Under the pieces are notes generated by a model. The model ran no database searches. It had not been told where the DNA came from and worked only from the letters and a program-made list of their open reading frames with translations. Positions 1-64,000 of a DNA stretch of 64,000 bases are shown one piece after another (positions within the stretch are counted from its first letter, which is position 1; the number at the start of each line of letters is the position of its first letter). The stretch comes from Malania oleifera (lineage: Eukaryota > Streptophyta > Magnoliopsida > Santalales > Ximeniaceae), in NCBI RefSeq assembly GCF_029873635.1, contig NC_080419.1:66851323-66915322 (forward strand), in the 5' to 3' direction. The position numbers and the translations under genes were made by a program.

Positions 1-839
1 ACCTAAAAATTTAAAAGAAAACCTATTTTTGAAATAAAAAAGCTAAATTAAATTCAATACAAAATAAATAAAATAAATTAAGAAAAAGGCTCTAAAATAA
101 AAAAATGAAAATTTTTTCTAGCTACCTTCGATTTTTATTTTTTTTTCAGATTTTTTCACCACAGAAAACTTTTTTATTTATTTATTAAACCTAAAGAATA
201 GATAAAAACTAAATAAAATTTAAGAAAAAGGCACTTGACTGATTCTGTGGACCGGTTAACTAGTCTAGTAGAAAACCAATGTGCAAGGCCATCTTCATCT
301 TTCAATTGTCTTCTCTGGTGACTCACTATAGAGATACCAAAAACCTAAATCTTTCAAGACCTCTTTTGGCCTCTCCTAATGTCAGAACAACATGTCATCA
401 ACACCATTGGACTCCTCTCGCCATGGGGATTCATTTTCGGCCCTCAAAGTGGCCGAAAACTAGCAAAAATATAGGGCTTTTAAACATAAATGACTGTGGA
501 TGATGACCATGGTGATGACTGAATTTTTTTTTTTTTTCTACCTTTTTTCGAGTTGTTTTCGACCCTCTTTGGTCCAAAACACACCCCACACGAATATGAC
601 TTGGAACTACAACCTTAAACCTAGCCAACTATTTGATTAGTTGAACACACAAAAACATCCAAACATTATAAAGGCAAGGCCTTATGATATAAAATACCCT
701 AATATTAAACCATTAACATGATATATGTGGAAATTTTGAATCTTCAATTTTCAAACAGAGAACACCATGAAATCATCAATTTTAACATGCACAAAAAGAA
801 TTATTGCAATTTAAACATTCATGTGTGCTCAACTCATGA
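1..839. other. AT-rich non-coding sequence
   Basis: No gene is supported. The stretch is A/T-rich with homopolymer runs (for example the T-run near 527-538). Short open frames here have no recognisable motif. It probably belongs to the decayed LTR element that continues to the right, but I see no defined terminus. Confidence 0.5.
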
Positions 840-1350
840 TATCATGAACTAAAGAGATTTTGAAGCTTACCTTGTTTTTTTGAAGCCTTGAATCCTTTAC
901 TATTCTCCTTCTAACTTAAATCTCTTATCTTCAAGCTTCAAGCTTCAAGCTTTCCTCTCCTCTTTTCTTCTCTTGATATCTTTCTCTTCCTTTCTTCTCT
1001 TGCTCTTTCTTTGCTCTTCCTTGGAGTGAGTGTGCACTCCAACTTGTGTGTGCCTTCTCCCCCATCCTAGCTCCTTAGCTTCTTTTATAAGCACAGGGCT
1101 AGGGTTTTAAGCCAAAAACCCAAGCATGCCCAAAATACCCTTAAAAGGGTCTTATTTTTACCAAATTGCTATTAAAATGAATTTAGACTCAAATTTAGTG
1201 AAATTAAACCCAAAAGCACCCAACTTGGATTTTAGAAACTCATAAAAATATATCAACCTCCTAAAATTCAATAATTGGGGTCCAGATTTAGCTCGAAAAA
1301 AATGGATGATAAAAAATAAATAATAATAATAATGTAATTAAAAATATGCT
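840..1350 (-). repeat. LTR promoter-like segment, copy 1 (probable Gypsy relic)
   Basis: Read on the minus strand, this segment has a TATA box (TATAAAAGAAGC, about 1080-1095) followed by purine-rich leader. It shares an ordered series of short matches with 2340-2840, such as 'taccaaattgc', 'agggtt..aagccaaaa' and 'aaaatatatcaa'. Two related promoter-like blocks 1.5 kb apart suggest LTR remnants of one Gypsy-like family. The family is inferred from general resemblance, not from coding sequence. Confidence 0.4.
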
Positions 1351-2339
1351 AAAAATAGCCAAAATAGAAACTAATATTTTTTTATTTTCCCATAATTTTT
1401 TTAATATTATTATTCATTTTAAAATAATTTTAGCTAATTGGAAAAAGTAAAATAAAAAATTAATAATAAAATCAAAGAAAATGGTGGACCAATTTGATTT
1501 TTTCAAAAAACACCCTTTAGTCTATTATTCATCCTCTTCTTTAATTTCTAGCTAGGGAAATTCGAAACATCCTACAAGCCTGCCACAACCGTTCACTGCT
1601 AGCTACATCCATCCCTTGGTTGGTCGCCACCTCACTAATAGTTGGTCACCGTCATCGTCGCTATCACACACTTTAGCATGACTCTTTTGAGAATTTGGTC
1701 AGAAATACTTTGTACATGCACAACCATCCTATACCTTTCCTTTGACCATTGTGCGCTATCCAAACACCCTAACATCATCCCAACGCCCCAACAAACCTAT
1801 GCCTAGTGTTATAGATCGTCTAACCCCTACCAAACAGATCGTTAGAAGTTGAAGGTTCATTGTTCTTCTTCTTCTTGCCACAATAAGCTGCCATGGCTAT
1901 CACCCCTATTGTTGCTACTCTCATATGTAGCTACCACTTTTGATGGCCTATTATGTAGTTCCCTCAGCATATGAATCTCACCATTGATTAGGACAACATA
2001 TAACTTTCACATGTTCCTTTTTGTGATTGCCACTGCCTAGTTGTTGCAGGTTTTCTAGCTATTCATAGTTGCTAGCAATCTAAGGTAGAAGAAAATCATT
2101 TACCCTATCGTATATGTTGTTGTGTGTTAATTCACATAGCTGCATATGAATGGAGTTGTGTGTTAGTTCCCATAGTTGCATATGATGTTTTTCATGCATC
2201 AATAATGAAAATGGCTAGAGTTTAACAAAGATAACGATGACGATGTTGGGGATAATGATGATGATAGGTTATGTTTCATGCAAACTTGTAAACAAAACCA
2301 TGAAATAAAAATCAATGAACTAATTATTCCATGTTAGAG
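1351..2339. other. Non-coding repeat-derived sequence, no gene seen
   Basis: Frames are short and interrupted on both strands. The segment lies between the two LTR-like blocks and is probably part of the same old insertion. There is a degenerate direct repeat around 2110-2200 ('ttagttcccatagttgcatatga'-like). Confidence 0.4.
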
Positions 2340-2840
2340 GAAGATGAAGAAACATGCGTCAATTATCTCCTCTAAAGAAACCCTAAGAATTTCCAAGAAT
2401 ACCAATAAACACAAAGATTTCCTAAGCTTTCACCTTTTCTCTAAATGCTAAAACCCTAGAATGCAACAAGGTCTCTCTTCTCATCCTTCATGAACTCTCT
2501 AAAATACCCCCTCCCAATGTTGAATTTGTAAGTCTCCTCTAATTCAACATAAGTCCTTGCCTCCTTCCTTAGCTTCTCTTACAAAAAGTTAGGGTTGGGA
2601 GCTTAAACCAAAATCCCTTGGCTTTCAAAATGTACACTTAAAAATGCATTCTTTTTACCAAATTGCCACAATAAAGAACCTAACCTTAACTCATAACCAT
2701 ATTCATCCAAAGTTATGAACAATAAGCCTAAAATTAGCTCAATTTGGGCCTTAAAGGCTGACAAAAAATATATCAATTCCTCGCAAATTTAAAAAAAGAA
2801 AAAAAAATCTAGAATTAGCTTAAACAAAAATAGGTGTACC
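2340..2840 (-). repeat. LTR promoter-like segment, copy 2 (probable Gypsy relic)
   Basis: This is the diverged partner of 840-1350, with the same order of motifs: pyrimidine-rich leader, 'tagcttctcttacaa' near the TATA position, then 'ttttaccaaattgcc'. The TATA box is mutated here. It lacks clear TG...CA ends or a target-site duplication that I can define. Confidence 0.4.
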
Positions 2841-3330
2841 CACAAACGACAACAAACTATAAGGTGATTTTTGGTTAAGGTGCTTCAAAGAATTCGAGCT
2901 TTGTGAGAAGCCTCCCTTTATGTCCTCGTGTGGGTCCTACACCCAAGAGCACAAAAGGTCATTAAAGTGAGGCTCTGGGGAAACCCTCAATTCCAAAGTC
3001 AATAAGAGAAATTGTTCTTGAGATAAGGAGAGTATATTAACTGTCAACATGTGCAGACTGTGGATTCGACACCTCAACAAGGATGGTGATCCAAATGTGA
3101 TTATTGGTATTCATTTTTGCTCATTTATGGTTTTACACAGTCGCCACTAACCTTTTATTTGCCTAGGTGTGGTTAAGTTCACTTGATTACTACCAATTAG
3201 TTGGTCTCTAGCTAAACCTAGGATCTAAGGACTTGATAGTCCATGTACCAGAGTGAAGTTTGGGAGTGTAATTATGCGAGAGGGTCTTTACTAGCACTCC
3301 CCCCACACCCATCCTTTTGAGTGATACCAT
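2841..3330 (+). mobile_element. Probable Tat/Ogre-type Gypsy 5' non-coding region
   Basis: The segment contains 'cagtcgccactaacc' (about 3139-3153) followed by 'ttttatttgcctaggtgtgg', and later 'gcactccccccacacccatc'. I recall very similar wording ('agtcgccac..', 'gcacccct..cgcccgtcc') from untranslated regions of plant Tat/Ogre Gypsy elements. No coding domain is present to confirm it. Confidence 0.4.
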
Positions 3331-4166
3331 AATAAATTTGGGATGTTCAAACATTAATAAATAAAAGATTTTTATCCTTCATCTTTTTAATCAGATTACC
3401 TACTTTTAAATATTGTTCCATCCTATGATCATCAAGTATCCCATTAGACTCACATGGCTTCCTTCCCCTTGAGAATTCCAAAAGAACGTCATCACACCAT
3501 TTTTGGGTTCCGTCATTGAATTAATTATATTAAGGTTTTCTTATGTTTAGACAAGATGGGATTCATGGAAATGAATCATATAATGCAGAGAAATTCAACA
3601 AGTAATACAAGGAAAGGCAAGTCAAGGTGCTAAGAATCATATATCCAAAGGAAACTTTCTAACAAGTTACCTAAAATGACATGTACTAACAAACAAAAAA
3701 AGAAGCATAAACTCTAAAGGAAATAAAATCATAGGCATACTTGGCTAATCTTGAAAAGTAAATGAAACACAATGAATCTCTAATTTCCTACTCAAAAGAG
3801 TTCTAAATCCTTAACAAGGAAATAAAAACAAGGAAAATTGACCACTTTATTTACAAGTCAACACTTTTTCGAGTTTTCTTTTTATCCTTTTTATTTTATT
3901 TTTTTTGAATTTTGACAAAAAATAAAAGGAAAATCAAATTTAAAATGAAAACATTAAGAGGTCCAAAACTTTAGAAGTTAAAGAAACAAAAATAAGAAAA
4001 TTCTTTATAATTTTTCAAGGTTTTTTCAGAATTTTATGTATTTTTCAATTTTTATAAAAAATTAAAGAGATCCTATAATATTAACAATAAATAGGAGTAA
4101 TAAAAATAATAATTACATGGAAAATTATTCAAATAAATATCATAATAAAACTAGAATTGTGATTTA
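3331..4166. other. AT-rich non-coding sequence
   Basis: No gene, RNA or repeat boundary is recognised. It is A-rich with many short frames and is likely the rest of the Gypsy-like relic to the left. It ends where the LTR terminus beginning TGGTGTATTCCC starts at 4167. Confidence 0.4.
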
Positions 4167-4690
4167 TGGTGTATTCCCAAGAGAGGGGTGAATTGGATAT
4201 TTAAAAAATCTAAGTCAGTATTCCCCTAATTTTAAAGCCACAACCAATAATTCAAGCTTTAGGATTTTTCAATACAAACTCAAATCCCACAAATATTTAA
4301 GTATGCAAATATTTAAAACATATACAACATTCACAACAAATTAAACGTAAGCATGCAAGTGTGGAAAAATAAGTGGCATAAGGAAAGAGAGAGCAAACAT
4401 AGATTTTTACGAGGTTCGGCTCTACCCACCTGCGTCCTCGCCTCAAGCCATCCCACTTGAGGATTGCACTATCCAGCTCTATTAAACGGGTGGAGTAACA
4501 CCACTTACACACTCCTTACAAGGTGGAGCCCCCCTTTACAACCACTCCTTTAGTAGGATGGAGCCCTCTTTTTCAGGTGATACCCCACACCTAGTCCGAT
4601 CCTTCTAGGGGGAGCTACCTCTCCAAGTGATCCCCCACACCTGGCACAGTTCACTACCCGAGTCACGGGGATAAAAAAGATATGAAAATT
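4167..4690 (-). mobile_element. LTR fragment, 3' (R/U5) end, minus orientation
   Basis: Read on the minus strand it ends with the family signature: CAATTCACCCCTCTCTTGGG then 'aatacacca'. It carries the conserved block with GGCGAGGACGC and GAACCTCGTAAAAA (about 4405-4445 on +) seen in all LTRs of this window. The left end at 4167 gives a TG...CA-type terminus. It is broken off at about 4690, where a plus-oriented LTR piece begins. Confidence 0.6.
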
Positions 4691-5420
4691 TTCATACAAA
4701 TGAATTGTAACAACCTGCTAATTTTTTTTTTATATACATATAAACTGATATTTACACTGCTTTGTACGTATTGTTTTTCTATCTTTGTAACAAACCTTGT
4801 TGACGATTTGAGTAGTTGAATCGTTGGACCAAACAAGGGGAGATTGTTTGGAGAAGGTGGGCTCTAGCCTTACCCAATGAGTGCTTGTAATTGTTTTTGT
4901 TCCGGCTGATAAAGGAACGGTAATAGAGAATCCTTTGGCGGTTTGGCCAAGGGCGAGGACGTAGGCTGTGTTGAAGCCGAACCTCGTAAAAATCCTTGTG
5001 TTCTTCTTTCTCTACTCTACTCTTTATTTTTCAAGGATATAATCTGCATGGTTGATTTAAATTTCAATTCTGAATGTTTGGTAGTTAAATAGACCAGAAG
5101 GTAATTCGTTTTGGATAAATCAGCATTGATTGTGGAAACCGAAAAGGACTACGTTGGTTGATTATCCTTGACCTATTAATCTGAAAGTTTATTTAAAAAC
5201 TGGACATTGGGAAGAAGAATACTTGTGATACAGGGCTTATATTGAGTGCAGCAAATTTTCACATATATATATATAGTTAAAATTGTAAGTTTGATCTTGT
5301 TGTCATTGATTGTGATTGTTTCTAAGATTGTAACTTAAAAAAACTAATTCTAAAGGAACAATTTAAAAAAAAAATAATCAATTCACCCCCCCCCCTCTTG
5401 GGAAGCTATTCCTAATTTCA
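4691..5420 (+). mobile_element. LTR fragment, 3' half, plus orientation
   Basis: It shows the R/U5 block 'ggcgaggacgtaggctgtg' followed by 'gccgaacctcgtaaaaa' (about 4950-4995). The two 'gaaaccgaaaagg..tacgtt' motifs follow, and it ends in a C-tract and 'cttgggaagctattcc..ttca' at 5420. The LTR 5' half (U3 and TATA) is missing. It sits inside or against a minus-oriented LTR, whose U3 resumes at 5421. Confidence 0.6.
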
Positions 5421-5959
5421 ATTCTGTATAAGTGTCTGTCGCCTACGTCATCCATGTCCATCGCTTGGACTGACAACTTCTCTAATTTTCAAGTTTATTT
5501 CCAAATTCTTTTGTACTCTTATGTTTTCCCCAAAGTAATTTAAGACTTTTTAAAAATATTTTTTGGGGTTTTTCAAAATATGGTCTCTAAGTTAATGATT
5601 TTACTAATAAGCTTCAAATCCAACCATATCATCATTTGAATGAAGTACTTACATAGAGACTCTCTTAAGACATAAACATATTCTAAGCATGGAGTCATCA
5701 TGCTTGTCATTTGCTCAGTCTATCTTGCCTTTAAGCTTCAATTCTCTAATCTTTCATCAAGTCATCTTTGGAATTCATGATTTCATGTCCTTTAAGCTTT
5801 CATTTCATTTTCATGTAGTCTTGCAATGAGCTTCGTGATTACTTAACTTGAGTTTAAAAAACCTAATTCCTGAAGTATCATCGCTTTCACCAAAACATAT
5901 TAAATTACTTTTGATTTGTTATCATCAAAATAAGATTAGTAAGTCATGTTAGGCCAACA
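5421..5959 (-). mobile_element. U3 part of a minus-oriented Copia 3' LTR
   Basis: Closely similar to 18439-18981 (same order from 'attctgtataagtgtct' to 'catgttaggccaaca'). On the minus strand the terminus is TGTTGGCCTAACATG at 5959, directly preceded by the polypurine tract at 5960-5978. It is therefore the start of the 3' LTR of the Copia element whose internal region lies to the right. Confidence 0.7.
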
Positions 5960-5978
5960 ATCACCCACTTTTTGATGA
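5960..5978 (-). other. Polypurine tract of minus-strand Copia element
   Basis: On the minus strand the sequence is 'atcaaaaagtgggtgat', immediately followed by the LTR start TGTTGGCC. The same arrangement is intact in the plus-strand relative at 26405-26418 and in the third copy at 61722-61735. A purine run abutting TG of the 3' LTR is the plus-strand priming site in LTR retrotransposons. Confidence 0.7.
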
Positions 5979-6889
5979 TGACAAATAAAGAGCAAGAGTG
6001 AGTGAACCTTGATAAGGTTCCCCCTTACAATAAACATATTTTTAACAATGTTTTAAAAGTACAATAATCATCCATATGATAGTGTTTCAAATAGTATCAA
6101 ATTCAGTTGCAGACTGCTTGAAAGTTCATATTGCAAGATCTCATTTGTCAATAATATATCAGATTCATTTCATATATTAGCATTTCAACATATATTAGCA
6201 TATCTTCATATATCAGCATTCTCATACATCATTCTCAATTTTGCAACTTTCTCAATATATCATACTGCAAGATCTCGTTTTTGCTTAATCCTTCTCCCTC
6301 TTTTGACATCAATAAAAAATAAATAATAAATAATAAGGTCATGTCCAAAGTAGACACAAATTCATACACAAAAAGATATTTGTTGGCCTTACAAGGCTTA
6401 ACATCATGTTTTGATGCTAACAAACAAGAGAAACTTAACATATTTGGTTGAGTAATGATATTTCAGGACTCACAAGGATCAAACATATAAATGCTAGAAG
6501 TCAAGGATTCATTATAAGCTTATACTTCAAAGAAGGATGATCATATGAAGCTTAAAGCATGGATCTCAAGATGACATTTAAAAACTTGAAGAATATGAGA
6601 GAAAGCTTAGAAAGAATATCAAGACTTGAAGAAAAGAAAAAGAAAGCTCAAAGAAAAAACAAGCATGAAGACTCAAGCACCAAGAATGTTCAAAGTCTTA
6701 GAAGTCTTTATGTAAGTGATTCATATTTTAAATATCTTTTTGAAATATTCTTGAAGCTCTTTTAGGGTTGAATATGGACTTAGAGACCAGATTTTTAAAA
6801 CACTTAAAAATGTGTTTGACAAGTTATATTTAAGTCTTTTAAATAACAAAAGGGTTTAAAAGTGAAAAATGAAAGATTTTCAGAAAATG

Positions 6890-7225
6890 GACTGGTCAAC
6901 CGACTGACCAAAGCATATTGAGATTCGCCAACCAACTGAAAAGAATAAAAAGATTGAATAACTAGTCAATTGACTGACCAAAACATATTGGGATTGGCCA
7001 GCCGACTGACAAGAATACAATGATTGAATAACTGCCCAGCCAACTAACAGTTTGCACTGATATCAGTCAACTGACTGACACACCCAGCCGATTGACATTT
7101 TTGAACGTGGTCGAGCCAGCCGACTGACAAATTAATTGAATTAATTTCTGGGAGACAAAAAGGTCTCAGCCCCCTGTCTAGCTGACTGACCCTGTGAAAT
7201 ACACTACCTAGTCACCTATCGAGCC
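6890..7225 (+). repeat. GTCGAC-like palindrome cluster in LTR U3
   Basis: About nine degenerate copies of a CAGTCGACTG-type unit, for example 'actggtcaaccgactgacc', 'gccagccgactgac', 'cagtcaactgactgac', 'cagccgattgac' and 'gagccagccgactgac'. They lie 140-470 bp upstream of the TATA box at 7363. Confidence 0.75.
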
Positions 7226-7362
7226 GACTAACTCCATGGGAATTTGAATTTTTAAACCTAAATGGGAAAATTCTAAAAATCAGTTTTCCATATGTGAACG
7301 TCATAAAAACTTGGTGGACACACCAAGTAACTTGGGGAACAAGGAAACTAATCCTAAAAAGT

Positions 7363-7371
7363 CTATAAATA
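7363..7371 (+). promoter_or_regulatory. LTR TATA box
   Basis: CTATAAATA lies downstream of the palindrome cluster in the solo LTR 6381-8562. The same string occupies the equivalent place in the other LTRs (21532-21540, 23296-23304 on +; 18172-18180, 40897-40905, 44499-44507 on -). Confidence 0.65.
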
Positions 7372-8740
7372 CTCACTTAATCCCAGGAAATTAATAACCA
7401 AGCAAATATACAACACTTGCATTCAATCTCTCAATCTCTCTCAAAGCTCTCCATTGCTCATACTCTTGCTGGGGAAATCATCTAAATTGTTGCTAAAACA
7501 TCAACCTAAAGTTCTCATACTGATTTTTCTCAATCACAAAAGAACCCTTGGTGATCTCTGCACTTGAGCTTCAATTCTATTTCATATTGATATTTAAATT
7601 CTTGAAGTACATAAGTGCTGAATTTTGTACTAATCTGCTCTATTTTGAGAGTATTCTTGTACGCAGTGTTTACTTCATATCTTTTTTAGTTCTTGGATGA
7701 TTCAAGGTGTTCGGATCGTTCGCTAAGCGTGGGGTATCGCTTAGAGAGGTGCTGCTCTAACCTAATTGAAGGAGTGACCGAGCGAGGGGATATCACTTGG
7801 AGAGGCGGGCTCTAGCCTACTAAAGGAGTGTGTAAATGGTGTTGTTCCACCCAATAAAGGAACTAGTTTTAGTGAATCCTTTATTGGTTTTCCAAAGGCG
7901 AGGACGTAGGCTAGGGATAAGCCAAACCTCATAAAAACTGTGGTCTCACTCTCTCTTTCCCTTGCTCTTTATTTTCAGCACATATTAACTACATAAATGA
8001 TTTAATTTCTTAATCATACATACTACGTAAATTTGGAAATTATGTAAACTTAAAGTTTAATTTTGATTTGGTATTACGAAAACCGAAAAGGAGTACGTTA
8101 GTTGATCAATACTTTGTGGAAACCTCAAAGGGAGTACGTTGATTGGTTAACACCCAAAGATAAATTAACTAAGAGTTTATTTGAATTCTGAATTTTGGGA
8201 AGAGTGTGGATGTTTTGTTGAATTTCAAATTGAGAGACAAATTACATTCTCTACAGGGCTTACAAATTCATATACGCAGGGCTACAAGCAAACTAACCAT
8301 TTTTGAGTTATTGGAAAAGATAAAAGAATTGCATAGAATATCTTGATTAAATATTTTGTGGATTTGATTGATTGAGTTTTTATTTTGTGTGTTTGTGGAT
8401 TGTATAAAAAGAATTAAGCTTTTATTGTGTGATTTCTAAATCAACAAGAAATCAAGAATTCGTTAAAAGAATTAAATTAAGTTAAAGAATTCATAAAAAA
8501 GTTTTAAAAGGAATTTTAATAACCCAATTCACCCCTCTCTTGAGACTACACCCTTGTTTTCAATATTCATAAAGAACCATAGGTGTACTTGTCATAAGTA
8601 ATCATGAGATACATACAAAAAAAAAAACAAACTGAGATACAACTCAAAAAATAACAAATTGATTTACATATATATATAGCAATGAGATGCACAACAAAAA
8701 TTGATATAGCACTGAAATACTCATCATAGAAACAAAAACA

Positions 8741-9892
8741 TCAAGCATCAACATCAGCTACATCATCATGTCCAGAACTTTCATCATCTCCTTCATCTTC
8801 CTCTTCCTCGAATTCCTCATCAAATGCATCGTCACTAGGATAACGTGAGGAACTAGCCTGATACTGTTCCAAACAGCTATGTCTTTGGAGGTATTACTTT
8901 CCTTAAGATACTGAAGTCCTAAGTGCACATCACAACTAAAAGTAGTAAACTGATGATGAAATGGTATGAACCATGAAGGAGCATCAATCTGAGGTTCTGG
9001 CTGTTGATTAGGAGATGGAGCTTGCTCAGGTGCTTGCCTAGGTGGTTTTCTTCCTCTCCGAAACAACCCTGCTAATGTTTCTTATATCCCATCTGTTTCA
9101 TGGTCATAAAGTTGTAAAGATCATACCGAGTTCTCCTTATGAAAAACTCATTTGGATTGATGATACTAAAATGAGAAAATAGGATATTAAGGATGCCGCC
9201 ATATGGAAGAGTAACTCATCGTGCTTCCAATCTTGTCCACATCCATTTCAGAATCAAACTGTAGAAGACAATGTTTCTTCCCTCTCAAAAGGCACCACAT
9301 GACAAAACAGTCCATGTATGACATGTAATTGTGTGATCTGGTCTGAGGTACAATGTTGTATGTTATGATTTTCTGAAGTATCTGTGCTTGAAGGTTCAAC
9401 TATGTATACTTAGGAGGATTCCTAAATTGATCTGGTGCTACGACCATAATTAATGGTAAAAACTCCTTGAGGGTGAATCCTTGATCCATGATCCAAGTAC
9501 GTGAGAATACAAGACACTCAAAAGCACCTTGGTCAATACGAAGAATGGGGGCCAAGGTTGTTAACGATATTCTTTGTCCTCTTACTTTAGTAGTGAGTAC
9601 TGATTGACTTTGAACCATATTCGCATAAAAGATCTCAACAAAATTTGGGTATAGGCCCTTCGCTTGATAAACCACAAGATTTTTCCAACCTATCACCCTA
9701 AACATTGGTAGAATATTTAGAAATTCTACCGCAAAGAAAGTTGTGTCGATGATCTTACCAAGTATTGGATCGGTTGCTCGAAGATGATTCCTACATCTTT
9801 GTTTGGCATAAGGAGCAACAAGTCATTGGTCAATGTTGTCTTCTTCTTGTCCAGAGGTAGGACCTCGATTTGCTGCCTTTGGTTCGTGGCAT
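8741..9892 (-). pseudogene. Extra ORF of Copia element 1 (plant transposon-associated protein), frameshifted
   Basis: Between RNase H and the 3' LTR lies a decayed ORF of about 380 codons, from ATG at 9892 to the stop at 8741-8743. Recognisable blocks are VIGWKNLVVYQAKGLYP.., SRTWIMDQGFTLKEFLP, then YxxYxDCFVMWCLLRGKK and a glutamate/aspartate-rich tail (..EFEEEEDEGDD..). Homologous ORFs occur in the same place in element 2 (20292-25703, interrupted) and element 4 (62404-63354). The pattern resembles the 'putative plant transposon protein' family (PF20167-like), a match I recall but cannot test. It is not a viral envelope: I see no signal peptide or membrane anchor. Function unknown. Confidence 0.65.
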
Positions 9893-10309
9893 TTTGATGA
9901 ACAAACGCAATAGAAAACCCTAGAAATCCGTATGGGGAAGATGTGGGAAGATGATTTCCACTCTTTTAATGAAAGATTTTGGGTTTATAAGCAAAGAGAT
10001 AGAAGAAAATGAGTTTGGGTGTGTTAAGGAGCCAATTCCAGTTGACTGGAATGAAAGAAATTAGGGTTTTGTGCTCAAAATATATTAAGCCCTGATGATC
10101 CAGTTGACTAAGGTCTCAGTAGTCAATCACCTAACTGTCAGAGAAACTGAATTCCTACAAGTCAGTGGTCTGTTAGTCGACTGGGGTCATTGAGCTCAGC
10201 CATCTAACTTCCTAAAAAAACTTCAAATTTTCTTCTTATTGTATTCTTTCTAAACCACTTCCCTATTGTGTAATAGGCCAAGTTCTCTTCTTATTGATAT
10301 AAACATATC
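9893..10309 (-). promoter_or_regulatory. pol to extra-ORF spacer with palindromes and TATA-like box
   Basis: In minus orientation the spacer carries CAGTCGACTG-like palindromes: 'ttagtcgactgggg' at about 10171, 'ccagttgacta' at 10091, and the near-perfect TTCCAGTTGACTGGAA at 10036-10051. A TATA-like box (TATAAA, + positions 9984-9989) follows, then the ATG of the extra ORF at 9892. This copies the U3 layout of the LTRs. A role as an internal promoter is my inference. Confidence 0.4.
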
Positions 10310-11700
10310 TTATGGAAGAGGTTTGGTAAAAATATCCGCCCATTGGTCATTTGTATTTATAAATTCAATTATGATATCTTCCTTTTGCACATAATCTCTT
10401 AGAAAATGATGTCTAATGTCTATATGCTTGGTTCTTGAGTGTGATATTGGAATTTTAGAAATGTTTATAGCACTCATATTATCACACTTGATAGGTATAG
10501 CAGAATATTCTAAATTAAAGTCCTTTAATTGTTGCTTCATGTAGAGTGTTTGTGCACAACAACTCCCTGATGCCACATACTCAACTTCAGCAGTAGATAA
10601 GGCTACGAAGTTTTGTTTCTTAGAGAACCAAGATACTAGAGATTGTCCTAGAAAATGACATGTACCACTTCTACCTTTTCTATCAATTTTATATCTAGTG
10701 TAATCGACATATAAATAACTAATCATTTCAAATCCAGTGTCCATAGGATACCAAAGTCCTAAGTCAATAGTACCTATCAAGTATCTTTAAATCCTTTTTA
10801 CGGCTATTTGATGAGATTCCTTATGAGCTTATTAAAACCAGGCACATATGCATACACTAAACATTATATCTAGTCTACCAGCTATCAAGTATAAAAAACT
10901 TCCTATCATACCTCGATAGTATTTTTCATCAACTGGTTTTCCTTTTTCATCCTTATCTAGACTTATGGAGGTACTTATTGGAGTTCCTATAGTTTTGCTA
11001 CTCTTCATGCCAAATTTCTTAAGTGTATCCTTTATATACTTTGATTGATTTATAAAAGTTCCATTCTTGACTTGCTTAATTTGTAATCCTAGAAAGTAAT
11101 TCAGCTTTCCCAGCATACTCATCTCAAACTCATCTTGCATGCATTTTGCAAAATCATTACATAATTCATCATTTGTAGCACCCAATATGATATCATCAAC
11201 ATAAATTTTTATGATAAGCATGACTTTATTTTTGGATTTGATAAATAATGTGCTATTTGTCTTTCCTCTGGAAAATCCATTTTGCAGTAGGAATCCGCTC
11301 AACCTCTCATACCAAGCTTTATGAGCTTGTTTTAACCCATTTAATGCTTTTATTAATCTAAATACATGATCAGGGTTATTTAAATCCTCAAAACCAGGAG
11401 GTTGTGCTACATAAACTTCTTCATTAATAAAGCCATTCAAAAAAGAACTCTTTACGTTCATTTGATATAATTTGAATTCCTTACGAGATGCATAAGCTAA
11501 CAAAATTCTAATGGCTTCCATTCTTGCTACGAGAGAAAAAGTCTCATCATAGTCTATACCTTCTTCTTGATTATATGCTTGAGCCACAAGCCTAGCTTTG
11601 TTTCTTACTACTATTCTATTTACATCTTTTTTATTCCTAAATACCCACTTTGTCAAATTATTAAGTGGTCATCAAGTCCCGGAACTAATTTCCATACTTT
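10310..11700 (-). pseudogene. Copia element 1 reverse transcriptase and RNase H (broken)
   Basis: RT is read from about 11656 to 10832, with KARLVAQAYNQEEGIDYDETFS, the catalytic box YVDDIILGA (about 11210-11185), NYFLGLQIKQ and NGTFINQSKYIKD, all typical of Copia RT. After a short interruption RNase H follows (10780-10310): FVALSTAEVEYVA, DNMSAINI, HIDIRHHFLRD and WADIFTKPLP. The catalytic YVDD is intact, but frameshifts separate RT from RNase H and from integrase, so no full polyprotein can be made. The closest relative here is element 2 (18982-19908). Confidence 0.9.
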
Positions 11701-12136
11701 ATTTCTTTCAAATTGATTTAATTCTTTTTGCATAACCACTAGCCATGAATCATCACTTAGAGCTTCTTCAATGTTCTTAGGTTTATCTTGAGATAAGAAT
11801 GCATAACGATTACATAGATTTTTTAATGAAGATCTAGTAGATACACCTCATGATGGTTCTCCTATGATTTGATCCCTAAGATGATTTCTTACAAATCTCC
11901 ATTCTTTGGGTAACTCAGAATTCTCTCTAGCATCATCATTTGAAGTTAATTCATCTTTCTCTTCTTTCACTTCTATAATTTATAGGTCTTTTGGTTTTTG
12001 AGTGGTTTGAACTTCTTCAACATTTATTGTTTTATTAAATGGATTTTCTTCCTCAAATGTTACATGAATTGATTCCATGAGTTCTTTTGTTATATATTCT
12101 GAATGTTTTACTCTTTAATGCATATCCTAAGAATAT
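11701..12136 (-). pseudogene. Copia element 1 integrase-RT linker, degraded
   Basis: This lies between the integrase block and RT. Short minus-strand frames match Copia linker and RT start (for example the region encoding 'SLKNL..NRYAFLSQDKPKNIEEAL..DDSWLVVM' in pieces), but stops and frameshifts interrupt it. No independent gene is seen. Confidence 0.6.
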
Positions 12137-12930
12137 TCATTCATCTTCTTTTGCATCAAACTTGTCTAAATCATCTTTATCATTTAGTACAAAGCACTTG
12201 CATCCGAATATATGAGAGTAAGCTATGTTAGGCCTTCCACCTTTCCATAGTTCATAGGGAGTCTGGTTTAGGCTTGATCTTATGGATACTCTACTTATTA
12301 CATAGCACGCGATATTTACTGCCTCAACCCAAAAATACTTAGGTAGCTTATGCTTATTGAGCATAGTCCTAGCCATTTCTTGAAGAGTTTTATTCTTTCT
12401 TTCAACTACACCATTTTGTTGGGGAGTTCTAGGTGCTGAAAAATTATGATTTATTCCATGTTCATTACAAAATTTTTCAACTTCGTTGTTATTTAATTCT
12501 CTTCCTTGATCACTCCTAATATTTAAGACACCATATCCTTTTTCATTTTGAAGTCTCTTACACAAATTTATTAACATATTACAAGCTTCATCCTTGGAGG
12601 CTAAAAAGAGTACCCAAGTAAACCTAGTGTAGTCATCAACTATGACAAAAGCATATTACTTTCCTCCTATGCTTTTTGTTCTAGTAGGACCAAATAGGTT
12701 TAAATGAATAAGTTCTAAGGGTCTACTTGTAGAAATATGTTTCTTCTTTTTAAAATTTGTCTTAATTTGCTTCCCAAGTATGCAAGTATCACAAATTTTG
12801 TCTTTTATGAATTTTGTGCTTGGTAAACCTTTGACTAACTTCTTTCTAGATAAGGTTGATAATAATTCCATGCTTACATATCCTAGTCTTCTATGCCAAA
12901 GCCAATTGGCTTCATTCATGGTAGCTAAGC
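12110..12930 (-). pseudogene. Copia element 1 integrase (broken)
   Basis: The zinc-binding start is WHRRLGYVSMELL..CDTCILGK (about 12895-12770). The usual second histidine of the HHCC motif (LGH) is tyrosine here. The core follows with VDDYTRFTWVLF (about 12650-12615), IRSDQGRELNN and GVVERKNKTLQEMARTML, covering the D,D,E residues. The tail FGCKCFVLNDKDDLDKFDAK is standard for Copia integrase. Frame changes near 12600-12660 break it. It cuts and joins cDNA into the host genome in active relatives; this copy cannot. Confidence 0.9.
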
Positions 12931-12956
12931 AAGTAACTTTTTAAGAAATTAGATTT

Positions 12957-13294
12957 TCAAAGTTTATATAATAGAACTTCATGTTTTCTTGGCTTTTCAA
13001 TTATGCATTTATCTTGTTTAAAGATTATGTCAAACCCTTTATCACTTAATTGGCTTAGGCTTAAAAGATTATGTTTTAACCCTTCCACTAGCAAAACATC
13101 ATCTATGGTTACGAAAGTTTCTTTACCTATTTTTCCAATTCTGATGGTTTTACCTTTAGCGTTGTCGCTGAAGGTGACATACCCTCCATCTTTTTGCATT
13201 AGGGTGGTGAATTTTGTTCTATCCCCAATCATATGTCTTGAACACCCGCTGTCCAAGTTTCACTTGTCTTTTGATGGAGTGGTCCTAAAGCATA
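12957..13294 (-). pseudogene. Copia element 1 protease (truncated by nested LTR)
   Basis: LDSGCSRHMIGD (about 13260-13225) is the aspartic protease active site in the DSG form of plant Copia elements. GYVTFSDNAKGKTIRIGKIG and LLVEGLKHNLLSLSQLSDKG follow and are typical of the protease to integrase junction. The upstream linker to gag is interrupted at 13295-13299 by the solo LTR 13300-15923; the gag tail resumes at 15924. Confidence 0.9.
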
Positions 13295-13299
13295 CCTCA

Positions 13300-15923
13300 T
13301 GTAGACACCCGAAAAATTATAATTATTAAAATAAATAGAAAAGATAATAAATAGAATAGATAAATAAATAATAAGGGAGAAGGGGGAAATTTTGAAAGAA
13401 AGAATAGTAGACCTCGTCGACAATTCTCTTGTCTTCGTCGATGAGTGTTCTTCTAGGGATTGTTGACGAAGTTCAGTCCCTCGTCGACGAAGAGATCTCG
13501 AGTGAGTGAATTTCAAATTTTAAATATCATTGACGAATGTATCCTCTCGTCGATGAAACTCCCTTCTGTGGTTTGTTGATGAATCCTGACTTCTCGTCGA
13601 CGAAGCACATGGCAACATCGTGTATAAAAAGATTGGAGGAAGCTTCTCTTTGAAGAAAACACTTTTTCTTCATTTTATCTCTCTAAAAATGGTTTCCTCT
13701 GCCTTCTCTCTAAGATTCTGGCTCGAATTCAACCTAACTCAGCAAACAAAAACCGCTACTGTGTTATAGGGAAGATTCTGTATACATCTAGCATAGTAGA
13801 TTTCTAAACTGGGCTTTTCAGGAATCACTCCAAAGTTGAGGTAAGGGTTTGCATTCCTAGTTTTTACGGTTTTAAATGTTTATTCGAAGTTTATAGGTTG
13901 AGAAAATGTTGAAATAGTAGGTTATTTGGGGTTTATTTGATTAAACTAGGGTTTTGGATTTAGGATTTGGGTGAGCGCCACAAGTATCATTTTGGGGTTC
14001 TTGTTGGTGTATTTCAAGAAATCAGGTAAGGGAAATATATTAAATCAGGATTTTTGGGGAAATAACCAGTGAAAATGGAAATATTATGTATATATGTATA
14101 TAATTTTCATGTGGGTTCTGAAAAGCCAATCTTTTGAATTGTAAATTTCTGAGCCTAGGGCTATGCTACTAGATATTATTTGTGAAAATGGAAAGTTAAA
14201 ATGGCAGATTTTCTAGTTAATTGTATAAGAGATCAAATATATATTTTCAGTATATGAACGATGATTATGGGTTGGCTTATTTTCAATGAACGTATGAAAT
14301 ATGTTGCTAAATTGTGTGGCATATATAAAATGAAGCTTCTGTGTTAAACTATGGTATATGTATGAGATGCAGGAAATAATGGAAATGTATTGAAAATTAA
14401 AATGTGATATGAATTATTTTGCATGTGTTTGGTAATGTTAAATTACAATGTATGGTTTGAGAACTCCGGTGGACCAGAAAAGGGTACAGTACTGTTGCGG
14501 ATTTGTATGGTAGCGCTAGTGCACCCACACGTATTAAATAAAGTGTGGATACAGGATGGTCGATTGTGTCGGGGAAGGGTAGTGTCCCACTGGAGTCTAG
14601 ACTAGTATGGGAACAGCCAATCGGATCTACAGATTATAGAATGTTGTTGATTTAACTCTAAAGGGCCGACCAGGGTTAGTCCAGCCTTCGGGCCGCACAA
14701 CCCATCATGGAGCGGAAGCATGACTAGGATTTATCATCGATATAAAGGGTTCTAAACACATTATTGTAAGTTTAACCATGGATAATATGGGAATAATGGA
14801 TATGGAAATGGAAGTTATGGAAGCAATGGATATAAGATCAGCAGACGGAAATGACATGAAAACAGAATATGTGAAAATAGACATGGATATAGAAAAAGAT
14901 TATGAATATGTGACACATGAATATAGAATATGAAAGTGAATGTAATGAATGACACAGAGATAACAACATAAAGAATAATGTAGTAAAGTATTATCAGTAC
15001 TAAATATAGTAGTATTAAATGTATTTGAGGTGAAGTATGCACTCCACCTGAGGACTTGCTGAGAATGGCGAGTGCCTTGATAGGTATCAGATGTAGCTAT
15101 GGGCTGCATAACGTGTTAGGGCAGAGCAAAACTACTTGTATAGGCAGGTAATATTCCCTATTCTCGGGAACTTCTACCAGTAAAACTTTGTGTGAATGTG
15201 TGAGTACGAGATAAACTAACAACCTAAGGGCTTACTAAGTAAGGTAAGTGTCCTAATATGCTTCAGTTGTGACCATAGGTTTCTTAAGGTATTAGAGCAG
15301 AGGGGTGCTACTTGTATGGGCAGGTAATCACCCCTATCCTTGGGAACTCTCGTTGGTAAAATACCTTACATGTGTTTGAGTAGGAATAGAGAATGATTTC
15401 ATAACTATGGTTTCATTTGAAAATAATGAATATACATATATGTTTCATAACTATGGTTTCATTTGAAAATAATGAATATACATATATGTTGTACTTTAAC
15501 CTCATAATTGTCACACGCTGATTTAATGTATTCCAGCCTTACTGAGATGTGTCTTACTCGATAGTTGAACTTTATCTTTTTCAAGACCTTCAAGTGATCG
15601 AGCTTAGAGAGCTCGGGGCTAGTATATAGCATTTTTGAAGGAAAAATAGGGTATAAATTTTGGTTATAATTTTGGGGTTGTAATATATTTTTGTGAATAA
15701 TGGATGTTGGTTTATACTTTTGAGGTTGTATAGGTGTAGAAACTCTGGTATATTATTGAGATGTTGTTATTGTTTCTACTGCGTAGTTGATATTGAGCTA
15801 GGTACGGGTAATAGAACACGTGACACCTGGGCCCCACTTGGCGGGTTCGGGGTGTCACAAGGTGGTATCAAAGGTGTGTTTCAATAACTCTCTAGAACCT
15901 AGTTTAGGGTTTGGGGCGTTACA
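13300..15923 (+). mobile_element. Solo LTR of a different family, nested in element 1 gag-protease linker (TSD cctca)
   Basis: The ends are TGTAGACACCC..GGGGCGTTACA, flanked by the 5-bp repeat cctca at 13295-13299 and 15924-15928. Removing it rejoins the gag tail and protease of the host element. The TATA box TATAAAAA is at 13623-13630, downstream of TCGTCGACGA palindromes (13408-13605). It contains two internal duplications (15050-15200 with 15240-15390; 15394-15440 with 15441-15489). The string 'tggtatcaaaggtg' near 15863 resembles a tRNA-Met primer site but lies inside the LTR by the TSD. The terminal sequence suggests a Gypsy family; no coding domain is present to prove it. Confidence 0.85.
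13400..13610 (+). repeat. TCGTCGACGA palindrome cluster in U3
   Basis: Units include 'ctcgtcgacaattc', 'ttcgtcgatgag', 'gttgacgaag', 'ctcgtcgacgaagag', 'cattgacgaatg', 'ctcgtcgatgaa', 'gttgatgaat' and 'ctcgtcgacgaag'. They alternate in orientation and end about 20 bp before the TATA box at 13623. Confidence 0.75.
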
Positions 15924-16605
15924 CCTCAGCATTGTGAGCCATGAAGCATATGTTGGCAACTTCTTGTTTACTTGATTCGTTCTCCAATTCGCTTGAGCTT
16001 ATATCATCCCATGTAGCTTTCATTGCCTTCTTTTTATTCTTCTTGTCTTTCTTCGGCTATGGGCAATCAGGTTTAATATGTCCAACCTTTTTGCAGTTAT
16101 AACACATAGGAGGTTCACTCTTAGTTTCCTTTTTGTTTATTTCTCCTTTGTTAGTTTTTGATCATTTAAACTTCCAAGGGAACTTTCTATTCTTTTTGCA
16201 AAATTTTCCAAGTCTTATAGTAATGAAGGCTAGTTCTTCATCATCTAATTCCCTTTCTTCGTCTTCATCATTAGAGCTTTCTTCGATAGCCTTAAAGGCT
16301 ATTGATTTATTATTTTTATTATTAGAGTTTGTTGCAACCTCATATGTGAGAAGGGATCCAATTGACTCATTAAGAGAAGTATTTTTCAGGTTTCTTCCTT
16401 ACGTGATTGTTGTGGCCCTAGCTTTCCATATCAAAAGAAGTCCTCTAAGGATTTTTTGAATCATTTCACATGTTGAGTAATTTTTCCCTAAAGCATTTAA
16501 GGAGTTTATTATGTGAGTAAACCTAGTATACATGCTAGTGATAGTTTCATTCGAGTTCATCCTAAAAGCCTCATACTCGCTTGTGAGCATGTCGATTGTA
16601 TTATC
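15924..16605 (-). pseudogene. Copia element 1 gag (nucleocapsid end)
   Basis: On the minus strand: EYEAFRMNSNETITSMYTRF..INSLNALGKNY (about 16585-16480) matches the gag helical domain of plant Copia elements. The CCHC zinc knuckle CYNCKKVGHIKPDC follows (about 16110-16070), then a lysine-rich tail ..KKKAMKATWDD.. (16050-16000) and ..CFMAHNAE at the TSD. There is a stop directly after the zinc knuckle. The N-terminal gag and 5' LTR are lost at 16606. Confidence 0.85.
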
Positions 16606-17010
16606 TGTTGGCCTAACTAGGCTTTTTAATCGTGTTTTGATGATAACAAATGAAGATGTTTTAACATGTCTTTGTTGAGTGACTTTATATCAGGTATACA
16701 TAAACTCAACACTTACATTTGTCATGGAAGCAAGTTGGAAATCAAAGACAAATCAAGAGAAAGCTTCACTGAGTATTTAAAGACAAATGAAAAAGCTTAA
16801 AGAACAAAAGGGACTTGAAGTCGAGAGGATCATCAAGAGACTTGAAGATTTAGTACTCAAATGTCATATTTAGAAAAGTTGTTTGTAAGTACTTCCTATC
16901 AAATATAATTTAGAAAATATGAAGCTTTTAGGGGAAATACATATTTAGAAAAGTTGTTTGTAAGTTTTCTCAATCAACGAACCTTTGGTGATCTCTATAC
17001 TTGAGCTTCA
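16606..17010 (+). mobile_element. Family A LTR, 5' end, internally deleted
   Basis: Starts TGTTGGCCTAACTAGG, then 'ttttgatgataacaaa', as in the other family A LTRs. The U3 palindrome cluster and TATA box are missing. Leader-like sequence ('cctttggtgatctct..acttgagcttca', also seen near 7545 and 21725) continues to about 17010. There it fuses with an LTR in the opposite orientation. Confidence 0.65.
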
Positions 17011-18981
17011 TAATTTCTTTATACCTTCTTTAATTAATTCTTTATCGACTTATTTTGATTTCAGGGACCACTGATGCAGGATTTATTTTTAATAACAAGT
17101 ACAGCAAAAAACTAATTAAGTTATAACCTCTTTGAATGAGTATGAGTATACCAAATTGAATGCTTTGTGAATTTTAAAAAAAATTCTTTCAACAATTTAA
17201 TTCAACCAACCAAGATAACCAAGACAAGATTCACAATATAGAATAATTCTAGCAATGCTTCCAAGATTCAGCAATTGAGTAAGTTAATATTGAGTTTAAG
17301 TATATAGCTGATAAATGCCCTATATTAATAGACTTGATTTCTCAATATGAATCATAATTGAAATTTCCAACCATTCTTCCAAAACTTAGAATTTAAACAA
17401 ACCACTTTCAATTAATTAATGAGTCTTGGGTGTTAATCAATCAACGTACTCCCTTATGGTTTCCGCAATAAGTATTGATCAACCAACGTACTCCCTTTTG
17501 GTTTCCGCAATCCCAATATTAATTTTCAGCTTATTTAATATCCAATCCATGTAGTTTATATGAGTAGAAAAATAAATATCCAACCATGCAATTTATATGA
17601 GCAGAAAATTAAATGAGAGTTAGGGAAGAGAGTGACACCGTGAGTCTTACGAGATTCGGCTATCCCCATCTACGTCCTTGCCTTAGGCAACACACCCAAG
17701 GATTCTCTATTCCACTCCTTTACGGGTAGGAGCAACCTTACACACTCCTTTAATGGGTAGGAGCAACCTTACAATCCCTCCTTCAATAGGATAGAGTCCT
17801 CCACTCCAAGCGATACCCCACGCTTGGTCCAATCAATGATTCAAAAACTTGAACCGTCTACAAAAATAAAACAAATTCGTACAAAGACACTCTCTACAAG
17901 AGCTGATTAGTACAACAATAAAGCACAAATATGTACTTCAATTCAAAATAACAATAGAGAGAACTTAAAGCTTTAGAAGTATATCACCGTGAGCTTCTTT
18001 CTTGATGGAAAGAATTTAGTATATGCTCAAAGATTTGTGCGAATTTCACAACAAAACTCAGTAGAGAACTTCAGCAGGTATGTGAGCAAGAGAGCCTTGA
18101 AAGTATTGTGAGCAAGAAAGCTTTGATTGTTGTGTATTGCTTGATATTTTCAAAAACTTTATCTTGGGGGGTATTTATAGATGTAAAAAGGTTAATTTCG
18201 TGTTCCCTGAATGACTTGGAGTGTTTCCCAAGTTTTCATAACGAATACTTTTTAAAAACTTAATTTTAGAAACTTCCTATTAACTTTAAAATTTGAATTT
18301 TCGAAGAGTCAGTCGACTGGATCACGAAGGGTCAGTCGCCTGGGTCATTAAAAACACTGAAAATTCAAACGTAGTATGGTGTTTGTCGACTAGTTTGTCA
18401 AGAGTCAGTCACCTGGGTCCTCTCGGGTTTTCCCAAATTCATTCTGTATAAGTGTCTATCGCCTGGGTCATCCATGTCAATCGCCTGGACAGACAACTTT
18501 TCTGATTTTCAAATTTATTTCCAAATTCTTTTGTGCTCTTGTGTTTTCCCCAAAGTAATTTTAGACTTTTGAAAAATATTTTTTGAGATTTTTCAAAATA
18601 TGGTCTCTAAGTCAATGATTTTCCTAATAAGCTTCAAATCCAACCATATCATCATTTGAATGAAGTACTTACATAGAGACTCTCTTAAGACATAAAAATA
18701 TTCTAAGCTTGGAGTCTTCATGCTTGTCATTTGCTAAGTCCATCTTACCTTTAAGCTTCAATTCTCTAAGCTTTCATCAAGTCATCTTTGGAATTCATGC
18801 CTTCATGTCCTTTAAGCTTTCATTTCCTTTTCATGTAGTCTTGCAATGAGCTTCATGATTACTTGAACTTGAGTTTAAAAAACCTAATTCCTAAAGTATC
18901 ATCACTTTCACCAAAACATGTTAAATTACCGTTGATTTGTTATCATCAAAATAAGATTAGTAAGCCATGTTAGGCCAACAA
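17011..18981 (-). mobile_element. Family A LTR, minus orientation, facing the 16606 LTR
   Basis: Its minus-strand start is TGTTGGCCTAACATGG at 18981. Palindromes lie at 18305-18500, a TATA box at 18172-18180 (read on minus) and the conserved R/U5 block at about 17640-17690. Its 3' terminal block (C-tract and CTCTTGGG) is missing because the left side joins the plus LTR at about 17010. Flanks at the outer ends are ttatc (16601-16605) and atatc (18982-18986), a weak 4-of-5 match. Confidence 0.7.
18300..18505 (-). repeat. CAGTCGACTG palindrome cluster
   Basis: Five or more units such as 'agtcagtcgactggatc', 'gtcagtcgcctgggtc', 'gtcgactagt', 'gtcagtcacctgggtc' and 'caatcgcctggac'. They lie about 125-325 bp upstream (minus strand) of the TATA box at 18172-18180. 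Confidence 0.7.
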
Positions 18982-19908
18982 TATCATATTCAGTGCTACA
19001 AAAATTTATACAAGTAATTCACCACATGCATGCAAGATGAGTTTGATATGATGGGCGAACTGACATATTTTCTTGGTCTTTGGATCAAACAAGCTAAAAA
19101 TGGAACATTTATTAACCAATCTAAATACATAAAAGACCTGCTCAAGAAATTTGATACAGCAGGTTGCAAGGCATTAGGAACCTCAATGAGCACCTCTATT
19201 AGTCTTGATAAAGATGGGCAAGGAAAACTAGTAGATGTCAAATACTACTGAGCTATGATTGGTAGTCTACTCTACTTAATAGCTAGTAGACCAGATATAA
19301 TGTTCAAAGTTTGTATATGTGCTAGATTTCAAGCATCATCGAAGGAATCACATCAAATTTATGTTAAAAGGATTTTAAGATATTTGATAGGTACTATGGA
19401 CATAGGTTAATGGTATCCTAGAGATACATCATTTGAAATGATTAGCTACTCTGATGTGAACTATGTTGGGTGCAAAATAGACCGTAAGAGTACAAGTGGT
19501 ACATGCCACTTATTAGGATGATCTATGGTATCTTGGTTTTCCAAAAAACAGAATTCAGTGGCATTATCTACTACTGAGGCTAAGTACGTTGTAGCAGGTA
19601 GTTGTTGTGCACATGCTTTATATATGAAGCAACAACTCAAAGATTTTGATTTGGATTATGAGGTTGTGCCTATAAAGTTTGATAACACTAGTGCCATTAA
19701 CATATCCAAAAATCCAATATCTCACTCTAAGCATATTGACATAAGACATCATTTTCTTAGAGATCATGTACAAAAGGAGGATATCACTCTTGAATTTGTA
19801 AGCACAGATGAACAATGGGCTAATATTTTCACGAAACCTCTACAAAAGGACCATTTCATTTTTATAAGACGTGAATTTGGCTTATTGCATTCTCGGGAAA
19901 TAGTTTAA
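18982..19908 (+). pseudogene. Copia element 2 RT (3' part) and RNase H
   Basis: After a frameshifted start matching the DIILGATND region, the blocks are CMQDEFDMMGELTYFLGLWI, NGTFINQSKYIKDLLKKF and SLDKDGQGK (19020-19250). RNase H follows: SWFSKKQNSVALSTTEAKYV, FDNTSAINISKNPISHS, HIDIRHHFLRDHVQKED and QWANIFTKPLQKDHF (19525-19905). TAG/TGA stops (about 19249 and 19408) break the frame. RNase H has WAN where element 1 has WAD. Confidence 0.9.
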
Positions 19909-20291
19909 TAAGAAAGTGTTCAAGAATTTAAGTGTTTATGGACAAAATCTTGAGTCATTCAAATTTTCAAGACTTCGGGTGACCAAGGTTATGGGTCAGG
20001 TGACCGAATGCTGACTATGTTCGAAATTCTGATCTCCAGTAGCATTTTGGGCAACCGAACGAAATTTCTAGGTGACCGAACTTCGTAGATATAAATGTAT
20101 TCTTTCACGAAAAGCCCTAATTTTTCAGAACTCCAGTCGCCTGAACCCTTATTTTCTCTCACCCGAAGCCTCAACCATTCATCTTCGAGCCCTCTCCCAC
20201 CTAATTTTGCTCCAAAACATCTGATCAAAGCTTAAATCTTGCCATTTTCCTTCAGCTTTCTGAGTTTTTCTCAACTTTCACCATTGAAATC
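19909..20291 (+). promoter_or_regulatory. pol to extra-ORF spacer with palindrome-like repeats and TATA-like box
   Basis: Units related to the LTR palindromes occur: 'cttcgggtgaccaagg' (19973), 'gtcaggtgaccgaatg', 'gggcaaccgaacg', 'aggtgaccgaacttcg' and 'ccagtcgcctgaac' (20133). A TATA-like TATAAAT lies at 20090-20096, about 200 bp before the ATG of the extra ORF at 20292. Element 1 has the same layout at 9893-10309. An internal promoter is inferred, not shown. Confidence 0.4.
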
Positions 20292-20716
20292 ATGCCAAAA
20301 ATAAAGCAAACGACCAACAAAAACTAGTCTTCAGGCCAAGATGACTAGGAGCAGATCACTAAATGGCTTTTGACTCCGGGAGCATGAAAAATCTACAATG
20401 AGCACCTTCGTACTCTAGAACCTATTCTCAGTACGGTTTTAGATTTATCTTTCATGGAAACCCATTTTCCAAATATACTTAGGAAGTTTGTTGTCTTAGG
20501 TTGGGATAGGTTCGTTACTATCAACCCAAAGGGGTTTACTCGAACCTTGTCTAGTTATTTTATGCAAATATAGGATGGCAAGGTGATATATATACAACCT
20601 AGATAATGGACAAAGCCATTTTCCCTAACCCCGCAAACTATAGCATAAAGGTTTCGCATTGAGTTTGAGACTTTTGAATGTCCAAATCCTAAATAGACTT
20701 GGATTATTGAATAGGG
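20292..20716 (+). pseudogene. Extra ORF of element 2, N-terminal part
   Basis: Starts ATG at 20292 (MPKIKQTTNKN), with LDLSFMETHFPNILRKFVVL and GWDRFV in the middle. It aligns with the N-terminal half of the element 1 extra ORF. Several stops are present. It is cut at 20716 by a family A solo LTR and resumes at 24902. It has no catalytic motif that I recognise. Confidence 0.65.
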
Positions 20717-21199
20717 TGTTGGCCTAACAAGGCTTATAAATCTTATTTTGATGATAACAAAGCAAGGAAATTTAACATGTTTTGGTTAAAGTGATGATGT
20801 TTCAGGAATCAAGTATTAGAGTTTAAGATAAAGTGATCACAAGTGTTATGAAAGCCTATATTCTAAAGACATGTGGTCAAAAGAAAGCTCAAATGATCAA
20901 AGAAAGACAAATCTTATGAAAGCTTAAAGAATATTGAAGCTCTTAAGTCAAGATGGAATCAAAGAAAGACATACATAAAGACTTTGTGTTTAGAAAGTTT
21001 TTAAGTCTTAAGAAAGTCTTATGTAAGTACTTCAATTAAAAGTCAATATGGATGCTTTGAAGCTTATTAAGATAAATTATTGACTTAGAGACCAAATTTT
21101 GAAAAACCCTAGAAAGTATATTCAAAAGACTCGATGATTTGGCAAGTAAAAGCTTACAAAAGTTGTGGAAACAAGCATAAAAGCATGAATTTTTATCTG

Positions 21200-21410
21200 T
21201 CTAGGCGACTGACCCATTCTGGTCAGGCAACTAACATTTATGATGAATTAATTCTGAGAAAATATAATAGGCCTAGTCGACTGACCCAAGCAACTGACTC
21301 CAAGTCCAATCGACTCGCCCAGGCGACTGACCTCATTCTGACTTTGATATTTCATTAAAATTTAAAGTCCATGCGACTGATCTTGATGAGCCCAGTCAAC
21401 TGAACTTCGT
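21200..21410 (+). repeat. CAGTCGACTG/GGCGACTGAC cluster
   Basis: Units include 'ctaggcgactgaccc', 'tcaggcaactaac', 'cctagtcgactgaccc', 'caatcgactcgcc', 'caggcgactgacc', 'atgcgactgatc' and 'cagtcaactgaac'. The cluster lies about 125-330 bp upstream of the TATA box at 21532. Confidence 0.7.
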
Positions 21411-22589
21411 AATGACTATTTTTAACAGTGAATAAAAGTTTCCAAATTAGATTTCTTGGACTCCAATCTATATAAAAACTCGGGAAACACTCCAAGAAAC
21501 TTGGGCAACACAAAATAGATGTTTTCTAAGTCTATAAATACATAGAAAACCAAAAGATTTCACATACCAAGAATTACAATCAAAAAATCAAAGCTATATT
21601 GCTCTCACTCTTCAAAAGTTCTCTTGCTCACATATTCTGGCTGAAGTATTACTGAATTTTCCCGGATACAATCACATGGTTCTTGTGTTCTTACTAAGAA
21701 CTTTCAATCCAAAGAAGAACCCGGTGATTAATTTCTTAAGCTTCAAATTCATTCTTCATTGATATTTAAATTGAAGTATATTAGTTGTGCTTAATCTTGT
21801 ACTAATTAGCTATGTTTTTAAAGTGTCTTTGTACACAAGAGTTGTTCTTATTTCTCGTTGTTTTGATAGCTCAGGATTGTTGAATCGTTGGATTACCAAG
21901 CATGGGGTATCACTTAGAGAGGAGGGCTCCATCCTACTTGAAGGAGTGTGTAAAAGGTTTGCTTTGCTTGGTTAAAGAAGTGGTATAGTGTAATCCTTGG
22001 GTGGAGTACCTAAGGCGAGGACGTCGGCGGGTATAGCCAAACCTCATAAAAATATCGATGTTACTCTCTTCCCTATTCTTTTTAAATTTTAGCACATATA
22101 AACTGCGTGGATGCTTATTTAAATTTCTAGAAATTATTTTGTGTTTGGAAATTGCAGAAACCTTAAAAAGGGGAGTATGTAAATTGAATCTTGTAGAAAC
22201 TTTCTGTTTGCTTTTTAAGTCCGATCCCTGTTTTGATGCTGACAAAGCACAAGTTACTTATGTGTGTTTTTAAGTACTTGAACAGGTTTACTATTTAACA
22301 CACACATAAGGCAAAAGGGAAAATGGAAACCAAAAGACTTAAAGCTTACTTCAACTTGTGCATTCCATGGAGTGAAGAGCAAAAGAAGAAGACATTTTGT
22401 TTTTAGTTGTATTGCATTTAATTTTTATTATTTGATCTGTAATGATGCATGCATTTGCATGATATGGATGAAAGCTCAGAACGACCGTAGATATACCCTA
22501 GGGACCAACACACTTCATAGAAAACCTTTTTCTTAACAACTAAATCATACAAAAATGTTTAAATTGGTTAGGGTCAAAATTGGGGCAAT

Positions 22590-23215
22590 TCGGTGGACCG
22601 ATGTTGGATTTTTGGTTTAGTTAAAGAGTCTCGGTCAACCAAACCCTTATGTACTAAATGACTCGGTTGACCGAACCTGCCACGTGAGGCATGTGCTGTA
22701 AAGCCTCGGTCAACCAACACTTTTTATGTTAAATCACCTTAGTCAACCAAACTTGCCTTGAGGGCATAATTGTTATTTTGGCATGCTTGGTCGACCAACC
22801 ACTTGTGCGTAATATTACCATGGTCGAACGAAACACTGTTCACACATGAAGTCAAACTTTGACCTTCACTCGGTTGACCAACCCATCATGCACAAACTAT
22901 CTCGGTCAACCGAACCGGTCCAAAGTCAATATATTGACTTCCCTTGGTCGACCGTTCTGTTTTGAACGTATCTCCTTCGGTCGACGGAACCATAAAGTTT
23001 TTGACACACCAACTACTTCGTCGACCAAACCATGTAGTTCAAGTTAGCATTAGTCGACCAAACCATATGAGTGGTTAACCGAACCCAAGCCATGGTCGAC
23101 CGAACCTACGAAGGGTTCAGAATCGCCCTGAGACGGTCGATCGAACTTACAAAAGTGGTCGACCGAACCTTGACCTGGGTCAACCGAACCTCTCGGGTTC
23201 AAAATTTTTTAAAGG
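22590..23215 (+). repeat. Dense CGGTCGACCG palindrome array
   Basis: About 18 copies in ~625 bp, such as 'ctcggttgaccgaacc', 'ctcggtcaaccaa', 'ttggtcgaccaacc', 'ttcggtcgacggaacc', 'atggtcgaccgaacc' and 'gtggtcgaccgaacc'. The core is GTCGAC; many units show CG changed to TG or CA (GTTGAC, GTCAAC). Spacing varies (about 20-60 bp), so this is not a simple tandem repeat. It lies about 80-700 bp upstream of the TATA box. Confidence 0.85.
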
Positions 23216-23295
23216 CTTAAACGTAATTAACTTTTAATTAAATAATTTAAAAAATACTCAGCGTGTCCCTAATGGTCATATTTTTCAAAAAAAAA

Positions 23296-23304
23296 CTATA
23301 AATA
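23296..23304 (+). promoter_or_regulatory. LTR TATA box (family B)
   Basis: CTATAAATA lies just downstream of the palindrome array, in the place expected for the U3 promoter. Confidence 0.65.
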
Positions 23305-24901
23305 CCCCTTCATTTGCTTTGATTAGCAACTTTGATTATCCATAATTTTCTCTCAAATTTATTTTGGCTTTTCCTAATCAAAGTTCCCCCAAAACCATTT
23401 TTAACGTAAACTTTTTTTTCTTTGGGATAAAATATTTTAAACTCTCTCATACTCTCTTTCAATCTTCCTTTTGAAAAATCTTTTTAGAATAGAGTATTTT
23501 ATTTTGAGCATTTAGTTTATATCCATTGCATATACTCTCACTTAGCACTTAATCTTTGAAAAGCATTTTTGAGAGTATTGTTTAGGTTTTCTCTCGGTTA
23601 TTTTTTTGATAAATATTTTTGGGAGAAAATTATTTATAGCACAAATATTTTCTTAAGCTTAAATTCCTAAATTCTCCAAATATTCTTTATTTGAAAAAAT
23701 ATTTATAGGATAACATAATACTCATTTTTTATATATATTTTCTTTGTGCAAAACTGTTTGAAAAGCAAACCCTCAGTTCTCCTATATTGAAATATATTTT
23801 TTAGGAGAAAATTTTCTTAGGGTCATATCTTTGAGTATTTTATCATACACATCATTTCTCAAAGATTGAAAATATTGTTTTGAGAAAACACCCTTTCTCT
23901 ACTGAGCATAACTCATATCATAAGAGAGTGCATATATTTGAGCTTTTAATGTGTACATCCATGCTTGTATTTAGAAACGTTTTAATATGTACAAAAATGT
24001 TTTAATGTATCAATTGGGTTCATCCCGTAAATTGAACTGGCGAGTCTCAAGCCTCGTAAGTAAGATCGGTTGGATTCATCCCGAAAATTGAATTGGAGAG
24101 TCTCCGCTCTGTAAGGGAGACAAGTTAAGCTCAACCTTGTAATTGAGTTGGGGTTTACCTCGCCCCGTAAGGAGAGGTTGTAACAGCTTCTGCTTCGCTC
24201 GTTTGAAGTGAGCAGGAATAGTATAATCCTTGGGGGGAATGCCCAAGGCGAGGACGTAGGCTGGTTTGGCTAAACCTCGATAACAAATCTGTGTGTCACT
24301 CTCTCTCTAGCTCATTTAAATTTTAGCACTTAAATTTCTATTTATGCATGCTTATTTATTGACTCTTACAATTATTTGCATGCACACATTTTAGTTAAAT
24401 AGGATATGTCGCACGTGTATGTTTGAACGTATATTTTTATTATTTTTCATACATGCTATTATACTGAATGAGATATGAATTATGGTGAATCGGTGTAAAT
24501 GTTTAAATTAGATGAAATATTTTTAAAACCCAATTCACCCCTCCCCCTCTTGGGTTCACACCAATTCCAACACCTTCTAGGGGAGTATGTTCATTATATA
24601 GGTCATTCATCAGCTGCAGTCAAATATAAAAACAAAATCTTGGAGCTTTTGGAATTGTTATATTATCTTGATTGATTGAGTTAACTTATTGAGTTTTTTA
24701 ATTTTGATTGTTGAGCATTAAGAAAGTTGCAAAGCATTCTAGTTCATTCATAAATATTTTAATTAAATTGTATCTTGGTTGAACTTGTGATTTAAAATCA
24801 AATCTTACATGTGTGATTGCTTAAAAGGAGTTCAAAAAAACTTAAAAAAAAAAAAAAAAACCAATTCACCCCCCCTCTTGGGAGTACACCTTAGCTTTTC
24901 A

Positions 24902-25703
24902 AGGGGTTAAACCCCAAGAATTCTTGCCATTAATTTTGACAAATGCATCAACTCAGTATGGTCATCCGCCTTCGTATAGGCAATTCACTCTAGAGGCGAA
25001 GATTTTACACTTGCTCATCACTTATAACATTCTGCCTAAGAGTGGGTCTAGATACCATATCTTTTATTTAGATTGTTTCGTTATGTGGTGTATCTACAAA
25101 GGTAAGCATTTAAATCTTCCTTCCCTGATATTAAAGTGGATGATCACCAAAGAGGAGACTAGACAGATCATACTCCTTTATGGAGGAATTTTAAGCCTAC
25201 TATTTAAGCAACTACATCTAGCTCACACCACAACTCTGTTTGTAAAAAGAAAAACCTTAGATCACTTCACATCAACCACTATTAAGCTCATGGGATATGA
25301 GTTTGCTAGTGCCCTTGGTTGGCTTTCTAAACACTGTCCACAAACAATAAGTAATGTCAATGTTCAAGTGGAAGTAGGAAATGAACCTGCAAAAGAAGCA
25401 CCACCTACTCAGTTTAGTGCTGCTAATGAAGCTCCTACTTGGTTTTCTGCATACCGGTGCAATATGGATGCACAGTATACTACAACTAGTGCAGATATCG
25501 AAGCTAAGTATACCGCACTCCAACAGACCTTCCAAACCAATTTCAGTTCCTTTGATCAGTGACTCTCACACATAGAAAGCAACATGGGTAGGGGTTCCTC
25601 ATCCAGAGGGAAAGCTCCAATTGTAGCGAGTTCCAGTGAAGAGGACAATGATGACGAGGAAGAAGGTAGCTCATCTGGTGACGATGCCGTTGAGGATGAT
25701 TAG
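24902..25703 (+). pseudogene. Extra ORF of element 2, C-terminal part
   Basis: An open stretch of 212 codons lies inside (24924-25562), then frame-shifted sequence runs to the stop at 25701-25703. Blocks are YRQFTLEAKILHLLITYNIL, YHIFYLDCFVMWCIYKGK and HLNLPSLILKWM, then a glutamine/threonine-rich segment and an acidic serine-rich tail (SSSEEDNDDEEEG). It aligns with the C-terminal halves in elements 1 and 4. The layout resembles the plant transposon-associated family PF20167, a recollection only. It has no transmembrane segment and no nuclease motif. Confidence 0.65.
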
Positions 25704-26404
25704 AGTTGGTTGATGAGAGTTGTTGTTGGTTATGGTTGCTTAAACATTTTTCTTTAGAACAATTTGAATTTCTGGTTGTAATATTTTGAATATTTTGTTT
25801 TCAAAGAACAACTTTATCATGAGATGAATGTTTATATTGCTATTTATGATATTTGAAATCTTTGTAGTTGAGCAATGCTGATCTTGAGAATTGCATGCTA
25901 ACTATTGAATGTTGAAATCCTTGTGAACTGCTTGATGAATATTGGATGATGAGACATTTGAGAATTGCATGCTGCATGAGATGATATTTGAGAACTGAAT
26001 TCTAAAAATGGATTAATGCCTTACTTGAGAATTGCATGCTGGATGCTTGAAATATTTTAGTATGTTGTGTATATGTTCCTACATATCCTTTTTGCTAATG
26101 TCAAAAGGGGGAGAATAATGTGCAAAATATCTATACTATCAACGTATCATCAAAAGGGGAGAATAATGAAAAATATCTATATTGTATTGAACAACATTCT
26201 AAAAATACGTTGTGTTCTATATTAAGAATAAACTTGATCTGAATGCATAAATTGAAAGCAAATTGAAATAGTGCTAATTGTATACTTGTATTCATATTTT
26301 CCTAAAAGGGAGAATACTGAACTTTTATTTGCTTGATGATAATGCTTATTATGAGGGGGAGCTTTTTCAATGCTACCTTATTTTACTCCTTATTTGTCAT
26401 CATC
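25704..26404 (+). other. 3' untranslated region of Copia element 2
   Basis: Non-coding sequence between the extra ORF and the polypurine tract. It has repeated 'gagaattgcatgct' units (about 25889-26045) and two 'caaaaggggga' purine runs (about 26102 and 26152) before the true polypurine tract, which may be decoy or ancestral priming sites. Confidence 0.6.
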
Positions 26405-26418
26405 AAAAAGGGGGAGAT
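26405..26418 (+). other. Polypurine tract of element 2
   Basis: AAAAAGGGGGAGAT directly precedes the LTR start TGTTGGCC at 26419, the textbook position for plus-strand DNA priming. Confidence 0.85.
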
Positions 26419-26844
26419 TGTTGGCCTAACAAGGCTTCATCTTTGTTTTGATGATAATAAACTAAGGTTTCTAATTGTTCTTCAAGTACATTTACAGTTA
26501 CTAGACTTTACAAGCACAAATGGATTATACTTAAAGCTTAAAAGCCATGAGGAACTAAAGATAAATGAAGATTGACTCAAGCTTGAATGAAGATAAAGCT
26601 TCAAGAACATGAGGACTCAACGAGTTTTTTATATGTATTGTTTTAGGAGTCTCATGTAACTCTTTTTTTATATAAAGATTGTGTATGAAGCTCTTAGGAT
26701 ACAATTGAACTTAAAAACCAATTTCAAAATCTTGGAAAATGTTTTTTCAAAGTTAAAATCTTTTCAAAGAGATTACAAATGAGTTTTAAAATAAATAATA
26801 CTGAATTTCACAAGGAATTGAACAAACTGGTCTGGAATCAGTAT

Positions 26845-27075
26845 GTTTGGGCAACCAGACTCCCAGGGTTGAGTGACCGAACTGGTACTGCCATTGAATA
26901 AAACTTAAACGGTGTAGGTTCAGGCGACCAAACTAATAGTCCAGTTGACTAAACATGTTCGGGCGACCGAAGTAAGCGGCTCGAGCGACTGAAATTCTAC
27001 TGCCTATTTTGAAATCCCAATTTCTTAATGGTTCGGGCAACCGAGGCTTGAGCCCTGGCGACTAAAGTATCGTGG
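26845..27075 (+). repeat. GGGCGACCGAA-type cluster in U3
   Basis: Units include 'gggcaaccagac', 'gagtgaccgaac', 'aggcgaccaaac', 'ccagttgactaaac', 'cgggcgaccgaag', 'gagcgactgaaa', 'cgggcaaccgagg' and 'tggcgactaaag'. It is a more diverged version of the palindromes in the other LTRs, with one arm better kept than the other. Confidence 0.65.
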
Positions 27076-27887
27076 CTGACTTTTTAAACAACACGATTTC
27101 TTACCGTTTTGAGCATATTTTGTTTCCAAACTTAGGGAAAATGGTCTGATTTCATAACCTAGTATTTAAGGGTAACCCTAATCGCATTCGGGCAACCTTA
27201 ATCATTTGAATCGCATACAAATTATATTGCCAAAGCTGCTATGCGTCATTGCTCTTATTTAAAAATCAATCTCTGGTTTTCTACTCTTCATTTTGATTTA
27301 TCTTAGTCCAAAAAACCCTAAAATTTTCTAATATTCATTGCATCTTTTTATTGAGAGGTTCATAGTGTGTTTGTATTGTACAAATTCGCTCTATTTAGAG
27401 AGTATTTTACTTGTACACAAAATTTGTTGTTACTGATTGTAAATTGACGATTTGGGGATAGAATCGTTGCCTAAGAAAAGGGGTGTTCTTACTAGAGAGG
27501 GCTATCCACCTACCAATGGAGAGAGGAAACTCCACCTATTGAACGGAGAGAGTAAGGAAAATCCTCATAGTGGGTTGCTTGAGGCAAGGACGTAGACGGG
27601 ACGCCGAACCTTGTAAAAAATCTGGGTGTCTTTCTCTTCCCTAATCTTTTTACTTTTATGCAATTTTAGATTGTTTATTATCTGCTGTGAATGATTTAAA
27701 ATTTAGTTGGGAATTGTTGAATGCTGAGATTGACTTGAGAATATTTTGAATGCTTAGATCATTTTGTGGATGCATTGAATGATTTAACTTTCTGTTGAAA
27801 ATAAAATGTTGTTGAAATTCTGAATTGTTCTTAATCAGCTGAGTTAATTTCATTCTAATTGATTAATTGATAAAGTACAAAAAGTGT

Positions 27888-27992
27888 ATATATATATGCT
27901 TGGTTTAAATTGTTGGAATTGTTTGATATTGAAATAGTCATTGCCTAAGCATATTGTCATCTATTTAAATTTGTTAAGCCTTATGTTTTAAT

Positions 27993-28046
<54 letters not shown>

Positions 28047-28170
28047 TGCTTGGTTTAAATTGTTGGAATTGTTTGATATTGAAATAGTTATTGCCTAAGC
28101 ATAAGATCAATAATTGTATATCTCGTCATCTATTTAAATCTGTTAAGCCTTGTGTTTTAATTAAATATAT
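27888..28170 (+). repeat. ~150-bp tandem duplication with (TA)n tract
   Basis: 'atatgcttggtttaaattg' begins at about 27895 and again at about 28045. Both copies continue through 'attgcctaagcata' and 'gttaagcctt.tgttttaatta'. The junction contains a (TA)n microsatellite at about 27996-28037, the likely site of slippage or unequal exchange. Confidence 0.8.
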
Positions 28171-28338
28171 ATACATAGGATTGTTTATTGGTATAGCCAT
28201 TTGTTGATTAGATATTTATGGTGATTGAGGTCATTTAAAGGGAACGTAATAAAAGGGTTTTAAAATAAATCAAGCTTCCGCACAATAAATTTAAAATACT
28301 CAATTCACCCCTCTCTTGGGACTACATCGTAACTTTCA

Positions 28339-28813
28339 TGTATGCATGGCAAGCTTGCATTGAGTTAAGATTGCTCAAGTCAACCATTTTTAAAATGACA
28401 TTATTATACTTCTTGGAATTTGTATATCTTAGTAATGTCCTAACTAGATACAACAAAAACAAGTAGATGCACATGGGACATTAAAAAGGGTGTCATTAAC
28501 CAATATGCTTGGAGATATGAGTCTAAAGAGCTATATGATGTATTAGTAGTCCATTCCTTGCAAGGAGGGTCAAAGCAAATCTTAACTGAACCAAAGTGGA
28601 CATGGGTAAATCCCTAGCTTAACTAGTGTTGTTGGAATCAGTTTTTTAAGAAGACAGTTACATAACACAAGAAATTTAACTTGATAAAGAATGCCAAAAT
28701 GTTTGGTAGGTTTTCGACCATAGTTGTGCATACATAACCAATCACCTATCCTCTAGGCTAAGTGGCGTATTTTGACAATAAGAACCAACACTAATAATAT
28801 ATAAACCCCATTA
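28339..28813. other. Intergenic sequence, nothing recognised
   Basis: No open frame, RNA gene or terminal repeat is seen between the Copia 3' LTR and the tandem repeats. Confidence 0.5.
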
Positions 28814-29192
28814 TCTTCTTTTGTTTGTTGAGGACACTCACTTTCCTTCGACTTAAATTATTCATTGGTGAAAACACACAGCAACACAAGGGACCTTAAA
28901 TTAGCAATCATCAAAACCTTCGATCAAGCATTAACATGAAACTTCTTAGGCATTCATTTTGTTCATTGTATGAGCTAGGTTTTTTCTTGTGTGAGTTTCA
29001 TCTAGGTAAAGCCATGGAGCATATTGGTCTATCTAGTTCTAGGTTCACCGATTTGTCTTCTTTTGTTTGTTAAGCACACTCATTGTTCTCCGACTTAAAT
29101 TAATCATTGGAGAAAACACACAGCAACACAAGGGATCTTAAATTAGCTATCATCCAAACCTTCGATTAGGCATTAACACAAAACTTCTTAGG
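28814..29192 (+). repeat. ~241-bp tandem repeat, copies 1 and 2
   Basis: Unit start 'tcttcttttgtttgtt' occurs at 28814 and 29056, a period of 242 bp. The unit continues with 'aaaacacacagcaacacaag' and 'aaacttcttaggcattca'. Copy 2 is cut off after 'cttctta' where the RABA5-derived segment begins at 29193. Copies 3 and 4 lie beyond that segment at 30420 and 30660. Confidence 0.8.
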
Positions 29193-29680
29193 TCACCATT
29201 GGCGTCAAGTTCTAGACTCAGCGGTGGGCAAATCGAACCTGCTTTCTCGCTACTCCCGCAACAAGTTCAAAATGAATTCCAAGGCCACTATAAGCATCGA
29301 GTTCCAGACTCAGAGCATGGACATCGATAGTAAGGAGGTCAAGGCCTAGATTTGGGACACCGTCGGCTAGGAGCGCTTATGTGTCGTCACCTCCGCCTAC
29401 TACCATGGCGTCATTGGAGCGTTGATTGTCTACAACATTAGTCGTCGATACACTTTTGACAGCGTCACCCACTAGCTCGAGGAGCTTAAGAGTGAGTGCT
29501 CGATCAGCATTGATTGGCTATTAATGTGCCGTTACTATTTTAATATTAGTGCAATACTTTGACTATTAGTTGAAGATTGTGATATGCTAGTTAAGACTGC
29601 ATTTTGTTTTTGTGAGAATTGGATTTGATTTGATAAACAATGGACTTGCGGATTTAGGGTTGATGGCATTGAGATTTGCT
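29193..29680 (+). pseudogene. Decayed duplicate of RABA5 exon 1 and proximal intron
   Basis: 29221-29491 matches RABA5 exon 1 from the P-loop region (32932) to its end. 29492-29680 matches the first ~190 bp of its intron, including the donor GTGAGTGC. Over the ~270 exon bases I count about 27 differences, about 24 of them C>T or G>A and the rest C>A; none restores G or C. Three in-frame TAG codons result (29347, 29368, 29473). The first ~28 bases (29193-29220) copy a more downstream exon segment (32998-33026), so the copy contains an internal rearrangement. Start codon and exon 2 are absent. Confidence 0.9.
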
Positions 29681-30295
29681 ACTTAAAAATAGCACAACCG
29701 GAGAGGTCCGGTCGACTGGGTCAAGGTGATTTTCCAAATCCGTGAGCTTCAGTAGATCGGGCATTAAGATTTGGTCTACTGGCCATCATGCGTATAAAGG
29801 TCGGTCAACTGGGCTTCATAGGTCATTAATGGGCTGGTCGACTGGGGCTTTACAGAATGGAAAATCTGGCCATATGCTCTGACCGGTCGACTGGGCCTAA
29901 TGAAATTTTGCATTTTAGCCCTCTTTTGACCTTAAAAATATTTCAGCCCTATGTGAATGAGTTCAGCATTTTAAGTGAAAGGTTTTCCATGAAAAGTTTT
30001 GGTTCCTAAGGTCATTTTATGGTTTGTATTGAGCATCAAACCAAATCATGCAAGTCATGCAATTACAATACACACTAAATGCTTTTACAATTGAAAAATT
30101 AAGTCTTCATTCTTTTTACTCTTCATTTTCCTTGAAGTGAGCTAGGAGATATGAGCTTCAAGTGCCTCATGGCTTCCATTTTATCTTTACCATATGTGCG
30201 TGCTTAAATAATAACATGTTCAAGTACTTAAATGCATGAGTAAGAATCTAGTGATTTGTCATTATCGAAAAGGGATTGGACTAAAAAAGCCAACA
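29681..30295 (-). mobile_element. Truncated family B LTR inside the RABA5 duplicate
   Basis: On the minus strand it starts TGTTGGCTTTTTTAGTCC at 30295, then 'gataatgacaaatc', like the family B LTR at 22205. The U3 palindromes follow ('ggtcgactggg' units, 29710-29895). The R/U5 part is missing. It replaces about 100 bp of the duplicated intron relative to 33391-33478. Confidence 0.75.
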
Positions 30296-30453
30296 CAAAT
30301 GTTGTCATACCCAAACACTGAAGATGTCGAATTTCAGTTTTCATTTGTGTTTGATTGGATGATATAATGGCCAAGACAACAAGACTTAAAGTAAGAGAGA
30401 AAAATTGTTCTCCGATTTGTCTTCTTTTGTTTGTTGAGCACACTCACTTTCCT
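30296..30453 (+). pseudogene. Duplicate of RABA5 intron segment
   Basis: Matches 33476-33633 of the real intron ('tacccaaacact.aagatgt', 'tttgtgtttgattggatgat', 'gacttaaagtaagagag', 'gttctccgatttgtcttctt'). With 29193-29680 it shows one duplication of exon 1 plus about 430 bp of intron, later interrupted by the LTR fragment. Confidence 0.85.
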
Positions 30454-30895
30454 CTGAATTAAATTATTCATTGGTGAAAACACACAGCAACACAAGGGAC
30501 CTTAAATTACCCATCATCCAAACCTTTGATTAGGCATTAACACGAAACTTCTTAGGCATTCAGTTTGTTCATCGTACGAGCTATGTTTTTTCTTGTGTGA
30601 GTTTCATCTAGGTAAAGCCATCGAGCATATTGGTTTATCGAGCTAGGTTCACCGATTTGTCTTCTTTTGTTTGTTAAGCATACTCATAGTTCTTTGACTT
30701 AAATTATTCATTGGTGAAAACACACAGTAACACAAAGGGACCTTAATTAGCCATCATCCAAACCTTCAATCAAGCATTGACACAAAACTTCTTAGGCATT
30801 CAGTTTGTTCATTGTATAAGCTAGGTTTTTTCTTGTGTGAGTTTCGTATAGGTAAAGTCATCAAGCATATTGGTCTATCGAGTTCTAGGTTCATT
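30420..30895 (+). repeat. ~241-bp tandem repeat, copies 3 and 4
   Basis: Unit starts are at 30420 and 30660 (period 240 bp), homologous to copies at 28814 and 29056. The first ~35 bases of the unit ('tcttcttttg.ttgttgagca..') are also present in the RABA5 intron at 33600-33634, which ties the repeat to the duplication breakpoint. Confidence 0.8.
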
Positions 30896-32630
30896 TCTCT
30901 ACCTTAAATTCTCATAAGTTTGACTCATAATGAGCATTTATTAGAGAATAATTTTGGTTTATTGAATAATATAACAATTAGGAGCAATTTTCTTATGCTT
31001 AGCTGAACAACCATAAAAAGTATCTATTGAATAATGAATTACTATGCATCTTGTGTAGCATAAAGACATATATTCCTTATTCTTTATCATATAATCACTT
31101 ATTCAAAAACTTCATGTGGGGCTAATAGTTTTCAATTCCCATCTCAGTGAGAACCTTTTTTTTGCTTGGCATATCCCTATCCTCCTCTAGGGTCCAATGA
31201 ACAAAGCTTACTAATTAAAATCCTTTTAGGAAATATCATTAGAAGCTAATAATTAAAGGAAAGACCATAGATTGATTAACTAATTAAGTTGTCATATTTG
31301 CCTTTGATACCAAATATAGTGTTGGGAAACACAATGGTAACTTAAATAAGAAAAAAAAAAAAAAAAATTAAAGGAACTAACTTGACTTCTATTCTTGTAG
31401 GGAAAGCATGGAGATAAAATGGAAGACTTAAGTTTATTCTTAACAAAGCATAAAGAGATTCCAGGCAAAGCGTTATCCTGATGGGATTCTAACAAAGCAT
31501 AAAATAAATAACACCTAGCCTTGTGTCTAGTTGAGACACTTATGGATACAAATGCTCAAGAGTTCAATTGTTTTCGTTTTAAAATAGATAGGATTACATG
31601 TGACACAATAATATTTATTAGAAACATTCTCATAGCAATTATCAAGTGATGAGCTTCACAAACAAGATAATAACCATCATAATTATGTTTACTAATAAAG
31701 TTATACAATTTCCATAAACAAATACTAAAATGAATATCCAAATAATTTAAACAACGTTTTGTCATTATCACAATTCTTTATGGAGCCCTCATCACCAATA
31801 TCTCTCTACATTCTTAGATGAATGTCATGTTAGATTATTGTTTGAACTTTTATCCATGTGAATTTGAATTTTATTATTGCGAGTTACATTCGCGAATGTG
31901 TTGAGAGAATTGAAGAAGCATTATGGAGAGGATTTGTATCTTTTCTTAAGTTGTTACGGGTGTTATACTCCTCAATTGGTGATCTATTAACAATCTTCCC
32001 TCAAAACAACATTAGCTCCCTTTGGCATACACACAGTCTTATATATGTGAATGCATTTTTTTATTTGCTTCATTAGTCATGATGTGACAATTCTTGTGGA
32101 GTGTAGAGTAGTGAGAAAGACATACCAAAGACCGTATTTTGCAAGTGGTTTATAAAAAAAAAAAGTTATATCTCATAATTTAACTATCTAATTTGATGGT
32201 GATTTATTTTCTAAAATTATTGTTGGTGAATATAACAATTAGTTATTTAATGAAGGAACCAAAAGAATCCAAAAGAAAGAAAAAGAAATTTAAAATATCT
32301 ATTGTAGCATTGGTCTTTTTTTTTTTTGGTGGGGGTTCTTCTAAATAAAATGCAAGAATTTGAGGCACTTGGTGAAGTTTTTTGAACCTTTTAAATGCCA
32401 ACTCTTTACTTCCTTTTTTTTGTATTTTTTCAAGAGGAAAGAATTTGAAACTTTTAATAAAAAATAAAAAATCTAACTTATTTTATTTATCTTTAATTAT
32501 TTTTTATAAAATTACTCATTAAGAATTTCACGTAAATTTATAAAAATAATTTAATAATATAATTATTTAATAACTTTATTTATCAAATATTTAAAAACAA
32601 TTTAGCTTTTTAAGAGTGCATTAAGAACAC
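30896..32630. other. Upstream flank of RABA5; no gene seen
   Basis: AT-rich sequence with an A-run at about 31351-31368 and T-runs at about 32318-32329 and 32414. No conserved coding frame is seen. It probably includes the RABA5 promoter, but I cannot place a convincing TATA box. Confidence 0.5.
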
Positions 32631-32845
32631 CTTTTGATCAGCTCATTCCCATTGATGAGATCTACGAGCTTACCGCACGCGTATTTACTCTTTGCCAGCT
32701 TACCCACACGCATCATCACGCTTCTTCCACCTCCTCTCTGTTCCAATTCAGACAACTCTCCGCCATTCTCTCCACAGCTTCACGTTTCTTTCTCTAGATT
32801 TCTCTCCCTTTCTTTCTCTGAAACTCAAGTCTTTCCATAAAATCT

Positions 32846-32870
32846 AGAGAGAGAGAGAGAGAGAGAGAGA
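32846..32870 (+). repeat. (GA)n microsatellite in RABA5 5' leader
   Basis: AG repeat of about 12 units ending one base before the ATG codon at 32872. GA tracts in plant 5' leaders can bind GAGA-type (BBR/BPC) factors; that role is inferred here. Confidence 0.85.
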
Positions 32871-32871
32871 T

Positions 32872-33202
32872 ATGGAAGAAGACGAGGGCGGAGAAGAGTA
32901 CCTGTTCAAGGTGGTGATTATCGGGGACTCGGCGGTGGGCAAATCGAACCTGCTTTCTCGCTACTCCCGCAACGAGTTCAACATGAATTCCAAGGCCACC
33001 ATAGGCGTCGAGTTCCAGACTCAGAGCATGGACATCGACGGCAAGGAGGTCAAGGCCCAGATTTGGGACACCGCCGGCCAGGAGCGCTTCCGCGCCGTCA
33101 CCTCCGCCTACTACCGCGGCGCCGTTGGAGCGTTGATCGTCTACGACATCAGCCGTCGATCCACTTTTGACAGCGTCGCCCGCTGGCTCGAGGAGCTTAA
33201 GA
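32872..33202 (+). CDS. Rab GTPase, RABA5 subfamily, exon 1
   Basis: Codes for residues 1-110 plus one base of codon 111 of a 217-residue Rab11-like GTPase. G1/P-loop GDSAVGKS is at 18-25, switch I TIGVEF at 43-48, and switch II WDTAGQE at 65-71. The RabF-like signature [11 protein letters not shown] and [13 protein letters not shown] follow. The ATG follows a GA repeat, and the N-terminus ([15 protein letters not shown]) has the length and acidity usual for plant RABA5b/c. The donor is AAGA|GTGAGTGC at 33202/33203; joining to 53939 gives LEELKTHCDTTVARMLVG, as expected. RABA GTPases act in trans-Golgi/recycling endosome traffic to the plasma membrane and cell plate. The exon is GC-richer than its surroundings. 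Confidence 0.95.
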
Positions 33203-33635
33203 GTGAGTGCTCGATCAGCATTGATTGGCTTTTGCTGTGCTGTTACTGTTTTAATATTAGTGCAGTACTTTGACTATTAGTTGAAGATTGTGATATGCTG
33301 GTTAAGACTGAGTTTCGTTTTTGTGAGAATTGGATTTGATTTGATGAACAACGGACTTGCGGATTTGGGGTTGATGGGATTGGGATTTGTTTCCTGATTC
33401 AGGTGGGATGTGTTAATAAAGTCAGTGGTTTGGAATTTTGAGTTCTTTAGGTCACTCTGCCAAGTTCACTCTACCAAACGGTGCCGTACCCAAACACTAA
33501 AGATGTTTAATTTCTGTTTTTTGTTTGTGTTTGATTGGATGATATGATGGCTAAGACGGTAGGACTTAAAGTAAGAGAGATAAACTGTTCTCCGATTTGT
33601 CTTCTTTTGGTTGTTGAGCACACTCACTTTCCTCC

Positions 33636-35373
33636 TTTCTTTTTGATTTCCCGGCCTGTGAGTTGATTCATGTGTAATTATGATGTTTAAGATTTGTTAT
33701 CTTTGTATTGTTATGATGGGTAGGACTTATAGATCTTGATGGTGGAAGCCTTTTTCAGACTGCACAAGAAAGCAAAACAATATTATATGAGGCAGAATTC
33801 ATTTACGAATGGCATAAAACCTAGATTTACACCTCTCGATTACTTTTTATATGATTATCACTGTGATAATGCAAAATTTTTGGATCATGCTATGTATTTT
33901 GTTCTTGTCACACATCTCAAAGTTCTAGGTAATCAAATTAGGAACTATCTCATCGAAATATGACACCAAATTACTATTACAATTAGTTTTTTTTGATGTT
34001 TGATCCAATTGTTAACAACATTTGATTGACTTAATTTTTGGTGGGCATGACGAGAATAATTAGTATATCTACTTTACCTGTGGGATTTTCAAAACTAAAA
34101 CTGGACAAAAAGAGTTTCATAGGTGCGTATACATAATAACTTTTATACCAGGTGTACATGGATCTTGGTAGCGCATTTTAATTGATGCCTAAAATACTAT
34201 TTTTAGAACAATTTTCATAATATTGTATTTGTGGTTTTCTTTTCTTTTAACTCAATCTCCTCTTAGAATTCTGAGAAAATGCAAGAATGAAGAACTATTC
34301 AAGGTGTGGTTGATTGAAGCCTCAATTCGTACTTATTTTAGTTATGATAGCTAGATATAGATTAATAAACCAATCTTTTGTTATTTGTGGTTTTCTATTT
34401 TTTTTTAATTCAATCCCCCTTTTTGATTTATGAGAAAATGTAGTAAATGAAGAATTATGCGGGCCTGGTTTGCTGAAGCCCTGGTTCTAAGTTATTTTAG
34501 TTATAGCAGCTGTAGACTTGTAGTCCTATATAAGCCAAAGTATTACTGAGATTTGAGATTTGAGATTTTACCATATGGTGATATGACACTTCACCATGAA
34601 CCACACTATTAATTGATTTCAATCTAAATCCAATTCCTCTTAAAATTCCAAACTTTTAAAATTTGAAAGTTCACTAGATTTGGATTGTTCTTCAATCGTT
34701 TACAAGCGATATGGTAGGAAGTTTGTGTAGTATCTAGTGTGTTTGTGTGTGTGTTGTGAATTTAGCAAATAAAGATGTAGGCAACTTTCAATATAATTTT
34801 ATTACCACAAATGTTGAGCTGACTGTCAATAATTACTGCTGATGATATGAAGAGAGCAGCAGCTGAAAAGAGCTTTATTTTTCAGTTCCTTGGTGTTGGC
34901 AATAAGAATCAGTTCCAAAATTTTCCTCCATGCTTTCATCTAGACTGTGTAACTTGGTCTTGATGTTTCAACCCACTTATCTATGTTGATGCAATGTGTA
35001 TAAAGTTGAATTTTTAAATAAAGAACTGCTATGAAGGAAGCAAGTTGGCATTCAGAATTGTTATTGGATGCACTATTGCCACTAGAAGGGCCAATGATTG
35101 GTACGTTATCTCCTTTCTTTGTTTGAATTTATTTCAAGGGTGAAAATAAGTTCACACATAGAAATGCAAAACAATAGCTTCATTGAGGAAATTTTTTATA
35201 TGAAGGTCTTTAGGGCCCCGCGGGGGGGGGGGGGGGTGGCAAAGTTGCCCAACAGCAATTCATCTAGGGGGATGAATATGGAAAGCCATTAGTCAAGAAG
35301 GTTGCTTTCCTAGCATGGTTAGCAACTTGGGAAGAGTTTTAACTTTTGAAAATCTGGAGAAATGAGGATGGTA
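33636..35373. other. Intron sequence without recognised elements
   Basis: AT-rich intron sequence. An imperfect internal repeat is seen around 34231-34330 and 34385-34500 (both with 'tgtggttttct', 'ttcaatc.cc', 'gagaaaatg', 'gaagaa.tat'). A run of about 14 G at 35222-35236 is unusual. Confidence 0.5.
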
Positions 35374-35406
35374 CAACAACAACAACAAAACCAAGCCTTA
35401 GTCCCA

Positions 35407-36741
35407 CTAAGTGGGGTTGGCTATATGAATCTTTTTCTGCCAATTTATGCGATCATGGACAATTTCTGTTGATAGATTCAAGGATATTAAATTCTTACTC
35501 ACTATCTCCTTCCAAGTTATTTTAGGTCTACGCCTACCCCTTCTATTGCCCCCCACAGTAATTAAGTCACTTTTCCTCACAGGTGCACTATAAGGCCTAC
35601 GTTGCAAGTGTCCATACCATCTGAGTCGCCCCTCCCTTATCTTATTTTCTATAGGAGTTACACCTAACTTATCACGAATATGTTCATTCCTTAATTTATC
35701 TTTCATTGTTATACCACTCATCCATCTAAGCATTCTCATCTCGGCAACTTTTACTTTTTGAATATTATGTTTCTTCTTCGCCCAACATTCCGATCCATAT
35801 AACATAACTGGTCTTATAGCTGTCCTATAAAACTTCCCTTTCAATTTTAAGGGTATTCTACGATCACATAGCACCCTTGAAGCACTTCTCCATTTTACCC
35901 TACCTGCTTTAACTCTATGCATTACATCATCTTCAATTTCTCCTTTAGCTTGCGTAATAGATTCAAGGTATCGAAATCTACAAGTTCTATTTATTTTTTC
36001 ATCATCAAGTTTAATTTTGTCTCCAATATTCCTCCTATCATTGCTAAAATTACATTTCATATATTCTGTTTTATTTCTACTTATCCTAAAGCCTCTAGAT
36101 TCCAAAGCTTCTCTCCATAATTCTAACTCAGCCTCTACTCCGTTCCTAGTTTTGTCAATTAATACAATATCATTTGCAAACAACATAAACCATGAAACCT
36201 CCTTTTGAATACTCTTAGTCAATTGGTCCATCACTAAAGCAAAAAGATTAGGACTCAAAGCAAATTCTTGATGTACACCTATGGTAATTGGAAATTCTTT
36301 AGTTTCTCCATCTACAGTCATTACACTAGTCATTACTCCATCGTACATATCCTTAATGACATCGGTATACCTACAACATATACCTTTTTTTTCGAAAACC
36401 CACCATAGAACTTCCTTAGGTATCCTATCATATGCTTTCTCAAGGTCAATAAATATCATATGCAAGTCTCTTTTCTTTTCCCTAAACTTTTCCATTAATC
36501 TTCTTAAAAGATAAATAGCTTCTGTTGTAGATTTCCCAGGCATAAAACCAAATTGATTTTCTGAGATTTTCGTTTCTAACCTTAATCTTTGTTCAACTAC
36601 CCTTTCCCATAGTTTCATTGTATGACTCATAAGTTTAATTCCACAATAGTTATTACAATTTTGAATATCTCTATTTTTGTATATAGTTATGAAAGTGCTT
36701 TTCCTCCATTCATTTGGCATTTTCTTAGTTTTTACAATCAT
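35407..36741 (-). pseudogene. LINE reverse transcriptase domain (444 codons open, inactive)
   Basis: The open part reads ..KKMPNEWRKSTFITIYKNR.., YCGIKLMSHTMKLWERVVEQ, ISENQFGFMPGKSTTEAIYL and IFIDLEKAYDRIPKEVLW (RT palm). The catalytic box is LFANDIVLI, where active RTE enzymes have FADD: a G>A change has turned the first aspartate into asparagine. C-terminal YGSECWA..RMLRWMSGITMKD and GRLRWYGHLQRRP are characteristic of plant RTE. Upstream coding (..GKAMGPDNIPIEVWK.., 36835-36742) is separated by a stop, so this ORF is a fragment of ORF2. Confidence 0.92.
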
Positions 36742-38270
36742 ATTAAATATATTAGTTTACCATATAATTCCGTTATCACCCAAGCATTTCCAAACTTCAA
36801 TTGGGATGTTATCTGGTCCCATAGCTTTCCCATTTTTCATCTTTTTTAGTGCAAACTTAACTTCGTTAACTCTAATTTTGCGAATAAATCTTATATTTTT
36901 AGTCTTTTTCTCATTTGAAAATTATAAGTTTAAGCCTTGTATTTGGTTTTCGTTAAACAACTAACTAAAGTAACTTCGCCATCTTTCTTTAATATCTTCG
37001 TCCTTAACCAAGACAATATCATCCTCACTTTTTATACATTTTATATTTCCTAAGTCCTTGCTCTTCCTTTCTCTAGCTTTAACAAGTTTAAATATATCTC
37101 TTTCCCCTTATTTTGTACCTAATCTATCATACAAACTATTAAATGATCTATATTTAGCTTCACTAACAACCTTTTTTGCATCTTTTCTTGTTTCCTTATA
37201 TTTTTCAAAGTTATCTCTGTTTCTACATTTTTGCCTCGTTTTATACCAAATTCTTTTTTTCTTTATGATTTTTTGTACATTTTTATCCCACCACCAACTT
37301 TCTTTGCTATTCAAGAATTTTCCCCTTGATTCACCTAAAATCTCTTTTGCTATCTTTTTAATAGAGCTAGCTAATCTATTCCAAAGAGTATTTGTATCTA
37401 TCCCACCCTCTAAGGTCCAATCCCCATCTTTGATCATTTTATCTTTAAATTTTATTATATTTTCTCCTTTTAGGTTCCACCATCTAGTTCTCCTACACTG
37501 TTTTATTTTATCATTTTTCTTCCATTTTTTAATACATATATCTAACACTAAGACTCTATATTGTGTGGTTAGGCTTTCACGTGGAATAACTTTACAATTC
37601 TTGCATGATAAACAATCTGCTCTCGTGGTTAAAAAAAAAATCTATTTGACTTCTATTTTGTCCACTTTTAAAGGTTATTAAGTGTTTTTCTCTCTTCTTA
37701 AAACAAGTATTCATTATACTAAATCATATGACATAACAAAGTCTAAGATCATCTTCCCAGACTCATTTTTGTCTTGATATCCATATCCTCTATGTATCCT
37801 TTTATAATTTTTATTATCTCTTCCAACGTGTCCATTCAGATCTCCTCCTATAAATATTTTCTCAGTTCTTGGTATGCCTTGTATAATACTATCCATATCT
37901 TCCCAAAATTGTCTCTTAAGATTTTCTGCTAAGCCAACTTGAGTAGCATAAGCACTAATGATATTTATTATCTCTTATCCTAATATCATCTTGATTTTTA
38001 TAATTCTATCCCTTACTCTAGTTACATCCACAACGCTATCTTTTAAGTTTTTGTCTATTAGCCTACTCCATTCTTATGTTTTTCTTTTCCAGTGTACCAA
38101 AGTTTAAATCTTGATTTATCGATTTCTCTAGCTTTCTCCCCCACCCACTTAGTTTCTTGAAGGCAAATTATATTAATTCTTCTTCTAATCATTGTATCCA
38201 CAATTTCCATGCTTTTACTCATAAGTGTCCCTATATTCAAAGTTGTTAATCTAATCTTAGTTTCCTAAAC
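36742..38270 (-). pseudogene. LINE endonuclease and linker (broken)
   Basis: Endonuclease motifs are present in separate frames: MNIGTLMSKSMEIVDTMIRR..IICLQETKWVG (38240-38130) and FIGGDLNGHVGRDNKNY (about 37860-37810), with catalytic ETK and GDLN boxes of APE-like nucleases. A lysine-rich linker frame follows (37548-37108). Frameshifts separate all blocks. In working elements this enzyme nicks the target DNA for target-primed reverse transcription. Confidence 0.85.
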
Positions 38271-38612
38271 TAACGTCTTTACCTGCCCACGTCCAGAATG
38301 ATGCAGGAACCCTCGCATATTTGACACTATAACCGGGCGCTGACACGGCGCGTCGCTTCGGGGCAATGACCTAGCCCACCCTCGTTCACTTTTCGCTACA
38401 CCCGGGTGGTTCAAGTGCAACGTGTCGCTTGTAGGGGACGTCCTATCAAATATTCGGTAAAGATTCATATCATAGTGATCTGACAAATTTTACGCTGGTT
38501 GGCAGCTACCTAATGCAACCCTCCTCCTTAACCTAGGCGTGGGACCGGCTGTGTGTGAAAAAAAATTAGGACATTGAGTGCATCACAGATGGAGTTAGAG
38601 ATGAGGATGGTA

Positions 38613-39732
38613 TTTGTCAAAAATATATGCAACCTGTGTAAGGACGATCTGGAATCTGCAATTATTTCTTCACCGCAGGTTGACAATGAAGCTGTGGGAG
38701 GTGCCTTTGTACATCATGGGGGAGTAGGGTGTTTCATCTGAATCAGCTCTTTAGGATGTTTGGGCCTGGTATAGACTAGTAGGGACTTAAGTTATAGATG
38801 GATCAACTATTTATGTTATCGTACGGGGCTGACAGAGGTGAAATTGTGAAATATATTGATTTTATTGACTTTTTTGTTTTAAGTGGTCCTTTGTTTATGT
38901 GTTGGGCCTCCTTTGGTGCCTTTTTTATTAGACTATTGAGTACTTATAAAAAAAAATTAAAAGAAAAAAGAAAAAAAAATGGAAAAACAAAACAAAACAA
39001 AAATATACCAATGAATAGAAATAATAAGCAATACTAATTTCTGTTATCTTTTTTTCTTTTTCCTTCTTTTCATTACTGTTAGATTAGGTTAACAAAGACA
39101 TCTAGTGTTATTGTTGCAATTGGGTGAAGAAAGAAAAGGGAAAAGAAAACAACCGCAAGTAGTGAAATTTAAAATTGTTCATTTCTAAAAAAATTTGTTA
39201 GAATTTAGTGAAATACATTGAGTGTAGTTGCTGACTTGCTGCAGATCACAAAAGTTCAAGAAAAAGTAGGCTTCAAGATTAAGGCCTCAGGAAATAGCTA
39301 ACTACTGTCTAAATTTGATGTGGTTCCTACTTGGAACGTTTCATAATCTTCTATTGATATTCTTGAGTTCAACATTTAGTTTTCTTGATGTTAGGAAGAA
39401 TTTAGTTTTGTTTTGTCTAGATTTTATTTAATATTATTAGGTAGGCAATTTTGGGGTTATATAGTGGGTTAGACTTGAAAGAAGGTTTCATCTTGTAGAC
39501 CCCAAATAGATGATATTTAGATGTAGAAGTAGTGTAGGATTAGTAGTTGAAAAGTAGAGATATTGAGTCTTGTATTATTTTGCCCATGGAAAACTTTTTT
39601 GGGGTATTGTGGGTTTGGTCAAGTTGTTGGACCTCATTATTAATAATTCTTGTTTGATGAGCCTATGCTTCTATTTGCCAATGCTGTTCTATTTCAGTGT
39701 CCTAATCTGCGTATAATGACTTAAAAATCTTC
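38613..39732. other. Intron sequence, nothing recognised
   Basis: No motif-bearing frame. It contains an A-rich stretch (about 38949-38998) and low-complexity T/A runs. It lies between the LINE and a solo LTR. Confidence 0.5.
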
Positions 39733-41697
39733 TGAAAAGGAACGCGTATTCCCGAGAGGGAGAGAGGGGGGGGGGGGGATGAATTGGGATTTTAAAATTT
39801 CTTTGATTAATTCGTTAACTTATTTTAATTTCTGCAATTGCACAAGCAAAGTAGGTTTTCAATTATAGGTTCAGCGGAAAATTAACTTTGTAAAACCTTT
39901 ATGAATGTATATGCCAAGATGTTTTTTCTTTTCAGCAACTCAATACAATCCAATCAACACAAACTTAACACAATCCACACTAGAGAAAGAGTTCAGCAAT
40001 GCTTGTCTAGATTCAGTAACTCAAAGTAGAGTTTGAGAATGTATGCTTGCTGATAAAAAGCCCTGTGCTTATGAACCTGTTTTCTCAATATAAACCACAA
40101 TTCAAACTTCCAACAATCTTCCAAAAACTCAGACTTTAAATAAACTTTTAGTTAATTTGTCTTGGGTGTTAACCAATCAACGTACTCCCTTTAAGGTTTC
40201 CGCAATTTATATTGATCAACCAACATACTTCCTTTCGGTTTCCGCAATCCCAAAATCAAATTAAACCTTGGTTTATTTAATTTCCAATCCACGTAGTGTA
40301 TATGATAAAAAAAATTAAAATCCAACCACGCAATTAATATAAACAGGAATTTAAATGAGTAGGGAAGGGAGTGAGACGAGAGTTTTTACGAGGTTTGGCC
40401 ATACCCGCCTACGTCCTCGCCTTAGGCTAAACCACCCAAGGATTCTACTATAACCACTCCTTTATGGGCAGGAGTAACCTTACAATCTCTCCTTCAATAG
40501 GCTAGAGTGCGCCTCTCCAAACGATACCCCACGCTTGGTCCAACAACGATTCAAGAACCTGAACTGTCTACAAAACAAGAACAAGTTTTGATGTACAAAG
40601 ACTCTCTCAACAAGAGCTAATTAGTACAAAAATTAAGCACTGAAATATATTTCAATTCAAAATAATAATTGAAAGAGTTTGAAGCCATTAGAATTATATC
40701 ACTGTGAGCTTTCTTTCTTGATTGAAAGAATTTAGTATAAGCTCAGAATTGTGTAAGAGATTCCCAGTAAACCTTAGTAGAGAATTTCAGAAAGTAATTG
40801 CACAAGAGAGCTTTTGAGAGTGTTGAGAGTTTTGAGAGCAAGAAAGCTTGATTGCTGTAATTGCTTGGTGTGTTTGAATCCTTAACCTTGGGGAGGTATT
40901 TATAGATGATTAATCAAGAGTATTTCATGTTTCCCAAGTGACTTTGAGTGTTTCCCAAATTTTCATAAGGGTTAGAATTTAAAAAATAAAATTTGGAAAG
41001 TACCCATTATGTTTAAAATTTAAAATCTCGAAGAGTCAGTCGACTGGGAAATAGGAGTCAGTCGCCTGGATCCATTTAAAACACTAAGATTTCCAAACAC
41101 AGAATGAGTCAGTCGATTGGGTCCTCTTGGGTTGTTTCAAAATCAGTTCAAATATTTGTTAGTCAACTGGGAAAACCTTGTTAGTCGTCTGGAAAGACCA
41201 AAAACTGATTTTTCAATTTTGTTTCCAAATTCTTTTTGCTCTTTTGCTCTTTTGCTTTCCCCAAAATAATTTAGGACTTTTGAAAAGTATTTTCCGGGGT
41301 TTTTCAAAACATTGTCTCGAAGTCACTGAGATTCCTAATGAGCTTCAAATCCAATCAAATTATCATTTGAATGAAGTACTTACATAGAGATTCTCTTTAG
41401 ACTTAAACACATTCTAAGCTTTGGAGTCTTCATGCTTGTCTTTTTTTTTTTGTCCATCTTGACTTTGAACTTCAAATTCTCTAAGCTTTTAGCAAGTCCT
41501 CTTTGATATTCATGCTCTCATGATCTTCAAGCTTTCATATTCCTTTTCCATGGAGTCTTGCAATCAGCTTTTGTATTCATTTGAACTTGAGTTTAATCAC
41601 TTGATACCTAAAGTTTCATCACTTGCAACAAAACATGTTAAGTTACCTTTTATTTGTTATCATCAAAACAAGATTAGTAAGCCATGTTAGGCCAACA
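39733..41697 (-). mobile_element. Solo LTR, family A, in RABA5 intron (TSD tcttc)
   Basis: Ends on + are TGAAAAGGAACG.. and ..GTTAGGCCAACA, flanked by tcttc at 39728-39732 and 41698-41702. On the minus strand: palindromes (41030-41195), TATA box (40897-40905), R/U5 block (about 40380-40430), two 'gtactccc'/'ggtttccgcaat' motifs, and a C-tract terminal block with about 13 C (39759-39772 on +). Antisense to RABA5. Confidence 0.9.
41030..41195 (-). repeat. CAGTCGACTG palindrome cluster
   Basis: Units include 'agtcagtcgactggg', 'agtcagtcgcctgg', 'agtcagtcgattggg', 'ttagtcaactggg' and 'ttagtcgtctgg'. They lie about 130-290 bp upstream (minus strand) of the TATA box. Confidence 0.7.
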
Positions 41698-42100
41698 TCT
41701 TCTGTTGGTCTACTCAATCATGTGCACAAACAAGCATACAATCTTCCTTCTTCTTATTTCTTCTAATAAGTTTCTAATAGTTTCTTGGGCTGCTATATAC
41801 CCCTAAAACTCCCTTCAAACCCTTGTTTTCCCATAGTCTTATCCTCCTCATTCTTCTTTTTCTTCTCTTTCTTCTTCTTCTTCTTCTTCTTCTTCTTCTG
41901 TTGGTGTACTCGTTCATGTGCACATACAAGCATACAATCTTCTTTGTTCTTCCTATTCTTCTAATAAGTTTCTAAGAGTTTCTTGGGCTACTATATGCTC
42001 CTAAAACTCTTTTCAAACCCTTATTTCCCCATATTCTTATCCTCCTCCTCCTCTTACTTCTTCGTCTATGTCCTTCTTCTTCTTCTTCTTCTTCTTACCC
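41698..42100 (+). repeat. ~200-bp tandem duplication with (TTC)n
   Basis: Copy 1 (about 41698-41897) and copy 2 (about 41898-42100) both run from 'tcttctgttggt.tactc' through 'catacaatcttc', 'gtttcttgggct.ctatat' and 'cttatcctcctc' into a TTC run. The microsatellites (about 41868-41898 and 42072-42096) sit at the copy boundaries, consistent with unequal exchange. Confidence 0.8.
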
Positions 42101-42170
42101 ATCATGGTCCACCCCTTCCCCAGACTCCGCATATGCGGGAGCTTTGTGCACCGGGCTGCCCTTTTTTTAT
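42101..42170 (+). mobile_element. SINE 3' end fragment (Au-like)
   Basis: The segment reads 'ccccttccccagactccgca', then 'tatgcgggagctttgtgcac' and 'cgggctgccc' with a T-run. I recall this wording from the 3' part of plant Au-type SINEs. The tRNA-like head is absent; the duplicated block lies directly upstream. Confidence 0.5.
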
Positions 42171-42923
42171 CTGTCCATTGATTGGTCTATGTTTTTTTTT
42201 TTTTTTATTTTGTTTTCTAGGAATTGGTCTATGTTTTCGTTATTGGTTTTGAAAGATTGAAATTTGAATCAAAGGACTCATTTTATACTCAATAAAGAAT
42301 CCTAGTTTGATTCAACCAAATGAACTTGCATATAGATTGCATGATATTGTGTTTTTACATTTATTTTATTCCAAACCTTGCAAGACTTTCTATTATTATT
42401 TATCATAAGTTTGTGACAAAAATAACAAATGTGTACTAACTTTTACGATAAGTTATACTTGTCTAGAAACTAGAACCATTTCTTTATGCAATATTTTTGA
42501 ATGGGAACTGTAAACATTATTGTAGTGTAATATTGTTGTAAGTAGCAAGTGTATTATTATTGAAAATTGAAATATGTAACCAAAATGAGAATTTACCAAA
42601 TATTTTCCAAAATAAGTTACTGGAAAATAAATGGAAACTCAAACTGTTATTGTGTAAATAGATTTGATATTCCTTTCTATACTATTACATATTGCGAGGG
42701 GCTATGGTTTATGCCCCTGACTGTACTACACATTAGTTGATACAAATTGTTTTCAACTTGTTTACCCTTCATCTCCATAGCAACTTTTGAAACCTTGAGA
42801 ATCATATGAACTGACGGAAAGACCATGAAGAATCTTCTCTAAGTAACAGGTAGAAACTAGATTCCTATTCAATTTTGGATCATGGCTGACATTTGTAATT
42901 GTCCAATAATGCCATAAAAAAAT
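42171..42923. other. Intron sequence, nothing recognised
   Basis: AT-rich sequence with a T-run at about 42190-42206 and no supported gene. Confidence 0.5.
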
Positions 42924-43346
42924 TCAAAATTTTATAGGTTTAACATCTATAATTGGACAAGGATGGTCATTCCAAAGAACTATTGAACAATCATCACATT
43001 CATAGTTAACAAACCACTCCTTGTGTAGACAGTGCCTCATGTCATGGGAAGAACTGTTGCTCATGATTTTCTTGTCTTCTAAACTATTTGTCACCAACTT
43101 ATTGAGTGTAAGGATCAGTTTTCCGTATGTCTCTCTTTCTTTTGAAGAGGGCATTATTGCTTGTAGTGTCCCTTTTGTTTGCACTTGAACATTCAACATT
43201 CTTGGCCCTTGATTTAGACCTCGATCTACCCGTCCGCGTCTCCCTCTCCAATGACTTCTCTCCTTGGCTCAAACTTGGCGGCTAAGTCTTCTAGTTCATT
43301 GTCCTCTTTGTTGAAATTCTATATGTTCCATAGAGTGTTCTGAGTC
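42924..43346 (-). pseudogene. Copia relic: gag zinc-knuckle end and protease start
   Basis: In minus orientation, a degraded RG-rich stretch (RGRRGRVDRG) precedes 'aatgttgaatgt..' and a frameshifted zinc knuckle (pieces of CxxCxxxGHY..xC, about 43200-43150). Then comes HDMRHCLHKEWFVNYE followed by SIVLWNDHPCPIIDVKPIKF. These resemble the Copia protease block DSG..HMxPxKEWF..GSVxxGNDxxC. The active-site DSG is lost. It is a different Copia lineage from elements 1, 2 and 4. It is interrupted at 43347 by a solo LTR; the upstream gag continues at 45443. Confidence 0.7.
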
Positions 43347-45437
43347 TGTTGGAATTGGTGTGTTCCCAAAAAAGGGGGGGGGGGGTGAATTGGGTATTTA
43401 AAATTTCCTTGGTTGATTTCGATTTCACAAGCAGTAATACACAACCTAGGGTCTGTCTATGGAATCCCAAATGCGCAGATAAATAAAATGCGCAAAAATT
43501 AAAACATGCGCAACATTCACAGAATAACATACATGTGCAGGAATATAAATTGCGGAAATTTAAAATGCACACAAGATATGTTATCGGGGTTCGACCAATA
43601 CTGCCTACGTCCCCGTCTCTAGCTTGCAAGTTTGGGGATTCCACTACGACTCACTTAACGGGTGGAGCGGCACTGATTACAACCAAGTCAATTAACAGGG
43701 CTGACCTCAACCGACAACTACACCTTACCAGGATAGTGCACCTAGCTTTTCTAACCGGGTCAAAGCCAATCCGGGACTTTTACCAGGGCAAGTCTCTCTC
43801 TTTAGGCCCATGCCTGGAATACAATCAATCAGCCAAAATTTGACATACAAATAAAGTGCTTCACTTTGCTTCTATACAAGCATATATGTACCGATACGTA
43901 CATGTAATAATCAATGCACACCAATAATATAAGAACTATAAGCTCAATGGTGTATGTGTGCAATCAACACTCAAAGTAATGACTATCTCAATTTAAGCAC
44001 GAGAGTGTATTAACAGGTTAATCTTTGAAACTATGTATAGATAAAAAACTCAATCAAGTTTAGGGTTTCAAAGATTTGTACCAAGAGTGATTGGAATATC
44101 TCAAAAATATTTTCTCAATATTAAAGCACAAAGAGATATTCAAATATGAGCTAGTAAAAAATATTTTTGCACACACAAAAATACAAGCCCAAGAGTCTTG
44201 CAATAACAATGCAAAGACTCACTTAGCTATAAGATTTTTCTCACACAAAGATTTATTAAATAAAATCGGGGAAACAACCTTTGTTCTACTCTCAATTTGA
44301 AATCAACAACAATGAAAATAATGAGAGTATCCTAACAAAATATAACAATGTATAAACACTCACAAAACTTGATATCTCAAAAGAATGGTAGTATATGAGT
44401 GTGTAGGGTTTGTATGAAGAAATAGGGTTTAGGAAATTTCAGAGAATTTTGTTGTTAATTAAATCCCTAATCTTGTCTTAATTGAGCAAATGAACTCATA
44501 TTTATAGACATGGGAAGAATTATGACAGTTGGGGACACCGGGGGAATTATTAAAATTGTTTTAAAAGAGTTTAAGAAAATTAATCCTGTTTTAACCCTAA
44601 ATAACCTCGGTAAAAATTGTGCAACTCGAGAGGTTCGGTCGACCATTTTTAAGGTTCAGTCGACTGGGTTGTCCAGTTCGGTTGACTATGATGAATTTGA
44701 ACTGGGAAAATGGTCAACCAGGCTTAAGGCACTTTCAGAACCTTCGAGGTTTCAGTCGACCAGATTGAGTTCGGTTGGCCAAACTTGGGTGTTCGGTCGA
44801 CTGAGTCAATTTTCTACTAAAAGTTCGGTCGACTAGAGCGTTGGGATCTCCCTACGTGTTAGTTCGGTCGACCAGGACGTTGCTGCCTATTTTGAGGTCG
44901 GTCGACCAAAGGGTCAAACCATTGACCCTGGGGAGGTTCGGTCGACCAAAGTGCTCAGAGTGTTGGGGTTCGGTCAACCGAACATGCCAACTTTGTGCAT
45001 TTCGGTCCTATTCTTCTTATGAAGTTGTCCCTATTCTCATGATAATTAATTCTAAAGATTATGGGGGGCTTTTTCATGCAATATTGTGGGACCTATGGTC
45101 AGTCTAAGGTCTTTGAGAGCCGACCGAAAAAAATCCGGCGTCAGTCGACCGAAGGGTGATCCCTAAGGGTCCCGTGGTTCCCTATGGCCTTGAGCTTATA
45201 GTTCCTACCATTCATGACATGCATCAATTATTACAGACCATTCCTACTTTACTAGTACAGACCCAAATTAAACATAATATAAATTATAATAAATTACTAT
45301 TCTGGATTTTTATTCTTTAAGATACCTCATGCCATCATATGATCTTACTAACATGAACCTGCCCACAAACTCAGGGCATAGGTTAGATACTTTGTATTTG
45401 TCATAATCAAAACGATATAAGACTCAAAAAGTTAACA
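43347..45437 (-). mobile_element. Solo LTR, family B, in Copia relic (TSD gagtc)
   Basis: Ends on + are TGTTGGAATTGGTGTG.. and ..AAAAAGTTAACA, flanked by gagtc at 43342-43346 and 45438-45442. On minus: dense palindrome array (44630-45150), TATA box (44499-44507), R/U5 block (about 43575-43625) and a C-tract (about 43373-43386 on +) before ACACCAATTCCAACA. It shares its 3' terminus with the LTR 22205-24572. Confidence 0.9.
44630..45150 (-). repeat. CGGTCGACCG palindrome array
   Basis: About 13 copies on both strands: 'ttcggtcgaccatt', 'ttcagtcgactggg', 'ttcggttgacta', 'tggtcaaccagg', 'ttcagtcgaccag', 'ttcggtcgactgag', 'ttcggtcgaccagg', 'ttcggtcgaccaaag', 'ttcggtcaaccgaac' and 'tcagtcgaccgaag', among others. 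They are mostly spaced 30-60 bp. Confidence 0.85.
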
Positions 45438-45442
45438 GAGTC

Positions 45443-45917
45443 TTAACCAAATGTTCAAAATGAAGTAAGTAGAATGAACAACAATATCAATTCATTATCT
45501 TCACCTTGAAGGAAGACATTGAATTTAAGCGAATAGCTAATTTGTGGGTTAAACTAATTTATTTGTTGATTCAAGTCTCCACTCAAGGCATACAATTAGT
45601 GTGTAGGGCTTTCTTTAGGAGCAGTTTGTTAGTGCTATTATTTGCTATAGGTTCTCCAATTTTATCCCTAATTTTTAGTGCCATAATGTCCTATATGACT
45701 CAATTTGCCAAATAGGACCGATAAAAATAAAACAATCTGCTTTAGTCCCGGCCCATCCTCAACCATTTACCTTCTTGTTGGACCTTCTATTGCATTTGCC
45801 ATGAGCTGAAGTTCCACTTCCCATTGGACTTTTCAAACTTGATCTTCATCCCGTTCATCCTCGGGGCAACTAAGATGCAAACCTAGCATGAACCTAATGC
45901 TTTGATACCAATTGTTG
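45443..45917 (-). pseudogene. Copia relic: gag N-terminal part and primer site
   Basis: On minus, MNGMKIKFEKSNGKWNFSSWQMQ (about 45862-45795) resembles the gag start of Copia elements (KFNGxNFxxWKxxM). Before it, 'ttggtatcaaagc' (about 45905-45917 on +, reverse) is a tRNA-Met-like primer-binding site next to an LTR end ('..tattcaca'). Stops follow. This belongs with the relic at 42924-43346. Confidence 0.65.
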
Positions 45918-46190
45918 TGAATATGACCAGTAGGGTTTTGCTTATATAGAGAAAAGCAGATGAAATTAAGATAGAAAGATAAGAGCGCAACATTTTTACA
46001 GGTTCAACAGCCTACATCCATGGAGTCCGTGAGAATTTGAAACTTCCTTATGTTTTCATTAGCTATGAGTAGAAATATCCCTTCCATGAAAACACCAAAA
46101 TACCCTTATATAAAAATACATGGACACTACACCTTGGCTTAAAATTATATTATTCCTTCCTATTGGGAACTTCACCCTCTCATAGTGTTA
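45918..46190 (-). mobile_element. Probable 5' LTR remnant of the Copia relic
   Basis: Sequence directly 5' of the primer site, with 'tatatag' and 'tatataa' promoter-like strings near 45952 and 46117. The outer end is not defined. Confidence 0.4.
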
Positions 46191-46583
46191 TTCACGGATG
46201 GACCTTTCAATGCCCAGAAAAGTTTCTATGTAGGGTGAAAGACAGTTTTCAAGTTGATCACCTTTAAAATATGAGCCACAACTCAACATCATTGATACGT
46301 ACTTCTCAAACGTTTTAATTAAGTTAGGGTCTAATTGGTATTGTTGCTGTTTTCTGTTTTCGCTTCTATACAACGAAGAAATGGATTATAAAAATGCATT
46401 TATTTATGTTTCCATTTTTCTATTTTTGTTGTCATTTTTCAACTGTTTGCAAAAAAATTTGAAAACTGTTGCCAAAATATTTTAATATTCAGAATTAATT
46501 TTTACTTTAGATTAAATCATATTAATTTTTACTTTAGATTAAATCATTCATTTTTATATAGTTAAAACTAAAATAAATATGAT

Positions 46584-46754
46584 TGTTAAGATTTGATTAA
46601 AATGAATGATCTAACTTGAAGGTTGCTCTCTCGCTCTATTTATAATAAAAATTAAATACATTCTAATGACAATAATACCCTTACTAGTTCTCACTAATTA
46701 ACATACTAACACACTTGGTAATAATAATATTAAAAGACATAAATAACCTCTAAC
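46584..46754 (-). repeat. 3' LTR of the short-LTR Copia element
   Basis: Begins TGTTAAGATTTGATTA on + and ends 'acctctaaca'. Paired with 50771-50932. Confidence 0.9.
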
Positions 46755-46989
46755 ACTCCCCCTCAAGTTGGAGCATAAATGTCATATGCTCCTAGTTTGT
46801 TACAAATGAATTTAACATGAGCACCCCCCGGCGCTTTGGTAAACGAATTAGTAAGTTGCATATCTGACTTCACATAAGTTGTAGTAATGAGCTTCTGCAC
46901 AAACTTCTCTCGAACAAAGTGGCAATCAACTTCATAGGCTGAGAATGAGAAATACCCAATTCTTCCAACATTTTCTTTAACTAGACAAG

Positions 46990-49900
46990 TTCACAAGTAG
47001 TGTCAGCTATAACTTTATATTGTGATTCAACAGTTGACCTTTCCACCACAGTTTGTTTTTTATTCTTCCAAGAAACCAAATTACCACTAACCAAGTTAAG
47101 TTACCCAGTTGTGGATCCTTGGTCAGGAGGCAATCCAGCCTAATTTGCATCTGTATATCCATGGATATAAGTGTGACCCTAATCATGATATAAAAGACCT
47201 CTCTCGAGTGCACCTTTGAGATATCTTAGGATGTGAATTGCTGTGTCCCAATGACTTGTCCTTGGAGAACCTAGAAATTAACTTAAAAAATAGTTGCAAA
47301 AGATATGTCTGGTCAAATGATTGTGAGATAATTCAACTTTTCAACAAATCTCTGGCATTGTCTAGGATTAGATAGCAAATCATTCATATTCGACACTAAC
47401 TTGCGATTAGGATCCTTGGATATATTAATCGGTTTAGATCCCAATAGCCTAGTTTCATCCAATAGATCAAGAACATTCTTCCTCCATGACAAAACAATTA
47501 TGATACGAGATCCATATACACCTAAAAAGTATTTCAACGGTCCCAAATCTTTGGTCTGAAACTTAGTTTGTAGAAAAAATTTGAGATTCTAAATACCTTT
47601 ATCATCATCACCTCTAATAACAATATCATCCACATAAACAACAAGAAGGATCCTACCCGATGAAGTACGAGGATAAAGCACGGAATGATCCACAGCACAT
47701 TGTCAAAGACCAAACTCAAGTACTATAGTATTGAAATGACCAAATCATGCTCTAGGAGACTGTTTTAAGCCATATAGAGCCTTCTTGAGTCGACACACTA
47801 AGTCAGACTCCCTAACAAACCTAGGTGGTGCTCCATATAAACCCCCTCCTCAAGTCCTCAAGTTCACCATGCAAGAAGACTTTTTTCACATCTAACTAAT
47901 GTAGAGGCCAGTGACAAGTAGTAGCGAAGGAGATGAACAGACATACTAATGTAACTTTGGAAACTGGAGAAAATGTATTAGAATAATCCAGACCATACAC
48001 CTGAGTGTATCCCTTAGCAACAAGATGGGCCTTTAGATGAGCCCTGTAACCATCAGGGTTGACTTTCATAGCGTGTGACAACCAACCATGGATTTGTCAA
48101 GAGGAAAGAGGTACCTAGTCCTAAGTACTATTGTCATGGAAAGCATTCATCTCTTTGACCATAGCATCCGTCAACCTATAATGGGCTATGGATTTATGAA
48201 GGGTAGTAATGATAGAGCAGTAACAAAACAATAATAGGAGGATGATGAGGAGTCATAACAAACATAGTTGGAAATGGGATGTTAGGTACATGTGTGTTCA
48301 CCTTTCTGAGCAGCAATAGGGCTATCAACATCAGGGGAAGTATGATCATCAGACGAGGAAACCAAAGGCATTATTGTAGAAGCTAGAGTGGACTCTCCTC
48401 CTTGGAGCTACCCCCGTGAATACACTTGCAAATTAGGATGGTCAAGACAATGAGAAGGATTTGAACTACATGGAAACTCAGATGGTTGGTTGGGCAAGGA
48501 CAGCAACGTCGAATTTGGAAGATTAGGCAAAGGAAGAGACTCATTGAGTTCAGAAGCATTCAATGACTGGGTGTATTAAGGTGTAGACTCAAAGAAGGTA
48601 ACATCAACAGAAATAAAGAAGCGATGCAGCATAGGACTATAACAACGATATCCCTTTTGAGTATATGTTGTAGCCCAGAAAGGCACATTTTATAGCATGA
48701 GGATCCAACTTATCCAGCCCAGGAGTTAGTTGACAAACAGAAAGGCACACACCCAAATATATGAGGAGGAAGAGAAAATAAAGGTAAATTAGGAAAGAGA
48801 ATGGAGTAGGGAATTTTACCATTAAGAACAGAGGATGGCATTATGTTGATAAGACGACAAGTAGTAAGTACAACATCACTTCAAAACACTTTAGATACAT
48901 GCATTTGATAAAGTAAGGTGTGAGTCATTTCAAGAAGATGTCTATTTTTCCTCTTTGCAACCCCATTTGGTTAAGGAGTGTGGGCATAGGATGATTAATG
49001 AACAGTGCTAAACTGAGTCATATAAGTAGTGAATTATGCACTGAAATACTCTTTAGCATTATTACTTCGAAGTATTCAAATTTGCAAACCAAATTGAGTC
49101 TTTATTTCAAAACAAAAGGCACAAAATACATGAAATAACTCAAAATGATATTTTATTAAATATAACTAAGTCATTTTTGAATAATTATCCGCAAAGGTTA
49201 CAAAGTACTGAAAACCCAACTTGGACACCACCCTACTAGAACCTCAAACATCATAATAAACTAACATAAAAGGGCTTGCAGCCTGTTTATTGAATCAGAA
49301 AGAAAAAGGAACAAAATGGTGTTTTCCCAACTAATAAGACTCACAATCGAGACTAGACATAGAACTCAAACTAGGAACAAAACATTTTAACTTTTCCAAT
49401 GAAGGATAACCTAGGCGACAATAAATTTGGAAGGGTGTGGCAGTAACAATGCAGGTGGTAGAAGGAGATAGCGGCTCAAAGTGAAGAGTCAACTAGCTTC
49501 ACACCCTCTGCCAATTTTCTTCCTCGTCTTCAAATCTTGAATTACTACATAATCAGGGAAGAATATCACTGAACAATTCATGGATTTAGTAATTTTTCTA
49601 GCGGACGTAAGATTGAAAGGAAATTTGGGAATATATGAAACCGAAGGAAAAGAAATAGAAGAAGTGAGATTTGCTGTCCTAATTCTCTTGACTTCAGTGG
49701 TGGATCCATTAGCAAGAGTAACACAAGGTAAATTTGCAACATATTGAAGAGTGGAGAAGAAGCTAGGTATACCTATGATATGATCAGTGGTAGCAGAGTC
49801 TATGACCCTAGGTCTAGGATGAGAAGTATTGGATGACAGGCATACTATGTGATTAGTTGTTCGGATAAGAGATGCAATGGGAACTTGGGAAGAGAAGCTT

Positions 49901-50757
49901 GTTGTGACATTTGATATTGTTGAAACTTGGAATACTCTTCCTCAAACATGGATATAGTACATTACCCCCAACTCGGTCCCAAAGGCGAGGAGTCGGTGGT
50001 GGCTGCATTGGTGACACATGAAGGTTTGCCATGAAGATACCAACATTGCTCAATGGTATGATTACTCTATCCACAATGAGTGCACTTGCGAGGAGTACCT
50101 CTGCCTCGCCCATCTCTACCACTACGACCACTTGAACCATCGCGATAACTTTGGTGGTTGCTTGGTAGAGAACTAGAATCACCTTGTGTAGCAAAGCCTG
50201 TTCTCTCAGAGCCAGATGCAAGAGCAGGAGAATGCGTACTATAGGAAGCACAAAGGACATGAGAATAAACATCGGCTAATGATGGCAGCTTGGCACTACC
50301 AAGTATCTGGGACTGGACTAACTCAAACTTGGGTCTCAAGCCTACTAGAACATGAAGAACTGTCATTTGCTCACAAAGAAGCCTACACAAACCTTGAACA
50401 GAAATTAACAGAATACTGTGAGTGCATGGTAGAAAAAGGTTGAATTTTTGAGCAAAAAACAGGCCTAACAGCTTGATTATATAGTCTAGGGAAGGATTCA
50501 TAATATGGCAGAGGAACCAAAAAAAAAAAAAGTGGCTAGAGCTTCACTTACGTGCCGGCGTGTGGGGTCAGCACTACCAGAATTTGGCTGGCACGTGGGG
50601 GCTGCTCCTTCGCGATGAGGTTTTCTAGGGTTAGGCTTTGGGGGGTTCTGTTTATGGGTGTATGGTTGGTTTTGTGAAATAATATGGGATGGAGGTGGAT
50701 CTAGGAAGGACAACTGCTCCGACAACAGTTGAGGGGAATAGGGTTTAGGTTGGATCA
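46990..50757 (-). pseudogene. gag-pol of the short-LTR Copia element (broken)
   Basis: From right to left: gag start (50758..), a zinc knuckle CTHCG..SNHTIEQC with an in-frame stop (about 50095-50050), and protease with DSATTDHI (about 49800), where the usual DSGATDH has lost its glycine. The integrase zinc region is GYPSLEKLKCFVPSLSS (about 49420). RT has [20 protein letters not shown] (48030-47970), YVDDIVI (about 47635) and KDLGPLKYFLG (about 47545). RNase H is recognisable as TVESQYK..ADTTCELV (about 47030-46985). The YVDD box survives, but at least ten frame breaks do not allow a polyprotein. gag looks shortened between its start and the zinc knuckle. Confidence 0.88.
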
Positions 50758-50770
50758 CACTCTGATACCA
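50758..50770 (-). other. Primer-binding site of the Copia element
   Basis: On minus TGGTATCAGAGTG, complementary in type to the 3' end of initiator tRNA-Met, immediately after the 5' LTR. Confidence 0.9.
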
Positions 50771-50932
50771 TGTTAAGATTTGATTATAATGAATGACCTA
50801 ACTTTTAGATAGGTCTCTCCCTTTATTTATAATACAAATTAAATACATTCTAATGACAATAATACCCTTACTAATTTTCACTAAATAACATATTAACACA
50901 CTTAATAATAGTAATACTAAAAGACGAAAACA
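50771..50932 (-). repeat. 5' LTR of the short-LTR Copia element
   Basis: Starts TGTTAAGATTTGATTA on + like the 3' copy and ends 'gacgaaaaca', one base run before the target duplication atgat. Confidence 0.9.
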
Positions 50933-50937
50933 ATGAT

Positions 50938-53900
50938 CAAATGAAATTAAAATAAAAATGTTCATAAAATCTCACAAAATTAAAAAAATAATAAAATCCA
51001 TGTAGAAAATATTTTTATTTTATGTTTGGAGATGCTTTGAATTTGGATTTGGATAAGATGTAATATAAAATTGTATTGAAATTTGTCCAAATCCACCAAA
51101 ATGCAAATCCAAGGTTCAAAATCCATGCTCCCATACGTAGCATTACTATTTTTCAATTGTCATGTACAATAAGATTGTTCTGGTAAAGTGAATTTTGAAA
51201 TATACTAATTAAGTAATTTTAATAATTTTTTATTTTTATTATAGTATTTTTAATTTGTGTTATATTGTACTTTTATTATTTTTAATCATATTTTCTTTAA
51301 TTGTTATTTCATTTAAGGATCAGCATGATTATTAATCAACTTTTTAATTTTTTTTAGTTTTATAATTATTAACCTAACATGTTGCTGGTTTATGGTTTTT
51401 TGTTTTTGTTTTCATTTTTAGTTTTAGTTTTCATAATTTTGGACAGTGATACCAAGCAATCTCTTAATTGTTCCTTTCCATCCAAAAAAATAAAAGAAAA
51501 TTAGTTTTATTTTTCTATTAATATATATATATTTTTATTATTGATATGTCATCTATAAACTTTTTAATTGATATTTCTGTAGCATTCATGTTGCACATTA
51601 GTGTTCCAAAAGTATTGACAAACCTCATGGGCTGCCCCTTTCCTCAAACTTGCTCCAATGCGCGTTCCTGCTTCATCTTCTGTAATTTTTGAAGGAATGA
51701 GTTTGAATTTTCTAAATAAAGGTTAACACATAACTATAATAAATTTAGTGGGACTTTAGTAGTTTAATGGCAAATAAAATTCAAAAACAAAATGTACGAA
51801 GCTGTGAATTCAGAGTTTAGAAAATTTGACCTTCCAGATAAAGCATATGTGAATCAGTGAAGGTGAACTTTTCTCTTTTGAATGTTAGCTAAACAATTGT
51901 TCATGAGAATCAAAACTTCATTTTCATTTATTTAATTCACAAATGGTCAAAACAATGAAGTGTCCACTTAGAGGATGGTTGAAAACAAACAACTTCATTC
52001 TGTTGGTTTCCAGGAGGAGAAAGCTCGTGAGGGCATTGGTTTTAGTGGGAAAAAGAAAACCTAGCAAAGTCAGGCTATAGAGGTTTCTGCTTTGATGATT
52101 GGTTTAGCTCATGGAAATTTCACTGTTGTTTTGATTTACATGTCGTTATTCGTACTTGCTCTAAAATAGATTGCATACCAAAAATTATCCTTTGCAGTTG
52201 GTCCTTATTCAGTGTTTTTCTATCCTCCTAGAATTAGAGAGCCTTGATATTGATCAGGCGAAGTGCTTGCTGCCGGAAAATAGAAGGAATATAGAACTTT
52301 GTGTTAAAAAATTTGTCCATAATTCTACGTTCTTTTATGGAAGGTCCTGGTAATAGTGAGTTTTTCTAGGTCACTGGGTTATATTTTTGAAAGAAGGGGA
52401 AATACAAAACACATTTTTCCTTTAAATATTAATGTTTGTATTAATTGATGATTGGCCTGTTGACCTTTGTTTAAGGACTTAAGTCTCCCTTGCATTCACC
52501 CATGTCCAAGAGCTGTTTGAACACTTATAGTGAGTCCTTGACAAAATGTGCAAAATAAGAACTTTGCTTGGCCCCTCTATTCGGGAACTGGTCATACGGT
52601 TATGAACTTTATCATGATTTAATCTCGAATTGTGGCAATAATTTTTTAATGCACGCATGAAAATTTATGCACACTGAAATTATAGAATTCACCTCAAAAC
52701 GGCAGTCAGCCTACTTTAGGACAAAATCCTGATCTCTTATGTTATTTGATCAGACCTTTTCAATATGAATTATGTTTAAAAGTGTTGTTGTCTTCATAGT
52801 TTTGTACCCTTCCTTTCTGGGTATGTATCGGCATGTATTGTTTTCCTTTAAGTTGTTGGGTTTAACAATACATGTGAACAAATTTACTCCAAATTATTAA
52901 AGTTACTAAATTATCCATACAAAAATACCAATGAAATGCATAAAAATAACATTTTTAATACATACAATATGTTCATTGCATCTGTATCTACATATATTTG
53001 AGGGTTAATTACGTTTTACCTCCATGTACCTTTGGGATCATTTTAATTTATTTCCCTTGCTTTTTAGAAGTGTTACTACATCTCTGTATGGTTGGAGGAT
53101 ATTTTGATTTACCTCTCTGCCTTATAAGAAGTCACTATGATCCAAATTAAGAGATTGCTTGTGAATTCTACCTGTTTCTTAGTTTTTACGATATTTAGAA
53201 CCTGTAATATCATCTAATTTTTAAACTTTCCTCATGAAGTTATATGTCACTCTTGTTGTTTTATGAAAATGTAAAGACTTCAAAAAAAAAAAAAAACATG
53301 TTTGACACATCGAGTGTAAGTACTTAGATTTGGAAGAACAGATGCTATATTCAGGGTCACAGAAACTACAATGATAATGAACTTACCAACCATATTATGG
53401 GATTTTAGGAGAATAACTAATGCATTCTTTAGAAGATAAAGATGCATTGATTGAGGATTAGACCAGGGATGGTCATTTACAATGCTTTAATCTTGTGCAA
53501 GGAATTGTTAATGCATTGGCATGAGAAGGGATTAACCTAAGTATGAGTGATGTGGCCTAGAGAGATCAAAAAGTAGACATTCCTGGTAGGACATCTGGTC
53601 TTAGAACTGAATTACTTGGATTTATGTAGCCATCTTAGCAGTTGAAATGCTATTGCTTGTTGGGTCGAGTTCTGTTGCTGCTGCTGTTCTTGCTGTTAGT
53701 ACATTGTGGAACTCCTGACTATGTCTCCATTTGGTAATGGCTTGGAACTGTAGGACCATAACATTCATGTTTCCCTTGAATTCAATTCCAGGTTCATTGT
53801 ATTACTGACACTTAAATATACAGCTTGCTTTGTAGGGTTTTAGGTTGTCATTTGTATTCTGTTTCACTTTAAGTCTTTCAAAATTTCGTTTTGGTGAACA

Positions 53901-53938
53901 CCTTGTTGAGATTTGAGCTAAATGGGAAAACTTTGCAG
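50938..53938. other. 3' part of RABA5 intron, no element recognised
   Basis: AT-rich intron sequence with an A-run at about 53281-53295. No coding motif. It ends in a pyrimidine-poor acceptor 'aaaactttgcag' at 53938. Confidence 0.5.
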
Positions 53939-54261
53939 CCCATTGTGATACAACTGTGGCAAGGATGTTGGTTGGGAACAAATGTGATCTTGATAACATT
54001 AGAGATGTGGGTGTGGAAGAAGGCAAAGGCCTTGCAGAAGCTGAAGGATTGTTCTTTATGGAGACATCTGCCCTAGATTCTACAAATGTTAGGAAGGCTT
54101 TCGAGCTTGTTATCCAAGAGATCTACAGCAATGTCAGCAGGAAGGTCTTGAATTCTGAATCATACAAATCTGAATTCTCTCTCAACAGGGTGAGCCTTGT
54201 TGGCAATGGTACCAATGGATCAAAGCAAACCCAGAACTACTTTTCTTGCTGCTCCAGGTAA
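53939..54261 (+). CDS. Rab GTPase, RABA5 subfamily, exon 2
   Basis: Completes the Rab of exon 1 (codon 111 to stop TAA at 54259-54261, total 217 residues). G4 box NKCD is at 124-127 and G5 box ETSAL at 152-156. The family stretch RDVGVEEGKGLAEAEGLFF lies between them, and FELVIQEIYSNVSRK closes the fold. The hypervariable tail ends QTQNYFSCCSR; the two cysteines (214-215) fit double geranylgeranylation for membrane attachment. The length equals that of typical RABA5 proteins, and all nucleotide-binding motifs are intact, so the gene is probably functional despite its huge intron. The best match from memory is RABA5b/c (ARA4-like). Confidence 0.95.
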
Positions 54262-54560
54262 ATTCTCTGCATGCATTTATAAATATGTACAATTTGAGGA
54301 GCTTTTTGAGGCTGGTCCAATGTGTTTTGTTGGTATTATTTTTTTTTTTCTTTTAATTCTTTTTTCTTTTTAATATTTCATACGGACATTGATGGATTCT
54401 TTAGTCACTAAAAAACAAAAAAATTGCTGTTATTTGTCATGAAAGTAGATGTGAATTTGTTGTCTTCGATTTAAGATAAAAGAACCAAAAATGAAGGAAC
54501 TTTCAGCTATGGATAGTTGTGACTGCACATATAATAAAGTGGGCTTTCATCTAATTTTAC
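54262..54560 (+). other. RABA5 3' untranslated region (probable)
   Basis: Follows the stop codon. T-rich, with an AATAAA polyadenylation-like signal at 54533-54538. The transcript end is inferred. Confidence 0.5.
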
Positions 54561-55978
54561 AAGAATGTATCATTTTCATTAAGATATGGCGATCGAATTT
54601 TGTAATAATACAATGCTAGACATTCAAGTTAAAAAAGATACATTCCTATGTTTGGGAGCATGTATTTTATTTAAATTTGTATGAATTTATACCCAACTTA
54701 ATACAGCTCTTTAAAATCCACAATTCCAGTTCTGAGGCCCAAACTTTCAGCTTCCAAACGTAAGGTTCTGAACAAAAGAGATTGCGTGGGAATTTTATCC
54801 ATTTAATTGTTAAGGCAATCTAGTGCAGCCTCCCTTGGTGGGCATTTGCTAGCCCTCTGAATTAAAATTGTTTGGAGGCTAGAGTTCCCTCCTTTTTATC
54901 TAAAGATGCAGATGGATTGTAGGTGCTTTCCTTTCTGCTTCGAACCAGGATGCATCCAAAATGATTCCCAAGACTCCACGGGAGGCCATCATGGGCTAGC
55001 GTGGGAGCAATCCTGATAATGGCTACTGTGATGCTTAGCGCAATGAATGTTATGGGCTTAATACATCGAAAACCCATGCACTAACGTGCCTCTCATTCTC
55101 ATGTTAGTATCCTTTATGAAAGAGAACTCATATTTTGTTGATCAAGAATTTTGTTTGAAGAAAAGAAATAAAAAAAAAGTAGAAAAACCAATTTTCTATT
55201 TTACTTTCTTTTTAATCCAAATATTATTAAGAATGAGAATTGATTCAGATAACTGCGCCCTTCCTTGTTTGTTGGAGAAGAAGCGAGTGCACTGGAAAAG
55301 AATGGGAACTGAGTTTATCTTTTCTATGGTGAAATATCTGAAGCATAACTGCGCACACGATTTTTGACGATAGGAGCATTTGGTAGAGCTGGCAAACTAC
55401 AAAGGTTAAATTTTAATGACATGTAAAATTAAAATTTTAAGAATCAATCTATTATATGTTTTATTTATTTATTTATTTTTTTCACGATGTGTTTCGAGTT
55501 GCAATTGGACCTTCCGATTGCCCTGAACAATGGTAAATTAAAACCGCGTCCAAAATGAAGTAATGCAAGTAATTCCATGAAAAGGCCTAGCTTGAGGACA
55601 GTGAAATGGCGCTGTGGAAAAAGTGACTGGGTTGGATTCTAATGCCCGAATGCAATAAGATTCAAAGTAATTGCAGTTGTTGCTTGCCTGTAAGTGTAGA
55701 GAATATAGAAGAAGCTGCTAGCCTAGCAGAGTCGCATCAGCTGAGATTCTCAACTGGTAATCAAATCAATTTCAGGCCACATTATTCAACCCCTTCTGTT
55801 ACTAAGTGCTTCCAGCAATTACATTCTTTAGGTGGGAGGGCAGCTGTGGGAGTGGATATGATTGAGAATTGAACCCAACTCACAACTCACATCTCACAAG
55901 AATAGAAAAAGCCAACCCCACTCCACCATTTCCCACCAGCACCGCCCACAACAAAAGTTGTTAAACAATCTCCAATTC

Positions 55979-56009
<31 letters not shown>

Positions 56010-56330
56010 TTCAACTTAAAATCATGAACTACAGCAATAAATATATATTTTTCAAAGAAACTACTTGAGAAGGATAAGTGAATCAATATAAGCTGACCCA
56101 AATTGACTTAACAGCTAGCAATTATAACCCCATCTGCCCAAGCTTCAAGCCTGTAGAAGCATTTGCTTCCTTCAGAGCATATGAAATCTTTCACCTCATA
56201 TCCTCTTGATTGCTCTGTTCTGGATGAGGGTAGAAACTGAGATAGAGATGAAGGTGGTGCCTTCTTATTTCTGTCTTTTTTTTTTTTCCCCTTCCTGGGT
56301 TTGGACTATGCCTTTAAGATTTGAAAGCTT
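54561..56330. other. Intergenic region between RABA5 and the pirin gene
   Basis: No supported gene. It includes the pirin 3' UTR close to 56330 (a run of about 13 T at 56275-56288). Open stretches at 54862-55077 (-) and 55642-55872 (+) show no motif and are probably chance. Confidence 0.55.
55980..56009 (+). repeat. (TAA)n microsatellite
   Basis: About ten ATA/TAA units. Confidence 0.9.
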
Positions 56331-58352
56331 TTAGCCGGCCGATTGGGATCTCCAATACTTGGCCATCTCAAATCCATTCTTGCAATAGTGATAGTCTTCA
56401 ATAGCCTGATCGATTTCAGCTTGTGTGTTCATCACAAAAGGGCCATATTGAACCACAGATTCGTTGAGGGGCTGCCCGCCAAGTAGCACAAACCTCAGTG
56501 GCTTGGAGGACTTGTTCCATGCACTAAGACCATCTCCAGGACCCAAAACCAGGACATGGTGAGCAGTTATTGGGGATGAGTTCAAAGAACCAAATACACC
56601 TTCCCCTTCTATTATATATACAAAGGAATTCCAAGACTCTGGTATGCTTTGATGCATCTGGGCTCTGGGTTTTAGGGTGAAATCAAGGTACATTGTTGGA
56701 GTTCGGGTGTAAACTGGAGATTGAGCTCCCATTGCTTCTCCTGCTATAACGTGGACCTCAACTCCATCTCTTTCAGCCCTCGGTATGTCTTGACTTATCA
56801 CCTCTTGATACCCTGGTTCAATCCTGTTGCCCCAGATTTGAATTGGACAATTGTTAGTTCTTTACAAATACAAATTCAGAATTTATTCATAATTGACAAT
56901 AAGCTTAGTTCATTATCCGGAACCTTAAATAAAAAAATGCTGTTAAAAAAGATATATAACTATGACTAACATTTTGGAGAATAATATTTGGGAGGGTAAA
57001 TCAATTTCACAGCATTTTAGAGGAGGGGAAGGGAGTTGGTGGGTAGAGAAGAGATCATGGTTGGAAAATTATTTAGGAAAATATTTTAAGAATTGTTAGA
57101 TGCCACTGTTAAAATTTAAAATATTTACTTTGGGGTTGGCACTTGGGACCTAGCAGAAAGAGTGAACGAGTAATTCATTATCTTTTGAAAAACTTGGAAA
57201 ATTTATTCATAGTAATTATTGTAAATCTAGCAGTAAGGCAAGGTAAAATTCAGGATGGAATTGAAGTTCATATCAGGATATCTTACATCTTTTCATTACT
57301 GGAAAGATTTATCCAAAGTTGTAAACCCCTTTGAGTTCCTTCCCCTGCTGGCATTTCTGAGTGGATTATCCCTCTTCCTGCCGTCATCCACTGTTCAAAA
57401 TCATTTGAAACACAAAACGGTAAACATAAAACAACCTTTCTTATGGCCCTATGACAAATTATAAATGATATGTACCTGCACATCACCAGTATGGATTGTA
57501 CCCTTATGGCCTGAAAAATCTTGATGAGTAAAAGCTCCCTGCAATTCTAACAACCCATGTTCAGGGTTTCTCATAATTTCATAATCAAATTGTCAAACAG
57601 GTATTGAAGGGTATATACCTGCAGCATGTATGTAACAGTCTCGAAACCTGGAAAACAAAACTCCAATTAGAACCAGAGGTGAGGGGAAAAAATAATAGCG
57701 ACCCATTTAATATGAAGGACTCTTTAACCGCACTGAAACTGATGAGGAAGACTCAAAACACCTCGGTGTGGATGATCAGGAAAACCAGCAGGAGGAGAGA
57801 CTGCAATATCAAACAAATCACAATCTTAATTCCAGATCCATTAAATAAAAGAAAAAACCAATGTGCACAACTGCACATACCAAGGATCATAACATCATCA
57901 TATTGTACCTGAGAATTCATCCATCATGAGAAATGGATCCAAATACTTCAATTCAGACCTGAAAAGTCAATTGCAAATAGAATCTGTTAAATAACCAATA
58001 CCCAGCTGATCAACACTCCAAAGGAACTTCTGAATCAAAATTGAGAAAAAAAAAAAAAAAAAAAAAACCCCCTCAAAAGCTCCCTAACCCAGGAACTCAA
58101 AAATCCGAAGAACCGAGCATTTATGAATCGTGTATAAAATTAAAAGCAGGAATACATGCCAAGATGATAAAATTCAAAGAAAACAAAGCACAAGAAATAA
58201 AACAAAGAGAAACACGAAGAAGTGAAAGAATACTACCTTCCAATGCTTCTTCTAACAACAGCCCCGTCACCCTCATGTTGAGGTTTGGCGAGGAACTTCT
58301 TCGTCACCAATCTTGGTCTGTTGAGACCTATGCTTCGATCCGAACCAGACAT
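56331..58352 (-). CDS. Pirin-like protein, 7 exons, 297 residues
   Basis: Exons on minus: 58352-58237, 57958-57909, 57800-57762, 57647-57619, 57538-57476, 57390-57287 and 56823-56331. All introns are GT-AG and the lengths sum to 894 nt, in frame. Pirin is a nuclear, cupin-fold, iron-binding protein; in Arabidopsis PRN1 interacts with the G-alpha subunit and NF-Y factors, and some pirins have quercetinase activity. Metal ligands are present: H65 and H67 (PDHPHRGFET), H109 and E111 (TAGRGIIHSEMP). The start MSGSDRSIGLNRPRLVTKKF is chosen because no upstream in-frame ATG exists. The C-terminal cupin domain includes RTPTMYLDFTLKP, IIEGEGVFGS, LVLGPGDGLSAWN and GPFVMNTQAEIDQAIEDY. Length fits the plant family; no defect is seen. 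Confidence 0.95.
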
Positions 58353-58620
58353 GATATTTCTGATGAGACTCTTGGTTTTGCTCACTGGATACGGATTCAG
58401 CGCTAATCGAAGCGAAATAGCTCTGATATATATACATGAAGAAGAAGATTCTTCGTTCGTGTCTTGTGGGTTTTACGTTCTTCCTCTTGTATAATATAGA
58501 AGAAAGGAGAATGTGGAAGAGAGAAAATGTGCGTTAGGGGGTGGAGGAGGGGCGTGGGGTTGTTGAGCTCTCACACGGGGCACTCGGAGGCGTGGGGTAA
58601 CGGGGTAGGCCCCACCTCCA
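58353..58620 (-). promoter_or_regulatory. Pirin 5' leader and promoter region
   Basis: On minus, a TATA-like CTATATTATA (58489-58499 on +, reverse) lies about 140 bp before the start codon, then a purine-rich leader. An out-of-frame ATG at about 58435 opens a short upstream frame overlapping the start. The TSS is inferred. Confidence 0.5.
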
Positions 58621-60838
58621 GTTGGACCCACTTCCAAATCTGGACCAATGATATGATAACGTCATTCTCACGTCATCATGACGGAGGACTTCACCGTCTC
58701 TATATAATTATATTAATACATGCCGTAAGTCAATGTGCAGTATCATTCACCATTCACACAGTTGAAGTCCAAATGGCTCACGGAATTTTTTCCCCTCTTT
58801 TTTTTCCTTTTTCTTCTTTTGATTTTTGTGTAGATTTTAGAAAAGTACGAATGGTCATTTAAAAATTACAAAAATGAAAAAAAAAAAAAAAAAAAACAGA
58901 AATTAGAAATAGAAATTAAAAATCAAAAACTAACAATCTATTTGATTGATATTTATACAATTTAAAAAATTTTAAACTTAATAAAAAATGCTTATTTTTT
59001 TAAATCAAATAATATTTTAAAAATATAATTAAAACAGAAATTTTATAGAATAATTATTATTAAAAATATAAATATAAAAATAAAAAAGTTTTATAATTAT
59101 TTTACTTAATTATTATACTTTCAAAACTTGCTTTATAATAAAAATTTTATTGGGCGTGTGAAAATAGTAAAAATATTTTGTAACTGAATTTATTATTATT
59201 TTTTAAAATATATTATATTTATATTTTAACCATATTTAAATATATGATTATTTTATTTTAAATTTATTCTTAAAATATATAAAATAAATAATTAATCCAA
59301 AAAAACTATTTCTGGATATTAAAATTTCTAACAAGCAACCAAAATAACTGAAAATCATAAAATCTACTTTTTAGTCTTTTTCTCAAACAACTAAAAATCT
59401 ACAATAAAAATAAAAAATTAACTACATAAACAAAGAGATTTTTATAATTTCTATCTTCACTATGTATAAATAAAAAACAACAACGATACTAAACAGACGA
59501 TATCGATTGCTAGTTAGCATGATTTTGAGATAGCTAATTCAATAATTTTTTTTTTATTAAAATTAATTTTGATATGGCTGAATTAATTTAGAAGTTTCAA
59601 TTCCTTTTAAGAGTAAAATATACGTAAAGTATCTGCTAACGATTTTTGCTTTAAAAATTTCAAAACTAACAAATTGAAAAAAAAAAAAAAATCAATTTTT
59701 CAATCAAATACTGCAAAGGAAAATGAAGCAGAAGGAACCTAAATAATTTTAACATTGTAATTTAAAATATTATGTTGCACATGTCAAAGTTAATTATTAA
59801 ATTTAATTTAAGTTACATCCAACTTATAAAGCATAAATAATTTAATTCTAAACCAACTCATATGTTAGTTAGCTTGTACCAAGTTTTGATTTTTCTTTCC
59901 TTTTTCCTCCCTTTTAGACTTAATTGGTTGAACTCGCCACATTTGCTATTGAATTTTGTGTGTACTAAAAATTTCAACTGCCATAAACATATATCTTCTA
60001 ATTTTTTTTAAAAAAGTTAAAATTCTTATAAATATGTATATGTTGCATGCTTTGTCAATTAAAAATGATATTTTATACAATAATGTCCTTTCCTTTTTAA
60101 AAATGCCCTATACATGCCTATCACATTATAGCTTAGCATGGTCATACATATCTTCCAAAATATGATGATTCATCTCCAAATTTGCCATATCTATATATGT
60201 TTATCACATAATTTAATAAAATAACTGGACCTTAATTGTATTGGTAAGAACGATCTCATGACTTATGCATTCATATTGTGGATGGTTTGCCATCTCTTTC
60301 TCTTTCCCCCTTCTTTTAAGCTCTCTCCCCTCTTTTGTGCTCGGTGATAATATTTCAAGAGTTCTAACTTCCTTGGGTTCTAACTTCCTCTCAATCTTGG
60401 TAGTACGTTTGGGCTGTAACTTCTATAGTTACTAAAGCAATCGTCTTAGTGAGTTTCTTTTAGGATCTAGGAGGATGTACATGTGTACCTCCTATATTTC
60501 TCTCTTATCAATTGCATCTTAGCTTCCAGTCCAAAAATGATTTCAAGCTAAGGGTGTTGAGGTTGGTATTGTGCAATATCTGCTTAATTTTGAGTAAGGA
60601 TATCACGCAACATAAGCCAATTTTGGCAAAGGGCTGTTTTGTGCAACATCAACCCAGTTTTGGCAAGGGCATCTAGTTGTGTAAGCATTTCCTCCCAAAT
60701 AAAGGAGTTTTAGCTCTTCACTTCTTATCCCATTTTCAAAGCTTTGTCTATAAATGTGTAACATGTGCCTTTGCCTTCGACTCTAGGTTCTGGCTATTCC
60801 AACCAAGAGTTTTTGCAAGATGCCTATTGAAATCCGCA
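58621..60838. other. AT-rich intergenic region
   Basis: No gene recognised. Very AT-rich (58860-59800) with A-runs (about 58876-58896 and 59676-59690). The pirin promoter may extend into the left part. Dispersed 'gcaatatctgcttaattttg'-like repeats occur near 60575-60665. Confidence 0.5.
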
Positions 60839-61721
60839 TGAAAAAGAAAGTGCACTCCCAAGAGGAGAGAAGGGGGGGGGGGGGGGAAAGTGAAATGGGA
60901 TTTTAAAATTTTCTTTATACCTTCTTTAATTAATTCTTTCTCAACTTATTTTGATTTCAGCAGCCACTCATGCAAGATTGATTTTTAATAACAAGTATAG
61001 CGGAAAACTAATTACGTTATAACCTCTATAAATGAGTATGAGTATACCAAATTGAATGCTTTGTGAATTTAAAAAAAATTCTTTCAGCAATTTAATTCAA
61101 CCAACCAAGATAACCAGGACAAGATTCACAATATATAATAATTCCAGCAATGCTTCCAAGATTCAGCAATTGAGTAAGTCAATGTTGAGTTTAAGTATGT
61201 AGCTAATAAATGCCCTGTATTAATAGACTTGATTTCTCAATATGAGGCACAATAGAAATTTCCAAATTCTTTTGTACTCTTTTGTTTTCCCCAAAGTAAT
61301 TTAAGACTTTTGAAAAATATTTTCCGAGGATTTTCAAAATATGGTCTCTAAGTCAGTGATTTTTCTAATAAGCTTCAAACCCAACTATATCATCATTTGA
61401 ATGAAGTACTTACATAAAGACTCTCTTAAGACTTAAACATATTCTAAGCTTGGAGTCTTCATGCTTGTCATTTGCTGAGTCCATCTTGCCTTTAAGTTTC
61501 AATTCTCTAAGCTTTCATCAAGTCATCTTTGGAATTCATGCTTTCATGTCCTTTAAGCTTTCATTTCCTTTTCATGTAGTATTGCAATGAGTTTCGTGAT
61601 TACTTGAACTTGAGTTTTAAAAACCTGATTCCTGAAGTATCATCACTTGCACCAAAACATGTTAAATTACCTTGGATTTGTTATCATCAAAATAAGATTA
61701 GTAAGTCATGTTAAGCCAACA
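60839..61721 (-). mobile_element. 3' LTR of Copia element 4, internally deleted
   Basis: The left end TGAAAAAGAAAGTGCACTCC, a G-run (about 60868-60887) and 'gaaatgggatttta' correspond to the terminal block of family A. The right end is ..TTAAGCCAACA at 61721, followed by the polypurine tract. Compared with 17011-18981, about 1.1 kb (R, TATA, palindromes) is deleted at about 61260, where 'gaaatttccaa' joins 'tttccaaattctttt'. Confidence 0.8.
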
Positions 61722-62271
61722 ATCTCTCCCTTTTTGATGATAACAAATAAGGAGTAAAAGCGAGTGAACCTTGATAAGACTCCCCCTTACAATAAGCATA
61801 TTTTTAACAATGTTTTGAAAGTACAATAATAAAGTACAATAATAATCTATATGACAATGTTTCAAATAGTATCAACTCTAGTTTTAGATTGCATGAAAGT
61901 TCATATTACAAGATCTCATTTGTGAATAATATATCATATTCATTTCATATATTAGCATTTCAACATATATCAGCATATCATCATATATCAATATTCTCAT
62001 ATATCATTCTTAATTTTGCAACTTTCTCAATTTTGCTTTGCAACTTTACTCTCAATTTTTCTCAATCCTTATCCCCCTTTTGACATCAATCAAAAAGAGA
62101 AAAGAAATAACAAGGCCAATTCTAAAATAGACACAAATTTATACATGAAAAGATATTCATAGAGAACCATAGGTGTACATAGTGTCATAAGCAATCTTGA
62201 GATACATATAAAAAAAAAAAAAAAAAACAAACTAAGATACAACCTGAAACATAACAATATGATTTACACAT

Positions 62272-62276
62272 ACACA

Positions 62277-62330
<54 letters not shown>
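62272..62330 (+). repeat. (CA)n(TA)n microsatellite in element 4
   Basis: About 24 CA units then 'tatatata'. At the homologous place in element 1 (8667-8681) there is only 'acatatatatatagc', so the CA tract expanded after the copies separated. Confidence 0.9.
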
Positions 62331-62332
<2 letters not shown>

Positions 62333-62403
62333 GCAATGAAATGCACACAACAAAAACCGATATGTCACTGAAATACTCATCATAGCAAAAAGAAAAAAAA
62401 AAC

Positions 62404-63354
62404 ATCCAGCATTAGCATCAGCTTCATCATCTCCTTCATCTTTCTCTTCCTTAGGTTCCTCATCAAATGCATCATCACTAGGATAACGTGAGGAACTAGC
62501 CTGATACTATTCCAAATGGATAAGTCTTTGATCAATTTAGGAAATACTAGACTGAAGTGAGGTATTACTTTCCTTAAGAGACTGAAGTCCTAAGCACACG
62601 TCACTACTAAAAGTAGTAAACTGGTGATGAAATGGTATGAACCATGAAGGAGCATCAATCTAAGGTTCTAGCTGTTGATCAGGAGGTGGAGCTTGCTTAG
62701 GTACTTGCCTAAGTGGTCTTCTTCCTTTTAGAAACCTACCCTACTCATGTTTCTCATATCCCATCTATTTTAGGGTCGTAGAGTTGAAAAGATCATATCG
62801 AATTCTCTTTATGAACAACTCATTTGGATTTATGATACTAAGATGAGAAAACATGATATTAAGGATGCCAACATATGGAAGAGTAACCCGTCGTGCTTCC
62901 AATCTTGTGCACATCCATTTCAGAATCAAATTGGACAAGTTAAGTTTCTTCCCTTTCAAAAGGCACCACATGACTAAGCAGTCCACGTATGATATGTAAT
63001 CGTGTGATCCGGCTTGGGGTACAATATTGTATATTATGATTTTCTAAAGTATCTGTGCTTGAAGGTTCAATTGTGTATACTCAGGAGGATTCCTAATTTG
63101 ATCTGGTGCTTTGACCATAATTAACGGTAAAAGTTCCTCGGGGGTGAATCTTTGATCCATGATCCAAGTACATGAGAATGCAGGACACTTAAAATCACCT
63201 TAGTCAATATGAAGAATGGGGGCTAAGGTTTGTGATGTTAACAATATTCTTTGTCCTCTTACTTCGGTAGTGAGTACGGATTGACTTTGAACCATATTCA
63301 CATAAAAGATCTTAACGAGATTTGGGTATAGGCCCTTCACTTGATAAACCACAA
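62404..63354 (-). pseudogene. Extra ORF of element 4 (C-terminal two thirds)
   Basis: Homologous to 8741-9670. Conserved pieces are DCLVMWCLLKGKKLNLSNLILKWM and TLPYVGILNIMFSHL (about 62985-62850), then an acidic tail near 62410-62470. The usual TGA at the end is GGA here. Frame breaks are present; the N-terminal part is cut off by the LTR at 63355. Confidence 0.65.
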
Positions 63355-64000
63355 TGTTGGCCTAACAAGGCTTACAATTCTTATTTGGATGATAACAAAT
63401 CACGATAAGTTTGATATGATTTGTTTCAAGTGAAATTCTTTTAGAAAGAAGGCAAAGCTTAAAGAAACTCCAAGCTCAAATGGATGATAAAGCTCATGAT
63501 GAATGTCCTGTACAAAAGGTTCAAGAAAGAAAGATGATCAAAAGCTCAAAGATGATATATGATCATGGAACAACAAGGACTTACTTGAAGATAAAAAGAA
63601 TAGAGTTTTAAGGATGTCTGTATGTAAGTACTTTATGTAAACTTCAATATAAACTGAATTGAAGCTCTTATAAATCAAAAGAATCTAAGAAATATATTTT
63701 TAGAGAAACCCTAAAATATGTTTTAAAATCAAAGTAAATAATGTCTTAAAAGAAGAAAGGTTTTTCAAAAGAATATAAAGTGAAGACTGAAAGCCAGGCG
63801 ACTGCCTATATATGGCAGGCAACTGCCCAATTTTTTAAAAGGAATATCTTAGGAGGCAGTAGGGTGCTAGGTGACTGCCTGAGCACAACCAAACACCTAG
63901 GGGATCAAGCCAGGCGATTGCATGGCTTATGGTAGGCGACTGTCAGCCTTCTGGGTTGTTCAGTTTCCTCTATGGCAGGCGACTGCCACTCGACAAAGGT
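63355..64000 (+). mobile_element. LTR, plus orientation, 5' part, truncated by window end
   Basis: Starts TGTTGGCCTAACAAGG, then 'ggatgataacaaatca', as in the other family A LTRs. It is inserted in the element 4 extra ORF. It carries a palindrome cluster of the GGCAGGCGACTGCC type (63790-63985). TATA and R/U5 lie beyond the window. Confidence 0.85.
63790..63985 (+). repeat. GGCAGGCGACTGCC palindrome cluster
   Basis: Units include 'agccaggcgactgcc', 'ggcaggcaactgccc', 'ctaggtgactgcc', 'gccaggcgattgc', 'ggtaggcgactgtc' and 'ggcaggcgactgcc'. This is a fourth arm variant of the U3 palindromes. Confidence 0.75.

Follow-up and report, generated by a model that had tools for sequence, protein, structure and literature searches.

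Short activator sites, repeated ahead of the TATA box of the LTR, are a feature of classic copia elements, and those in U3 of Tnt1 (among them its box I) and of Tto1 are experimentally tested cases, with few copies and a sequence unrelated to that of the boxes described here. For the Sireviruses, Bousios et al. 2010 (PMC2829016) reported palindromic repeats, termed RM boxes, that precede the TATA box and lie 200-400 bp after the LTR start. The grapevine (Vitis) Sirevirus box is listed in Table 3 of that paper as CGGTCGACCG, and its authors found no known factor that would account for every box and left their function open. Sireviruses are abundant in plants, making up 21% of the maize B73 genome according to a figure quoted in the small-RNA literature on them (PMC5311732, PMC10760457). 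Among the titles and opening abstract lines listed, nothing on palindromic LTR boxes was found beyond these three papers, the part of PMC6911290 concerned dealing with insertion targets and not with LTR boxes.

Identity of the box clusters

The first-pass annotation of the 64-kb window (i.e. the whole stretch of DNA analysed), whose host is near Malania oleifera, had placed palindrome clusters at ten loci, assigned them to LTRs of several unrelated families and related them to no named element. Our analysis indicates instead that nine of the ten clusters are RM-box arrays of Sireviruses, a Ty1/copia genus, named as such in PMC2829016 (Table 3); these nine loci lie in LTRs tied to this one genus by homology or hallmarks, the weakest tie being that of 44630. 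The identification follows from the LTR starts (TGTTGGCC..TTTTGATGATAACAAA), the PPT octamer, the inverted repeat, the polyC signal and the copia RVT_2 domain of element A, which match the features described in passages of that paper. The LTRs (L1 to L10), arrays and associated features are as follows.

6381..8562 (+): L1, Sirevirus solo LTR, 2182 bp; TSD ATATT; empty site at 62140-62170
6885..7235 (+): L1 RM array, CAGCCGACTG type; CTATAAATA at 7363
8761..9822 (-): element A, env-position linker ORF remnants in three pieces, two of them with weak, sub-threshold similarity to PF20167
10030..10190 (-): element A linker RM array (KA), absent from the first-pass annotation; between the RNase H end and the env-position ORF; TATAAA at 9989
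10310..12655 (-): element A, copia pol pieces (RVT_2, integrase core)
13300..15923 (+): L2, non-Sirevirus LTR insertion (TGTAGACACCC..GGGTGTCACA); PBS-like tail; TSD CCTCA
13400..13615 (+): L2 boxes, seven, TCGTCGACGA type; TATAAAAA at 13623
17000..18980 (-): L3, Sirevirus LTR; 3' end not resolved
18300..18505 (-): L3 RM array; CTATAAATA at 18172 (-)
19970..20145 (+): linker RM array of the L4 element, likewise absent from that annotation; TATAAA at 20090, ahead of the last box
20717..22201 (+): L4, Sirevirus LTR; 3' end cut
21195..21415 (+): L4 RM array; CTATAAATA at 21532
22205..24901 (+): L5, Sirevirus-like LTR; polyC signal
22585..23215 (+): L5 RM array, CGGTCGACCG type; 16 boxes with at most two mismatches; CTATAAATA at 23296
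24846..25562 (+): env-position linker ORF upstream of L6; PF20167 below the curated cut-off; first part overlaps the L5 end
26409..26416 (+): L6 terminal PPT, AGGGGGAG
26840..27080 (+): L6 RM array, CGGGCGACCG type; LTR start 26419
29700..29900 (-): L7 RM fragment; LTR start 30295
39733..41697 (-): L8, Sirevirus solo LTR; TSD GAAGA
41025..41200 (-): L8 RM array; CTATAAATA at 40897 (-)
43347..45437 (-): L9, Sirevirus-like solo LTR; TSD GACTC; polyC signal
44625..45160 (-): L9 RM array, CGGTCGACCG type; 12 boxes with at most two mismatches; CTATAAATA at 44499 (-)
63785..64000 (+): L10 RM array, GGCAGGCGACTGCC type; LTR start 63355, extending past the window edge

Four of the ten cluster-bearing LTRs are on the minus strand, and no target duplication was seen for L5. 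Copies of the PPT octamer AGGGGGAG start at 26106, 26354 and 26409, the last of them exactly 10 bp before L6, the only LTR for which this arrangement was found; L1, L8 and L9, being solo LTRs, fall outside the comparison, and a degenerate junction (AGGGAGAG) precedes an array-less LTR at 61721. The inverted repeat around the PPT and LTR start of L6 has its left arm at 26393-26408 and its right arm at 26446-26461. With 0-2 mismatches, the right arm is present in eight of the nine Sirevirus LTRs (L1, L3, L4, L5, L6, L8, L9 and L10), and it was not found within two mismatches in L7. Among LTRs other than L3, L4, L6, L7 and L10, whose ends are missing or not resolved, runs of at least seven C lie near the end of L5, L8 and L9, and L1 has only CACCCCTCTC. 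A 5' LTR junction combining ATTGG and TATCAGAGC occurs once, with one mismatch, at 45912-45899 (-), unattached to any array. RVT_2 is present in element A, and the best of the 120 relatives listed is a Ty1/copia reverse transcriptase of Vitis rotundifolia (71% identity); a search for copia reverse transcriptase relatives in viral contigs gave seven pattern matches, none of which was confirmed.

Density and sequence of the boxes

Clusters were confirmed at all ten loci. Exact GTCGAC occurs 28 times in the window against 2.25 expected, a count reached in none of 100 shuffles; 26 copies fall within the listed clusters, one in the previously unlisted linker array (10176) and one elsewhere, at 47789. 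With a consensus derived from the same data as tested, 122 10-mers lie within two mismatches of CAGNCGACTG, CGGNCGACCG or TCGTCGACGA (44-78 in ten shuffles), and 17 bins of 250 bp hold at least three of them (0-2 in shuffles), one of these bins (56251) being outside any array. LTR arrays contain 4-16 boxes at this stringency, and at least eight in five of the nine Sirevirus LTR arrays (L1, L4, L5, L9 and L10), as compared with an RM-box definition of at least eight palindromic copies per element with a CGG-CCG signature.

The GTCGAC centre that the clusters had been said to share is found at seven of the ten loci; at 6890, 26845 and 63790 the exact core is absent and the commonest one is GCCGAC or GGCGAC. 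When the core and three of the four outer pairs are required, no unit at all is found at 18300 (L3), 29710 (L7) and 41030 (L8), and the excess is only moderate at 13400 (matched by 6 of 500 shuffles) and 21200 (23 of 500). There are no exact occurrences of CGGTCGACCG and six perfect palindromes of at least 10 bp centred on GTCGAC in the window. A long perfect palindrome as the basis of the clusters is ruled out by the palindrome and symmetry tests.

The box unit is best described as a short dyad, about YNGNCGACNR, with little symmetry in its outer pairs. Only the +-4 pair clearly covaries across arrays (0.71 versus 0.46 for the global null), and against a within-cluster null its covariation is not significant (0.65, p 0.08). 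Several arm types are indeed present (CGG, CAG, TGG, TAG and TCG..CGA), with CGG-CCG arms in L5, L6, L9 and partly L7, and CAG-CTG arms in L1, L3, L4, L8 and L10. The ancestral box was probably CGGTCGACCG, of which the CGG, CAG, TGG and TAG variants fit CpG transitions; as to the methylation-sensitive switch listed in the first-pass annotation, this type of variation only suggests past methylation of box sites.

Position within the elements

The boxes had been described as U3 features ahead of the TATA box. This applies to the six of nine Sirevirus LTRs in which CTATAAATA follows the boxes (L1, L3, L4, L5, L8 and L9), at 129-133 bp from the last box in five of these scorable cases and, closer by about two helix turns, at 110 bp in the remaining one, and also to L2, at 19 bp. 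For the clusters at 26845 (L6) and 29710 (L7), no TATAWA was found in the following stretches, 27051-27400 and 29216-29720 respectively, and the TATA site for 63790 (L10) would lie beyond the window edge. Judged by their first boxes, arrays begin some 290-515 bp after the LTR start. Two further arrays, 10030-10190 (-) and 19970-20145 (+), are located outside LTRs, between RNase H and the env-position ORF. These linker ORFs, putative envelope genes, are only weakly PF20167-like, and the piece at 20388-20570 in the L4 element has no PF20167 match.

Helical spacing and its interpretation

A main result of the analysis is that box-to-box spacings gather at 21-23, 32-34, 38-43 and 50-52 bp, all multiples of about 10.5 bp. 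For 59 adjacent gaps the cosine mean at 10.5 bp is 0.51 (0 of 5000 in a jitter null), leaving out 10 of 69 gaps that were shorter than 15 bp or longer than 60 bp. Also excluded, by manual choice, were seven weak units, of which two were near 10030-10190, two in L10 and one each near L1, L3 and L6. Rule-based repeats without hand choice gave 0.50 (n=55, p 0.0015) and 0.62 (n=19, p 0.0011), p values obtained even with each gap class of a clade jittered as one block, and units picked by core alone gave 0.38 (n=50). Over all 135 box pairs the value is 0.51 at 10.5 bp, versus -0.06 at 10 bp and -0.10 at 11 bp; the two gaps of L7 (29710) show phasing near zero (0.06). These values come from a single window, and the arrays are not independent samples, since they are related by descent.

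Descent lends some credit to the view that slippage or recombination during reverse transcription spread a short unit neutrally in U3, the common core then reflecting ancestry only. Nine of the ten loci belong to one lineage, L1 carries one clear 70-bp tandem duplication, the arm variants are those to be expected from CpG transitions, and L3, L4 and L8 have a common 22/50 spacing that is probably due to descent. Nonetheless, the spacers are unlike the unit and are not decayed boxes (6.49 versus 6.42 mismatches), families of differing spacing all fall near 10.5-bp multiples, and arrays recur at a second position, in the linkers at 10030-10190 and 19970-20145. We regard neutral spread as unlikely. 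Of the proposition that all these LTRs stem from one ancestor with one tandem repeat, common descent survives for nine of ten loci and the single tandem repeat does not, given the unlike spacers. Remnants of a satellite of about 10 bp were also considered as a source of the boxes and rejected, because in-phase spacer 10-mers are no closer to the box than out-of-phase ones.

The 10.5-bp phasing favours a DNA-binding switch over an RNA structure, and with it the dimeric transcription-factor site that had been listed as one option. We consider it fairly probable, on sequence grounds, that RM arrays are helically phased sites for a dimeric DNA-binding factor and act as a promoter-proximal enhancer. 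A symmetric, dimeric host protein would bind one box after another along a single side of the helix and work as an enhancer close to the LTR promoter, and perhaps also to an internal promoter ahead of the env-position ORF. Spacers could vary freely provided that the helical phase is maintained, and CpG methylation of silenced copies would erode the boxes. Counting against a symmetric site, boxes lie mostly in one orientation (29 sense versus 5 antisense asymmetric cores), a bias that exceeds what a purely symmetric site needs. If true, the phasing replaces a loosely defined role, regulatory or siRNA-related, by a specific and testable one, namely proteins lined up along one side of the DNA.

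A role of the boxes as RNA, with hairpins in LTR transcripts that give rise to siRNAs or shield the 3' end, seems unlikely. Folding is strong in some arrays, passing the 5% quantile of 80 control windows of 220 bp (the arrays themselves measure 161-631 bp) in five of 12 on the sense strand (L2, L5, L7, L9 and L10) and five of 12 on the antisense (L1, L5, L7, L9 and KA), and palindromes of maize Sireviruses are small-RNA hotspots according to passages of PMC5311732 and PMC10760457. Yet sense folding fails in seven of 12 arrays, with L3, L4, L6, L8 and the 19970 array failing on both strands, so that the hairpin option of the first-pass annotation is not general. Moreover, hairpins predict neither the 10.5-bp phasing of box centres nor the near-constant TATA distance, and siRNA targeting may be a consequence and not a cause of box persistence.

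The divergent LTR at 13300-15923

One carrier had been thought to be of a different kind, and this was upheld. L2 starts with TGTAGACACCC, which is not a Sirevirus start, and comparison with the other LTRs revealed no inverted-repeat arm within two mismatches and no profile match at E <=10. No internal coding region was seen, and the translated LTR gave six candidates in the protein collection, none at E <=1. Judged from these features, L2 is not a Sirevirus, and its unphased array appears as an analogue of the RM arrays; by its LTR ends only, a Ty3/gypsy element of Tekay type would be a candidate assignment. Repeated TCGTCGACGA was also seen in 84 stretches of viral contigs, compared for GC and motif counts only, those with at least four copies having 64-71% GC and three AT-richer ones two copies each.

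The seven TCGTCGACGA-type boxes of L2, packed within some 190 bp and ending 19 bp before TATAAAAA in an LTR with neither Sirevirus arm nor profile match, raise the question of whether two superfamilies share one factor site or have converged on it. Against this, the arms differ (TCG..CGA), the spacing (21, 25, 21, 46, 20 and 47 bp) is unphased at 10.5 bp (0.06 for adjacent gaps, -0.15 for all pairs), and a common self-complementary core of 6 bp would arise by chance, by our own estimate, in about 1 of 64 cases, for a core chosen after looking and a single copy of L2. Such convergence or sharing is improbable. There is a similarly small likelihood, in our judgement, for the combined scenario in which one dimeric plant protein on the phased RM array would drive both LTR and env-position promoters while an LTR of a second superfamily independently built a GTCGAC-core array.

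Comparison with known systems

The palindromes of maize Opie and Ji (Bousios et al. 2016, as reported in passages of PMC5311732 and PMC10760457) occupy the same palindrome-rich cis-region of Sirevirus LTRs, with a different box, CACCGGACNNNGTCCGGTG. The closest likeness is to the RM boxes described in passages of PMC2829016, with which our arrays share the core of the Vitis box, a palindromic, high-copy arrangement upstream of TATA in the upper half of a long LTR, the accompanying PPT octamer, inverted repeat and polyC signal, and additional boxes in the linker, ahead of the env gene or env-position ORF. They differ in using GGCGAC and GCCGAC cores as well, in the frequent replacement of CGG-CCG by CAG-CTG, and in often beginning deeper in the LTR than the range described. 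Phasing at about 10.5 bp does not appear in the sections and passages of PMC2829016 covered here. RM boxes themselves were known already, and what is new in this window is their phasing and their near-constant distance to the TATA box.

Box clusters and their enrichment

The enrichment of palindromic clusters proposed in the first-pass annotation is borne out by comparison with dinucleotide-shuffled sequence. The window contains 28 exact GTCGAC sites where 2.25 would be expected, 26 of them inside the clusters originally described, and a looser search (a 10-mer with at most two mismatches to any of three consensus forms) yields 122 sites, as opposed to 44-78 in ten shuffles; 17 bins of 250 bp hold at least three looser boxes, against 0-2 in the shuffles. 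The clusters are not, however, literally GTCGAC-centred palindromes: the exact hexamer is absent from those at 6890, 26845 and 63790, and strict palindromes are few.

Kinship of the carrier LTRs

The LTRs of the ten clusters (6890, 13400, 18300, 21200, 22590, 26845, 29710, 41030, 44630 and 63790) are named here L1 to L10. Self-comparison of the window aligns L3 with L8 (76% over 1.8 kb), L3 with L4 (69% over 1.5 kb), L4 with L8 (67% over 1.5 kb) and L1 with L3 (67% over 1.0 kb), as well as shorter stretches of L1 with L4 and L8, and reveals an LTR start common to L6 and L10. Starts of the form TGTTGGCC..TTTTGATGATAACAAA, altered at no more than one position of the arm, lie at 6381(+), 18980(-), 20717(+), 26419(+), 41697(-) and 63355(+). 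Profiles made from LTR halves with the arrays left out, which their constituent LTRs match by construction, hit L5 (24169-24367, E 3.7e-26; 22224-22332, E 1.9e-4), L7 (30166-29979, E 1.4e-5) and, marginally, L9 (43668-43533, E 0.003), which also carries the start arm and a polyC signal. Solo LTRs with target duplications are found at L1 (ATATT), L8 (GAAGA) and L9 (GACTC); none was seen for L5. In place of the several unrelated families first suggested, nine of the ten loci are filed here as one copia genus, Sirevirus, and their clusters are very probably the RM arrays, or groups of short palindromic repeats, of that genus.

The exception is L2, an insertion at 13300-15923 that matches no LTR-half profile. 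It begins TGTAGACACCC and has the target duplication CCTCA; an LTR-like end at 15859 leads into a PBS-like AGGTGGTATCAAAG, beyond which lies another LTR-like end, at 15923 (15850-15923, +). To judge from this arrangement, it is an LTR with PBS and scrap, not a clean solo LTR.

Several neighbouring features were also recorded. A Sirevirus LTR at 60864-61721(-) is naturally array-less, having lost its middle part (the equivalent of about 17378-18517) and, consequently, both box array and TATA. The solo LTR at 43347-45437 is preceded, some 470 bp upstream, by a Sirevirus-type PBS junction, ATTGGTATCAAAGC, at 45899-45912(-), to which no array is joined. The vicinity of L7 contains tandem repeats of about 240 bp, and others, of 198 bp, directly adjoin L8 (28811-29289, 30407-30893, 41698-42096), while 29215-29678 recurs at 32926-33389. 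The 449-aa open frame with RVT_1 at 35407-36756(-), rather intact for its surroundings, is at a guess of LINE type. A pirin-like fragment with 94% identity to Malania oleifera, across 97% of its length, places the host near that species.

Linker arrays and the env-position ORF

Two further arrays, absent from the first-pass annotation, lie between RNase H and an env-position ORF, the one at 10030-10190 in a copia element (pol pieces at 10310-12655, -) with a clear reverse transcriptase. Four of six scanned ORF pieces bear a resemblance, always short of the curated cut-off, to PF20167 ("putative plant transposon protein"); those at 8761 and 20388 do not match.

10030-10190 (-): linker RM array
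19970-20145 (+): linker RM array
24846-25562 (+): ORF piece, sub-cut-off PF20167 match
9403 and 9190 (within 9190-9822, -): ORF pieces, sub-cut-off PF20167 matches
62768-63043 (-): ORF piece, sub-cut-off PF20167 match

The PF20167 family may correspond to the Sirevirus env-position ORF. An internal promoter might lie before that ORF, for which the linker TATA boxes argue weakly because TATAWA arises by chance at 0.32 per 150 bp per strand.

Box anatomy

Core-only units (75 from eleven Sirevirus arrays, 5 from L2) show a dyad some 8-10 bp long, whose pair at +-4 differs between arrays, being either G-C or A-T. The paired fraction at this place is 0.71, as opposed to 0.46 if right letters are redealt across arrays and 0.65 if redealing is kept within each array (p 0.08), which points to family-level change instead of many independent changes. 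Of 34 asymmetric cores (GGCGAC, GCCGAC and CpG-transition forms), 29 share one orientation with respect to the LTR. The arm dinucleotide is either CG or one of its transition products (TG, CA, TA) in 30/33 left and 30/33 right arms of L5, L7 and L9, in 28/30 and 28/30 of L1, L3, L4, L8, L10 and the 10030 array, and in 10/12 and 11/12 of L6 and the 19970 array, whereas the four together make up 0.23 of flank dinucleotides. The reported differences between arms are therefore largely those expected if one box underwent CpG transitions, the presumed direction of change; L2 departs from this scheme (0/5 left, 0/5 right).

Helical phasing and proposed function

Centre-to-centre gaps between neighbouring boxes cluster at 21-23, 32-34, 38-43 and 50-52 bp. 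The 59 of 69 gaps that span 15-60 bp have a cosine mean of 0.51 at a period of 10.5 bp, 0.33 at 10, 0.29 at 11 and at most 0.17 at periods of 7 to 9.75 and 11.25 to 16; none of 5000 jittered gap sets matched the 10.5-bp value. Rule-based box repeats reach 0.50 (n=55) and 0.62 (n=19), with p 0.0015 and 0.0011, respectively, under nulls that shift whole gap classes jointly per clade, and core-only units give 0.38 (n=50; null 0/10000). Among all box pairs within 110 bp (n=135) there is a sharp maximum at 10.5 (0.51; -0.06 at 10, -0.10 at 11), and the eleven gaps between exact GTCGAC sites reach 0.46 (p 0.004), against -0.22 for control tetramers. Spacers contain no decayed boxes, and phasing is near zero in L7, which has two gaps only. 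The last box precedes CTATAAATA by 129-133 bp in L1, L3, L4, L8 and L9, and by 110 bp, about two turns less, in L5.

Because of this phasing, we lean, by a modest margin, towards reading the RM arrays as sites, set in helical phase, for a dimeric DNA-binding protein: such a factor would occupy the boxes and act on transcription from the LTR promoter. The dimeric-site option raised initially is thus favoured for the Sirevirus arrays. The boxes of L2 are unphased at 10.5 bp (cosine mean 0.06; best period over all its box pairs, 11.2). The alternative of an RNA hairpin draws on folding beyond the 5% quantile of 80 control windows of 220 bp, seen in 5 of 12 arrays in sense and 5 of 12 in antisense, while the folding of L3 and L8 does not exceed that of their own shuffles. 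On these results, it is unlikely that every array acts as a hairpin. In maize, siRNA targeting of Sirevirus palindromes is reported in the portions of PMC5311732 and PMC10760457 covered, and may hold for arrays of the L5/L9 kind.

Comparison with known Sireviruses

No named element had been matched to the clusters initially, yet the covered part of PMC2829016 describes one: Sirevirus palindromic motifs, of which the Vitis form is CGGTCGACCG (Table 3). There, the motifs number at least eight, begin 200-400 bp past the LTR start and precede a conserved TATA box, with a recurrence ahead of the env gene; a PPT octamer, flanked by an inverted repeat, lies 10 bp before the LTR, and a polyC signal lies near the LTR end. 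Most of these hallmarks, where testable, are shared by the window elements, including the inverted repeat, TTTGTCATCATCAAAA / TTTTGATGATAATAAA, which flanks PPT and LTR start at 26393-26461(+). By contrast, four of nine LTR arrays have fewer than eight copies, and the first boxes appear some 290-515 bp inside the LTR. Relative to the published Sirevirus descriptions, as far as these are covered here, the 10.5-bp phasing of the boxes appears to be new.
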